The notes below the pieces were generated by a model, which saw only the letters and a list, made by a program, of their open reading frames with translations, was not told the origin of the DNA and did not search any database. From Isoetes taiwanensis (lineage: Eukaryota > Streptophyta > Lycopodiopsida > Isoetales > Isoetaceae), in NCBI GenBank assembly GCA_021234155.1, contig JAJEKV010000005.1, forward strand, positions 12,889,787-12,953,786: 64,000 bases of DNA. Reading direction: 5' to 3'. Position 1 is the stretch's first letter. Each line of letters opens with the position of its first letter. The position numbers and the translations under genes are program-made. Below are positions 1 to 64,000 of the stretch, in pieces.

Positions 1-193
1 TGTCGTTGTGGGTCTCTTAATTTCTGCAGAACAGCTGGGAACTGAAATGCATTGCAGGGAGGTCTTCTCATTCTGCGTGTTGAAATGGACCATGGTTTTT
101 TTAGCGTCCGCGCTGTAAAAACCTATATGAAAATGCTCGAAACAACTCACTAAGCGTGGACCACCACCATGACCCTTGACGTTTGTTTTAAGC
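1..193 (-). CDS. Gene A exon 6 (partial): methyltransferase-like, continues off the window
   Basis: A TTGGCAG acceptor opens this exon at 193. Joining it to the previous exon restores VW-LK, followed by GGGPRLVSCFEHFHIGFYS and an open frame to base 1. The pattern W-x-K, then a charged loop, then E-x(2)-h-I-G is what follows the catalytic motif in N4/N6 methyltransferases. The AdoMet-binding motif is not yet reached. Confidence 0.6.
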
Positions 194-3126
194 CTGCCAA
201 GCAATACAGCAATTAAAAATTAGTAGAAAGAAAACAAGGAAAATAAGTTAGCCCAGTAGTGTGGCGGTATAAACTTATACCACGGTTGCCTTGCTGTATA
301 AATTTATACCACGGCGGCAAGCCATATAAATTTATACAGACATTGCCTTGCTGTATAAATTTATACCACGGTTGTTCCAGCCTTTAAAATTTAAACCTCA
401 AGACAGATGTGGTATAAATTTATACCGTGGAGTTACCGTAAAAAAAAAGCGTTAAATGTAAAGCTTACCAAACGCAGTTTTCGAAGCCGACGTTACAGAC
501 CGCTCCCATAGGTTTAAGCACCGACATCGTCTGCAGGTCGGAATGAAAAATGATGACCCTCCAGTTTTCAGATGTCGTGACTTCTTTTAGGCCATCCAAG
601 AAAGAACGGACTTGCACGTGAGTGAAAGCCTCCTCGTCAAAAGCGCTATCCTTAATTTTGAAGCTATAAGGAATATCTGCAATGCATAATGTAATATTTT
701 GCTTGTCTAAAAGAGTCCCCAGCCTCGTGCAATCACCCTGAACAACCCTGTACTGGACGTCCTGACCAAATCTAGTAAATCTCTCATAAGTAGTGTCAAA
801 ACTGGAAGTGGCGACCTCTTTATCCTGTTCAATTGCCTTAAGCCTATGCCTCTCCTCCTTGGCCCTACGAACCAGGTTTAGAAATCCAGTTGGTAGCCCC
901 TTCTTCTTGTTCTGTAAGAATAATGTGAGACAAAGGCACAAACACAGAACATATTTTCTGCAAAACTACCCAGCCACTGAAGTTAACAGCGTGCTCTCTG
1001 ATGATACTATCTGTGGTGCAACTTGGGAAAGCTTGCACTCCTCCCAGTCCTCTAGGTTTAGCTGCTTCATTAACTCAGCCTGGCAGGTGACAATGTCTTT
1101 CTGACTGCAAAGGGAAAAATATTGTAAGACAAAAAAAGGTAGAAAAAAACACGGCATAGCAAGTGAGGCTTACGTCTTAGCTTCCTTGGCCATCTCGTCT
1201 AATGTGAATTCTTTGGCAACTACTTTTTCCAATAGGCGAACAAATATTTCTTTGCTTTTGAGATCCTGTAACTGCGTCCAGGGTACAATGCTCATATTTT
1301 TTTGTTTTGATTCACCACCTTTTTTTGGTTTCTTTCCTGCGGTGCTAGCTTGTTCTTTAAGCTCACCATCTTCGAACATACAAAAAATTCTCTCTTGAAG
1401 ATCCCACACCTGTAAATGGTCAAACGAAGTTTAGTGTTGAATGGCGTAAGAGAATGGGCACGACGACTAAGCACTGTATAAATTTATACCTTGCCCGGTC
1501 GCGGTATAAATTTATACCGTTCCTGGTCGCGGTATAAATTTATACCGTGCCCGGTCGCGGTATAAATTTATACCGTTCCTGGTCGCGGTACCGGGCACGG
1601 TATAAATTTATACCGTGCCCGGGCCAGGTATAAATTTATACCGTCACCAGGCTATTACACACTTCTAACCACGCTAAACATACTACAAAAGATTGAATTG
1701 AAGCTTTTACTTACTTGACCATCTCTGAAAGCGAGCTGAAAGTAGTTATCGTATTGTTTGACAGCCACAATGGGTTTCTTATCCGAATCATAACTGAGGC
1801 AGCACTCTGTCACACAGGCTTCTCGAAGCTCTTGAAGCTTGTTCTTTTGTTTTTTGAAGTCGTCTCCATGCACTTGTTTGAAATCCACGTACTCTCGGTG
1901 CATGAAGCGAATCTTGTCTATTAGGCTCATTTTTGGTCTGAAGTTATTGTCGAGATTGTGACTCACGGCACTGACTTTTGCCTCTTCGTCTGTTATGCCC
2001 ACGTAAATATGCGCTTCCACGCTTTTCCACACTTCGTTACGGCTTTCTTCCTTTGACAGTTCTTTTCTTGCCTTGTAACTGTGTGTGCCTCCAAGGACAT
2101 AATATGTGTAATCTTCGAAGTCTGCCTTTTTGTAATCTTTTAATTGGTTGCACTGACTTCTATCAACCATCACAACTAGTGGCGACACATGCGCATGAGG
2201 ATTCCTTCTCATTCTTTGCTTAAGGATAGCCACATGTGCCGCGTACAACTTTCGGACCTGAAGCACTCTGACCCCATCTTCATTTTTTGGTGGCCTCTTA
2301 ATAGTGCTTAATAGTGTCAAAGAAATGGCCTGCTTGAGGAGTTTGGTTTCATTTACGTGCTTTAGAATGGCACTTGACTTGTCTGAGGGCCGCACAACAA
2401 TATCAGCTCCAGGAGCTTTTTGTAGAGCTTCTGCTGACTCATCTATAGTCAAGGTTTTTGTGGTTCTTTTCTTTTTGGTAGGAGGCTGTGTATCTACTAC
2501 CAGGGAATGCTTCCTACCCTTTCCCTTTGGCACCACTGGTTCCTCCTCTTCTTCCTCTTCTCGTTCTGAAGCCTCGTCCCTTTCGACATCTTCTTGAGAA
2601 CGTGGGTATCAGAGACCCTTTACCAATTCTTTTTCTTCATAAAGTATTACTGAGGACAAAATATCCACTATGTCCTGTAAGGCAGGGTAAATTAGAAAGA
2701 TGACGGTATAAATTTATACGTGAAGCCACTAAGACAGACTTACATAGCCATTCTTGTAATTCTCCGCCATGTAATCATGGACGTCTTTAGGTCTGCACAT
2801 GCTTATGCGCAGCATTCTACTGTTCAGAACATAAAAAACTTCACCGCTGTCATGATTACACTTCAGCAAAATCTCATCTTCATTTCCAGTTGCAGTCAGT
2901 GTTATCATTTCCCCGGCGGGGTAATAATCATCTTTGGTAAATTTTCCCCTCTCTGAGTGGTGACACAAATACAGGTATGCCTCTGTGGGTTTGCGCTCTC
3001 TCGCACCCCTGTGCACGTACCACATCTGGTCTGACAATTCATATGTTTGTGGCTCTGGTGGTGCCGCCTTTGATGACTGGCCTCTCTGTGAAATACAGTT
3101 TTTTGCCTCTGTTTTGGACACTTTAA
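1..3126 (-). CDS. Gene A: ParB-like / DNA amino-methyltransferase-like gene, multi-exon, C-terminus beyond window
   Basis: Six exons can be joined with GT-AG borders and matching phase: 3126-2744, 2674-1715, 1409-1174, 1104 to about 975, 911-469 and 193-1, where it leaves the window. In order they encode a beta-rich N-terminal region, an acidic and lysine-rich linker (TKKKRTTK, a likely nuclear signal), a ParB-like domain, a charged helical region, and a methyltransferase-like domain with IADIPYSF as motif IV. No ATG was found for the first exon (it opens in frame at a GTG), so a 5' exon may be missing. One in-frame TGA lies at 2609-2611. Otherwise the frame is open. ParB-methylase proteins are known from prophages and bacteria; a plant version with introns is unusual. 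Function (DNA binding, methylation) is inferred. The 3126 start and the border near 975 are the least certain. Confidence 0.7.
265..426. repeat. AT-palindrome cluster A1 (intron 5 of gene A)
   Basis: Copies of TATAAATTTATA with GG/CC shoulders lie at 266-281 (one C mismatch), 294-310, 323-337, 352-367, 381-397 (degenerate) and 411-426 (perfect GGTATAAATTTATACC). Three are followed by CACGG. They all lie within the 468-194 intron. The spacers differ in sequence. Confidence 0.9.
469..911 (-). CDS. Gene A exon 5: methyltransferase-like motif IV exon
   Basis: The exon runs from a TCTTACAG acceptor to TG|GTAAGC. The core reads VQYRVVQGDC, a leucine-rich helix, then NITLCIADIPYSF. This is the arrangement of N4/N6 amino-methyltransferases, where a GDC segment precedes the D-x-P-Y catalytic motif; here it is DIPY rather than DPPY or SPPY. 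A strand VIIFHSD follows. The exon ends NCVW, and the codon for W is completed by the next exon, which supports the splice. In these permuted (beta-class) enzymes the AdoMet motif FxGxG lies C-terminal to motif IV, so it would fall outside the window. Confidence 0.65.
1475..1643. repeat. AT-palindrome cluster A2: iteron-like array in the intron after the ParB exon
   Basis: Six copies of GGTATAAATTTATACC start near 1475, 1503, 1531, 1559, 1599 and 1628. The first four are exactly 28 bp apart. The 12-bp spacers alternate between two GC-rich types (GTTCCTGGTCGC and GTGCCCGGTCGC). The array fills intron 1714-1410, which corresponds in position to the gene B intron that holds the 55,377-55,682 array. 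Confidence 0.92.
1715..2674 (-). CDS. Gene A exon 2: linker plus ParB-like domain
   Basis: The exon opens after a TTACAG acceptor and ends at CAA|GTAAGT. It carries a Glu-rich stretch, a KKKR basic patch and then a ParB/sulfiredoxin-like fold: a helix (RKLYAAHVAILKQRM), the strand and turn YYVLGGTHSYKARKEL and further helices. GGTHSYKA sits where ParB-family proteins have the DG-x-HR / GERR box. Gene B has IIDGQHSVEAQKAL at the same place, and RRYDPAHAMEIV matches the helix before it. This exon also holds the in-frame TGA at 2609-2611, upstream of the domain. Canonical ParB binds palindromic parS and hydrolyses CTP; whether either activity remains cannot be seen here. Confidence 0.65.
2704..2721. 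repeat. AT-palindrome copy A3 inside a 69-bp intron
   Basis: A single CGGTATAAATTTATACG copy lies in the 2743-2675 intron of gene A. It takes up about a quarter of that intron. Confidence 0.85.
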
Positions 3127-3291
3127 CTGTACAAAAACTAGCTTAAAGGACCTAAAATGCACGCTATTTTAACCCTTTATTTGTGTCATTTGACCTTTAA
3201 AACTCAACATTAATGCTCAACTACAAAGGTTCAGGAAATTTTTTTAGACACTCGACACTTTACGAGAATAGAAGCCACAAACGTTGTCTTC

Positions 3292-3581
3292 CGTATAAAT
3301 TTATACCGAAAGTGTTGCGGAGCGGTATAAATTTATCGCCGAAGAGCAAAGCGGTATAAATTTATACCATTCGAGAACACTTTCGGCGGTATAAATTTAT
3401 ACGCCTCGGCCTGGCGGTATAAATTTATACCGTTCTCTAACGCTTTTTGAGCGGTATAATTTATACGCTTCGTCTTCGGCGTATAAATTTATACCGCGAA
3501 AGTGTCCTCGCGAATAGATAAATTTATACCGCTAGCTCGGCGTATAAATTTATACCGTTCAACACTTTCGATATAAATTTT
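3292..3581. repeat. AT-palindrome cluster A4 (ten copies, gene A side)
   Basis: Ten perfect or slightly damaged copies start near 3292, 3323, 3353, 3388, 3416, 3453, 3480, 3516, 3541 and 3570. Steps are 25-37 bp. Spacers contain GAAAGTGTT in the left half and its complement AACACTTTC in the right half, so the whole cluster also has a looser dyad centred near 3440. Confidence 0.9.
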
Positions 3582-3862
3582 ATGGGGAAGACCCTTAGAC
3601 TCACCAGATTAAAAGAGGCGAGAAACTAGAATAGTACCGGAATTGAGACTTATGTGGCCATGGTCGGTATGGATTCGCTTATAGCTGCCGTGGAGAAGCA
3701 ATTTGGAGGGTATATAAGGCGCAGCTTTCGGCCTTCGACTCCTAGCGGATTATGTAGAAAATAGAGTGACCAAGCCCACGGGCTTAAGTACCTCTGCTAA
3801 GTGCCGTTTTAGGTATAGCGTTTCTCCATAAAGTTTCCAATACAAGTGTTCGTGAGTTTTTA

Positions 3863-4032
3863 GGTATAAATTTATACCGTTTACGTTCTATGTTGCCCTC
3901 CTCAGGTATAAATTTATACCATCTCCGTATAAATTTATACAACCGGCTTCAAGTTTGCCTTCTTTGTATAAATTTATACCATCCCCGTGTAAACTTTTAC
4001 CGATGCGCTCTTACGTGGTATAAATTTATACG
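3863..4032. repeat. AT-palindrome cluster A5 (upstream of the DUF7869-like gene)
   Basis: Copies lie at 3863-3878, 3905-3920, 3926-3940, 3965-3980, 3987-4001 (decayed to TGTAAACTTTTAC) and 4018-4032. The last ends about 20 bp before the ATG at 4054. Confidence 0.9.
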
Positions 4033-4053
4033 ATTGTGGCTTAACTTTTCGAG

Positions 4054-5765
4054 TATGGCTCGAGAAAAAAGAAGCTGCAGAGCCTCCAACTCCCGATTCG
4101 CGGGCTTCCTCCCTGCAATGACATTCACACCTCCTCAACCGACACCGGGAAGTAGCCTCGAAAATTACGCCTCCGATATTCAAACCCCATTTCTGTTGAG
4201 TTTACTCCACGACCACCTCGGCTTCCACCACCGGTTCAATTTACTCCACCACACCACGCTCACGAGCGTCGTTTGCCCCCACCAATGCGTTTTACTCCAC
4301 CCACAGGGCTAGAGAGGTCGGACTACCTCCTCCACTTCATTTTAGTACGCCGCCCATAGTCCCACCGTAGGCTAAATCCCCAAGGCAAATCCGCCAACTC
4401 CATCCATTTTCGCTAAATGGTACTACGACAAGTGGGAGGCATCGGCCCTTGAAACTCACGTGTTCTCACGACGCTTCCGGGAGCTGGTCAACCACGCCAC
4501 CAACCTCGATTACTTTTTCCCGGAGAGAGGGAAAGCACCTCCCCAGGACTTGCCCACACCAAACCTCTCGGCATCTACAAGTACACCTCATGTTGATCTC
4601 GGACGAAGAAACACCTCATGTTGATCTCGGGGCGAGGACCTACCAAAGCCACAAGACTCCATGTTGAATTCAAAGCCCCGCAAGTAAGAATCTTAAGCGT
4701 AACTTACACAAGAAAGCATGTACACTCATGGGATGAGGCTCACTTGAGGGCAACACATACAAAGCATTGTTGTTCTCAACGTTGTTTGCTTAAGATTGGA
4801 CTAAAGGAATTGAGGTTGATTCGTGATAGTTCTGATTCAATGACTCGCTAGACCAAAGGGGCTACTTAGCCTTCAATATTAGGCGGATTATGGTGAGAAG
4901 TTTACTTACACGGTGGTGGCCACCCGTCTGTCAAATGGCCTTCAAATTGATTCATGCTTTAGGCGGCAGGCGACTTGACCCTTTGAAGAAAAGGCTTCAC
5001 AAGAATCCGGGCATTAATGACTCGCCATTGCGGAGGCATATCCGAATTCATGCCCTTCAATGTGTTTCACGGATGGAAGGTTTCTTTAAGGAGTCTTGCG
5101 AGAAACTCCCTAATGACCCCATGTACCACTTGAGTGACAACTTCACTAAACGTGAAGTCTACGATAATTATAAGGACATGTGTGTTGATTTGGAGAACGC
5201 CATGTTCCGCTACTCTTACTTCACTGTGCTCTGGAAAAAAGAGTTTTCTCGCGTGTCCATTCCGAGAAAGCACCGGATGTCTGTTTGTGCTACATGCTCT
5301 GAATTAAAAGCTCAGAGACAAAATGCAAGGACACTTCACACTAAAAGTAAGCTTCGAGGACGTGTTCTTGCCTAGTTCTACTTAAAAGTAGGTTCTTTCC
5401 TAAACATGTGTTTCATTTCAGATGCATTGAAAGAGAAACTGAATAAGCACAGAGAACAACAATCCTTATAAAGGAGAAAATTGACAAAACATAGAAAGAA
5501 AGCACTGGAGCAACCACTCAACTACATATCGGTTGTTATTGATGGAATGGACCAGAAGAAGACCACCCTACCACATTTTGTCAATGTGCCTAAGGATGCT
5601 GCTGAAGAAGATTTCATACACCTGCATGCGTTCGAAATTGGAGGGGTGCCAACCTTAAAAATCTGGTTAACCAAAGAAAAATCCTTACTTTTTAAATTTG
5701 GTCGGAACCTAGTTCCTCCAAAAAAAAAAATGGAGGCAAATGTTCTTTATATGGTAGAGGGATAG
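4054..5765 (+). pseudogene. DUF7869-like transposon protein gene, broken
   Basis: An ATG at 4054 is followed by a proline-rich segment with repeated FTPP (about 4190-4310), then KWYYDKWEASALE (about 4420-4610). A Cys pair CCSQRC lies near 4767, followed by a helical region (4890-5347) with CATCSELK. A TTTCATTTCAG acceptor leads to a block with VVIDGMDQKKTTLPHF (5540-5585). D-G-M-D-Q is the hallmark I associate with DUF7869, an RNase-H-like domain of transposon proteins. The frame changes several times, and one in-frame TAA lies just upstream of 5481. Coding stops at 5765 next to A- and T-rich DNA. The minus-strand gene at 48.35-49.4 kb belongs to the same family. Family naming is from memory of the motif. 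Confidence 0.6.
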
Positions 5766-6865
5766 GGAAAAATCCGGTGTCACGTGGGAGGAGGCGGAAT
5801 TTTTTTTTTTAAATGGTACCTAGACAATAGACATATAACACGAATGTAAATTTTATGGGTTTTTTTTTTTTTTTTAAGCATTTTCGAATTCGTTTTTTAG
5901 GTTTTGCTTTGCCTGCATTCATTCTTGGCGGCCAAGGCGTCCAACCCTATTGAAGAACTGAGCCAGAGCTAATCGAAACAAGGAGCTGGCCGGCAGATTT
6001 TATGATGGCAGGGCCAGCAGGGGCGATTGTGCTTTGCTGCTTCTCGTATCTCCTCATATTTCCCTCTTTTTCTTTGGTTCTAGATAGGGGCTACTATGGA
6101 GCTCCTCCAGGATCAAAGACAAAGAGGAAAATATCAGGAAACAAAGAGAATGGGCGCCTTTTCATGCTATTTCGGCCTCTTGCAATAGCTATTATCCTTA
6201 ATCAACTTCCTTTCCTCTTTTACAGAGGTAATACAATTTGTCTTTCATGTAACAGCTTTATGACTCTTATGATATCATATGAATATGATCTGTGAACTGA
6301 TTTTTATGATTGTGAAGTGAAAAATGGTATTTGTTTTTGCAGAAAAACTCCTTTACAAGTTACAGCAGTTTGCCTTCCATCCAGCACTTAGTGCCTTAGT
6401 TCAATCCATTCAGTTCGAGCTACATTTAATTACAAGGTGGTTCTTCTCAGGTCATATCTAAAGAGATTGTGTTGTACATATTGGACGTCTTCCTTTTCTG
6501 CTCGATTTGATAACAGTAAAAATGATTATGCCATTAAATAATAAATCATGGATGCAGAAGGAAAGAAGAAGAGTGGTTATTGGTTTGCGATAGGCTTGGT
6601 TCTGTAGCTGCACTAAGGTATTTATTTTTCCTCTATTTGTAACTCATATGAGGGGCTGGGATGTCCAAATCTCTTTCTGCCGTGTACATGGATTATGGAT
6701 ATTGAAGTAAAAAAGAGTTGGATGCTTGAATGAGAATAATTAGAACTATAATATTGTTTCTGCTGTGTAAACATTAACTCTTAAGATGCATCAGCAGTAT
6801 TTTCCATGTGGTTAAATGTAAGGTTGAATGTAAAGGAAGGCTCAAATTTGGTATGCTGAATCATC
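5766..6865. other. AT-rich intergenic stretch, no gene recognised
   Basis: Contains T runs at about 5801 and 5860. An open frame at 6002-6295 has no recognisable domain. I see nothing else that can be supported. Confidence 0.5.
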
Positions 6866-7460
6866 ATGTGGCATTGCAGATTGCATTGTAAATTCTTGTT
6901 AGTCATGAAGAAAGAGACAAGGAAGAGAAAAACCACAGGCCTTCTTGGCCCAAATATCTTAGATATGTTCAAGAAGATGAAGGAAAAAGATGGTGAAGGA
7001 AATTCTAAACCCGATGAAGATGCAAGTGAGGGTGAGGATAATGGCAATGAAAAACTTGTGTTTCAGTACAAATGGTTGAAGACGTGGTTATGGATGCGGT
7101 ATGATAAGGAGAAGGATGCAATATTTTGCAAAACATGTGAAGCTTTTGCCATTTCAAGTACTCTTTAGCTAGCTAAAGTTATCTTATCATTATGATGTTC
7201 TTAGTTCTCTTGGTGTATAAATATATTACTAGTTACTAGATGGATAATAGATCTCTTACTTGCAGCAAGTGGGCCTTTTACGCGTGGAGGAAGTAGAAAT
7301 TTTAAGACATCGAGTTTTTATGATCATGCAGCCTCAAAAACTCGTGTTGCAGCAGAGGAAAAGAAAGCAAATGCCGAGAAGGTAAAAATGCCAATCATAG
7401 AAGGAGTGCAAAAAATGCAATCTAGTGTAGAAGGAGCTGTGCTAAATATGTTTAGAGCGG
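6866..7460 (+). pseudogene. TTF-type zinc-finger / hAT transposase N-terminal relic
   Basis: The frame ending at 7168 has a KKETRKRK basic patch, an acidic linker and then KWLKTWLWMRYD, IFCKTCEAF. A second exon after an intron (from about 7266) reads GPFTRGGSRNF, SSFYDHAASKTR. W-W-Y then C-x2-C then F-x-G-x-x-N-F then H-x(3)-S is the TTF/ZNF862-like finger found at the N-terminus of many hAT transposases. No catalytic domain follows, so this is a fragment. Confidence 0.5.
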
Positions 7461-7685
7461 CTTATACAGTAGGTGTGATGCAGGGGAAGCGGCGGCGCTG
7501 TAGGTCAGGATTTCTGGAAGAAGAAAGCACAGTGCAGTGCAGGGGAAGCGGCGCCGCTCCTGAATTCTGCATTATAATTTTGGCAGAATAATGGCATAAT
7601 TTAAAGGTGCCGTTCATTACGTTAAATAAATCCTTCTCTTGCCTCAACACAACAAAAAGTGGTATTTGTGTAGCACACAGAACTC

Positions 7686-8600
7686 CTAATATATACGGAC
7701 TTGCAACCTTGTATATAAAGCGGGAATATAAATTTTATTTTTATCCGTGGGTAGTTCATCTTTGATTGCATAATCTACGTTGGTTCTGGCTCTGGCCTTA
7801 ATAAACTTAACAAATCCTTCTGATCTACTATCTATACAACAAAGATCAGGCACGCCAGAAAGATCCCGTACACTTTGCCTGGCCTCTATTCTTTCAACTT
7901 CAGCAATTGCTTGTTGATGGAAATTTAAGCATCGAGAAGAGTCTCTCATGATATAGGCAATTTCTCCCATACTAAATAACCAAAGGCACTTGGCAATAGG
8001 ATCATCATGCCCCATACTGCAAAGCTCATCTAGTATCCAGTCACTTGCAAATAAAGCTTCCCACAGATCAAAGAGTGCATAAATCTTACCTCGTTTCAGT
8101 CTTCTAGCCTCTGTTTCATCTAATTGCGTTTCGTAGAGCCTGGTTGCGTCATGAATTTGATTTGCTCTACTATAGCAGCTCATTAATGTCCAGACTACCA
8201 GGCACCTGAGACTAGGCGAGTTGGCATGCTCCACTATGTGCTCCAGCCGAGGTGTCATCTTCTTAATGTTTACCATGTCCGCTGATGCCAGATAATAGGT
8301 AGCCCATAAAGCTGCATCTTTCTCTTCTGTATTACATTTTCGGACTAAGCATTGAGAAACCCTTTCTAGAAATTCGCTTTCTTCCTTTTCAGATGCAACT
8401 TGTGTTGGAAATGCGAGCTGCATACTCATAGCACAGCTATCCTTTGCGGAATTTCCAACCACTTCAGCTCTAATCGCCCAAATGGATAAATCCATGAGAT
8501 CGATGTCTCCCATAGCAACTCCATACTGATGGCATATGATGGCCTTATCAAAATTGTCGTCCTCATTTTTCAACAGCTCATACAGAGTTTCTGCATCCAT
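7686..8600 (-). CDS. TPR-like helical repeat protein, 304 aa
   Basis: One uninterrupted frame starts with ATG at 8600. It is all-helical, with A/G/Y spacing typical of tetratricopeptide repeats, for example AKCLWLFSMGEIAYIMRD and RCLNFHQQAIAEVERIE. The latter resembles GDYKRCIELQNKAIPTLEKV in the relic at 22.05 kb, which leads into a CHAT-like domain. It may therefore be the N-terminal TPR part of a TPR-CHAT gene or a stand-alone paralogue. No CHAT domain is seen downstream (below 7686). No signal peptide or membrane segment is visible. Confidence 0.55.
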   Translation of the reverse strand: MDAETLYELLKNEDDNFDKAIICHQYGVAMGDIDLMDLSIWAIRAEVVGNSAKDSCAMSMQLAFPTQVASEKEESEFLERVSQCLVRKCNTEEKDAALWATYYLASADMVNIKKMTPRLEHIVEHANSPSLRCLVVWTLMSCYSRANQIHDATRLYETQLDETEARRLKRGKIYALFDLWEALFASDWILDELCSMGHDDPIAKCLWLFSMGEIAYIMRDSSRCLNFHQQAIAEVERIEARQSVRDLSGVPDLCCIDSRSEGFVKFIKARARTNVDYAIKDELPTDKNKIYIPALYTRLQVRIY

Positions 8601-8729
8601 TACTTAACTCAGATTAGAAAAAAAAAACTTCTTCTTCAATAGAATTGCCAACAAGATGAACTGCCGAGAATGAACTATTAACAAACATATTTTCACTCTT
8701 TGGCCTTGAAATTGTCAACAAAAGTATAG

Positions 8730-8855
8730 GTGAAACCGTGTGTGCGCTACTTATCTAAGATGGGCCATCCCATATTAATACCTACGTTCTACGTGAAACC
8801 GTGTGTGCGATACTTATCTAAGATGGGCCATCCCATATTAATACCTACGTTCTAC
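8730..8855. repeat. Two-copy 63-bp tandem repeat
   Basis: The unit beginning GTGAAACCGTGTGTGCG occurs at 8730 and 8793, nearly identical throughout, with one C/A difference. It lies upstream of the TPR-like gene. Confidence 0.9.
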
Positions 8856-8939
8856 ACCAATGGCGCTTCATTTATGCTAAGGTGGTTGGATAGTTACGCA
8901 ACGTGATGAGAGACTTAGCTATAAATTGGAAGGATTGAA

Positions 8940-9164
8940 GGCTGCAGAGGTTTGGGAATTCCTACAAGAATTCGCGCACTCTATGATCTTAGGCAAGAAT
9001 ACGAGGCATTAGCAATGTTTAAAGAGGCACAACAAACACAACAAGAACTTGGAAGAATTCCCACTAATCTTGCTAAGGGACTTAGGATGCATTCGCACTC
9101 GCCGTTAAGTCAAGTTAAGTTAAAAAAAAAAATAACTAGCAAAAAGGCACGCCAGAGACCATAG
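8940..9164 (+). pseudogene. Short TPR-like fragment
   Basis: The frame LYDLRQEYEALAMFKEAQQT looks like one TPR helix pair and ends in a lysine-rich tail encoded by an A run. It faces away from the TPR gene at 7.7-8.6 kb and may be a displaced piece of the same family. Confidence 0.3.
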
Positions 9165-9774
9165 AAAATAAAGGCGCATGAAAATTAGGGCAAGGTATTT
9201 GAATAGGAAAGAGTAATTGAATTATGTTTGTATGGTTTGGTGTTTGAAAGCTAAAGAGGATTGAAAATATAGCTAGCCCAGCATGATTGTGTAATTTATT
9301 GGTAAATAGTGATGCATTGCTTTCCAATTACTACATGTAGAAATGCTTCTGATTTAAAAAGGCAAGATACATATACATCTACAAGGCAGGATATTGTCTT
9401 TATTAAATTTGGATACAAACATGGGTACGGTCCAAAATCTTCAATTATGAACCTACAAGAAATCCTTGGGTCCTATATATGGTTTATTGCATGAATAAGA
9501 TGAAGATGGTTGAGAGATATTGTAGGGTTTATAGTTGGTATGGATGGGTTTAATCATATCGCAGGGTATGTAGTTGGTCTAGATGGACAAAAGCTCCAGA
9601 ACTTGGAGCATGTAGCTACACACAAATATATCCATTTGCTACAACATTAGTTTGAAGCCCAGGATTCAATTAAATTTGTAGTCTCTACATACTGATATAG
9701 ATGTAAAAATTGGAAATCTCAAGTATGTAAAAAATTGGGTATGAAAATAAACAAAAGTATATGCATGTCAATTA

Positions 9775-9852
9775 GGGGTGATAGCTCAGTGGACGAGCGG
9801 TTGCGTGCATGCCCAGATGCAAGAGGTGTGGGGATCGGAAGCTCACAACCCC
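9775..9852 (+). repeat. tRNA-derived SINE-like head
   Basis: GGGGTGATAGCTCAGTGG contains a good pol III box A. GGATCGGAAGC about 50 bp later resembles box B, and the segment ends CAACCCC, which pairs with the 5' GGGGT. The anticodon and T arms do not fold into a full cloverleaf, so this is called a SINE-type remnant rather than a tRNA gene. Confidence 0.5.
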
Positions 9853-9875
9853 AACTAGCTTTTGTTATCTTTCTA

Positions 9876-9944
9876 ATATTTTCCTTTAAAGGGTGCAATT
9901 CCATTTTGTTATGGTTCTTATATTTTCCTTTAAAGGGTGCAATT
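9876..9944 (+). repeat. 25-bp direct repeat behind the SINE-like head
   Basis: The segment starting ATATTTTCCTTTAAAGGG is present at 9876-9900 and again at 9920-9944 (44-bp period). It may belong to the body of the SINE. Confidence 0.8.
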
Positions 9945-9959
9945 GCAAATCATTATTTA

Positions 9960-12085
9960 CGGGACAAAAGGCGACCAAGAAATATTGGCCTCATTGGAAC
10001 GGTCAAGGGCAGCAGAGTAAACATAAATAACACTTTAGTTCTGATCGACTTGCATTTTTATAATAGATACATATGTTGGGTGCCAACAAGCCACTTAGCC
10101 TTATACATCAATGTTCTATTAACATCTATTATGAAGGTTGCAAGAGTATGTCGATAGGGTCTTTGTTTAATAAAGATTTGTTCATTGTTGGACATAAGGG
10201 ATTCATGTTTTTCCTGTAAATTACTGCGCTCCAATAGTCTAGGACAACATTACTATGGACGATGGGACTATAGCAATCTCTTTGTGCTGTAAACCTATTG
10301 TTGGAGAACCAATAGTCTGTAAAGTTTATCTTGAATCGTCATAATATTTTAATGCATGCCAGAATTAGAAGATTTTTGAGGACTTGAAAGTCATATGGAA
10401 GTTAGCTTCCAAATAAGAAAAACAATTGATGCCATACTCAAGTTTTGTGCCAATTTCTTATAGGCATAATTCTGCATACTTATACTTCTCCAAGCATAAA
10501 AAACATGATCCGTGCATAAAAAATAAATGCACTTTTTGCTTCACAGTTCTTCTGCACTTCAATTGAAAAATAGCAGGATAGCAGACCAATAGCACCTTAT
10601 CTATTCCTTTAAGATATAAAATGAAATGATTCCTCCATTTTCTATCATCAAACAAAGAATAGCATACTTTAAGCTTACTTTTCATACCATGGTCGATTCT
10701 AATCTCTAAAGTAAATGGTGCTGATAAAATAAATGCTTGACTTGTATTTGAAGCTAGAGCCATTATCAGGATCTAGAGAGCTCTGTTCTGCGGCTATGAT
10801 ATATTGCGCTATGTGGATAGGCTAGAATTTCACGAAAGGTTGTAGGCTTGGTTGGGCTGGCGTGCTAAAAAGAAAAAAGAAAAAAAACTAGCAGTAGAGT
10901 CGGCTTGGAGCAAAAGTTTGGGTGGGTGACGATGTTGTGGAGTTCCTACTTTTGTTATGTTGGTCTTCGTTTTCTCGATGAATTAGAGTTTCAAATTCTG
11001 TGTTATGCTATTTATTACCACAACATGAGGTCAAAGCGAGGAACTAACAAAGCTCTGGATAACATACGGGCAGCAATTTGAATTTTTTTTGCTATTGAGA
11101 TTGATAGAGTGCTTGGGATGTTATTCAACTTAATGAATTTAATTTCAAGTTATTTAACTTAGTGAACAACAAAAAATTTCAATTAAGATTTTTGCTTCCA
11201 CTAGGATAACATAGCATTGGAGGCCTTTCTAAGATTGAAAAACATCCATCTGTTTTTGCAACAAAAATGTTCCAGCCAACTTTTGATAAGATATCATATC
11301 CAAACTCGCCTTGAATACCTACTATCATACATAGCTTGTCATTCTCAACTGCAATATACTTGAGAGTATCGCACTGATGCACAGTTACCCCAAGCATGGT
11401 GTTGATGCGTTAGTCTTGAATTGTACATCTCAAGGCATAATGCTCGTATCACGGAGTTAGTCTTGGGGTCGTACATCTTCAAGGAATGGGTTTGAGTATT
11501 GCTGATGAGAAATAGCGGATGGCAGATGCTAGAACCACAAGCAAGAAAGAGTTCAGGCAACTATAACAGGCAACTATAATGGCACAACTTTTTTCCACAT
11601 GTTTCTCCTGTGAAGAAATAATACACATAATTTGTAGATCTCCAAAATAATTCCATGCACACAAAAGAACTGCTGTAAAGCTGAGAAGCTTTTGACCTGC
11701 AATTGTGTCTATAAATGTAAGGGGAGGTGCCCAGTGTTGGCTCACTTTGTTGCATACTATCCAAAAACTTGCCCCCCTCCTCGAATCTACCCATACAACA
11801 TACATCAACATGTGCTCCAGATTCAGACCTATCTAACAATAGGGTTCATGCAAGAGTTGGAGCTACCTAGAGAGAGTAATAGCTTGCCAAAGTAGCGAGG
11901 TCAGGGGCCCCCAGTTGGTGATAGCAGTACAGAGTTGGACCATTTAGTTAGTGATGTTTATGACAACAAGTTGGTGCACATAAAACTTCGTATGGAGATA
12001 CGTGGACAATACTTTAGTTTACCTCAACACCTATTTGGCTTGGTTACACACCACTGTTTGCTCACAACAACACACAATAATGCAC
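9960..12085. other. Long stretch with no firm gene
   Basis: Short frames only. Minus-strand frames between about 11,180 and 11,840 read like a decayed beta-propeller or F-box/kelch gene (for example VENDKLCMIVGIQGE and SLKMYDPKTNS), but this is weak. The rest shows nothing I can name. Confidence 0.3.
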
Positions 12086-12109
12086 TCACACAAGGCACCC
12101 AAAATTAAA

Positions 12110-12800
12110 ACACTACATGGTTTTTCCCATGGTTGTGACTAGAAAACCATTCTACAAAACCAATACATGTTTGTGGGTTGATATCATTAAAAACCATATG
12201 AGGCTAAACTAATGGGTTCTTTTGTAAGGTTTGTTAGGGTGGTGTTATGGTATGGTAATTGCTAATGGCTTCCTTATAGAGTTTGTCAAAGTGGTATAAC
12301 ATGTTGGTAAATTTATATGGTATATTATAGTGTTTTAAGGGTATGGTTAGTCCCTATGGTATAACACGATGGTGTGGATGTGGTTTAATATGCTGCTCTA
12401 TTCATGTGATTCTATAGTGTGGTTGGTTATTGCACTACAACCTCAAAATTTGCTCTATATGTAGTTTTTTACTATTGTTTTTGCAAGAAAACAACACTAA
12501 AAAGACCACCCATATTATTATTCCGAAAATGCTAGAAACAACAGTAGTTTTTTTATGTAGTTTTTCACACCCAAAAAACACGTAGTTTTCATGCATGGTT
12601 TTTAGACAAAAACAACGCATAATTTTTATGTATAGTTTTCACCGTGGTTTCTAAAGAAAAACAATGCATAAGTTGATGTGTGGTTTTTGCTACAAAATAA
12701 AAAACATCGCATAGTTTTTAGATGTGGCCTTCACTTAAAAACAATGCATGGTCTTTATATATAGGTTTTTTTAGCATGGTTTGTATTTACTTATCCACAT
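12110..12800. repeat. Left subterminal repeat region of the CACTA-like element
   Basis: Repeated variants of TGTGGTTTTT, TGTAGTTTTT and ACAATGCATA. The mirror set lies at the right end. Confidence 0.7.
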
Positions 12801-14877
12801 GTTATTTCAACACATGTTTTTTTAGAATATTTTTGAATTAACAATGTGTCTAATTGAAAGAAAAAGGTTTTTTTTGTCACAAAAAAGGCAATAACATTGC
12901 AATACTAAACAAAGGAACTTTTGCATTGTCTAAAAAAGTTTCATTTTCGATTTGAATTTCAAAGTATACAATCACATAATCACATAATGTTCAATTCTAA
13001 AGCATCATCTTATTCTCATAAAATCGAAACTTTACAATTTCAAACTGAGCAATGTACTCTGCAATGTAGCAACTGTAATGTTGCAGATTATAACAAAGAA
13101 CAATCTGCAATATACTCCAAATTTCAATAGGCTTTACGTTTTAAAAACAACGGCTTACATGTCTGCAATGCAAAAACAATCAGATTAGTGAAAGTGAAAA
13201 AATATGGCAGCAGAAGTACAAATGACTTATGCTTCTAAAACAGAATAGAACAGGGACAAAGTCCAACGTGTATATGAGCTCATGTGTTGAAGCAGAAAGT
13301 CCTCTTTCTAAGACATCAACTCCGCAATATTTTTGTTGATGTTTGTGGCAGTCTTGCACTATGAATCAACATTATTCTGCATTGTTTTGAGCTTAAAAAA
13401 TGCCGTTCTTGTTGTTGTTTTCATGGCTCAAAGATACAACCTTGCCACTTTCCTTGCATACAAGGATCACTTTGGCACCTGGGATAAATAGTAGATGGGT
13501 TAAAAAACAAAATCGCATCAAGGCATGACAGAGCTCTAGCACTGTGCCAGAAAAAGAAAAGAGGCAGGACAGAGCTTGAGCACAGAAGCAAAGGCCCTAA
13601 GACGTCCAACATCTATTAAGAACCAACAATGCTAGTAGCCTAACTATCCTCAAATCACATCAGAGAGAACAGGGCAAAAATCTTTACCAGTCATGATTTG
13701 CTGCAATAAGAGAGAAGCATTGTAAGTGGCGGCCATACTACAGAGCTGCACCCTTGCAAAACAAGACAAAAATCCGTCCAGGGATCTGCAGCCATGGATT
13801 CGAAATAGCAGGCAGTAGTTAAGCTGCTCTTTCAGCCACACACCCACCGGAGAAGGAGCTGCAGTGCAACGGGCGGCCGCCGCGGCCGCCCTAGGTGCTT
13901 GAAACCCTAACCATCGATCCAGTTACTTCGTTATGAATCCAAAATCCAAAACAAAAGCAAAGCGGCATTTTGATACCAGAAAGGGGAACGGTTCTATGTT
14001 GAACCAGAGCTTCATGAAAACAGCGGACGCAGGTCGACGGAGCGCTCCTCTGGCCGCAGGGAGCGCTGGACGCAGGTCGGCGGAGTTGTAGCCAGGGCGC
14101 CGGAGTCGTGACACAGAATAGGGTAGAGAGTAGGGTAGAGACAAATCTAAAATAAAGACAATTTGAATTATATCCCGCTCATTAGTTGGGAGAGCGGGAT
14201 AATTTGAAATTAAAGTTCTTGATACAATGTCGTTGACCATTGAAGAAAATAAAATGCATCTCGACCATTGGCACACAACAAATACACAAAATCCATCGTA
14301 CATTTGCAATGCATGCTGCACACAACAAACATTGGAATCATCAGCAATAGCAATAGGGAGGCGCATCATCAAAACCCCATGCTTTGGCCCTTCGCTTCAC
14401 AAAGCTTTGGAAGAATCATAACGAATCATAAACCAACAGTGGAATTTGAAGGTAGAATCAGCAGCAATAAACTCCAAGGACAAGTACAACAGACTCTTGA
14501 TGCCAGACCAGAGCTTCAAGGTCGTGAATCCCATTTAAGCGGACTTATGGCTATGACCCTGAATCGCATCTATAGACCAAAAGCCCCCTTTCAAGTGCCT
14601 CAAATTCCTCTCAAGAAACATGTTCAAGAATCTTCTTCGGCCATGGCTCTGCACTGTTCGTCCAATGCCAATGCAGCCCTATTTGTCGCCGCAGCTATGT
14701 TCATTCAACGCTGCCAAAAATGGAAGCGCATGCTTCCTAAAATTAGACCTCTACAACTACACTAACCCAAACAACTAAAAAACCTCCCCTACCTTTAAAA
14801 ATTGCAAACCTTGTGTTAATGTTTATTGCTTATTGAGAGCCTCAATTTGCTTGCCCAAAATTCATTTTGTTAGGGAT

Positions 14878-14974
14878 AATCAGTGCAGGCAGGCCCTTAT
14901 GCAGGGTAAGGATGTGACGAGCTCTGTAGGCGAGCCATACCCGAGCCCTATGTCAGGGCCTGCCTACGCTGATT
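14878..14974. repeat. Inverted repeat within the CACTA-like element
   Basis: AATCAGTGCAGGCAGGCCCT on the left pairs with AGGGCCTGCCTACGCTGATT on the right, giving stems of about 20 bp around a 57-bp loop that has its own minor pairing. Confidence 0.75.
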
Positions 14975-16264
14975 AACCAATGTCATGTTTGGGGTAGAGG
15001 ATATTTTAGGGTGTTTTTGCCGTGATTGCTTCCTCCATCACATAGTTTCCTTCTCTGCTCACAGGCACACACAAGTTAGATTACAGGAAACAATCTGAGT
15101 TCGAAATTGCCTGAAATGGCCTCTACTCGAACATTATGTTATTCAAACTTTTTTCTCTCCTCGTAGTGTGTACGGCTAGTGGCATTGCCTAATTTTATCT
15201 AGTCAAAAGATTTCAAATGCACTTCAACTTTACATGCTTTAAGTTTTGATATACTTATACCTAAACTTTAGATGCTTACAATACTTGACTTATAGTACTC
15301 AAGGAAACAAATTAGAACAAAAGAGTGTGGATTTTTCAAAAGAGTTTCAAGGCAAACCAATATGCGAAAATGTGACATGTGCTAATGAGTTGCCAAATTG
15401 TGGTCATGACATGGCAAAAGTGGCATGATGATTCAACAAAGCATTATTTTTGCAATTTCTACAAGATAACTGGGAAAAATAAAATTTACAAAAAAATGCA
15501 TGGAGTATGATGATGGGGCACTCCAAGTAGGTGACATGTCATGCCAAGCAAGCAAGACAACCAAAAATGAAGTACAACCTTGGTCTTACATGGGTTGGTA
15601 TGGCAATGTTTGAGCGACATGGCAAGGTATAGATGATGTGGACATGATGACGAAGCATTTTTACAAGGAAGAACAACTTTCAACATTTCATAAGGGATTG
15701 GCAAGGGAATTTAGGGCACGAAAAAAAAAACCCTACTTATCTCACTAAAATGAAAAACCTTTTTCAAACAATTGGTCTAGTCATTTCTATTTAAAGTTCA
15801 TAAACTGCTTCGTCATGATGTGACATGCCACATCATCCAAAGAAATACCATGTCACCACGGAGAAATATGCTTTTTAAGAAGTTGCTAAATTGTCTATGT
15901 ACATTCTTCATTTTTTTCACCCCTTCATATTTTGCCACCTCACCGTACTCATGCCACATCATCTCCAATAATTCTTGCATGTAGTCATTTTCTCCCCCCA
16001 AGAAAAAATTCCTTGCTCTTTTTTGGTGCCACCTCATCATTTATAGTGCCATGTCACCTTATGTGCCACCCTTCCACTTTGCACCAATGAAGCAGATTTT
16101 GACCACAATTGCAAAAACCTTAGGCAACAGCAGCAGCAGTAGGGAGAACCTGGAGGTAGAATTCCAGCTCAATTAGCAAGCCCAACATAGCGGCATCGCA
16201 AAATGAGGCCCATTTACAGTGGAATATATTTGCCAAAGGTGAGGCTTATCGCCCTTATAGCCAT

Positions 16265-16534
16265 TTGCAGAAAAAACATTGTTGGATCTGCTCCATTGAT
16301 TTCGTCTCCAGCCCCGTAGATGCCAAAAATTGCAGAGGGCCTTGTGTAACGGATTGTTTTAGAGCTAGAATGAAGAGAGGAATGGAGCAGCAGAGGCTAT
16401 GTTACCTTTGTAATAGAGGTTGCCAATACGATCTGTTCTTCCTTTGCACGCCGGTAAAGCTTGATCGTAATGCCTGCTGCGAATGCTTAAATCTTGTTGT
16501 GGATTTCTCAGAAAGCGTAAGAAGAAAACGGTAA
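16265..16534 (+). other. Cysteine-rich 89-codon frame, function unknown
   Basis: The frame has CWIC, C-x3-C, CYLCNRGC and ACCEC groups, spaced like a small zinc-binding protein, and ends RRKR. It lies inside the CACTA-like element and may be captured or fortuitous. I do not recognise a family. Confidence 0.25.
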
Positions 16535-17439
16535 GGTTCATTCAGCATCCATATTCTCATAAACAAATGCTTGTATATATCTCTGTGCGATACAAATTAT
16601 CCACATCCTGTGCAAAATAAATCTTAATGCCATTGCTTCGTCTTTAGTCTTCCAAATCGTGCTCCAACTCTAATCCGCCATATCCTAACATAACGGCCAG
16701 CATCGCACGGAGAAAAAGTAGAAACAAAAAGAAATGGAAAGAAAGATAAATCGTTTTAGAGATAAAAAGTTTATACATTGAGAAGGCATTAGGCAAATAG
16801 TGATTCTGCAGACCTCAACATTTTTTAAATCCAAATTCAACTATCGCAATTCTTCAAAAATGATTCAACTACTCTAGCATTTTCCTTATATATTGTTTTG
16901 TGAAGATATGCTTTTCTCCAACATACATTTGTGTATTATTGAAGATAGCTTTTTGAAGACCAAATCCTAGCATCACATGGAACATAATATTTTTGAAGAT
17001 ATTATCCCATTATGAAATTGAAGATAAGGCTTTATGCAAGAGATGGATATCCCATATATTTATTCCTCCAGAAGTTATTCAAACCCCAAAATCTTTGAAG
17101 ACCAAATGATGTTAAAGCTATTATCTATTGTTGGAAGACCGTATTCTCTCAAGATATTTGGAGTTCAGGTATTATGTTGAACATTTTCTAAGTCAAGTAT
17201 GAAGATGAAGACATCTCGAGAATAATTCCCATCTTCCGAAGATCGTTATAGCATGATATTTTACTTCTCAGTACATACTTGGCCATAAGATATGAAAAAT
17301 GGAAACCATGATAAATCAAGTGTGAATTCAAAACTGCACCACTATACGATTGGTCTCCATGAACGATAAAAAACATTCAATTCAATTCTATGTTTGTTTT
17401 GCACTACGGATAGCCACATCTTTTTAGGTGATATTTATG

Positions 17440-17905
17440 AACAATCGCCATGACAATTAGCTCAGTATTGAAACTATGCTATAAACCACAACCATTTTAT
17501 AACATAAATTGTGATAATAGAAAACTAGCATGAATAACCACCATGGCATTTAAATTGGTTAAAAAACCACACCATAAAGTACTTCAACTTTGTGTCAATA
17601 GAAAACCAACATAAACAACCATTACCATATTTAAAGTGGTGTTGAAAAACCATGCTACAAACCAATAACAAAGTAATAACCATGGTACATTAGAAAACCA
17701 ACATAAATGACCACCATTGATATTAGAAACCATAAAATAAACTAACTTTGGTTTTCAAAAGCCATGCTATAACAAAAAACCAACATAAATAACCACATAC
17801 TAGTTATAAAAACCACTATGTTATGTGGTTTTTATTAAGAATGAAATTTTTATCATAAAAAAACCACATCTATAGTGGTTTATCAGTGGTTTATTATAGT
17901 GGTTA
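17440..17905. repeat. Right subterminal repeat region of the CACTA-like element
   Basis: Repeated AACCACCAT, GAAAACCAACATAAA and AAAACCAC motifs, the reverse complement of the left-end motifs. Confidence 0.75.
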
Positions 17906-18215
17906 AACTTTTGGGTGCCTTGTGTCATCAGCTACAAATCTGCTAGAATCTGGTGAAGGGGACTGAAGGATTCGAACCTTTATGTCATTTTCATGTCATT
18001 CTCACGGTCCCCCTCCAGCAAACCATGAACAATATTAGTATGGGAGAGCAAAGATTCAGTTGGTTTACAAGTTGCCTCCACAATCCTTACCAAATAAAGT
18101 TAAGGTGCTTACCTTGAGAAAATGCAACATTGAAATAGATCTCCATCTTGCAGAAATATGTTACCAAACATGTCTTGCACAACTCTGATACCAAACAAGC
18201 AGAAGTCGGGTAGAA

Positions 18216-18318
18216 TGCATTATACAGCCCCCCTCCCTGTGTCGCTGATATCTGGCCCTCCAGGCCTGGATTGGAGGGCTGGGATTGTGCCACGTCAGAG
18301 GGGGGGCTGTATAATGCA
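18216..18318. mobile_element. Small MITE-like inverted-repeat element
   Basis: TGCATTATACAGCCCCCCT on the left and the complementary AGGGGGGGCTGTATAATGCA on the right enclose about 65 bp with internal pairing. No clear target duplication is seen. Confidence 0.65.
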
Positions 18319-18465
18319 GTCGTCCTGCAGAAGTCTTAGTCTCAGGTTATCCAAACATGTAGATAAAATGATTGACATGCTATAAGGGGTACTTATGTCT
18401 CCAAGAACATTACTTGCAAATGACAAATTTCAAACAAAGTTGTTGTTTCACAAACCAGTGCCAGT

Positions 18466-18765
18466 TTGAAGACATGTTGCAAGAGCACAAAAGTTTCACT
18501 GCCACATTGAGGGCATGTTGCAAGAGCACAAAAGTTTCACTGTACCAGGTAAATGTACAAAAACATTGAAGGCATGTTGCAAGAGCACAAAAGTTTCATT
18601 GTACCATGTAATGTACAAAAGGCAATGCAAACCCATGCATTGTAGCTAGTGGCATTACAAACCTATATGTACAAAATTCCATGCATATCCATGCATTGTA
18701 GTTAGTGGCATTCCAAATCTATACATATAAAATTCAACGCATATCCATGCACAGTAGCTAGTTGG
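18466..18765. repeat. Two adjoining short tandem arrays
   Basis: Three copies of CATGTTGCAAGAGCACAAAA (18,473; 18,510; 18,571) are followed by three diverged copies of a unit of about 56 bp starting near CCATGCATTGTAGCTAGTGG (from about 18,632). Confidence 0.85.
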
Positions 18766-20560
18766 CCATCTAGTTGGCCATGCTCGTTGAAAGAATTGCA
18801 GCTTGCTAATCACAAAGAGGATTGCAGCTTGCTCAAACTCATCATCAGATGGAATGCTGGCAGCTAGGATAGGAATACTAGATGCTTGCATATTTTCAGC
18901 TGCTAAGTTATTGGCATAATAATCTTGATGCATGTACATTGCTTTAATAAGCATAACTACCAGGCCTAGGCATATGCTTTAAACTTTTTAGAACTATGTA
19001 GAGACTTTTAAACCTTTATATAGAGACATCAGCAGTTGGAAGTTTAGAAAGGATACTTGGAGACTTCTGAGTACACAACACAATCATCTAGTCATTTGCA
19101 GATAGAAGCAACTCCAATATACCTGCTCTAGTTCCCACTGAACCTACATACATTACATTTGACATACATTATCAATGTAATTGAAAGCAAGAGCATCACT
19201 GTCTAGTACATGGATGAACAAAAGTGCAGGGTTCATACCTAATAGAAAAATTATATGCTAATTCCTAACTTCTCTAAGTTTTAGAATGCATAGTAAGCAT
19301 GGTGCTCCATATTGATAAGCCTCCTTCCTACATTATTTGAAAAGGTCTTCAAGCTACCCCTGCCATCCTATTGTAACCATTATTGCCAATGAATTTATAT
19401 CTTACAAAGGCATGTGGTCAGAGAAAACTTAGAGCTTTATCAAGCTGGCCACATTGGCCAAAAGATACAACCATACTATTTCACGATCCTGTGCTCTTTC
19501 TAGACATTGTATAAAAGGATGAATGACTTCATTTAGACAAGGAAGAGCAACAGCAGACAAGGAAGAGCAAGGTTATTTAAATAGAAGAGAGTGTGAGGCA
19601 ATGTATCTGAATTCCAGTTCAAATCTCCCTCCAGAAGCTCGCATGTAAGCTTGATACACATATCTTACTATGGGAGATGTGTGGGAGATATGTCTAGCTC
19701 AGTGATCTGGAGCATGTGAGGGCGAAACTGATTCTGGGATTGAGATGCATGCAAGATTTGAGGCGCCAAATGGTAGAAAAAAGGCGCCAAAGGATATCCT
19801 AGCTCAAAATTTCCAGCATGCAGAGAGCCATCAAGGAGCCACATGTAATTACAGAAGGGATTAGGGCAGGCCATCCTAAAGCTGAAATAAATCCAACTGC
19901 TGCTGTGAACCATCGGTTTGAAATAGGGTTCCAACTCAAGTTCTTATGCACTATTTTGAGGACGGAGTGGGCCATAAAAGTGGAGACGGGCTGCGCCAAA
20001 ACCGGGCCGTGCACCAATACTAGGCACCCCCGTTAGTGGCTGATAGAAATAAGCCTACGAATAAGCTTGGGCAGCCTGCAAAATCTCGTGCTCAAATGGC
20101 TGCACGTGCTGATAGAAAGTTCAATAGGACATATTGTAATATATACAGTATACTCCAAGGATGTAGCAGCTAGATTACTCAGAACGGAGTATCAACATGC
20201 ACATATATCCATCAATGTACAAATTGAAATATCTCTTTTCCCGCATGAGAATCATTGAAAGGATAAAACTATAAAACTGTTTGCAAGGTCAACATGCTTC
20301 ACTTCATCGTTTACTCTCTCAATGCAATCTAGTTGTTGTTTCCTGTTACTATCGCATGGGACGACATGCACTTTTCATTAACATTTTTCAAAAATGAGAA
20401 CTCATATTATTCTGAATAATGTTTATGACGTATGATGAGCTATGAAGAATCTGTTAAGGCCAATTTGTAAACTCTAGAACTTTAAGCATAATTTCCAATT
20501 CAGTGGAGGGATCTGTGAAATAACGAGTAGTTACATTGATAATGTAAAGTCCTAGTTTTA
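18766..20560. other. No gene recognised
   Basis: Only short frames without recognisable domains. Nothing supportable. Confidence 0.45.
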
Positions 20561-21594
20561 AACTCCCTGCAGTGCTTTTCCCTTTTGCATTGCTGGAACC
20601 AAAGCAACAGCAAGAGCCCACAGCATGGTTATACCTGAAAATAAAAGCAGGATTAATGTAGAACAAATTTCAATACCCTTAAAGCATGAATATGCACTGC
20701 AAGCAAATGAGAGTTTCAGTTCTGCATCAGGTGTACCATAATGCCTATTGCTTCCCTGCTATGTCTGGTATTGGTAACACTGCATATGCACCAGCAAGAA
20801 TAGTTGCGATTGAAAAGAAGAAGTACAAGCTATTAAACACTCCAAATATCCTCAAACCAAAATATTTTGGATAATTATGGGAGGTATCATTTGAAATGGG
20901 TATCATCAGCCACCCTGAAAATGCAACAGTGGCAATCAAGGCAGCACCAACTAGAATTGCATTGGCTGCATCCACGAAGACTTCACGATCTCTATAAAGA
21001 CCGTTAACTTGAGACAAAACGGTCATCTTTTGTCCTGTTCTTCTGTAATTTCAAGCTTATTCTCAATCAGTGCAAGGCGATCACGATCTCAAGTTAACGG
21101 TCTTTATAGAGATCGTGGCTATCTTCTTTCTAATTATAGTTCCCTTGTGATGTCTGGATCCGTGGCATACACCAATGGAGTTTTACCATATATGTCTTCC
21201 ACAGCAGCTGTTAAAGCCTTGGAAAAATATTTTATTCTACAAAGTACCAAAACAATGTTTCTTTATTCTAGTATAGTTGCCCAGTGCAATGTTGTCTGTC
21301 CAGTTATGCTCCCTTTCCTGTTTACAATATCTTCATTGCTGTATTGTACGATGAGTTTTGCGATATTCACCTTTCCGGTGTGCAAAGCTTTCTATAATGA
21401 AGGCATCTCATTGATCAACACAGCTCTGCTGTGTTCCTTTATGATCGTTTTCTAAAATGCTTCAACTAGCGTGTCATCAATTTCTTGATCTATTTCCAGT
21501 GTCCAAGTATTTATGTCATGCATGCATTGTTGAGGATTCATCTTTTGTCCTGTTCTTCTGTAATTTCAAGCTTATTCTCAATTAGTGCAAGGCA
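20560..21594 (-). pseudogene. Ankyrin-repeat / PGG-domain membrane protein, broken
   Basis: Read on the minus strand from about 21,455, ankyrin-like text appears (GKVNIAKLIVQYS, GQTTLHWATI) with two in-frame stops. Then comes a segment like LALIENKLEITEEQDK, then RDREVFVDAANAILVGAALI, the PGG domain, with hydrophobic stretches FNSLYFFFSIATILAGAYAV. A downstream exon at about 20,635-20,570 continues with a membrane helix (GITMLWALAVALVPAM). Ankyrin-PGG proteins (ACD6-like) are plasma-membrane defence proteins in plants. The stops and the inverted duplication show this copy is dead. Confidence 0.7.
20986..21118. repeat. Inverted repeat and re-duplicated segment in the ankyrin-PGG relic
   Basis: CACGATCTCTATAAAGACCG... 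at about 20,987-21,016 is repeated inverted at 21,088-21,117. The 55 bp between them, starting CATCTTTTGTCCTG, recurs in direct orientation at 21,538-21,594. This is a local rearrangement of coding DNA. Confidence 0.8.
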
Positions 21595-21599
21595 CAAGG

Positions 21600-22045
21600 C
21601 TGCGCCTACTAACATTATGTATCTGTTCCACTATCCATTTTAGGTCGTCTATATTTCCATAAGCTGTTGCATGATAAGCAAAGTAGCCTTATTCTTGTGA
21701 AACGCTAAAGGATCAAATAAAGGCCTCATAGAGGATCTAGAACATGGTCCCAACAAGATGACTTTTTCCATAATCACAAGCTAGTCCAACAACTAATTCT
21801 TTCTTGTTATTGACATATGCATATTGGTTTAGCTTCTAGCCATCCACTTGCGTAGATGCAATGCCTTGTCGAAGTATTAGGAACATGTGTAGCAATCTCT
21901 CTTGACATTTCATCATTTATTTCACTTTAAATAGCAAAATGGAGATCTGGAGGGCATGACATTCATCCTCAATGGCGCCCTGGTGTCAACACTGGCAAAG
22001 CACTAACCTAACCTAACCTAATAGCGGGTCTGAATAGACCCTTAG
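21600..22045. other. No gene recognised
   Basis: Contains CCTAACCTAACCTAA near 22,006, too short to be telomeric. Otherwise nothing supportable. Confidence 0.4.
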
Positions 22046-22049
22046 CCTT

Positions 22050-22752
22050 ACTTGTCAAGCGAAGCTTGAATACGTGTTGGGAGACTACAAAAGATGTATA
22101 GAGCTCCAAAACAAGGCAATTCCTACACTTGAAAAGGTTCATATGATGAAACATTTTGGAATAATTGTTGCGAAAGCATTATTCACTACGTTGGTTGCTG
22201 ATAAAATTGTGGAAGCTAAAGTTTGGATATTGCAATCCCAGCAAATGCTGGGAGAAGACTAATGAAGAAGGATATGAAGCCCGAAAAAAGCATTTCGAGG
22301 AAAAGATCATGGGATTCGTTGATCCGAATGAGGATTTGCATGAAGTTTATGGCATGGAATTCTTACTAGGCAAAGCCTCAAACTTAATATACATCGGGGA
22401 AGCAAAGGCAAATTTTGAGAAAATATTGCACTTCTCAGTAGATCGTGTAGATTGCAGATTGCAGATTTGAAATTCGTTCAATTTCCACAGATGCTGGAAA
22501 TGAGACAGTGTATATTAGGGTTTAACGTTTGATGATCGGCCTGTGACACTGTATGCTTATTTTCTTCGAGCTGGAGAAGATCCTTCGTGGCACATTATAT
22601 CTGTGGAAGATCATGAGGATGGCAAATGGTCGTCTGATCCGAGAAAATTATACAGAATTTTCATAGAGCCTATGGAGCAGGTGTTAAATAAGGCGGAAAC
22701 CAAGCGTATTGTCTTTGTTACAACTGAGGTGAGATCTTATGGCTTCCTTTAA
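22050..22752 (+). pseudogene. TPR-CHAT gene relic
   Basis: The first part has a TPR-like segment (GDYKRCIELQNKAIPTLEKV; then about 22,262-22,470 in another frame). After a break, the frame at 22,543-22,752 reads LYAYFLRAGEDPSWHII and then LYRIFIEPMEQVLNKAE, RIVFVTTE, ending at a GTGAGA donor. L-Y-x-x-h-I-x-P-h followed by R-h-V-h-V is the opening of CHAT domains (caspase/separase-like proteases linked to TPRs). The catalytic His and Cys would lie downstream and are not found. The frame change near 22,262 and the lost C-terminus mark it as broken. Confidence 0.5.
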
Positions 22753-22969
22753 TCTTGGGAAAATTACCAATATACCATTATAGTTTTATAAAATTCCTGA
22801 AAAGCCATCGATATTTCTAAAATTACCGAAATGCCATTCTTTCTTCTACGTATGTTCTACGTATGGGAAAAAACATAACGGGAAGAAATTGTGGCGCCAT
22901 TTTCATCTCTTCCACCGCCTCATCTATTGCAGCAGAAGATTACCGCCAGATTTTCTTTTCTTTTCAGTG

Positions 22970-23840
22970 GTAAGTCCCTCAATTCGAAAAAGTTTGCTTT
23001 GCTTTCATCTTCTTTCATCATTTCTTTTGATCTTTCAAAAATTCGAATTTGCATCTATCTTGTCTCACAGATGCATGCATTCTTTCAAAAATCAGATATG
23101 CATGCATGTTTTGTGATTTGCATTGCTATTAGAATACATTTCTACTCTAATTTTAGTGTCTTCTAATCGATTGCAGCAGAAGAGTACCTCAAAAATTTTG
23201 CCAACATAGTCATTTAGCCAGCAAATCTATGGAAGAAGAAGAAAATAGAGTTGCATGCAAGCAAGGTACGTTTTTATTCTTTTTTTTTTAATGGTTCTTA
23301 GTAGAAAACCAGGTTTTCTTTCCTTTTCAGTGATAAGTCCCTCAATTTCGAAAAAGTTTGCATGCACGAAGTCTTCTTGTCTCACAGATGCATACAACAT
23401 TATCCCAGACACAAATGGTTCCTCATCCAAAGGGATTTCTTCAAATGTCTTCAGCGAAAGCAATCCCTGTAGCAATCATGCATTCGCTGTTGTATGAGGC
23501 AGCAAAAAGGATTCTGCTGTAATCTCTGTGCCCTTGGTAACCATAACATGTACACCATAGTCTAACATGTCCTCCATGTAAAGAAAGAACAGTGGCCGTC
23601 AGCAATTAAGCATATAGGAAAGATCGAATTGAATGCTCCCTGAATTAACCCTGCGAATATGTCAATTCCAGTTTCAACCTGCGCAGACGCCAAAGGATCT
23701 CCATAAGCATATTAATCATTCTGCTTGATCTAAATCACAGATGCATGCATTCTTTAAAAAATCAGATATGCATACTGTGATTTGCATTGCTTTTAATCAT
23801 GTTGCATATTGTCTTCTAATCAGTTGATTGCTTTTTGCAG
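22970..23840 (+). repeat. Three partial copies of the leader region of the MULE gene
   Basis: TTTTCAGTGGTAAGTCCCTC plus TCGAAAAAGTTTGC recurs near 22,970 and 23,325. CACAGATGCATGCATTCTTT plus ATCAGATATGCAT recurs near 23,068 and 23,737. GTGTCTTCTAATCGATTG recurs as TTGTCTTCTAATCAGTTG near 23,812. These look like duplicated 5' untranslated or intron segments just upstream of the transposase. Confidence 0.7.
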
Positions 23841-23862
23841 GTTTTATTGATGTTGTTATTGC

Positions 23863-25630
23863 ATGGAGCAAGATCTTGACTATCCTGGGGATAATGCAGA
23901 AGATAATTTAGTTTTAGGAAAAGAGTTTGCAAGTATTGATGAGCTCCGTCATGCTGTTGCGACACATGCTATTAGAAACCATGTGGATCTTTTTCCAGCT
24001 CAGATAATAGCAGGTATATAGTTGAGTGCGCTTCAAAGAAAGATGGTTGTTTATGGAGGCTTCATGGTTCCCTCAAAAATGGAGGACCTACTTGCAAGGT
24101 CAGCACATTCGTCGCAGAACATAATTGTGGTGGTGTCTCTATGTTGGGAAATAAGCATGCCACTGCTAAATGGGTAGCAAGACAGTACTTCGAAAAGTTT
24201 AGGGATCAGCCTGACATTAAACCATATGATTTGGCATCAGATATTCGGCGTGAGTATGGTGTGCAAGTGTCTTATAAGTTGCTATGGAATGCTAAACAAA
24301 TTGCATGTGGACAAATTAATGGAGATGCTATTAAATCTTATTCTCATCTAGCTGGTTATTGTGAACGGTTAAAGCTAGCTAATCCAGGTACATATGCAAC
24401 ATTGCAAGAAAGGGAAGGTCATTTTTCCCGATTGTTTTTAGCATTTGATACTTCTTTGAAAGGATTTCAATTTTGTAGACCTCTTATTGGTTTAGATGGA
24501 ACATTTTTAACAGGAAAATACCATGGAATTTTGTTGTCTGCTACTGCTATTGATGCAACAGGAAAGTTATTTCCTTTGGCTTTTGGTGTGTGCGATGTTG
24601 AAAATGAGGACAATTGGGTGTGGTTCATGCAAAGTTTGGCAGATACAGGAATGGTTGCTAGAAATGACTTGACTTTCGTGTCAGATAGGCAGAAAGGATT
24701 GTTGGAAGCAGTTTCATTGGTTTTCCCTTGCAAGGAACATGCCTTTTGCATGAGGCATTTGGTGGATAACATGAAAAAAAGTGTAACAATTCTGAACTTG
24801 TAAGTTTCTTTTGGAAGGCAGCTTATGCAGTAACAAATGCTGAATATGATGCATGTGTGGACGAGATGAGAAAAATCAGCGCCAACGCAACCGCATACAT
24901 TCTAGATGGTGCTTCTCCATGTTATTGGGCAACTGCGCATTTCAAAGGTAAGCGTTTCAAACATCTCACTTCTAATATAGCAGAGTCTTTAAACTCTTGG
25001 CTACTAGAAGCTATAGAGATAAGCCAATTATTACTATGCTAGAGATAATCCGAAGAAAAGTTTGTGCGTGGTTTTATGAGAGAAGGAATGTTGTAAGTGT
25101 TGCTATAGAAACTCTTGGAAATGCAGCACATGAATCTCTAGTTTCAGAAGCAGAAAGAGAAGTAAAAGAAGCAGGAAAGCGTGAGACATTATCAAGTTTT
25201 GCCTACAAATGATCATGTGTTTGAAATACGGACAGACAAGAATTCAAGGATAGTGAACTTGTTGGCAAGAACATGTTCATGTAATAGTTGGCAGACCTCT
25301 GGATTACCTTGTTCTCATGCTATATCTGCAGTATATTTCAAGAAGCTCCATCCACAAGATTATGCACATGAATGTTTTGCGTTAGCCTCCTACTGGAACA
25401 CTTATGCTGGAAGTATTTATCCTGTGGTGGAAGGGGATGATGGTTCATTTGGGCAGGTCACAAGTTTGTTTTCACCAAGAAGTCATCGTCGGCCTGGACG
25501 CCCAAAGAAGAGACACATACGAACCGAAGATGCATTGAAAGAAGTACAAAAATTCACATGTTCTAACTGCGGGGAACAAACACGGCACAATAGCCGAACA
25601 TGTAGAAATCTTGCATTAAACTTATCTTAA
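23863..25630 (+). pseudogene. mudrA-like: Mutator-like (MULE) transposase, frameshifted
   Basis: An ATG at 23,863 starts an acidic N-terminus and a MuDR DNA-binding region (DELRHAVATHAIRN; ECASKKDGCLWRL). The MULE core follows with GLDGTFLTGKYHG, PLAFGVCDVENEDNW, FVSDRQKGL and a CMRHL block. A SWIM zinc finger (CSCNSWQTSGLPCSHA) and a terminal zinc knuckle (CSNCGEQTRHNSRTC) complete the order. Four single- or two-base shifts, near 23,990, 24,775 (an A run), 25,015 and 25,180, break the frame. The gene stops at 25,628-25,630. Terminal inverted repeats were not identified by eye. Confidence 0.9.
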
Positions 25631-25699
25631 TTTGACATGAAAGTAACTGTACCATTGGCTTTAATTTTTAACTCCTTGTTTTCTTCGTTGAAGATAGCT

Positions 25700-26230
25700 T
25701 TCTAAGACAGCCGCTTTGGCTTGAGACAGCTATTCAGCATACACGGCACTCCCAGGATATGGTGGCTAGACCATTTGGCAGGCAGCTGATCCAGCTCTGC
25801 CAGGTATTTGACATGGTAATTTGTAATGGTATGCAGCGATGGCCACACTCAGGGGGTGTTACTTGCAGGAGTGATAGGCAGGATGGGGGAGCTAGTGTGT
25901 TGGATTACCTTCTCGCTCCAGTAGCAGCACTTGACATGGTTACACGCTTCTCCATTGGCACAAGCACAGGGGATGAGGAGGCTTTGTCAGATCACTACCC
26001 GCTTTATGTCACGCTGAATTGGGAGCACTCAATAGTGGAGACACCGCAAAGGGGGCGTGGAGGGTTACCATACATCCCACACTATCAGAAGCAGGAACAG
26101 TATGAAGCTGTGTTGGTGCGGGAGTTACAGGGGTTTGATAGCTTCTACACATTGCAAGACAGGTGTGCATGGCTGGTGAGGGCACTGCTGGCAGCTGCTG
26201 TGACGCTCCCTGCTAAATATACGGCGCCCG
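25700..26230 (+). pseudogene. LINE endonuclease (APE-type) fragment
   Basis: The frame at 25,759 reads GRQLIQLCQVFDMVICNG, SVLDYLLAP and ALSDHYPLYVTLNWE. This is the C-terminal half of the apurinic-endonuclease domain of non-LTR retrotransposons, with the SDH catalytic end. It is cut near 26,200, where GC-rich LTR-like DNA begins. No reverse transcriptase follows. Confidence 0.7.
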
Positions 26231-27842
26231 GCCGTACACTCGGCAGGAAATCCCCCGTCCGGCTCAACAACCGCACAGGCCCTCCGTCTGTCCTGCACTA
26301 TGGGACCTCCGTAGTGCGGGAAGGGGACACGAAGGTGTCTTGCGCGCCCTTCCCCTATGGGCTCCTATCACAGCGGAAGCATGAACAAGTCAGAACTAGC
26401 AATACAATACAATATGCTACCTCGAAGGGTAGCTCAATCGCATATCCATAGATGCAAAGAACATAATCATATGCCATAAAACATGAGAGCTCCTACCCGT
26501 GGCTCAGGCACATAGGGAAGTCGGCCCTTTCGGGTAAGGCCTCAAGATAGAACAGACCGAGTCATAACAACTTGGCCGGGGCTGGCATAAGACAATGGCT
26601 AGGGTTGACCACTCCATCCGCCCCTCCGTGCATACTGCGGATGGGCTAGATCGGGCTCGGCATGACTCTAACCTTCCGGATCACGCAATCCCATGGCATC
26701 ACCCATCGGGACTACTCGAGGTTTCATCTCCCTGGTCCGGCCGAGGTAGGAAGGGTTACATCTCCCCTCCCGGGGTCTAGAGGCTCCACAGGCGGCTAGA
26801 GAATCGTGGCGACACACCGATTCTGCACCGTGAACCCCCAAAACAAGAGCCAAGGCGACACTTGCAACTCTTGAGGCGAGGCGACACCATTGCCCCAGGA
26901 GGTGTCGGACCCATGCTCGGCCCACACTAAGTGACCGACCATAAGCCTAGCCCACTATGGGATCCCCCGAAGCCCCCACTCGGCAGGGATCCACCCTCCA
27001 TCTTGCCTCTAGCCCCGTTGTGTAGTGCTGAGTCACATCATAGCTTCCATAGCCCGGTGGGTTCCTATGCACAGGCCGCAACTAATAGGAACTAAGGGAT
27101 CTAATCTAGGAGCATACTACATATGGCTCTAGGTCTCTACCCCCTTCCCAATACAAGAGGAGCAAACATGATCAACCATCATCATATAATCATCACATCA
27201 TGAGAATAATCATAAGAACATCTTAACCTAATCATACAAATCTAACTTACAGTTAGGGTTCCTTGATTAGGGTTCAAGATGATGCATGAGGGCTCTAGGA
27301 TGGCTCTACCCTAGATACAAGATACTAACTCATCTGGAATGCTAATTCCAGATGAACTACTATGACTACTACCCTACATACCGCGCTCTGAAGCACTCCC
27401 TCCAAACCGGGCATCTCCATGATCTTGAAGTGTTCGAGGTACCTCCCACTCCCTCTTGATGCGCTCACGCTCTGGGGGGCTGCTATGCTATGTTTGTGCC
27501 CACAATGAGACGGTTCTCAAACGGAGTTTCGAAAGGCCAAGAAGGTTCCCAGACTGTTGGAGCCAGAAAAGAGGCCTAGGGTTAGAGTTTAGGCCTTTAT
27601 AGGTTAGGGTTCACATGTTATGCCACGTGGCTCCAATAGGGTAAGACCGTGTGGTGGGTGCCCAATAGGTTAAGGCCACGTGGGAAATGGTCTTAACCTA
27701 AGGTTGGCTAAGTTATATGAATAACTTAGTCATGCCCCCTAGTGCCACAATCTATGGTATACAAGGCTATATATGTAGACTTGTATGGTGACGGGTCCAG
27801 GAATATACGTATTCATAGCGTATATTCCCCTGGAACGTCACA
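26199..27842 (-). mobile_element. LTR-like segment of a minus-strand Ty3/gypsy element
   Basis: On the minus strand the segment begins TGTGACGTTCC (27,842) directly after a purine tract, CTAAGGGGGAGAA, the usual PPT-LTR junction of plant chromoviruses. The other end reads CGTCACA on the same strand (26,199), so both ends also match as an imperfect inverted repeat of about 25 bp. A hairpin lies at about 27,796-27,837. The partner LTR was not found, so a solo or remnant LTR is the best reading; a TIR element is the alternative. Confidence 0.45.
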
Positions 27843-27890
27843 TTCTCCCCCTTAGGACAATCTTTGTCCTCAAAGATTGCGCTAAGGTGA
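27843..27890 (-). mobile_element. Polypurine tract and end of a gypsy polyprotein
   Basis: The minus strand reads FEDKDCPKGENV across the purine tract, the common C-terminus of plant gypsy polyproteins. Upstream pol sequence is not continuous with it. Confidence 0.5.
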
Positions 27891-28159
27891 CTAACCTACC
27901 TTATGCCTACAAAACAACACAACAAGAATATGTAGCATAATAACAGGGGGTTTCCCTTGTATTTTTGTACCTTTTTCCCTATGGTTTTCATATGATTGTT
28001 TGTCGTATTTCATGAGACATACTAATGCGTATATCTAGAGTGCGCATACGCTCTAATAAATTTTCATCACATTTTTCAATGGTTAACCCCTTGAACATGC
28101 AATATTTTGATATTTTAGGGCTATTATGCTAGATATTTATATGCAAGGATCGAGGACCA

Positions 28160-29606
28160 TGAGGTTAGGGTTTTCTGTTGCTATCAACGAAGAAGCGGCC
28201 GCATCCAATCCAATCAAATCTTCTATTTGTTTCAGGGTTCTGGAGTCTGGCGATACAACAGTGATGGTGTAACCTAGATATTACAGATTCTCTGATCAAT
28301 CCTGCTTAAGCTCTGCCACTCAAACTCCAGGGGTTGCAAATGCTTTTACAGGCCAAAAGAGATCCAGGACCTCTTTCTGCTACTGTGGCGAATCAAGGTG
28401 TTCATCAATTTCTAAAGGGTTCATCAATCGGGCAAGGACTGGCACTCTCATCATCGTCCTCAGAAACGGGATAGTTTCTTCTTCATTCGGCTTCCATAGT
28501 CTGGCGAATCCTTCAATGCTCTAATTTTTGGTCCATGTGCTTACTGAGTTTGATGAAGGAAAACGGAGTTGAGTGTATAGTTTCACCATGAAATAAGCCC
28601 CTTCAACTTTTAATCAGAGATAGGTTGGAAAGAGCCTTGTTACCAGAACGCAGGGAACAAAGGTATGTTTTGGTTTCATGGTGTATCTGTTTTTGTGTAG
28701 TTCTGTCTGCTACCAACATAGATCGATTTATATGATGATGCAGATTGCATCCGATGCCCTTAAAGGACGAAGTTTTTGAGTGTTCCTTGGCTGACCTCCA
28801 ACAAGGCGAGGACCGGGCTTACTGATAAGCTAAGGGCCGAGGATGTTGGGGAAAGAATGTCCGACCAATTTACGGCTAACTCATCATTAGTGTCCATAAT
28901 GTCACCTTCACACTCTCAATGGATGAGAGCTTGAAGTCTTCTATTTTATGCGGGGGTATGGATTTCACTACTGACAAGTTGAGATCCTTGGTCAGAAAGT
29001 GGCAATCTCTGATTGAAAACCATGTCGATGTTAAAACTACTGACAACTATATGTTCTGCATTGGCTTTACAAAGAAGCGGACCAATCAGGTCAAGAGGAC
29101 CTACTATGCAGAAACTAGCCAGATCAGGATGGTAAGTGCCTGGTGATTTATTTTAATGGCAATTGTGAAGGACCCTTATCAAGCTAAGGCTAAGGATTAA
29201 AAAAACCCTTTAGTTTGTTTACAGATTAGAAAAAAGATGAGAGAAATCATGATCAAGGAAGCAGCTAGCTGTGACTTGAAGGAATTAGTTGCTAAGTTTA
29301 TCCCGGAGGTAATTGGGAAGGAAATTGAAAAGGCCACTGCAGGAATTTACCCCCTTCAGTCCACTTTCATTAGGAAGGTTAAAATATTGAAAGCACCAAA
29401 GTTTGATCTTTGGAAACTAATGGAGGTAATACACCTTTGTGTACTCTGAATTTCTCTGACTATCTAGTAATATAAATATCTGATAATTTAACCGTTCTTG
29501 AATTTCAGGTCCATGGAGATTAGCATGAAGATATTGGTGTTAAGGTTAAGAGGCCTGCTGACGATGCTGAGGCAGAGGGCGAAACTGAATTAGTAGGAGC
29601 ATGAAA
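28160..29606 (+). pseudogene. RPS3A: 40S ribosomal protein eS1 (RPS3A) pseudogene with introns
   Basis: Recognisable pieces, in order, are: IASDALKGR and VFECSLADLQQGED (28,751-28,815, frameshifted); [20 protein letters not shown] with KTTDNY (28,919-29,130; the TLR normally after NY is missing); [18 protein letters not shown] through [14 protein letters not shown] (29,225-29,425); and GVKVKRPADD...VGA (29,510-29,605), where GDY has become GD-TAG. GT-AG introns separate the last exons, so it is a duplicated rather than processed pseudogene. TTAGGGTTTT at about 28,166 resembles the telo-box of plant ribosomal-protein promoters. Confidence 0.85.
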
Positions 29607-30270
29607 TGTGCATATTGTTTTTCAATGAGGTTGTAACGAGGATGGTTTTGCAATGCAAAGCTGCCTTTGGTTCAGGCACTTTGTGATCGGTATTCTAATT
29701 TTTATAATGATCTGAGGTTTTCTGGTGTTAAAAATGGTTGCTGGGTCGGTTCAATCGTGGTAAAGGAAATAGCTTTCAACTTGTATGAATGTTATAAACT
29801 GGTATTTGGTTGGATTTTAGCATAATGGCATGTAGACTTCGTGAATGCATTTTATAGGAAATAGAAGTCATGATTTATTGATGCTGTGGGTTGGCATTGC
29901 TCAAGCAGCTGAACACTTTGTTTGTCAAGTACACACTTATTAGAAGTGCAAAAACAACTATCTGGAACTCAGTAGACACAAACCATTTGCCCAGTACTGG
30001 CGTGCATAAGGCAACATCAATTCTTCACGCTGCATATTACTATCTAATTTGAATAGCTTCATCTGCTGAAGATCACCGAGTTGTTTTCGGTTACGGATTG
30101 TACCCTATTGTTGAGATTACAAAACGTACTCATAGTTGTTTGCAATGGGAATAATTTGTTTGTGTTGATGTTATTGTGTTTTTTAGTAATTAATATTTAG
30201 GCCCATAACATTTACCTATGTTTACGTTAATTAGGGCCCGAAGGGCCCAAATTTTTTTTAATATAACAGT
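29607..30270. other. No gene recognised
   Basis: 3' flank of the eS1 pseudogene and AT-rich DNA. Nothing supportable. Confidence 0.45.
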
Positions 30271-30714
30271 CAACACACAACTACCATTAACATTATTAAC
30301 ACAAACCATTGCATTTAACACATTTTAATTAAAATCCCCCTTAAACCCCCTTTGGTTTGGGTGCATATTCACACGGGGGGTTACTCCGGGCAACGAGAGC
30401 TGTCGGATGGGCATATTTGCCCTTTATTCTAAGATCTGGACCGTACATAGCGATCCTCGTTTGTGGGGTATGCATGTACAAGTTTTTGTATACTGTATAT
30501 TAAGGTTTACAAAATACTATAAGGTTTGAGAGAATGTACTTAATGGTGTTAATTTTGTACATGTATTGTAAATATATTTTTGGGGCTCTCGCTGCCCTAC
30601 GTAACCCCCCGTGTGAATATGCACCCAAACCAAAGGGGGTTTAAGGGGGATTTTAATTAAAATGTGTTAAATGCAATGGTTTGTGTTAATAATGTTAATG
30701 GTAGTTGTGTGTTG
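30271..30714. mobile_element. Inverted-repeat element with ~125-bp arms
   Basis: The left arm (about 30,271-30,402) and right arm (about 30,585-30,714) are near-perfect reverse complements. They include CCCCCTTTGGTTTGGGTGC and its complement and TTTTAATTAAAAT. About 180 bp of non-coding DNA lies between them. It resembles a foldback or MITE element. The exact termini and target duplication are unclear because GTTGTGTG repeats continue to 30,735. Confidence 0.8.
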
Positions 30715-31019
30715 TGTGTTAATGGTAGTTGTGTGAATATATGACTTAACTCTATTGAAAAGATCGACTTTTCGTTAATTACTTATTATGTAATTATAAA
30801 GCTATATTTATAAGTTATACAAATTATATAGCTATAACAACTATTGTTATAAAAGTATACACAATTAATATTATTACAACAAATTTAGGAGTTCATAGTT
30901 AGTCTAAAATCTATGACTCCTATCTTCTCGTAACGTGCTCCCTCCTTCATGCTTCCCTTCACTGGCCTGCACAAGTAGCACATTACGTTATATAAGTTAA
31001 TAAGTTTGTGGTTTTAGGG

Positions 31020-31460
31020 GACCACCCCCCTTACCTACCTCCTTGAGCCGAACTACTAGCTCAAGGTTACCCTACTACCTTGCACTTGATCATGGCCCTT
31101 TCGGATTTGAGCTTAAGGACCATTTAAGATGATCCTATCATCGCCCATGATCAAGTGCTACCTTGTACTCGGTTACCCGGTGCCGAGTACCCCTAGTGCA
31201 TCATGCCCCAAGGGTTTTAAGCTAGGGAACGTCTCACGATCCCATCATCACGCATGATCACTTTAACCTTCACCATGACCCTCCTACGGCCAGGTGTGCG
31301 TACCCCGCATCGCGGCATAGAGAGCATCCGATCGATGTCCCATCATCGCCCACCATGCCTCATTCCTCACTCACATGACCCTAATGGTCATGCGCACCTC
31401 GGTGCGTGTTGGCCTAGAGAATGCCTTAAAGGCGTATCTCATCATCGCCCACACGTTCCA
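31020..31460. repeat. Degenerate ~100-bp tandem array
   Basis: CATCATCGCCCA and close variants recur near 31,138, 31,240, 31,340 and 31,442, each followed by ATGATCA- or CATG-like text. This suggests about four old units of roughly 100 bp, 3' of the gypsy pol remains. Confidence 0.55.
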
Positions 31461-31499
31461 AGATTCTGGCACATGCACTCTACTAACTAGAATACATGA

Positions 31500-33720
31500 A
31501 CCAGAACTTAAGGCTAACTAAGAAACATACTAAGCTAACCTTCTGGCAAGTCGGCGTCGATCAAATCAGAGACGACTCGCCCATCAAACTCCTTCCTAAA
31601 CTCTGGGTATTGCTACTCCAAATCCTGCTTCAATACCCATGTCGCATCTTCCACGGGCAAGTGCTTCCACTTGACCAAATACTGGAGGAACTGAGATCTC
31701 CTAGTCTTCTTGAATGACTTGTCGAGAAGTAATTTAGGCACAATTTCAACTTGTTCCTTCGTCGTTTCCAACAAAGTTGGAGTATCCAAAACCTCCTCAG
31801 GTTTAGGATCGTGCCTTTTCAATAAACTCACATGGAAGACCTTAAGCTGGGCCAAGAGATCCAACTTGTAGGCCTGAGAGCCCGCTCTTCTCCAAGATCT
31901 TGAACAGACCGGCCCACCTAGGGGCGAGCTTCTTACAATTGCCGATGCGAAGCTTCCCTTGCTTAACCTTTACTTGAGCCAAACTTTATCTCTCACAACA
32001 AGACAACTCTCGAGGAGTTTTATGTCTATCTGCTAGACTCTTCAGATGTGCCCATGCTGATTGAAGATATTCTAACACTTCTACCAAAAAACTACCGCAT
32101 AAATGCTGTCGTTGTTGAGAAACTTCCACCTAGGGCACTAGATTATGCCACATAACTAGGGTCAAGCATTGATAACTGTAACTAATCATGGAGGAGACAT
32201 CTTCGATGACTCTTGCTTCATATTATTGTACGTAATTGACCAGGTGGATGTACTCGGCCCATTTGGATTACTTGTTCCAATCATAGTTTCTCAACGTGCT
32301 CTCCAAAATTGTGTTGGTGCGGTCCCTTTTCCGAATTGACTGCAAATGAAAAGCAAACTCATCAACAAGTTGGTGAAGAAGTCTTGCTAACGTCTCTAAA
32401 GAACTTCGGATCTCTGTTGGTGATGATCGACCTGTGCATTCCATGCAGCCTAAAAGAACTCTTATGTAGACCACACGGCTAGATCCAAGGCGGTGTTTAT
32501 GGTGTGGCATGGCAAGTATGTGCCCTTTTGATAAGCTATATACCACAACCATCAAGGCTTCAAAGCTTCTTGTTGTCCTTGGAAGGCCCGCTATGAAAAC
32601 CATGCTGAAGACTTCCCACTTGGCGTCTGGCACCGCCCAAGGTTCCAAAACTCCTTGAATCCGAAATTGTTCTGCCTTTGTCTGCTGGCTCAACTGACAT
32701 TCTTGGACATGTCTGATTATCTGCTTCTTCATGCCCGGCCAGACGTAGCTACTTCTAATCTTGAAGTAGGCCTTTATAAATTTTTGCATGGCCGGAATTA
32801 GGGCTATTATACGTGTCATGGAAGATTTTTCTTACTTCCTATACTTTGAGTACGCATAGTTGTTCCTTGATATCAAAGATTACCTTCCTTTTTAAAATTT
32901 TTGAAGGTTTCTCTTTCTTACTCCGTCCTTGCACTCTTGCAAAGAGTAGCCCATTATGTGCTTGAACTCCATGTTGGGGAAGATGGCTTCTTCTATCTTC
33001 TTGCCGACTTCGCTTGCCAAAGTGGAGATGGCATTGCAACTGCTGCTTCTAAAACTTGCCAATGAGTGGCGACGTCTTAACATCTCCACGGCTGCATGCT
33101 CTTCCATTGATTTGCTGTAGATCGCGATGTCGTTGAAGAGAGATTGATGAAGAAACCATCCAAGGATGTCGTCCTCAAATGCATACAAGTTGGTGGAGCA
33201 TTCCATAGACTCAAGGGCATCACTGTGAAATGATAGTGCCCATACCAAGTTTTGAAGGAGTCTTATAATTGTCTCCCCCCTTCATCCTTATTTGCTGATT
33301 GCCCGAGCTTAAGTCGATTTTGTAGAAGAATCTGGCTTATTGGGGCTGATCCATTATGTCGTTGCATGTTGAGCTGCCCATGGTTGATATACATCTTTAG
33401 ACTTCCATCCTAGCCGAAAGGATCTCCAAGTCGATCAACTCCTACAACTGCTTCTTGAGCTTTGCTAGCTCGGAAGTGCTCATTCTATAAAGAGCCTTGC
33501 TAATCCGGTGCAAGAGTGATTTCAGACTCTACGCCTCTATAGAGCAAAAGCTCTCAAATTTCATCTGGAGGTATATCATGGGACTTCTTGATTAACTTAG
33601 AAATTGGCCGAGGCACTGTTTCGAAGTAGCATCTTCCTTCTTACTATTGCGGTCGGGGTCGACAACTTGTAGCTTATGTATGACCTCATTCTTCATGATG
33701 CACTTAAGTAATTGCCTTAC
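31500..33720 (-). mobile_element. Ty3/gypsy chromovirus pol remains
   Basis: Minus-strand order from high to low coordinates: reverse-transcriptase pieces (FFYKIDLSSGNQQIR near 33,310; a degraded DDIAIYSK active-site region near 33,140), the integrase zinc finger and core (YVWPGMKKQIIRHVQEC; PDAKWEVFSMVFIAGLP, 32,268-32,819), and a chromodomain (YLVKWKHLPVEDATW, 31,613-31,864). Many stops and shifts; the element is long dead. The chromodomain at the end of integrase identifies the chromovirus branch. Confidence 0.85.
31613..31864 (-). mobile_element. Integrase C-terminal chromodomain
   Basis: FHVSLLKRHDP precedes QYLVKWKHLPVEDATWV, with the aromatic and W residues of chromodomains. In chromoviruses this domain directs integration to particular chromatin. 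Confidence 0.8.
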
Positions 33721-35356
33721 TGACATGCGTTGCACGATTGGAGTTACTTAACTTAAGTTATAAGCTACTTGTCCTTTCGTGCTGGGATAAGTATCTCTTG
33801 CTTATAACAATCAATTATTGCCTTAGCCGGCTTTAATATTGCATGTCTATTATGAGGTCATAGTTGCCAATGTACATAAGTTGGTGCCGATGCTTTACTT
33901 TGCTTCGCTTAAGCTTGATGTCGAACTTGACTCTTGTTCCGTTGGTGCTGCTAATTACTTGGCCTTGGCTTAATTACTGGCCTAGATTTAGACTTAAGAG
34001 TCTTGCTCTTGAAGATGTCCACCATCTAGGAGGTGCAAGGTTACAAGTTAAAGAACTACTTATATAAATCCTATGGCCACAAGTTTAGTTGGCATGACAT
34101 TATCTTTGGGCACACATAGAAAACTATATGATTAGATAATTATTCTTGTTTTAGATCTAATCTATACTCTAGGGTCTGCCCTTTCTTAATTATTGCCCCC
34201 TTGAAATAGTCCCACCTTTGAGTTGGAGCCATCTAAGAAGTTGGCCGGACTTATTAGATTGCTTCTCTTCATTTGGTCGGATTATTCCTTCTGCTGCGGA
34301 AGTACTCGTCATATACATGGTCGACAATTATCCTATTATTGAATCCTTCTTAGCGAGATGATCAAGCTCACGAAGAGGTTCCAATATGTTGGATATCTGC
34401 CAGCAATGTATACAATTATTGTACTCCATACATTTTCTTCCCAATCCTTGAAGCTTTGCTCCATTCTTGGGTACATCCCTTCTAAAAGAAGTAAAAAAAA
34501 AATTCTACTCGAAAATTCGTCCCAATCCCATCATGGATGTTATCACCCATAATTCTAAGAAACTCAACTGTCTGATAGGTCCCCTAACTTGCTTAGAGCT
34601 GGTGTAGTCATTAGTCGTTGGAGTAGCAAGGCGATGATCCATAATTTGTTGAAAAGATTCTGGTCTCCTTGGAGTTGCTTTATGATCATTCAAGTGCCCT
34701 GCTTTCTTTCATTGAACATATTCTGACTCTGCTCGTCCTTAATGTTGATGCTGACTACCTTCATTAACATTATCCCTCTTAGTGGACTTGCTGATGTAGT
34801 GGCGACATAAGGCTCGGTGTTGCATCCCAAAGGCTTGGAGGTAATGTTCACCACTGTGTAGAATCTTTCGTGTTTGACTCATCTGCCTTGAAGGTTATGA
34901 GATTCGAGGATGATTCTTCTGACTCCTGAATTGATATTGTTGTTAGGTACAAAAGAAATTATGTGAAAATTCCACTTACAAGTCAAGATCATGGTAAGAC
35001 ATTAATTAGTATATAGAAATACATTTCATGAAATACATGATAATATCTAAAAGAGAGGTTATTCAATACAATTTAATTGAGGACAAAGCAAATTTTTCCA
35101 TCATCGATGGCCCTTCATGTTCTTGAAGAAGTTCTTGATGTTCTTGAGATGTAGCCCTTTTCCGACGTTCTGCAAGATCCTTGCGGCTGATCCTCCTTCA
35201 AGTGCTCTAGCCATCTGGGGTCTTTGGAAGTTTCGTGCCGTTCTTTGCCACTAATCGACAATTGTGCATCCCCGAGGTGGCCCTTGGCGAAGTCGAGGCG
35301 GTCTTGAGAGAGCCTACTTGATCTCTTGAAAAGGATGACATGGTCCGATCCGTGGC
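33721..35356. other. Decayed sequence between pol and gag-like relics
   Basis: Probably protease and gag-pol linker DNA of the gypsy element, but no motif survives that I can name. Confidence 0.3.
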
Positions 35357-36636
35357 CTAGTCCGGGCGTCTTTGCCCAAAGCGAGAGAGGGCTATGAGGG
35401 CATAAATGGACTCTTCTCCTCTTGGGCTAAACTCCTTGTGGAATACTATCATCTGCCCTTGGCTAAGAGCTGGAAGATAGTATCGAAGCGCCTTGCCTTT
35501 ACCCGCGATGTTGGACCCTGTGCCTCTTCTGCTAGCTGCTTCCCCATAGATGTCTATTGCTACGAGGTCTTCGTGGTCCCTCCACATTGTGGTAGCGTTC
35601 TCCAAGTTGATGTTGGCGTGTGCCTCATGCGAACTCTGAGGCAATTTGGTCGGCTAGAGCTTGGACCCCTTCCTGGCTTATACAATCTGCTTTGTATCTG
35701 CTGGAACTCCTCTTCTGGGATGATGGGTTCCTGTTGTTGGTACATGCCTTATCTGCTGATAAGCTTGTATATCCGACATCGTCTCCCCGGTGTAGGAGTG
35801 TCGCTCCGCTATTTCCCTTGGAAATTCTTGGTAGGAGTAATCGATGAAGTCCCTGCCCTGTTCCTGTGCAATTAAGCCTAGGAGCTCGTCGATTCTGAGA
35901 CCTTCTTCTTGGCAATGGGGAAGGTTGAGGATGTCGTTAGCCAAGATGTACTCCTCGCCGTCGATGATCACTGGTGATAGGGCTGTGATGCCAAGTGGTG
36001 GTTCGAAATCTCGCCTTAGTGTGCCTTCTGCCCTAGCTATTAGCCTCTCCATCCTTCTTGCCTCTCATCTCCCAACTTGGGTTCTCCTCCCCTTCTTTGC
36101 TTTCGTAATCCCCCGCCGACCGGCAGCATGGGTGTTCCTGAGGTCGCGCCATAGTACTCGTACTCGGTAGAGTCGATCTCATGGATGCTGATCTGCTCCC
36201 TTCGGGTGTCGAGAGGTGCTAGATCTAAGGGCTGAATTGACAGCTCCCCTGGTTGGTTGGCGCCTTTGTCTTGCATGAACAAAGCTAAAGGCTGCTTGGT
36301 TTGAGAGGTATCATCGTGCCTATGATGCTTACGGGTCATGTGATCCGGCATGCTTACGGTTCTATCCCACACCTTATTCTTGGCCTTAGATCCCCACCTA
36401 TGGCTTGGGTCGGGAGAGTCTAGAGAAACCCATTTCCCTCCCCTAGGTGGCAAACTAACTTCCCAGGGTAGTATCTGCTGGTCATATTGGCAAATGATGT
36501 CGGTGTAATAGGGAGTCCTAGTCAAGGTGGCATGAAGATCAAAGAGATGATCGAAGACATGGAAGGCTTGCTCAGCAGGGAAATCACGGATGTGATTGGC
36601 CTCATTGTACCATCTAGCAAAGCTTGATGGTGCCAT
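35357..36636 (-). pseudogene. Gag-like retroelement protein, frameshifted
   Basis: Three overlapping minus-strand frames (36,636-36,040; 36,052-35,678; 35,745/35,644-35,357) make one decayed protein. It starts MAPSSFARWYNEANHIRDFP and has a central basic RKHHRHDD and an ILANDILNLPHC segment. It has no zinc knuckle. Its place upstream of pol on the same strand suggests gag. I do not recognise a specific family. Confidence 0.35.
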
Positions 36637-36930
36637 TGAGCAGAGATAGCTATGAAAAATGGCTTGTGAAGATGAGTACGGTGCTGGAAAATCGCCAAAA
36701 GGGCTGAGAGCAGTTTTGATGGGAAGAAAATGACAAATGAGGGCCCTTTTTATAGACTAGGGATGCCTCGGGTTCCGTGCACAAGGGTTCTTGATGGGAA
36801 AAACTTTTGTTCTATGGCTATGGGTGTCCAAATAAACTATCATGAAGTGCAAATCTAAGCAAAACAAAGCAAGAGACACTACATGCAGTTTGTTGGGTCA
36901 AAATTGGTCAAATTAGGCCAAAAAGGGCCA

Positions 36931-37203
36931 AATCGGGAGGGTTCGCGCGAAAGGGCCTTCCGAAACTGTCGGAAGGGGTTTTGGTGCGGACCCACCCGGT
37001 TTCGCAATTTTGAAGCAAATTTGACGAATTTTTGAGGTTGGAAAGATCCTAACATGACTAATTGATCAATTCTAGCCTAGCATGTAACTTTTCCTGAGCA
37101 AAATGGACACCTACAGGAGAAATAGGGAGGGTTCGCGCGAAAGGGGCTTCCGAAATTGTCGGAAGGGGGTTTGGTGCGGACCCACCTGGTTTCGCCATTT
37201 TGC
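36931..37203. repeat. Direct repeat of ~85 bp, each unit carrying a small hairpin
   Basis: GGGAGGGTTCGCGCGAAAGG begins both units (about 36,935 and 37,122). Inside each, CTTCCGA(A)A-CTG/TTG-TCGGAAG forms an 8-bp stem (36,956-36,976 and 37,146-37,166). GTGCGGACCCACC follows in both. Confidence 0.9.
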
Positions 37204-37394
37204 TCGGAAATCAATTTTTTTCTAATTAGGGGTAGAATAATTGAACTATTACAAGTTAGATACAAAAAATTTTAGTACAATTTGACTTCTCTAACTACCT
37301 CTTTACATCGATTTTACAAGACGAAGGAGATATATATTAATAAGGATAGTCAGTTTACACCAAAATTTTAATTACAGGTACAAAATTCGGAGGT

Positions 37395-37680
37395 TCAAGG
37401 GTACTCCTTGCGGATCCTCCGCGCCAAGTGGAGATCCTTGGGCATTACGGTCACCCTCTTGGCGTGGATTGCGCATAAGTTGCCCTCCTCAAAAAGCTGG
37501 GTCAGCTCCGCTTCGGCTGCCACCTGCAGGACCCTTGTTGTCAAGGATGTCACCCTATAGTCGGTGACGAACTCCTGCATAACTTCCTGCATCAGGCGCT
37601 CGAAAGGGGCCTTCCTGATCATGAGATTAGTGCACTGCTGGAAGTGCTTAATCTCCCGGAAAACACGGGCGTGCCGAGAG
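37395..37680 (-). CDS. Histone H3 core domain of the fusion protein
   Basis: The last ~92 residues align along the whole H3 histone fold: [20 protein letters not shown] matches helix N/alpha1, [20 protein letters not shown] matches alpha2, and [19 protein letters not shown] matches the end of alpha2, loop 2 and alpha3. Loop 1 (FVTDYRVTS) has the canonical H3 length, without the insertion typical of CENH3. The cysteine equivalent to H3 C110 is kept. Confidence 0.85.
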
Positions 37681-39112
37681 TTAGGCCCGTGATGGACCTT
37701 CTTCGGCTTTTCAGGACGTGGAGGTGGCGGCTTGGGCTGGTTCTCCTTCTTGGGCCGGCCACCTTCGACATACCGCTCCACGTTCTGCCGACAGTACCAG
37801 TCATTGTACCTCGTCCAACGACAAAGGTACTCCTGGTAGGCCTTCAGCTTACGCTTGAATTCGCGGTCCTCACGGAGCGCGAATGGCCGCTCGCCCACCT
37901 TCTGCTTCTTGACCACCTTCGGTGGCTTAGGCCACTTCGGGTAGGGTGGGCGTGCGTTGGGGTCTGAAGGCTCCCCAATGACTTCGTCCTCTTCCTCTTC
38001 ATCACCGCCGCCTCCTTCTACCTCTTCCACCTCATCTGGCCCGCGGGGTTGAGGTTCTTCAATCACGACAGTCCCGCGAGGCCTGTCGTTTCTTCTTTTC
38101 GTTCGCCGCTCCTTCTCGAGCAGCTCCCTCTGCCTCTTCTTTCTTGCCTCCGTTTCCTCTGGCCACTCTGCCACCTTCTCCTTTCCCTTCTTCTTTGGTG
38201 CCGACGGGCCCGCCTCCTCGGTCTGATGCTGGGGCTGCTCTTCCTGCTGCTCCACCTCCGTGTCTGACGAAGGTCCAAAGTGACGGGACTCGCCGGTTCT
38301 CTGGGTGCCCGCTGACGAAGGACTGCTGCTGCTAGGCGCCTCCTCTTCCATGGTGTGGAAGGTGTCATCACTGCTGGAGGAGAACTTCTCTTCGCCCGGC
38401 TTCGGTCGAAGGTGTGGCGGAATCTTATGGGTGTCAGTGTCACAATGTCTTGCTGTGAAGTCGTACATAGTATCACGGCCACCTTTTCCATAACATACAT
38501 CACACTCCACACACCATATATAATGTATTGCCCGGCCATTTACATCTGCAGACATGAGCTCAAAGCGATCATGCCTGCCAGCATTTCTCATTTTGTTTGT
38601 GTAATATCTAAAGTCCTTTTTCCACTTACATATTTCAGCCCTTGTAGCCAGTTTAGACTGCATTTTGCTCTCACACAAGGATTCCCCATTGCCATTGTCA
38701 TACTTATCACTCTTGTCCTTATCACTCTTGTTCTGTTCACTTTGAGTATCTGAAGCAATCTCCACCACACATCGTGTTGATTGACTTCTTCTTCTAACTC
38801 TTCAACAATTAGACGTGGCTTTTTAAAAGGTTGAATTTTAGAAGGCTGAATTCTGCTGTCATCTATGAGCCTTACAAGAACCTCATTATCCGTGACCTTA
38901 AACCTTCCTTCTTGCTTTCGTGACAAAGGTAACTTCCGCTCACCAAGGAAAACAAAAGCATAATCGTTGAGTCCTTCCAACTCATCATTTTCTATCTCAA
39001 ATCTGAGGTCCGCATAAGAAACAGTACCTTTTACCCTTACAAATCCAACTTCTGTAGAGTTCCCATTACCGTCATCTAGGTGAATGACAATTGTATGCAG
39101 ATCACACTCCAT
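37395..39112 (-). CDS. Histone-H3-fold fusion protein gene (one frameshift)
   Basis: From an ATG at 39,112: a small alpha/beta N-terminal domain ([31 protein letters not shown]), possibly ubiquitin-like, then a 2-base shift near 38,765. A 457-codon frame continues to the stop at 37,395. It has a zinc-finger-like block (IWCVECDVC with following H...H, about 38,520-38,430), a Ser/Glu/Lys/Pro-rich linker of about 220 residues, and a C-terminal histone H3 fold ending RRIRKEYP. The N-terminal H3 tail is absent. No intron is needed except perhaps at the shift. Neighbours are retroelement relics, so it may be transposon-borne. Confidence 0.75.
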
Positions 39113-39364
39113 CTTGGCTATACATCAAATGATTACACAACATTTTTGAGTCAATATTTCATTGGTTAGAATGGATAAACAAGCTATAAGTAGCAATTAG
39201 CAAGACCTTTGATTCTAGAAATGCATATTCAAGAAAAGCATAAAGACTCAACCACATAGCAATCAGGAAGCCCTTGCATTCTGACATGACACTTTGCATT
39301 CTGACATGAAGCCCTTTCATGACACTTCTGTGCATTGGTCTTACCAGTGCTGCCAAACTTTCTT

Positions 39365-40030
39365 GGTGGGGCTTCTAGCATATGCTTTTTTATAATCTTT
39401 GTTACTGTTGTGCTCTATTTATTTTAATGTAAGATGTACTTCATGATCATCTCATAGTGGCACGTATGAATTGCAGGTCAAATCTGATAATGAAGTGGAA
39501 GCCAGAGTTCAAGATAATCATTCCCACTTGAAATGTTGAACTTATGAGCTGCAAAATTGAAAGAGACTGATGTCACAGTATGTCAATTGGCACAGTGTGC
39601 TATTTGGCATGACATTTATACATGGGTTGTTGTCCAAAACTGCCACTCGGCTCGATATGCCACTTGGCTTTATTTCTTAAGTTGCTATGGATATTAGCAA
39701 ATGGTTCTAGAAATTTATGACCAAATGGTGTGGCTTATAGCATTTGATTTTTTGTAATCCTTATTACTGCTGTGCTCTATTTATTTAAATGCAAGTTTTA
39801 CTTCATGATCATCTCATAGTGGCACATATGAATGCAGGCGGAATTTGATAATGAAGTGAAAGCCAGAGTTCAAGATTATCATTCCTACTTGGAATATGGA
39901 ATTAACAAGCTGCAATATTGAAAGGGACTGATATCACAATTTGTCGTTTGGCACAGTGTGCTATTCGGTCAGACAAATATACATGGACTGTTGTCCAACA
40001 ATGCCACTTGGCTCTGTAGTTTATGCCAGT
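39365..40030. repeat. Older nested duplication inside each 2.8-kb copy
   Basis: A segment of about 280 bp starting near GTGCTCTATTTATTT (39,408 and 39,770) is repeated with about 15% change by eye. It holds an exon-like piece, DNEVEARVQDNHSHL in the first and DNEVKARVQDYHSYLEYG in the second, each after a GCAGG acceptor. The arrangement recurs at 42,216-42,840. Confidence 0.75.
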
Positions 40031-41603
40031 TGGCTATACATTTTTCGATTCTGGGAATTTGTGAATTATAAGATATGGACTACTATATGTATGTTATGCC
40101 AGTTGGATATACATATGATAGCACAATGCATAGTTTTTGGAAAACTTGATAATCAAGGTATGTTCTAAACATATGATTCTCGTAAGCTTTAAAGTATGGG
40201 ATGAGGTTAACCCCTGCTGTGGCAGTGGGGGTTAGCTCTTCCCATGGTCACAGATTGATACTATCAAGGTGTGTTTACCCTCATTCCACGGTAGGTGGTA
40301 GGGTTTTTTGTTATTATTGCAATTATGGCAATTGTGCTAGATGTGCAACTGAGCAAGATAAATATCCACTAGGAGGCATTATGGCAACAATGCAGGTTGA
40401 GCAATTATGATATGCTGTAAACCTTGTCATACATCAGGGAGGTTTAAACAGATTATTTGAGCTCTGCACGTAATCTTCAAGGGCTCATCTTTAGAGAATA
40501 GCGAGGGCAATGGTCCCATATGAAGTGAATATCTGCAAATGTCAAAATCCTTGGTTCGTATTGCAAATACATTAGGCTTATTAGAAGACTAACATTTAGG
40601 GCTTTTCGGGTTGCCCTAAAAAGCATGCCCTTGAGCGGCTCGAGCGGCTACCTCTATTCTATCCCTGTTCTGAGAGCCGATACACAAAAGTACCTAAACT
40701 TGCAGGTGCTGGTAAATGTTAAAGCAAATGGCTAGGATGATAGACCTGGAAAACTTAGCCGATGCCATATGTAGCAATGATCAATGCAATGCAAAAAGCT
40801 TGGAAGATTGCAGTTACCATTGGTAGCGGCGAATGCAAAAGGCCTGGAGCTGGTTGTAGATGCTATTTGTAAATCGTAGCAGAGGATTTAGCTTGGCAAG
40901 GTATGAAATACCTGAGATATAAGAAGAAGAGCATTTCGTTGCAGAGCTTCAGTGCAAAAAGCCTGGAAGATCTCGCAGATACCTCTCATTGCAGAGCTGT
41001 ATATATCAGTGCAGAATGAGGGCGGGCACCCAGAAATAACCAGGTTCTTACCATTTTTTCTGAATGAATTAGTTGAAATGATATGAGTATGTCCATGGGT
41101 CTCAAATGCTTAGGGGCTGTATGTTTTTCCCAAGAAAGCCATCTATGCTTGGATCTTAACTTTCGAAACGTCCTTAAGGTTAAGGTTTTGGCTCTCTTTA
41201 TCTGGTTATCAAACAAGAAATTGGTCTTTGCATAATGGCAATAAAGGACACTGTCCAGCTTAACTCTGTAAGAATGCAAACACTTAATTACTGCAGACTA
41301 GTTGATCTATAGCAGCAGAGACTTTGCATTATTGATATCAGCAAAGTAATAACATTGAATTTAGCAAGTTTACAGAGGGTACTATTACATAATTCATAGA
41401 CTTGGATAATGGCAGTTGCTAATATATTCTCCTTTCATTTCTTTTGCTAATTCTAACTCAGGGCAAAAGGCACAATGGGTAATCAGTGATGAACTGAAAA
41501 TCCCAATGTACCTTTTTTTTGCCCCGATACCGTTTTCCACGCCTTGGTAATTGATTGGTCAGCAGTAACGGGATTTTCTTCCCATTGTTCCTTTTGCTTT
41601 GTA

Positions 41604-41677
41604 GGTTGGATTTGGCTTCAAGGATGATGGAGAAATGCAAGAGTTCATGACCTTGATACGTTCAAGGAGGTTGTAGA
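41604..41677 (+). pseudogene. Exon-like remnant in the duplicated unit
   Basis: After TTTGCTTTGTAG the sequence reads VGFGFKDDGEMQEFMTLIRS before a stop. The same piece is at about 44,412 in copy 2. With the DNEVKARVQDY pieces it may be what remains of one unknown gene. Confidence 0.3.
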
Positions 41678-42125
41678 AAAAAATATGACCAATACACAGT
41701 TAAAGCATAATGATTAAGTTAGCTAGTTTGCTTTCTTGTGCTACTTTGAATATTTATATTGTTGAATTACAGTGATAAGAACGGATCTGAATCCTTGTTA
41801 AACATATGAATAGGAATACAGGAATTTGACCCAACATATTTTTATGTCAAACCTATTTATCTTTAGGCTTAAATTGGGGCTGATGTTAGCTGAAACTTAT
41901 GCTTTACGTCATGCATAAGATATGTTTCAATAAGTCATTCATGACAATGACTGTAGAATTTGGAATATAGTTTGTTTTGTTATATGATAACATTGATGCT
42001 GTACACCAGGAAAGGATGGTACCATCTAGGACTTAACGGTTCTCGTATGGCCAGATAAGACAGCAAAGGGATTGACCAATGCTGATGTTTGTGCTAGTAT
42101 TGACTAGTTCAAGCCGGGTTTTTTT

Positions 42126-44934
42126 CATGACACTTCTGTGCATTGGTCTTACCAGTGCTGCCAAACTTTCTTGGTGGGGCTTCTAGCATATGCTTTTTTA
42201 TAATCTTTGTTACTGATGTGCTCTATTTATTTTAATGTAAGATGTACTTCATGATCATCTCATAGTGGCACGTATGAATTGCAGGTCAAATCTGATAATG
42301 AAGTGGAAGCCAGAGTTCAAGATAATCATTCCCACTTGAAATGTTGAACTTATGAGCTGCAAAATTGAAAGAGACTGATGTCACAGTATGTCAATTGGCA
42401 CAGTGTGCTATTTGGCATGACATTTATACATGGGTTGTTGTCCAAAACTGCCACTCGGCTCGATATGCCACTTGGCTTTATTTCTTAAGTTGCTATGGAT
42501 ATTAGCAAATGGTTCTAGAAATTTATGACCAAATGGTGTGGCTTATAGCATTTGATTTTTTGTAATCCTTATTACTGCTGTGCTCTATTTATTTAAATGC
42601 AAGTTTTACTTCATGATCATCTCATAGTGGCACATATGAATGCAGGCGGAATTTGATAATGAAGTGAAAGCCAGAGTTCAAGATTATCATTCCTACTTGG
42701 AATATGGAATTAACAAGCTGCAATATTGAAAGGGACTGATATCACAATTTGTCGTTTGGCACAGTGTGCTATTCGGTCAGACAAATATACATGGACTGTT
42801 GTCCAACAATGCCACTTGGCTCTGTAGTTTATGCCAGTTGGCTATACATTTTTCGATTCTGGGAATTTGTGAATTATAAGATATGGACTACTATATGTAT
42901 GTTATGCCAGTTGGATATACATATGATAGCACAATGCATAGTTTTTGGAAAACTTGATAATCAAGGTATGTTCTAAACATATGATTCTCGTAAGCTTTAA
43001 AGTATGGGATGAGGTTAACCCCTGCTGTGGCAGTGGGGGTTAGCTCTTCCCATGGTCACAGATTGATACTATCAAGGTGTGTTTACCCTCATTCCACGGT
43101 AGGTGGTAGGGTTTTTTTTATTATTGCAATTATGGCAATTGTGCTAGATGTGCAACTGAGCAAGATAAATATCCACTAGGAGGCATTATGGCAACGATGC
43201 AGGTTGAGCAATTATGATATGCTGTAAACCTTGTCATACATCAGGGAGGTTTAAACAGATTATTTGAGCTCTGCACGTAATCTTCAAGGGCTCATCTTTA
43301 GAGAATAGCGAGGGCAATGGTCCCATATGAAGTGAATATCTGCAAATGTCAAAATCCTTGGTTCGTATTGCAAATACATTAGGCTTATTAGAAGACTAAC
43401 ATTTAGGGCTTTTCGGGTTGCCCTAAAAAGCATGCCCTTGAGCGGCTCGAGCGGCTACCTCTATTCTATCCCCCGCTCGGCCGATACACAAAAGTACCTA
43501 AACTTGCAGGTGCTGGTAAATGTTAAAGCAAATGGCTAGGATGATAGACCTGGAAAACTTAGCCGATGCCATATGTAGCAATGATCAATGCAATGCAAAA
43601 AGCTTGGAAGATTGCAGTTACCATTGGTAGCGGCGAATGCAAAAGGCCTGGAGCTGGTTGTAGATGCTATTTGTAAATCGTAGCAGAGGATTTAGATTGG
43701 CAAGATATGAAATACCTGAGATATAAGAAGAAGAGCATTTCGTTGCAGAGCTTCAGTGCAAAAAGCCTGGAAGATCTCGCAGATACCTCTCATTGCAGAG
43801 CTGTATATATCAGTGCAGAATGAGGGTGGGCACCCAGAAATAACCAGGTTCTTACCATTTTTTCTGAATGAATTAGTTGAAATGATATGAGTATGTCCAT
43901 GGGTCTCAAATGCTTAGGGGCTGTATGTTTTTCCCAAGAAAGCCATCTATGCTTGGATCTTAACTTTCGAAACGTCCTTAAGGTTAAGGTTTTGGCTCTC
44001 TTTATCTGGTTATCAAACAAGAAATTGGTCTTTGCATAATGGCAATAAAGGACACTGTCCAGCTTAACTCTGTAAGAATGCAAACACTTAATTACTGCAG
44101 ACTAGTTGATCTATAGCAGCAGAGACTTTGCATTATTGATATCAGCAAAGTAATAACATTGAATTTAGCAAGTTTACAGAGGGTACTATTACATAATTCA
44201 TAGACTTGGATAATGGCAGTGGCTAATATATTCTCCTTTCATTTCTTTTGCTAATTCTAACTCAGGGCAAAAGGCACAATGGGTAATCAGTGATGAACTG
44301 AAAATCCCAATGTACCTTTTGGCCCTTGCCCTGATACCGTTTTCACGCTAACAGGGTACTGATTGGCTGCAGGTACGGGATTTTCTTCCCATTGTTCCTT
44401 TTGCTTTGTAGGTTGGATTTGGCTTCAAGGATGATGGAGAAATGCAAGAGTTCATGACCTTGATACGTTCAAGGAGGTTGTAGAAAAAAATATGACCAAT
44501 ACACAGTTAAAGCATAATGATTAAGTTAGCTAGTTTGCTTTCTTGTGCTACTTTGAATATTTATATTGAACACAGCAGGTGATAAGAACGGATCTGAATC
44601 CTTGTTAAACATATGAATAGGAATACAGGAATTTGACCCAACATATTTTTATGTCAAACCTATTTATCTTTAGGCTTAAATTGGGGCTGATGTTAGCTGA
44701 AACTTATGCTTTACGTCATGCATAAGATATGTTTCAATAAGTCATTCATGACAATGACTGTAGAATTTGGAATATAGTTTGTTTTGTTATATGATAACAT
44801 TGATGCTGTACACCAGGAAAGGATGGTACCATCTAGGACTTAACGGTTCTCGTATGGCCAGATAAGACAGCAAAGGGATTGACCAATGCTGATGTTTGTG
44901 CTAGTATTGACTAGTTCAAGCCGGGTTTTTTTTT
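42126..44934. repeat. Tandem 2.8-kb duplication, copy 2
   Basis: Second copy, joined at a T run (about 42,118-42,125) and ending at the T run 44,927-44,940, which is also the poly(A) end of the minus-strand LINE next to it. Confidence 0.95.
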
Positions 44935-44940
44935 TTTTTT
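44927..44940 (-). other. LINE poly(A) tail
   Basis: About 14 T on the plus strand directly beside the end of duplication copy 2. Confidence 0.7.
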
Positions 44941-47900
44941 GGAGGTAAGGTGTTGTTGTATTCATAAGTTAAAACTTACATAGTCTTGGTGTATACCATC
45001 AGTAGTATACTACCTATCATAATATTCTACTCACAATCTCCATAGATGGAGAGGTGAACAAAAGATAACCAGAAGATAAACAAAAAGATAATCACAATCC
45101 AATACTTATGTCTTCAAAAGTGGTCTGATCAGAGTCTTTGTATTTCCCTGCTACTGTTCATCAATCAGATCTTGTATGGTTAAATCCAAAACAGCATTCC
45201 TGCCCAGAATGTTCAGCAGCAGGTCAAGTCTCTTAACCGGGTAATTGGTGAAGTCCAGCAGCAGAAGAACGTGGGCTTCTCTTTTTTGTTGCCACTTGTG
45301 GTAGAGATTCATGAAAAAAGGCCTCAGATTATTATGTGTCCATGCTTCTGGTCTTTTGAGGATCTTCTTGAGTGCAGCAGCATGTATCATCTCTTGTTTG
45401 AGCTGTATGAATATTTCTTCTTCCTCCACCCCTTGCAGATTCGAGTCTTCATTATCTGAGTCATCAGCAACTCCCATTCCTCTATCAACAACTCCATATC
45501 TACATCACCCATGGTTAGATTCAAAGCAAAAAATTCATGAAATCCACGGAATCTACCAAAGGCATTCCATCCTGTATCATAGCCTTTCCCTTTCAGGGAT
45601 TTATGTGCCACTGCTGTGTCATTTAGCTCAGATAGGAAGGTTTGTTTAAGCCAAATCAGGTTAGTGTTTTTGTCTTGCATGGCAACTCTATTCCTGTGCT
45701 TCCAAACAACCCAACAGCTCAGTGCTCTTGTGGTATTCAGCAATCTGTTATCTGTGTTCAAGAACTCCATAAGACCACCCTCCCCAATTGATCCTTTATT
45801 GACTTGGGTAGCCCAGTTCCAAAATTCTGCTATGTTTTTGCATTGGAAGACATGGTTAGAATATTCTATTTCTCCACATCCCAGTGGGCATTCCTGTGAT
45901 ATGTTTGGATCAAATTTGGATCTTCTCCAGTTTGTCACTAATCCCTGGTGTAGAATGAGCCAACTGAAGATTTTAACTTTATTTGCAGTATAATTCCTCC
46001 ATCCTTTTTTGCAGACAGAAGCTAAATCTGCCTCACTACAGTTCCATAATTGGGATGCTCTTGATTCTCTATGTGTAATTAGGGCCCTGTATATCTCTTT
46101 AACTGAATAGGTACTCTTTCCTTTCATTGTCCATTGACTGTCACTACTGACCAGATCATCACAATGTTTGACCTTATCCATCACAATCTTGTATATTTTC
46201 CTGTCCAGATTAGATCCTTTGGTTATTTTAGCTACCTCAGTCCAGGATTTCCACCCTTGTGCATCATCTTTCAAATCTCCTATCTGTCTAATCCCTGCCT
46301 GATTCCATTGCATGTATTTCTGAGGATGTCTACATGCTAGGCATTCATTATCACTATCAAGTATACCAGGATGCCAGAAGAAATTTACCTCCTTGGATCT
46401 TGCATCAATACATGGAGGTCTGTAGCATAGGGAGGCCAAGTTCCATGCCTCAAACATACATCTGAGGATATTTGAAGTATTTGGACCAGGGGTAAATTGA
46501 AAAAAGGCAGAGTCAGGTAATTGGTGTCTAAGGCTTTGGCTTCCAACTGGGTAGGATTGCTAAATCCAATATCTGATCAGCTTCTGAGCTGGTGAGGGTG
46601 AATTATTGTGGATAGCTCTCCAAATCATCTTTGCTGCTAGTGCCTGTGCTTGAACAAAAAGGTCCTTGCAACCTAATCCCCCTTCCTTTTTTGATTTGAT
46701 CAGATCCCCCCATGCTACCTTATGTGTACCCTGCCAGATAAACTTCCTAATTGCTGCTTCTATCTTGGCATATGAGTCCCTGTCTGCTATAATTGCTGAG
46801 GAGAAATATACATGTGTACTCCCAATTACTGCATTAGCTATTTGGACCCTGCCAGCCAATGACAAAGATGATGAGTATGCCCCTAGTTTCTTTTTAATCC
46901 TGCCCACAATTGGTTCCCATAGGCCTTTAAGAGAAGAATTCAAGGCAAGGGGAATTCCCAATATCACAGTTGCTGTTCAAAACTTGAATTCCTTGTAAAG
47001 TACTTTCCTGGGAGTCCAAGATTATGGCACATTTACCTTTATTCAAAGTTACCCCTGATATCTTCCCAAACTTCTCCATGGCAGCCAAGAAGTTTGACAG
47101 GCTTTTGTTATCCCTTTTCAAGAACACAAAAGTATCATCTGCATATTGCATGATAGAAAAGCAACCTTCTCCACCTGGTAATTGCAATCCTTGGATATCT
47201 CCCTCTTCTTGCATATGCATCACCAATTTAGTTAACACTTCAGCTACAATGAGAAATAAGTAAGGGGCAAGAGGGCATCCTTGCCTTACTCCTCTGTTAC
47301 ATGAAAAATGACTCGATGGAGATCCATTAATTATTAGAGCAGAAGCAGCTGTTGTGTTAAAACCAAATACCTTTTGATAAACCATTGGAGAGAACCCAAG
47401 GTGTGCCATTGCCTTCTCTAAGAATTGCCAACTTATTGTGTCATATGCTCTCCTAAAATCCAATTTGAGCATCATGCATTCCTGCTTGGATAACTTGTTC
47501 CAGTGTAATCCTTCCACAGCTCCAATGTAGTTATCCAAAATATTCCTTTGTGGCAAGAAAGCTGACTGACAAGGATTGATCACTTTAATCAAGCTCGGTT
47601 TCAGTCTGTTTGCTAGTATCTTAGCTAACACCTTGTATGTGGTATTAGTAAGTGAAATTGGCCTCCAATCCCCTAAATTGACTGGACTGCTGACTTTTGG
47701 TATGAGAGTGATTTGTCCAGCATTAATTGCAGGATGTAGATATTTAGCTTGCCAAGCCCCCTGTATGAAAGTTATAATGTCATCTTTCATGCTTCCCCAA
47801 AATTCCATATAAAATTCAGGCTGGAATCCATCAGGACCTGGGCTTTTCCCATGTGCCATGGCTTGAATTGTCTCCTTGATTTCCTTCTCCCTAGGGATTG

Positions 47901-48350
47901 TCAACAGATCCTCATCTTCTATATCTGGCCCTTTAGGAATTGTTGCAAAGAACTCATCTATCACCTTATCATCCACCTCAAACTTGGAGAACTGAAAGAA
48001 CTCCTTTATCTCCTGCTGTTTGATTAACAGATTTCCTTTCCCATCTTTTACTTCTACTATACCATTGTTCAAAATTCTGTTTTTTGCTGTCCTATAGAAG
48101 AAAGCAGATCCAGCATCATCCATTTCATTAATATACTTACATTTACTCCTTACTGCCAAGCTCTTTGCTTCTGCTTCCTCTATCTGTTTAACCTTAATTT
48201 CCAGCTCTGATTCCATATCCTGCCAGGTCTGATTGTCTTTGTCTTGGAACAGTTTCCTCCTGAGTTCCCTCATGGCCTCATACACTTCTTGTTTCTCTTT
48301 CTTCCTCTTTAGATTCCACTGTTTTCCCCACTCCTTGATCCAGCATTTAA
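44927..48350 (-). mobile_element. 5'-truncated LINE (non-LTR) retrotransposon
   Basis: On the minus strand: helical linker, then reverse transcriptase (GKSPGPDGFQPEFY, LIPKVSSP, ISLTNTTYKVLAKILANRL, MLKLDFRRAYDTISW, RGVRQGCPLAPYLF, and MQYADDTFVFL as the catalytic box, 48,350-46,927). A frameshifted continuation follows (46,967-46,560), then a zf-RVT region (IFSWLILHQGLVTNWRR; CPLGCGEIEYSNHVFQC, 46,457-45,387) and an acidic tail to 45,151. The endonuclease is missing. The 3' poly(A) is the T run at 44,927-44,940. Several shifts and stops show it is dead. Its 5' end joins the DUF7869-like gene near 48,350. Confidence 0.88.
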
Positions 48351-49400
48351 TTTTCTTCAACTTAGCACATAAATTGCACTTTGCAAAGTTGTTTGAAGTT
48401 GCTATGGTGACATGATTGAAATGCTTCTTCCATAACCTACTAAAGCTAGGTTGGGATATTAGAAGAATTCCCAATTCTCAAAGTAGGGAATTCACTTCTT
48501 CCAAACTACTCTTTTGAGTACAATGTGATGGCAACCTTTTCTCAACAACTGCTCTTCCCTTTTCATCCCTTCTGCTTTTGTGTGGCATAGACTCTGCATT
48601 GAAATCAATATATTTTTCAAATATCTCCCTGGCAGCCAAGATCCTAGCTGTTGGTCTCAACAAACCATTATTTCCATATAAAGCAATCATGTTCCCCTCT
48701 GCCTGTTTTTTTTTGCCAATTATGCCATGAAGAAGTTGGAATTGCATGGATATTCTGCCATGCTTTTGGACATATCCATTTGCCTAGCAACGGGTATCTT
48801 TTTCTGTTTGGGTTTCTTTCATCCTGAAGTGCATGCTCGAAGTTTGTGTACATGTAGGTCCTCCTCTCATCAACAGTGTACTCTTGAAAAGTGGCTCTTG
48901 CTTCCACCAATTGTTCTATTGTAAAGAATTGCATACAAGCACTCCAACAACAATCTGAGCCCCTAACCTTCACCATTGTCTCACGTTTGGTGTCACTAAT
49001 CAACTTGGCTCTTTTGCTAGGATAATGTCTGGCAACTGATACTTCTCCCCTTTTGCCTAGGTTTAGAGTTTCAACTGCCAATGGATATCAAGACAATCAT
49101 TGTCCCCAACAACCTCAGGCTCTAGAAAAATATAATCCTCCACAAATTGAACACTACTTATAGGCCATGCCATGATGCAAGGAACCTCCAATTGCTTGAC
49201 ACAACCAAAACATTCCTTGTCACCCAAACCTTTACCTTTCCAGTTGTCTTCCAATATCGAAATTGCAATACCAATATTGTCTTCCCCTAGCCTTTCATCA
49301 TTAACAGCTTGACCAGGATCTGCTAGCACAATGACTCCTTGGCCTACTATTTCCTTGTTGCACTTGTGCATGATTCTCACCTTCTTGTTCCTCCATTACA
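48350..49400 (-). pseudogene. DUF8039/DUF7869-type transposon protein, split by the LINE
   Basis: Minus-strand order: GVIVLADPG, VPCIMAWPISSVQF (49,380-49,081), which resembles the DUF8039 domain of plant transposon proteins; a Cys block SDCCWSACMQFF with helices (49,081-48,668); then IFEKYIDFNAESMPHKSRRD (48,747-48,478); then SFSRLWKKHFNHVTIATSN and CNLCAKLKK. The last matches SVCATCSELK and LWKKEFSRVSIPRKH in the gene at 4.9-5.3 kb. After CAKLKK the text becomes LINE, so the D-G-M-D-Q part is lost. Frameshifts occur near 49,070 and in a T run near 48,710. Confidence 0.55.
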
Positions 49401-49883
49401 CCCTACTATAGAGGACTAATTGTTTTTCTTCAACATTCTTGCTAGGAGTTGGTTTTTCATTGATATTGCTCTTTTCAATATGTTGCACACCATCTTGAGT
49501 TGGAGAGGCACCATTGACCTAGGCAAATTGCACCATTTTTAGTCAATGAGTAGGAAAAATTTATTACACCATAAGATAAGAAAAGTATGTACATTTATGG
49601 AATATGTAGAGGTAAATCAAATTTTTTTAAAAGCAAGAAATTCCTTGGAAATAGGTTTAATAAAGAAGAAGAAGAATAATAACAATGGGTGTAAACGAAA
49701 TCATTTAAAACAAGAATTTTCGTGGCAATAACAAGGAAATGACATTTATATAAATATATCCAAATATTAATTATCGAAAATTTAGCCTTCAGATTACGAA
49801 AAGACATATAACTGATAAGGTAGACGTGAGAATTTATTATCCATAATAATATACCCTAGATGATATAGCTGGCGGGAATTTCG

Positions 49884-49950
49884 TACGCCTGGTGTGTTAT
49901 TTGAGGCAATCAATTATTCACGCTAATTTCTAATTAACCATATATAAATC
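49884..49950 (+). promoter_or_regulatory. Promoter-like module P1 with palindrome half and TATA box
   Basis: ACGCCTGGTGTG, then GCAATCAATTATTCACGCTAA, then ATATATAAATCC (TATA near 49,941), then TCTCAAGCTCC and the ATG at 49,988, about 47 bp after the TATA box. The same order recurs at 50,960-51,060. Confidence 0.6.
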
Positions 49951-49987
49951 CGGTTCATGCTCTCAAGCTCCATTCCTTCCAAACGCC

Positions 49988-50387
49988 ATGAAGCGTTCGG
50001 CCTCAGCGTCAAACCTTCATGAAGAATCCGAGGTCTCCTCAAAGAGACGTCGGGTTGAAGAAGCCCCTCAGTTCCCCCCCCCTGATTGATTTTTTGTCCC
50101 AATTCTCCTCTGATTCCGATTCAGAGGATGAAGAGGAGGAGTTGGACGATCAGGATTCTCAAGAATTCCTGACCGCTCTGCTTCAGGGTTGGCTCGACCC
50201 TGAAACAGAGAATGAATTCTCTGAGGAGGAGGAGGAGTTCGACCAATTTTTACATGGTTGCAGGATGAACCAGGTTTGCATGGCTGCCTTTTTCTTTTTC
50301 TAATGCACCTTTCTTTCTCTTTTCTTTTCTAACCTCTCTTTCTTCTTTCTTGCAGACATGGAAGAAGAATGATGTAGATCCCGAATG

Positions 50388-50405
<18 letters not shown>
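49988..50405 (+). pseudogene. Acidic nuclear-protein-like gene, broken
   Basis: ATG at 49,988 reads MKRSASASNLHEESEVSSKRRRV, with a basic KRRR patch. A run of nine C near 50,083 shifts the frame. The next frame is very acidic (SDSDSEDEEEELDD; FSEEEEEFDQFL) to AACCAG|GTTTGC. A second exon after TTTCTTGCAG reads TWKKNDVDPEW and runs into a 31-T tract. No family recognised. Confidence 0.5.

Positions 50406-50421
<16 letters not shown>
50391..50421. repeat. T31 homopolymer
   Basis: Uninterrupted T run ending the acidic gene's second exon. It could be the poly(A) of a lost minus-strand retro-insertion or slippage. Confidence 0.8.
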
Positions 50422-50423
<2 letters not shown>

Positions 50424-50959
50424 GACACGCCTACGGGCATTTTTTTCTGTGATATTTTGAAAAGCCTTCGAGCATCTACTTACAAGCTATTCTTGGCATC
50501 TGTACATATCAATTTTGAATGAAATCAAATAGTTTTCTTCACAAACATTTTCTTCAAACAGTTTTCTTCAAACAGTTTTTCTGTACATAAAAATATTTTG
50601 AATGAAATCAAACTGTTTTCTCCAAGCATTTTGTCTCCAAAGTGTTTTCTCTAAAATTTTGTCTCTGCATTTGTCTCAACAAAGTCTCGGGAACGCTATA
50701 AATCAACCACATGAGAAATCTCTGATTCATCACAGCAGTATAGGAAATTTTCCTATACGACCTAAAACAATTCCCCAACTCAACAAGTCATTTTTTAGCC
50801 TTGATAATTTTGCCTTTAAAATCATTTTTAATTTAGCCTATATAAAATTTCGAAATTCTTTTTTTTTTTAAATGCAATAAATGGAATAAAATGCCGTGAG
50901 AATTTATTGCATAAAATGCAATATTCTCCATATATACCATATACATGTCATGTCTGGCG

Positions 50960-51060
50960 GGAAGACCGTACACCAAGCGTGTTAATTCAAGCAATCAATT
51001 ATTCACGCTAATTTATTTCTAATTATGCCTATATAAATCCATTTCACGCTCTCAAAGTTC
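50960..51060 (+). promoter_or_regulatory. Promoter-like module P2, twin of P1
   Basis: ACACCAAGCGTGT, GCAATCAATTATTCACGCTAA, TATATAAATCC (about 51,030) and a CTCTCAAAG element in the same order and spacing as P1. The DNA downstream (51,065-51,540) has no clear gene. It contains a tandem repeat of about 57 bp at 51,245-51,350 and short frames. Confidence 0.6.
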
Positions 51061-51617
51061 CTACAATTTCTTCCTTTCTTCATACGATTTGTCGGTTGCG
51101 CTTCAGCTGTGTTTGCATCCGCCCTCCTAAAATCTTGGTGAGCAGATTTCTTTTCAGCAATGTTAGATGTTTGGTTTCGGCAATTCCTAACTTACTAAAA
51201 GACTCCGCCTTTTGTTCTGTAGCATCTGTAGCAGAGGACATCGGAGGCTCAGAATTAAAACCAAAAGCAGAGGACTAAGGTCTGCGAATCCAAAAGCCTC
51301 GGAATTAAAACCAAAAGCAAAGTCCTCCGTTCTTCGAATCCTTCCAGCCTCAGAACTCAAGGTTAGTTTTCTTTTAGTTTTAAGCTGCATCTCAATGGCA
51401 GGTTTAATCCAAGAAGACAAGCTTTTGCATTTGCTCGAGGCAGAGGAAGCAGATGATGTTTATGAAAACCAGAATAGTTTTTATAAACTTCATCTGCTTC
51501 TTTTTGTTTCGAGTAAATTCTTGAGTATCTGTTCCTGAATTAATCATGCTATTGCATGCAAGTTCTATTATGAATAAGTAGAAAGCATTAGAAAAATCTC
51601 AAAGATAATATTTGAAA

Positions 51618-52108
51618 CACGCTAAGCGTGTTCCGAATACATGCTAACCTTAGCCTTGAATATGAATACATGCTCGGCGTGCATTCAGTAAAGAGAGAGA
51701 GAAAAAAAAAATATGTACAGATAGATAAGTAAATAGATAAAGGCCAGACAATTATTTACACGCTAATATGAATACACGCTCGGCGTGCATTCAGCAGAGA
51801 GAGAGAAAAAAAAAACATGTACAGATAGATAAGTAAATAGATAAAGGCCAGGCAATTATAGATAAAGGCCAGGCAATTATTTAAATAATTGCCTGGCCTT
51901 TATCTATTTACTTATCTATCTGTACAGGTTTTTTTTTCTCTCTCTCTGCTGAATGCATGCCGTGCGTGTATAGTTTTTCCTATATAGCAGTTTACACGCT
52001 GAGCGTGCAAACATTTTTATCCCTAGTTTCAACTTTTAAGTTAAACACGCGGGGCGTGTCTCTTAGTTTCTAAGTTTATAAATAACTAAATATAACACGC
52101 CAGGCGTG
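51618..52108. repeat. GC-palindrome cluster B1 (CACGC-NNN-GCGTG)
   Basis: CACGCTAAGCGTG at 51,618; CATGCTCGGCGTGCA near 51,669; CACGCTCGGCGTG at 51,775; a decayed copy near 51,957; CACGCTGAGCGTG at 51,995; CACGCGGGGCGTG at 52,046; CACGCCAGGCGTG at 52,096. The last three are 50-51 bp apart and lie just upstream of the ATG at 52,142. Confidence 0.88.
51782..51968. repeat. Long hairpin of tandem and inverted copies
   Basis: A block containing GTGCATTCAGCAGAGAGAG, ACAGATAGATAAGTAAATAG and AAAGGCCAGGCAATTA occurs twice in direct orientation (51,675-51,755 and 51,783-51,861) and once inverted (51,883-51,968), folding about TTTAAA at 51,883. The arm is about 85 bp and nearly perfect. A palindromic CACGC-GCGTG site sits at each far end. 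Confidence 0.85.
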
Positions 52109-52141
52109 AATACTGATACTCTGCTAACTTCCTATTGATAG

Positions 52142-52717
52142 ATGCCAAGTTACATTAATCACCCGATTGATGACGAAGATGCATTGGAATTACATTTGGG
52201 GCAGCAATCACACAGCCCAGCTCCAGTTTCGGCTCCAAGCTCCAGTCCGGTTGAACCGCAGCCGAGCACCAGTCCGGCTGGAGCACCAGTCTTGCAACCC
52301 CTACAGTACATGGATCAAGTAATGATGATGGCAGCAGAGCGCAGGGCAATTATAAATCTGGGCTCTGAGACCCTTGCAATCTCACGGAGGCTGGCCCTCT
52401 TATCTGATCACTTCGATCATGCAGTACATGCATTGATCGAGAGTGAATCTCGCAACCGTCAGCTCGAGATTCAAAATGAGGAGCTGCGTTTTTTAGTGGC
52501 TAGCCTCTATGCCCGGATGCCCCAACACGAACCACTACTACAGGCGGTATACGATGCAATGGAGATGGCTCAACCAATGGAGCAGGAGATGGAGCAGGAG
52601 GAGGAGCAGGAGGTGGAGGTGGAGCTAGAGCCTGGGGTTTTTGCTGGGGTTTTACCTGATCCATTCACTATGCCCTGGAATGGAAATGGGAGTATCGATA
52701 GCCAAGCTACTCAGTAG
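52142..52717 (+). CDS. Coiled-coil protein of unknown function, 191 aa
   Basis: One intact frame. Residues 20-55 are Ser/Pro/Ala-rich; 60-125 form a likely coiled coil (RRLALLSDHFDHAVHALIES, IQNEELRFLVASLYARM); 140-165 are Met/Glu/Gln-rich. Three regularly spaced CACGC-NNN-GCGTG sites precede the ATG by 34-150 bp. No family recognised. Its place suggests it belongs to the same element as gene B. Confidence 0.55.
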   Translation: MPSYINHPIDDEDALELHLGQQSHSPAPVSAPSSSPVEPQPSTSPAGAPVLQPLQYMDQVMMMAAERRAIINLGSETLAISRRLALLSDHFDHAVHALIESESRNRQLEIQNEELRFLVASLYARMPQHEPLLQAVYDAMEMAQPMEQEMEQEEEQEVEVELEPGVFAGVLPDPFTMPWNGNGSIDSQATQ

Positions 52718-52871
52718 ACTGGGCTTGAAACAGTAGATTGTGCTTGAAACAATCTGGGATTTTGTATGTCTGGTTTATCCAGATTATATACAATTGTAAA
52801 CTTTTTCCAATTAATACAACAAATTTTGTCTACTTCTATATTTCTACAATGTAATACATATTACATACCTT

Positions 52872-53265
52872 TTTTAAACTGGTTTTTTGGCCATGCAACA
52901 AATGTTCCAACACTTTCTCCAACCGTATCCCCACCGGGGTGTCTGCGAGGTAAAGCTTCATCCGTAGCGCAGCAGTTAATCACTGTAACTCGGACATACT
53001 TATCCCCGAGCGGAATTCCATGACAGTTTGCAGTCGGATCGATGGAGTCGATCTTGCATAATCCTACTTTCCTTTTCTGATTTGTAGTTAACATGAAACA
53101 TTCATCTTCGACACTGCAGACAATTGCCTATTCAGACACCTTTATTGGAAATTATTGTACAAGCTATAGGAATGAGATACTTACCAGAATTCTGTAACCA
53201 TTCTTGAGAAGCCGATTCGAGTTCTCGAAATCACAGGCGCTATGGAAACGCAGGCGGTCGGGAAA
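52872..53265 (-). pseudogene. DUF8039-like fragment
   Basis: Two minus-strand exons (about 53,265-53,189 and 53,119-52,872) join in frame and read through VGLCKIDSIDPTANCHGIPL and TVGESVGTFVAWPKNQFKK to a GTATGT donor. The closing A-W-P after a glycine turn and I-D-P-x-x-x-x-x-x-h-P-L-G match the start of the gene at 49.4 kb (VLADPG, CIMAWP). It is divergent from gene B, which starts 0.3 kb away. Confidence 0.45.
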
Positions 53266-54100
53266 AATTCGAGTTAGAAGAAAGCTTAGGTTAATTACAT
53301 TTTGGCAGGATAAATATAATCAATGAAAGAACACGGTAGATTGGTTTTTAAAAACTCAATGAAAGAAGTCGGCGGACGGGTTCTTTTTTTTTTTGAAAGT
53401 GAATCTTCGTCATTATTATTTTTATGTGTCAAGAATATTTCGAAACTGCATATTGTGTTTTCTTGAAATTCAAATTTCTCTCAGGTAGAAAACGCTATTT
53501 CTCATACAGGTAGAAAAAGCTATTTCTTCGAGCAACTCGAGCGCTTATCCGAGCGACCTTGCGACTCTGTTACTAGGCGATTCCGGAGATGTCTACTAAA
53601 ACCAGAGGTGGCCGAAGCGGATGGGGCCGAGGAAGCGGTGGCAGAGGAAACTCAAAACCCGGCTCTTCTCAAGTTTCAGAGGACGTTGAAACCCCTATTC
53701 AAGGTATTTAATTTGCCTTGCTGAATACACAGTGTGTGGAGAGTATTATGCATTGCATGAATTTGAGTTATTTCCTTGCCTTCAGTTAATATGGTTTGCA
53801 TGAATTTGAGTTATTATGCTTTGCATGAATTTAAATTATTACCTTTAGTTAATGCTCTGATTGTCTGTTTTTTAGGACATAATTTTGCTCTGTTTTTATA
53901 GAATATAGTTCTTAGTAGTTTTTAACAGAGGGGTATACACCTATTTAGAGCTGGAGGTTTGACAGTTAGAGATAGCCGTGTTCAATGAGGTTAAATAGTG
54001 AGAAATATGGATTCATAAAGGGTACGTAGCTTAAAATGTGGATGCATACTAATTTAGCTTCAAATTCACGCATAGCATGGTATACAGTAAGAGCTACAAA

Positions 54101-54151
54101 CACGCCAAGCGTGAATTGTACTAATTTAGGTTCAAATTCACGCCAAGCGTG
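54101..54151. repeat. GC-palindromes in intron 1 of gene B
   Basis: CACGCCAAGCGTG at 54,101-54,113 and again at 54,139-54,151, with a decayed CACGCATAGCATG at about 54,068. Confidence 0.9.
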
Positions 54152-55376
54152 ATCTCTTGTTCTGGAAAATACAATAATCCCAATGTTCATCTTCTTTTGC
54201 AGTGCCCAAGAGGAAGAAAACCCCTAATAATTTGGGGTCTATTCCTGGTAAGAAACCAAGGGTAGACGACCCAGATATAGTACCATATGATCTCACATTA
54301 GATGATGAAGGGCCGATTCTTATAGCAACCACTGACCCTGCGTGCCCTGAAGAGGAAATGGACGAGGGCGCCGAGTGGTACGTTGACCTTGATAAGACAA
54401 ATGGCAAGCTCGACTTAACTCTCTTCTCGAGGAAAAAGGAAGCAGACAAGATGACCAAACAAGGGATCCTAATCTCTTGTGAGGAAGAGGATGACACCAA
54501 CTGCAAATTGCTCTTGGAGATTACACATAAGCAGAAGAAATATCTGCTCAGACTTACTCACTGTAGAGCTACTGCATACAAGGATACGTTCATGAGGACA
54601 GATGTGAACGGTGAGACATGTTTTAAGTATGGCCCACCAATGTAGCAGTTACGCCAGTATCTATTTGCCAAGGGGTTACAGCTGTGCGTAGAGGCATGTT
54701 CAATAAACCGACACAAAGTCACTATTTGCAGCAAGCTAGGGAATTAGCTGACTTGAAAGCTTCTAAGAGGGTCCTAAATCTAGGGAAGGATGTTCTTCCT
54801 GCAGTTGTCGAAGGTATGGAGGCATCTGTTTTTTAGAATAAACAGGACAGGGTGGCGCAGCTAGAGGCCATGAACAAGCTGAATAAGTACTCTGACCATT
54901 ATCCATTGGGTCTTAAGGAAACTTTTGCGATCCATGTGAAGTCCCTCATCCGTTCACCAAGCTCCATTTATGTTAGCAGAAGATATGATCCTGCACATGC
55001 CATGGAGATTGTTTAGAGCATGATTAGTAATCCAGGTCAAATGCCTATGCCAGCGGATGTGTTACCTTGGGATATGATCTCGAACAAGCCTGTTGTGTGG
55101 ACGAACTTCGAGGAGTTAATGTTAAATGATAACATTAAATTCGTCATCATCGACGGGCAGCATTCTGTTGAGGCACAAAAGGCCCTCATCAGGCAGGCAG
55201 AACAAACGGGCCAAAGCGTGTTCTACAATCACTATGCGTATAGGAGGTGTCATCTCTTGGATGCCAATACTTCACCTGCAGATTTGGCTGAGATTATTGC
55301 AACTTTGAATGAAATGGGGAAGACATTTCTATACAAAAGATAATTGACTGCATTAGGATGTTAGCATTTTAATCTT

Positions 55377-55682
55377 CACGTCAGGCGTGCGTTCAAATGA
55401 AACCAATTCACGCCAGGCGTGCTTTCAAATGAAACCAAATCACGCCAGACGTGCTTTCAAATCAAACCAATTCACGCCAGGCGTGAAATGTTAAAGCACC
55501 TGGCGTGAATTGATTTGATTTGAAAGCACGCCTGGCGTGATTTGGTTTCATTTGAAAGCACGCTTGGCGTGAATTCAACCGATTCGAACGCACGCCTGGC
55601 GTGAATTGCATTGGTATTTAATTCATTTCACGCCAGGTGTGCTTTGAGGTTGATCTCTTCTATTGAAATCGCGCCCGGCGTG
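55377..55682. repeat. GC-palindrome cluster B2: iteron-like array and long hairpin after the ParB exon
   Basis: Ten CACGC-NNN-GCGTG sites start at about 55,377, 55,409, 55,441, 55,473, 55,497, 55,527, 55,559, 55,591, 55,629 and 55,669. The spacing is 32 bp over most of the array. Spacers GCTTTCAAATGAAACCAA in the left half reappear as their complement in the right half, so 55,377-55,490 and 55,497-55,605 also form one long inverted repeat centred near 55,493. Confidence 0.93.
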
Positions 55683-57179
55683 TTTCTTGTCTCGATAATC
55701 GATTCAATGCTCAGACTACGTGGAGCAACCGCCACCGGCCAACAATGGGTGGAATATGGCTTCCCATTACCCATCGCATGTATGGTCAAAGTCCGAGGCT
55801 TTCAAGCTGTTGGAGCCGGACTGACATGCGCATGGAACAACTATACAGGAGAAGAAGAAAACTGCAAGAAAATCAAAGAAAAAAGGTGGTGATGACATTG
55901 CAGATCCTTCTGAAAGCTCATCTAGCAGGTCAGACCCAACAGACTCGTATAAGATTGTGTTTTGTAAGGAGGCAGTATGGCAAAAGTGGAATGAATTCTA
56001 GGACGCTTATGCACAAGAGAAGCTGCCAGATACTATGGGTAGGGTGCCTCCTGTTGATGTAAGCATCTTTGACTTGAATATGACAGAGATGAGAAAGACT
56101 CAGGGGCTAGACGACGCTGAGACCATTTGGGTTTTAGACCAGTGCTTAAAGAAGGAAGTCTTATACAAGAAGAGTGCTTTCACTAAGGATAGGATGTCCT
56201 TCATTGAGTGCTGCAGCCATGTGAAGGATGTACGTACCATGGAATAATTTAATGGCTAAGGTTAGCCAAATTGCTAAATTTTGGGTTTTTTTTCCCAAAA
56301 AACGGCTAAACTAAATGAGAAAAATGGGAAAAAAAAAAGTTTTTAGCCCAAAATTTTCCCACCAATAGTCCAACCTAGGGCAGAATCGCCAAGAGGCCGC
56401 CGCCGGAGTAGCTCCAACGAGTCCTAAATCGCTTAGCCTAAGAAGCTAAGGAGCATGAGAATTTGGTGGATTAGCTAAGATGCATCTACCATAGAAAGTA
56501 TGAATCTTGAAAAATCGCCATGTAGGCTACTGTTTTTTTTTTCCTTAATCCCGTGTATTTGCAATTCCAGGATCATTTTTCAAGCATTCAAGAAGGATTC
56601 GGCCACAAAACTTCAAGAACATTTCTCTGCAAATAGGATTTTCGTTGGTTTCTCATTTCCGTAGACCGATCGATTGTGTTGCTAGTATCGTATCTACTTT
56701 ATCTTCTATAATTATTTTTAGCTTAAATCGCGGTATGCGTAGCTTCATATCTCTTATTTTTTAGGTTGATTATCCGCTTGCATCCGGAGAGACTCATAGA
56801 TCCGTCTATTTTCTTAATCCAGGTGTATTTGCAATTCGGGCTCATTTTTTAAGCATCCAAGGAGGATTCGCCACAAAACTTCAACGCCCTTTCTCTGCAA
56901 ATACGATTTACGTTGATTTCTCATTTTCGTAAAGATCCGCACATGTTGCTCTAGTATCGTATCTATTTTAACTTCTACAATTATTTTTATCTCAAATCTT
57001 GTTTGTAGCTTAATATCTGTTATTTTTAGCTTAATTATCATTTTGCATCGGAAGGACTCATAGATCCGTCTATCTAATTTAGGGCTTCAACCTCAACGCT
57101 TGAATGAAAAATCTAGAAAATTTATGATCTGGGCATATCATAGCCATTCTTACGCCTCCTTATATCATTTGCACTCTTA

Positions 57180-57900
57180 TATTTTGAAGAGCGGATAAAT
57201 TACCAATCGACTTGATATAGAAAGCGGTAATCAGTTACCCAAATGCTTTGGAATGCTACCCGTCAGATTGTTATTAAGGTTCCTAAATAAAATCATATTT
57301 AGGAATAGTAAGATAATTGAGTGCCCCGTTAGAGGATCATGAATGTGGGCTTAACTTCATTCGGTTGGGACTTTGATCTTTGCATTGCAAGATGAGGAAA
57401 CAGCCAGAAGCTATCATCCGCCAAGAACGCATGCACTGGCCGCAAGAAGAGATGGGAAAATGCTAACCCTGTTGGATTGTGGGAGCATCCTTTATGCCCT
57501 CCGGGCATTCGCCAGATTCGATCGGCAAAATGAGCATTCATGAATCTCTATTAGTAGGGTATGTTGAGTGTGCGTGAATTACAAAGATGCTTTCAGCTTG
57601 TACAAAAGAATGCACATTGATTGACATGTATGGCAAAGGTGATACCATAGAGAAAGGACGAGAAATATACATTCAAGTTGCGTAAACGGGTTTAGAAGGA
57701 ATACTTTATCTTTGGAAATGCCGTGATGGACATGTATGCTAAACAGGTGGCCCCTTTATCGAGGTTGGGAATGTTTTTGGAGCAGTTTTTGAGTTCGGAA
57801 GGAATGCCCAAAGTGAGATTATTGTTGTGAAGAGACAACGTTTTAAGAGCAGAGCAAAGCAATTCGAATAGCCCTTTTGGAATTTCTTCACAGCCTATGC
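57180..57900 (-). pseudogene. LRR receptor-like fragment
   Basis: The minus strand reads IPKGLFELLCSALKTLSLHN followed by NNLTLGIPSELKN (about 57,885-57,745) and, further along, NLNNNLTGSIPKHLGN (about 57,290-57,225). These are plant LRR repeats (LxxNxLxGxIP). Short pieces only, with stops; the PPR fragment lies between them on the other strand. Confidence 0.6.
57575..57745 (+). pseudogene. PPR protein fragment
   Basis: Across several frames: KMLSACTKECTL, IEKGREIYIQVA, GNAVMDMYAK. This is the PLS-type pentatricopeptide motif series common in plant organelle RNA-editing factors. Too short and shifted to function. Confidence 0.6.
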
Positions 57901-59133
57901 CTAAGGGTACAAAATGTTATGCATATCTGCAGACATGCGCATAACCGTATTAGGTTTGGCAATAATAATAACAGATGGAAAGCATGCTTCTCATGGAAAG
58001 CGTCGAGGTGTAAATGATTTTCTACCGACTTCATTTTTGTATGGAATGTCCGGTAATTCATTTGGAAACCGTTGCTCAGAGATGTGGCAGAGATTGTGGA
58101 ATGACCCTCATGGTTCATCATGTAATCATAACCCTCATGGTTCATCAAGTAATCATAAAAGGCCATATACAGTAATTAGTTAGTGCTTTATAACTAGTTG
58201 ACTTCTTCGCCGCAGTCTCTCTATTCTTCTCTATTCATCATGTAATTATAAAGGCCTTATACAAAGATGTAATTTGTTAGTGCTTTTTCTTGGTTGACTT
58301 CCTTGCCCACTTTGATACCATGATGAGAAAAGTGAAGTATAAACATGAAGATGACGGAGAAAGAAATAACAAAGAAAGGATGGCCGTAAAATAAAGACTG
58401 GTAATAAGACCAAATGTACAACATTATGAAACCTGCAAGGAACCAAATCTAATTCTGTTTCTGACCTCAGTTCCTCCGACACGGTTTATTTTATCACGGT
58501 GTTTTTATTTTAATTTATTATGTTGTTTGCAGATGCGCAAGGTGGTGTTGGATTTGTTCAAGCTTTGCCTAGATGCCAAGACTATGATTAATACTAACAA
58601 GGGAAAAATTATATATGTTATTAAATGATTGGGTATGCAGAATAAGTTTGATTATTGTGTAATTTGGTAAATATAGCTACAACATAGCCACAACATTCCA
58701 CACAGCAAAAAAAAACATAAGAAACATCCAATTTAGTGTAGACATAAGAAACATCCAATTTAATGTACCTAACAACGCCTAAATATATTCACAATTCTAA
58801 CGATAGACATACACTTGTGTAATTTGGCAAAAAAAACAATCGATAGTTATATTCATAATTGCATACATTTTAATATAATTTAACAAGGACATATTTTAAA
58901 CCTAATAGATATTAGGACCTCCCTCTTCTTCCTCCAAATAAGAATTCCACAACTTTAAACTAGTCATAAGCACGTTGAGTTATTTTCATTTCACCTATTT
59001 TTCATTTTTATTGATAATGCGATCATTCTTGAAAAGCTTTATAATACCTATTCTTGCTTCTAGATGCACGATTGCAAGAAACATCTGACAACTTGTTTTT
59101 CGGAATCTACAGGACATACAGATTCACACGGAC

Positions 59134-59379
59134 ATGCAGATGAAGCGTCAAACGGGCCTTAAGCAGTTCTTGTCTAAGAGGGTGGATTCGGTTGGTACCT
59201 CGACCTCTTCTAGCACTCAAGTTCCTCAAGAATCGTTAAGCAAGGATAGTGCGACTGGTCATATTCCTTCTGAGAATGTGGAAACTGAGGTTCCTCCATC
59301 GTCATCTAGTCAGAACGAGCCTATGTTCAAGTGTAGCCAAATGATAGAAAGTTTTGGGCAAAAAAAATATGAAATTTAG
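59134..59379 (+). pseudogene. hAT/TTF-type N-terminal fragment
   Basis: MQMKRQTGLKQFLSKR followed by a Ser/Thr-rich stretch resembles the N-terminus of TTF-finger hAT proteins (KRQ-x-x-h-x-x-F-F-x-K). It runs into the inverted-repeat end of the 3.3-kb insertion. Confidence 0.3.
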
Positions 59380-60250
59380 CCAAACGAAAGAATTCATGAT
59401 TGAGAAAAATCGCAGAATTTAGCCAAGTGTTAGAAACTTCAGGCGTTGATTTGAAGCAAATTTAGCTAAAGTTATCCTGGCTACACTAAAATATAGGTGT
59501 AGTAATTTATTCCCTGGTACGTACAATGAAGTCAGCTGTAAGAGCTGAGTTACAAAGGCTATCAGGGGATGTGGCATTATCTAAAATTGGATTGCTGGAC
59601 AAATACAAGGTCAGTAATGATGACATCAAGAAGTTTGTATTCTGGTCAAAGGACTTCCTAAAGAATTGGAAGGCTAAAAATACAAAACATAAGGAGACTC
59701 TACCCCCTAAGGTACTGGCCGAGTTGAGAAGAAAAGTGGCCCTTGTGAAGAAGATTACTGGAGAAGAAGACACTGTCCAGTATTCAGTCTCCATTGGGTA
59801 CAAAGGTCTCTTGCCAGAATCAACTTCTTGCCTTAAAAATATATCACTCTTTGTGTTGGATAGCAGGGGTGGAGAGGAGATATGGGCATGAACCAGAAGG
59901 ACTACAGCAGCTTCTTTACCAACTGTATAAGATTGACAACTGAGAGGTCCTTCACTATTGTCATCGTTTGTCCTTCGTGAGTCACACATGCATGCACTAT
60001 CCGCCGCTCATGATCCGAGTGCCTCAAAGTTATTAGGAAGGGATGCCTAATATATGATGTTAAGGATAATGAGCTGCGAACAGAACGGAAGATGGCACAT
60101 GTGATCTTTATTATGATAGCCATGCTGTCAGACGAGGAATATGATATTGCTAAGGCCAAGGGTGACAATAGCAGTGCATGGGAATGTTTTCTTCTAGATG
60201 ATCCAGACTTAAGAACTATATTCTATCATACCGGATCAGGATCGGTCCGT

Positions 60251-61030
60251 AAGTGATGAGTCGAGAAGAGGATGAGGATGGGACCCCCCTCCTAAGTGGG
60301 GAAATCAAGCACGATCTACAAACTAAGGAGAAGGGCCCCTTAAATAAAAAATGGATTTCCCCGCCTATGGCTGCTTACCTCGCCGGAGGCATTTGCTCCA
60401 ATTGATACAACCCGCTTGGAGCTTCATGTTGAGGTTATATTGCCGAGAGGCTCTTATGGGTGTTAGAAGATGTCACTGCTTTGTGAATGATGAGCAGGCC
60501 AAAGACTTTCTTGAACCATTCCTCATGCATGTGCTTGCCAAATCTCCTAAAGGCCCTTATGGCAACCTGAAATCATCAGCAATCAAAAGTCTCGTGACCG
60601 TCCAATTCGAAAGTGGACGATGGTTCCGTGAGGGAACTAGTAATCCCGTACCGATAAGGAAAGCAATGAACAAATGGGCTGCTAAACCGGCTGCTCAAAG
60701 TAATGTGATCGGCTTAACTTAGGGAATATCCTTGCTTCCCCCGGGGTGATGAAAGCAACAATAGAGTAGATTCACGTGTTAACAATGAACTAATTGACAG
60801 GGGCAACCAAACCGAAGGCAACCAAGGCTTACTCTAGTGATTCGCTGGGTTTGCCAAATGAATAGTAAACTAATGTCGGTTTGTGAAGGACGCAGATGGA
60901 ACTAATAGAAAATAACAATTCTAACAAATGGAAGAGCAACGAAGATTAAGGGTGGCGAAGGGGAGAATGATTACCGACGGCGGCAAATAAACCGAAGATG
61001 ATAGGTATGGCCTTGCCCATCGAAATCCCA
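60251..61030. other. Region between gene B remains and the NIF relic
   Basis: An open frame at 60,351-60,722 (FVNDEQAKDFLEPFLMHVLA) could be a C-terminal piece of gene B, but it does not match gene A within this window. The rest shows nothing. Confidence 0.3.
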
Positions 61031-61033
61031 TAC

Positions 61034-61161
61034 CACGCGTGATTTAATTTATATTACCTTTGAATTAAATCGCCAGCGCGTGCTTTGATTATTTTTCGTT
61101 GTCAAACTAAATCACGTCGAGCGCGATTTGGTTAAGACTAACTCAAATCACGCTTGGCGCG
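61034..61161. repeat. GC-palindrome cluster B3, diverged
   Basis: CACGCGTG (61,034), CGCCAGCGCGTG (61,071), CACGTCGAGCGCG (61,113) and CACGCTTGGCGCG (61,149). Spacing is 36-43 bp, directly upstream of the NIF-like relic. GCGCG replaces GCGTG in three copies. Confidence 0.75.
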
Positions 61162-61217
61162 TTTGTATTGTTTGTGTTATCGTATCTTGTTGACCAGATA
61201 CATGTTTGATGTTTCAG

Positions 61218-61854
61218 CTTGCATTGCGTTTCTAAGAAGGTTGTGGTGTTTGACCTAAACAGAGTCCTTTGCAAGACTTTTCCGAAAAATAAAGTGGCTA
61301 GAGATCAGTTTCATTAGACACCAGTAGAATCAAACACCAAGTGGATCTATCATGGTCGCGACTTGAAGGAGATGCTAGATGAGGCATTCAGGTTATTTCG
61401 AGTTGGTATTTGATCATCCATGGAACTAAGGAACATCAAGGATACTTTGGAGGCACTGGGGGAAATGCGTAGACATTGGTTGACCTTTTGGGATCAGAAC
61501 AAATGAGTGAAGTTCACTAATCCCAAGGATCCAACAGGCAAGCCTATCTTCATCAAACACTTGAGTAACATGATGGATGAACTTGGTATCGAGAATAAGG
61601 ATGATATAATCATAGTGGATGATGATGCTCTCAAATGCTTCTACAATCAAACGCAGGCCCTGAATCCACCATCTTACGATCCAAAAAACTTTGCGACAGA
61701 TGATTTTCTGGTGAAGTTTGTGTCTATTATGAATAATTTGGCTATGGGGATGACGGTGGGTGAAGTGTTAGATTCATACCCAGAACTGGATAGAACGGCT
61801 GACATGGAACCACACCTTGTTAAGTATGTGGAAAAACATAAATTGATCCCTTAA
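61218..61854 (+). pseudogene. NLI-interacting-factor (FCP1/SCP) phosphatase-like relic
   Basis: After GTTTCAG the frame reads KKVVVFDLNRVLC, in the place of the HAD catalytic loop D-x-D/N-x-V. Then come WIYHGRDLKEMLDEAFRLF, VGI-stop-SS, LTFWDQNK and, from 61,507, NPKDPTGKPIFIKHLSNMMD, DDIIIVDDDALKCFYNQ and ATDDFLVKFVSIMNNL. Order and spacing fit the NIF family, whose members dephosphorylate the RNA polymerase II tail and other proteins. In-frame stops occur near 61,315, 61,412 and 61,505. Confidence 0.7.
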
Positions 61855-62099
61855 TGTTTTATTGGAATATATGATATTTTTGTATGATGTTTGTGCCATG
61901 TATCGATAATTTCGAGTCTGAAATTGCCTCGCAAATAATACAATCTGTTATTATCAAACCTAATATTATCATCTAAATGCTCTTCAATTTTGGGCTCATC
62001 TATCTTAGCAACTTGCTCTTCATTTTGGCATATTTCAATTCGCATATGAAACCTAGAAGACGTGATTTTGGAGTTGACATAATCCCAATTTAATTGGAT

Positions 62100-62530
62100 G
62101 ATGGTTGAATAACATCGATATGGATACTTGGAATTGGCAATAGGCGTGATTCAGCTTCTCATAGGTGAGACTTTGGAATTGGTAATAGGTACAAGTAAGC
62201 TCCCAGTGGGTGATGTTGTCTAAGTGGTAGTAATAGGTGTGTGTAGGCTCCACATGGGTGATACTTTGCAGTGTAATAGGTATGAGTCAGCTCCTCATGT
62301 ATTGATAACTCATGGGCAATTCTTTGGACTTGGTAATAGGTGTGAGTAAGCTCTTAATTGGCAGTAGATGGTAAGACTTTGTATTCATAATAGATTTAGG
62401 TAAGCTCCCAATGGGCAATACTTTGGAATCGGTGGTAAGTGTTGGTAATAAATGTGTATGGACTTGCATGGTAGTAGATGTAAGTAGGCTCCTCATAGAC
62501 GATACTTTATATTCAATAATATTGTGGGTA
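62100..62530. repeat. Degenerate minisatellite, ~60-65-bp unit
   Basis: Units contain GGTAATAGGTGTGAGTAAGCTC-like text followed by CATGGGTGATACTTTG-like text, about seven times with much variation. Confidence 0.75.
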
Positions 62531-62812
62531 AACTCCGCATGCATGGGTTGAGCAATGGATGTTGAGTAAGATGAGTAAGCTCCTTAAACATATAGGGTTG
62601 TTGTACTTTGGCCATTGAGAAACTAGACACAGAGCAAGTCGAGGCCAAACCGAGGAATAGTGCTGAAGATGTCCAAACCGAGGCAAGGCAAGCTCCTCAT
62701 GGATATAGATGTGAGTAAAATCCTCATGCATAGGTTGAGCAATGGATGTTGAGTAAGATGGAAAAGTTCCTTGAACATGGCTGTTGTACTCTAGATATTC
62801 AGAAACATGGCT
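62525..62812. repeat. Direct repeat, period ~187 bp
   Basis: GGTTGAGCAATGGATGTTGA occurs near 62,547 and 62,733, and the following GTAAGATG...AGCTCCTT and GTTGTACT parts also match. Confidence 0.85.
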
Positions 62813-62879
62813 ATAGAGGGATTAGTGGAAAACAAAAGAACATGTCCATAGATAGAAATACCATGGGCAAGCATATTTT

Positions 62880-63225
62880 TGTCCAAACCGAGGCGAGGTC
62901 TCGGCGGAGGTCGAGGCTGAGCTGAGGAATAGTGCCAAGGATGTCCAAACTGAGGCGAGGCCCTAAAGGGGCCGAGCCGAGGAATGAGTGCAAGAATTAC
63001 TAATAGGACTACATGGGTGGACCCAAATCGAGGCGAGGCCCCGGAGCGGCCGAGCTGAGGAAGGGTGCAAAAGAAAAAGGCACATGGCTGGCCCCAAACC
63101 GAGGCGAAGCCCTGGAGGGGCCGAGCCGAGGAAGGGTGCAAAAGAAAAGGGCACATGGGCACATGGGATGTCCAAACCGAGGCGAGGCCCCGGAGGGGCC
63201 GAGCCAAGGAAGAGTGCAAGACGGC
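62880..63225. repeat. GC-rich minisatellite, ~60-75-bp unit
   Basis: Six units built on CCAAACCGAGGCGAGGCCCC, GGAGGGGCCGAGCCGAGGAA and GGTGCAAAAGAAAAGGGCAC. Long open frames on both strands here are products of the repeat and not genes. Confidence 0.9.
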
Positions 63226-64000
63226 CGGGCCCTTTTCTGGTATTCATATGAGAAAATACAAAAACACGTTTCACTGCAGGAAAAACAATCAGTAATAATG
63301 ATCGTCAGATCATGAGATATGCCTATAATATGTCTTAGGATGCCTACCGAATTACCCCTTAATAGAGGGCAATCCAAAAAACCCACCGTAGGGTGGAATC
63401 ACATTAGTGACTGCCCAAAACTATTTTGTTTATGTCTTGGACGGGTTGCAGATGCCTAAGAAAACTGGATATCACACCTGCACCCAAGAACGAACTGCCA
63501 CGTCAGAAATTTCTAACAGAGGAATAAGCAACGGATGAACCCTAAAATGATGTCTTGCAGCTCCGATTCTGCTCTGATTCTGCTTTGGAATCGCTCAGAT
63601 TTCTGAAAAACACTAGCATTACCTGTTTACCTCGAAATCAGTTCATCAAGCAATGATTTTGGGCCTGTTCAATGACGATTTTGGGGCTGCTTAGCTCGAT
63701 TAAAGGTTGGTCCGATTCGGATTTTTGTTGCTGATGCATCATTATAAATTCCTTTTGCAAAACCGGCTCCAATCCGCGTAAATCTAGTGGCTTTTGAAGA
63801 ACCCTAATATTTGCTCTTCGATTTTTTTCTGCAACGTGGCTCTGAGATGGCAGTGGCCAAGATCTTGGTCAGGGGGTAACCCCCGACCAGGAATATGCAC
63901 CCTGCCCAGGAAATATTGCATCCTGGGCACCCCAAGTGTGATAGAGGGGGCGCCAAGAATCTAAAAAAAAGACATTTGATTGGTGGATTACAATTTAGGA
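63226..64000. other. No gene recognised; one GC hairpin
   Basis: TGGTCAGGGGGT and ACCCCCGACCA (63,866-63,889) form a tight stem. Otherwise nothing supportable. Confidence 0.5.

Follow-up and report, generated by a model that had tools for sequence, protein, structure and literature searches.

Three ParB-methyltransferase-like gene families with private palindromes in Isoetes taiwanensis: candidate self-recognition systems of transposon-like elements

Proteins that combine a ParB-like domain with a DNA methylase have been described in algal transposons and in phages. In Ectocarpus, the large transposon Sola1-1_Ec32 encodes, opposite its transposase, a protein with ParB-like and N4C/N6A methylase domains; the available part of that report also cites green and red algal transposons with ParB-methyltransferase accessory proteins, and its authors propose that the Sola1-1_Ec32 protein may act on its own transposon by binding and modifying it (PMC12477816). 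Phage proteins fuse a ParB-CTPase fold with N6_N4 methylases, as described in the sections available of PMC12704722, the main text of which contains no word beginning with 'transpos' or 'plant'. In Arabidopsis, the VANC proteins of VANDAL transposons are transposon-encoded readers of a short motif that occurs in the introns and between the genes of their own element; according to the portion of the source at hand, the targets often lie in tandem repeats, which differ between related elements (PMC5735166).

We analysed a 64,000-nucleotide stretch of DNA from the lycophyte Isoetes taiwanensis (hereafter the window), in which a first-pass annotation had described two ParB-methyltransferase loci, A and B, each with its own palindrome family. 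An unbiased scan for perfect spaced palindromes (arms of 5–8, spacers of 0–7, at least 3 different arm letters and at least 5 recurrences) returned only two families in the window, GGTATAAATTTATACC at gene A and CACGC-N3-GCGTG at gene B. At up to 2 mismatches, 23 GGTATAAATTTATACC sites were detected, all within 266–4032, whereas shuffles expect 0.01; up to 3 mismatches gave 25 sites. The 12 exact CACGC-N3-GCGTG sites all lie within 51,618–55,603. Allowing 1 mismatch gave 20 sites and allowing 2 gave 31, of which 24 lie at 49,884–61,161 and the remaining 7 match the chance mean of 7.1. The initial counts were about 30 for A, against 25 found here, and about 25 for B, against 20 (up to 1 mismatch) or 24 near the gene (up to 2). 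None of the 25 A or 20 B sites, which are non-independent owing to tandem duplication, overlaps a model exon (58% of the A locus and 38% of the B locus, with exon limits set in this analysis). The scan, the shuffles and the overlap count thus bear out two loci with separate palindrome families, located in introns and upstream regions and outside the model exons.

Gene A, on the minus strand, had been placed at 1–3,126; the locus holds, but its left limit does not, as the gene extends beyond the window's left end. The methyltransferase exon (1–193), defined by splice sites and reading frame, runs past that edge and in copy L036 leads into a DAFSGSGTT motif. The exon with methylase motif IV (IADIPYSF; 466–911) is matched by Adiantum homologues, and sequence reading placed two further exons at 978–1102 (limits approximate) and 1154–1409 (VWDLQERIF..., following the ParB exon). 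The ParB-like exon (1715–2673), identified by reading frame and fold search, contains one in-frame TGA near its start, and an N-terminal exon (2742–3126, start approximate) was assigned from its open frame and sequence reading. Five intronic A palindromes lie at 266–426 (up to 3 mismatches), six at 1475–1642 in the intron after the ParB exon and one at 2705–2720 in the intron before it, the last also covered by a comparison of 30 copies. A further 13 (up to 3 mismatches) occupy 3292–4032, between gene A and a divergent partner. The latter is a broken remnant of a DUF7869 gene on the plus strand (4836–5628, ending near 5628), recognised by alignment to copy L036+L037; DUF7869 is detected in that copy with E 4.5e-45, and the remnant has no Pfam match of its own. 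The element copy in the window spans about −803 to 5628, with ends estimated from two copies. The TGA breaks gene A here, and open A copies are present elsewhere in the genome.

Gene B, on the plus strand, is also broken in the window. Its ParB-like exon (54203–55342; IDGQHSVEAQKAL) carries 2 TAG codons and a frame break; a first exon (53590–53703) and a broken next exon (55700–56240) are proposed from sequence, and the methylase-like part (59520–60250), which has FVLDSRGG and no motif IV, was likened to methylases by eye. The site scan placed seven palindromes with up to 1 mismatch at 51618–52108, upstream of a 191-aa frame from the open-frame list (52142–52717, plus strand; no Pfam match at cut-off), three at 54067–54151 in the intron before the ParB exon, nine in an inverted-repeat arrangement in the intron after it (55377–55682), and three degenerate ones downstream of the gene (61029–61161). 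The ParB exon is open, with frames of 389–408 aa, in 7 of the 30 B loci read.

Both genes belong to repeat families. The 1.658-Gb genome contains at least 133 matches to the A ParB exon, a lower bound since 132 were scored among 3,561 candidates, and at least 151 to that of B. Exact copies number 7,218 for the A palindrome and 5,106 for the B palindrome, whereas their reversed controls occur 0 and 98 times. These controls, together with the shuffles and the unbiased scan, rule out a chance origin of the palindromes. Two isolated host genes are likewise ruled out, and the initial framing as two loci gives way to two high-copy, mobile-looking families, which show coding constraint. Each family's own motif occurred in 30/30 A loci and 30/30 B loci read, and the other's motif in none. 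The genome also holds a third ParB-methyltransferase lineage, C, whose own palindrome, GTGTATTC-NN-GAATACAC, was present in 5/5 loci read and has 4,650 genome copies versus 0 for its reversed control. Hand-sorting assigned 107 of 150 listed matches to lineage C, including the five loci read; the other 43 fell at A places. Among 65 loci, the A, B and C palindromes showed zero cross-occurrence. The first-pass annotation had asked whether palindrome sequence tracks the ParB lineage, and it did so in lineage C, independently of A and B; the independent lineages are three only, as copies inside a family share ancestry.

These results suggest that each mobile-looking family can recognise itself through its own DNA-reading protein, of bacterial type, and a private palindromic tag. 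By analogy with VANC, we consider it somewhat probable that these are transposon-type self-recognition proteins with dispersed cognate sites and an anti-silencing function. In this view, multicopy transposon-like elements would carry A, B and C as accessory genes, and each gene would encode a ParB-fold DNA reader with a methylase-type C-terminal part. The reader would recognise palindromes spread over the introns and promoters of its own element, and one protein–site pair per lineage would direct its action to its own family and little else. Its likeliest job would be self-marking, by which the element stays expressed despite host silencing, a role that VANC plays for VANDAL transposons; A and C may be aided by adenine or N4-cytosine methylation, and B may act by binding alone. 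Palindrome binding, its specificity and methylation by the A and C proteins are predictions from sequence, and anti-silencing is proposed by analogy. Among the roles initially listed, anti-silencing or self-regulation fits best; nothing in the analysis points to segregation.

Genome matches showed that the A and C genes lie opposite, and divergent from, a DUF7869 gene, and none of the listed matches to an A-type DUF7869 query lies within 10 kb of 50 B copies. This comparison covered 132 of 133 A matches (the remaining one being a second piece of one copy), 107 C, 50 of 151 B and 150 of 151 DUF7869 matches. A terminal inverted repeat was not found in one 20-kb copy. At an average of 8.3 exact sites in an A locus, the 133 A copies listed would account for roughly 1,100 of the 7,218, and the majority of exact A sites lie outside these listed copies. 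Palindromes away from such genes, which the first-pass annotation had counted against itself, were thus encountered to a weak degree: among the matches listed, an A ParB exon lies within 10 kb of one of 10 A-site groups examined, and a DUF7869 match lies at one other. In the one such group read, on C2, no A gene lies within 1.5 kb. The remaining A sites may be held by further A copies, fragments or non-autonomous derivatives. Alternatively, the partner DUF7869 protein, possibly a transposase, could bind the palindromes to carry out or regulate transposition, and the ParB-methylase would then have another job. This accords with the DUF7869 linkage of A and C, with the site group that has a listed DUF7869 match and no listed ParB exon nearby, and with the repeated transposase sites of many DNA transposons. 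We nevertheless regard it as unlikely, given that many sites are found in ParB-gene introns and at the divergent promoter and not at the ends of the element, and that B has its own sites without a listed DUF7869 neighbour.

A fold search with the predicted model assigned the N-terminal domain of gene A to a ParB-type fold (ParB/sulfiredoxin superfamily), with KorB among the structural matches; the central HTH region has helices where expected, at low pLDDT (about 40–65). KorB and P1 ParB regulate their operons through operator-like palindromes, and the plant proteins could similarly repress or tune their own promoters. The KorB match and the sites flanking divergent promoters and upstream regions favour such autoregulation, but dozens of sites per element, many of them intronic, exceed an operator's needs, and this too seems improbable. 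The canonical ParB P-motif is GERR. Its arginine is needed, according to the available part of PMC12704722. Because every lineage read lacks the P-motif arginines (A GGTHS, C GGNHS, B DGQHS), a CTP clamp cannot be assumed; the position reads GGCHS in EukProt Gb_10123 and GGTHS or GGTHF in Adiantum. The idea of ParB/parS-like recognition is thus favoured by the ParB-like fold of A and the lineage-tracking palindromes, whereas the missing arginines speak against it.

At the sequence level, the supposed relationship between A and B is weak (BLASTP E 0.38; profile E 0.069 over 23 columns and 0.0055 over 80). B resembles A and C marginally and presumably shares the ParB fold; no B homologue was found in the protein database at E ≤ 0.01 among 8,000 scored candidates. 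Relatives of these proteins are present in Adiantum and probably in Ginkgo. A prokaryote source was rejected, as none of 586 pattern matches in genome contigs was confirmed as a relative.

In the intron before the A ParB exon, the palindrome is conserved above the rest of the intron across 30 copies, ranking 6th of 43 overlapping windows, and above the neighbouring exon. In the B intron, conservation of the arms (0.91 and 0.92) exceeded that of the flanks (0.85 and 0.90) only slightly. Spacing is regular, mostly 28–32, 32 and 41–43 bp, and repeat number differs between copies, as expected from tandem duplication. Neutral tandem repeats hitch-hiking with the elements, with no reader, would produce such a pattern and would fit the weak constraint in B and the many A sites outside listed A copies. 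We consider this quite improbable: three unrelated repeats are all palindromes, occur in every locus read and are absent from ParB exons, and one palindrome is more conserved than the adjoining exon.

Beta-class N6/N4 methylases are marked by motif IV, (D/N/S)PP(Y/F) or a close variant, and an FxGxG motif I. Motif IV appears as ADIPY in 19/30 A loci and as ADLPYGF in 4/5 C loci, its first P replaced by I or L, and PF01555 scored above cut-off in 4 of 13 scanned Adiantum and EukProt homologues (P0001, P0005, P0024, P0032); by these motifs, A and C read as predicted beta-class N6/N4 DNA methylases. In lineage B, no readable copy has PY at this place (22/30 loci match the exon, 5 of them unreadable), which instead reads FVLD[SN][RK]GG in 8 loci and variants in 9. 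Profile comparisons of the B C-terminal part with methylases were negative, and its likeness rests on reading by eye. Restriction-like self-methylation alone, with the palindromes as modification sites of a methylase marking its own DNA, agrees with the motif IV of A and C, the DAFSGSGTT of L036 and the PF01555 matches, but is very improbable because B retains its sites though motif IV is in no readable copy.

If correct, self-recognition of this kind would give plants one more sequence-specific anti-silencing system, built independently, and would supply natural orthogonal reader–site pairs usable for epigenome work. Because a single genome holds three lineages, each with its private palindrome in thousands of copies, target sequences can be named, and binding, specificity and anti-silencing can be tested directly. 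Going further, we tentatively raise the possibility that vascular-plant transposons converted a phage-type ParB-methylase into a self/non-self code resembling ParB-parS, in which diverging families gain new protein–palindrome pairs. The protein would load at its sites, spread over its own element and non-autonomous kin, and hold them in an unsilenced state; methylation would be optional (lost in B), and the system would be a convergent counterpart of VANC.

Like the algal ParB-methylase accessory proteins, A and C combine both domains, diverge from an element gene (DUF7869) and are multicopy. The present families differ in their vascular-plant host, in the DUF7869 partner and in the lack of the methylase motif in lineage B. 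Target sites are not described in the available part of the algal report (PMC12477816), whereas a palindrome can be named for each of three lineages here. The phage fusions share the domain combination and are prokaryotic. Bacterial ParB-parS, Noc and KorB resemble gene A in reader-domain fold and in short palindromic sites clustered near the gene; the plant proteins differ in the missing P-motif arginines, the methylase part that follows and dozens of sites per element. As with VANC, A, B and C have a lineage-specific motif in the non-coding parts of their own element. The available portion of PMC5735166 mentions neither a ParB fold nor a methylase, and its VANC21 motif, YAGTATTAY, is not palindromic, whereas A and C carry methylase motifs and all three motifs here are palindromic. 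The effect of VANC is proven by experiment; for the Isoetes families, anti-silencing is a proposal.

Within the window, all 23 sites resembling the A palindrome GGTATAAATTTATACC with up to two mismatches lay at 266–4032 (expected 0.01), and 24 of the 31 sites resembling the B palindrome CACGC-N3-GCGTG at the same tolerance lay near gene B, at 49,884–61,161; the remaining 7 equalled the chance mean (7.1). The claim of the first-pass annotation that each type surrounds only its own gene is thus borne out, as is its claim that the palindromes avoid exons: no overlap with the exons of our own gene models was found for 25 A sites (up to three mismatches) or 20 B sites (up to one). So that motifs were not chosen beforehand, the window was also scanned for any perfect palindrome (arms of 5–8 with at least three different letters, spacers of 0–7) recurring at least five times, and only the A and B families emerged. 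The two-palindrome observation is confirmed, and it extends far beyond the window. At 49860–51060, two similar promoter-like stretches lie ~1.09 kb apart; both contain a TATATAAATCC box and a B palindrome degenerate at 2 positions.

For each query, the top-matching loci were read across the ParB exon and 1.5 kb on either side. The A core GTATAAATTTATAC was present in all 30 A loci (3–25 copies each) and the B palindrome in all 30 B loci (192 copies in total), with no A or B copy inside the matched exon of its own loci. Together with five loci of a third ParB-methyltransferase lineage, C, these 65 loci held 457 A, 192 B and 42 C sites, every one of them at a locus of its own lineage. Because copies within a family are related, they amount to three independent cases rather than 65. 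We predict that each protein binds and reads its own palindrome, and consider this quite likely.

Lineage C came from a genome search with the Adiantum ParB region, in which the matches listed comprised A copies and 107 C places (42–47% identity to the query). Five of these 107 places were fetched, and an unbiased palindrome scan returned the same new family in each, with the core TATTC-NN-GAATA at 10–18 per locus. Open-frame stretches contained 3 of 68 C core sites, at least one of which, in locus L070, falls by translation within a read-through intron. The longer form GTGTATTC-NN-GAATACAC occurred 31 times in the five loci; the whole genome has 4,650 places with it and none with the control motif. 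No C site was found in the window. At the listed genome places, the two central bases of the C palindrome are mostly CG, CA or TG, as expected if methylated CpG decays there. A ParB-region tree of 21 A, 5 C, 6 Adiantum and 1 EukProt sequence (B, too distant, was left out) placed A and C in separate clades, together against the rest (local supports 0.98–0.99, midpoint root). A and C are 40–44% identical, and the intron that follows the ParB exon sits, by eye, at the same place in both; the palindromes there are unrelated. Palindrome sequence tracks ParB lineage, as had been proposed for testing: C carries its own palindrome, and no A or B site was found, in five of five loci.

In one A intron, the 70-bp one that precedes the ParB exon, the palindrome appears conserved. 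Mean pairwise identity among 30 copies was 0.972 for the palindrome, 0.808 for the rest of the intron and 0.860 for the exon upstream (Mann–Whitney p 0.001; sixth of 43 overlapping windows), and a 14-mer was intact in 25 of the 30. The comparable test in a B intron gave a small excess only. The matched A exon was stop-free in 24 of 30 loci, with a median dN/dS of 0.07 (276 pairs), dN being lowered since loci were picked by protein similarity; the 15 closest pairs gave higher values (0.08–0.65).

Across the genome (1,658,258,908 bases, 1,110 contigs), the exact A palindrome occurred 7,218 times versus 0 for the reversed motif, and the exact B palindrome 5,106 times versus 98. The ParB exon had at least 133 matches for A (132 of 3,561 candidates scored) and at least 151 for B (150 of 4,885). 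The 30 A loci held 249 exact 16-mers, or 8.3 per locus (~480 times the genome mean density), so that 133 listed copies would hold only ~1,100 of the 7,218. Of ten groups of A sites shown, one had a listed A ParB exon no more than 10 kb away, and a second had a listed DUF7869 match nearby. Palindromes away from such genes had been named as evidence against the idea, and this applies in a weak form: that the genes read carry sites is clear, whereas the reverse, that sites have such genes beside them, is less well supported. The remaining sites may belong to unlisted copies, to fragments or to non-autonomous derivatives. One group read from those without a listed match, C2:481792-481986, has six core sites and no recognisable A gene within 1.5 kb, and is perhaps a non-autonomous element.

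By comparison with a copy on contig C1080, the A element of the window spans about -803 to 5628. A search of one 20-kb copy found no terminal inverted repeat. The divergent gene of the C1080 copy encodes DUF7869 (PF25273, E 4.5e-45), and that of the window copy is broken and cut. A DUF7869 match lay within 10 kb of at least 37 of 132 A places (in 35 cases upstream and oppositely oriented), at least 7 of 107 C places (all upstream, opposite) and, among the matches listed, 0 of 50 B places; shifted controls gave 0 or 1. Our search found no paper on DUF7869. Tyrosine-recombinase-like gene pieces (L037:7932-9629, minus; Phage_integrase E 0.0014, below cut-off), which we take to be Crypton-like, lie 3.4–5.1 kb beyond the DUF7869 gene of the C1080 copy. 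A fragment resembling, by eye, the C-terminal part of gene B (locus L035, window -1628 to -1074, minus) adjoins the A element's left end, which would fit nesting of one element within another.

Gene A, spliced on the minus strand and extending outside the window, comprises an N-terminal exon, a ParB-like exon and methylase exons. A Pfam scan gave its ParB part no name; AlphaFold models of the window's A exon and of a database homologue, P0001, best matched ParB, Noc, PadC and KorB, with sulfiredoxin next. The 44 database homologues are 43 Adiantum hypothetical proteins and EukProt Gb_10123, by its identifier presumably from Ginkgo biloba. PF01555 (N6_N4_Mtase) exceeded the cut-off in 4 of 13 scanned A homologues, and among solved structures RsrI methylase is the closest relative of P0001. 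At motif IV, 19 of 30 A loci have ADIPY and 4 of 5 C loci have ADLPYGF; the search had no match in the other 11 A loci, owing to a frame break in one (L006), and DAFSGSGTT is present in A copy L036. No database homologue of B was found with seven intact copies as query. Genes A and B had been called homologous; DGQHSVEAQKAL in B occupies the position of GGTHSYKARKEL in A, and their sequence likeness is marginal. A weak DndB match in one intact B frame (E 0.011, below cut-off) points to a putative fold class shared with A. A methylase-like exon was matched in 22 of 30 B loci; its motif IV place reads FVLD[SN][RK]GG in 8 and variants of this in 9, with PY in none of these, and is unreadable in 5. 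In a B-type fragment just outside the left end of the window, FALLDTT stands, by eye, at the expected FxGxG place. Order and motif spacing suggest that B's C-terminal part may be a former methylase, for which profile comparisons with methylases gave no support; if so, B would bind without methylating.

The window also contains a 468-aa open frame (37395-38801, minus) whose C-terminal end is histone H3-like (Pfam E 3.3e-27; best solved matches H3) behind an N-terminal stretch of ~345 aa, a MULE transposase domain with a SWIM zinc finger (23976-25630, plus; domain matches), a reverse transcriptase, LINE-like by eye (46927-48477, minus; RVT_1 E 4e-37), and a 137-bp inverted repeat (30264-30721) with arms 96% complementary and 184 bases apart.

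In the top-ranked, mostly open-access literature, we found no report of cognate palindromes for ParB proteins in plants, algae or transposons. The ParB-methylase kind of protein is already known, from algal transposons, and the self-binding idea is in print (PMC12477816), and a ParB-CTPase fold survey describes phage fusions with N6_N4 methylases (PMC12704722). Anti-silencing is the main outcome of palindrome reading that we predict, tentatively. Its model is VANC of Arabidopsis VANDAL transposons: VANC21 binds YAGTATTAY in VANDAL21 introns and intergenic parts (PMC5735166), and related VANCs have differing targets (PMC5735166; PMC10398659).
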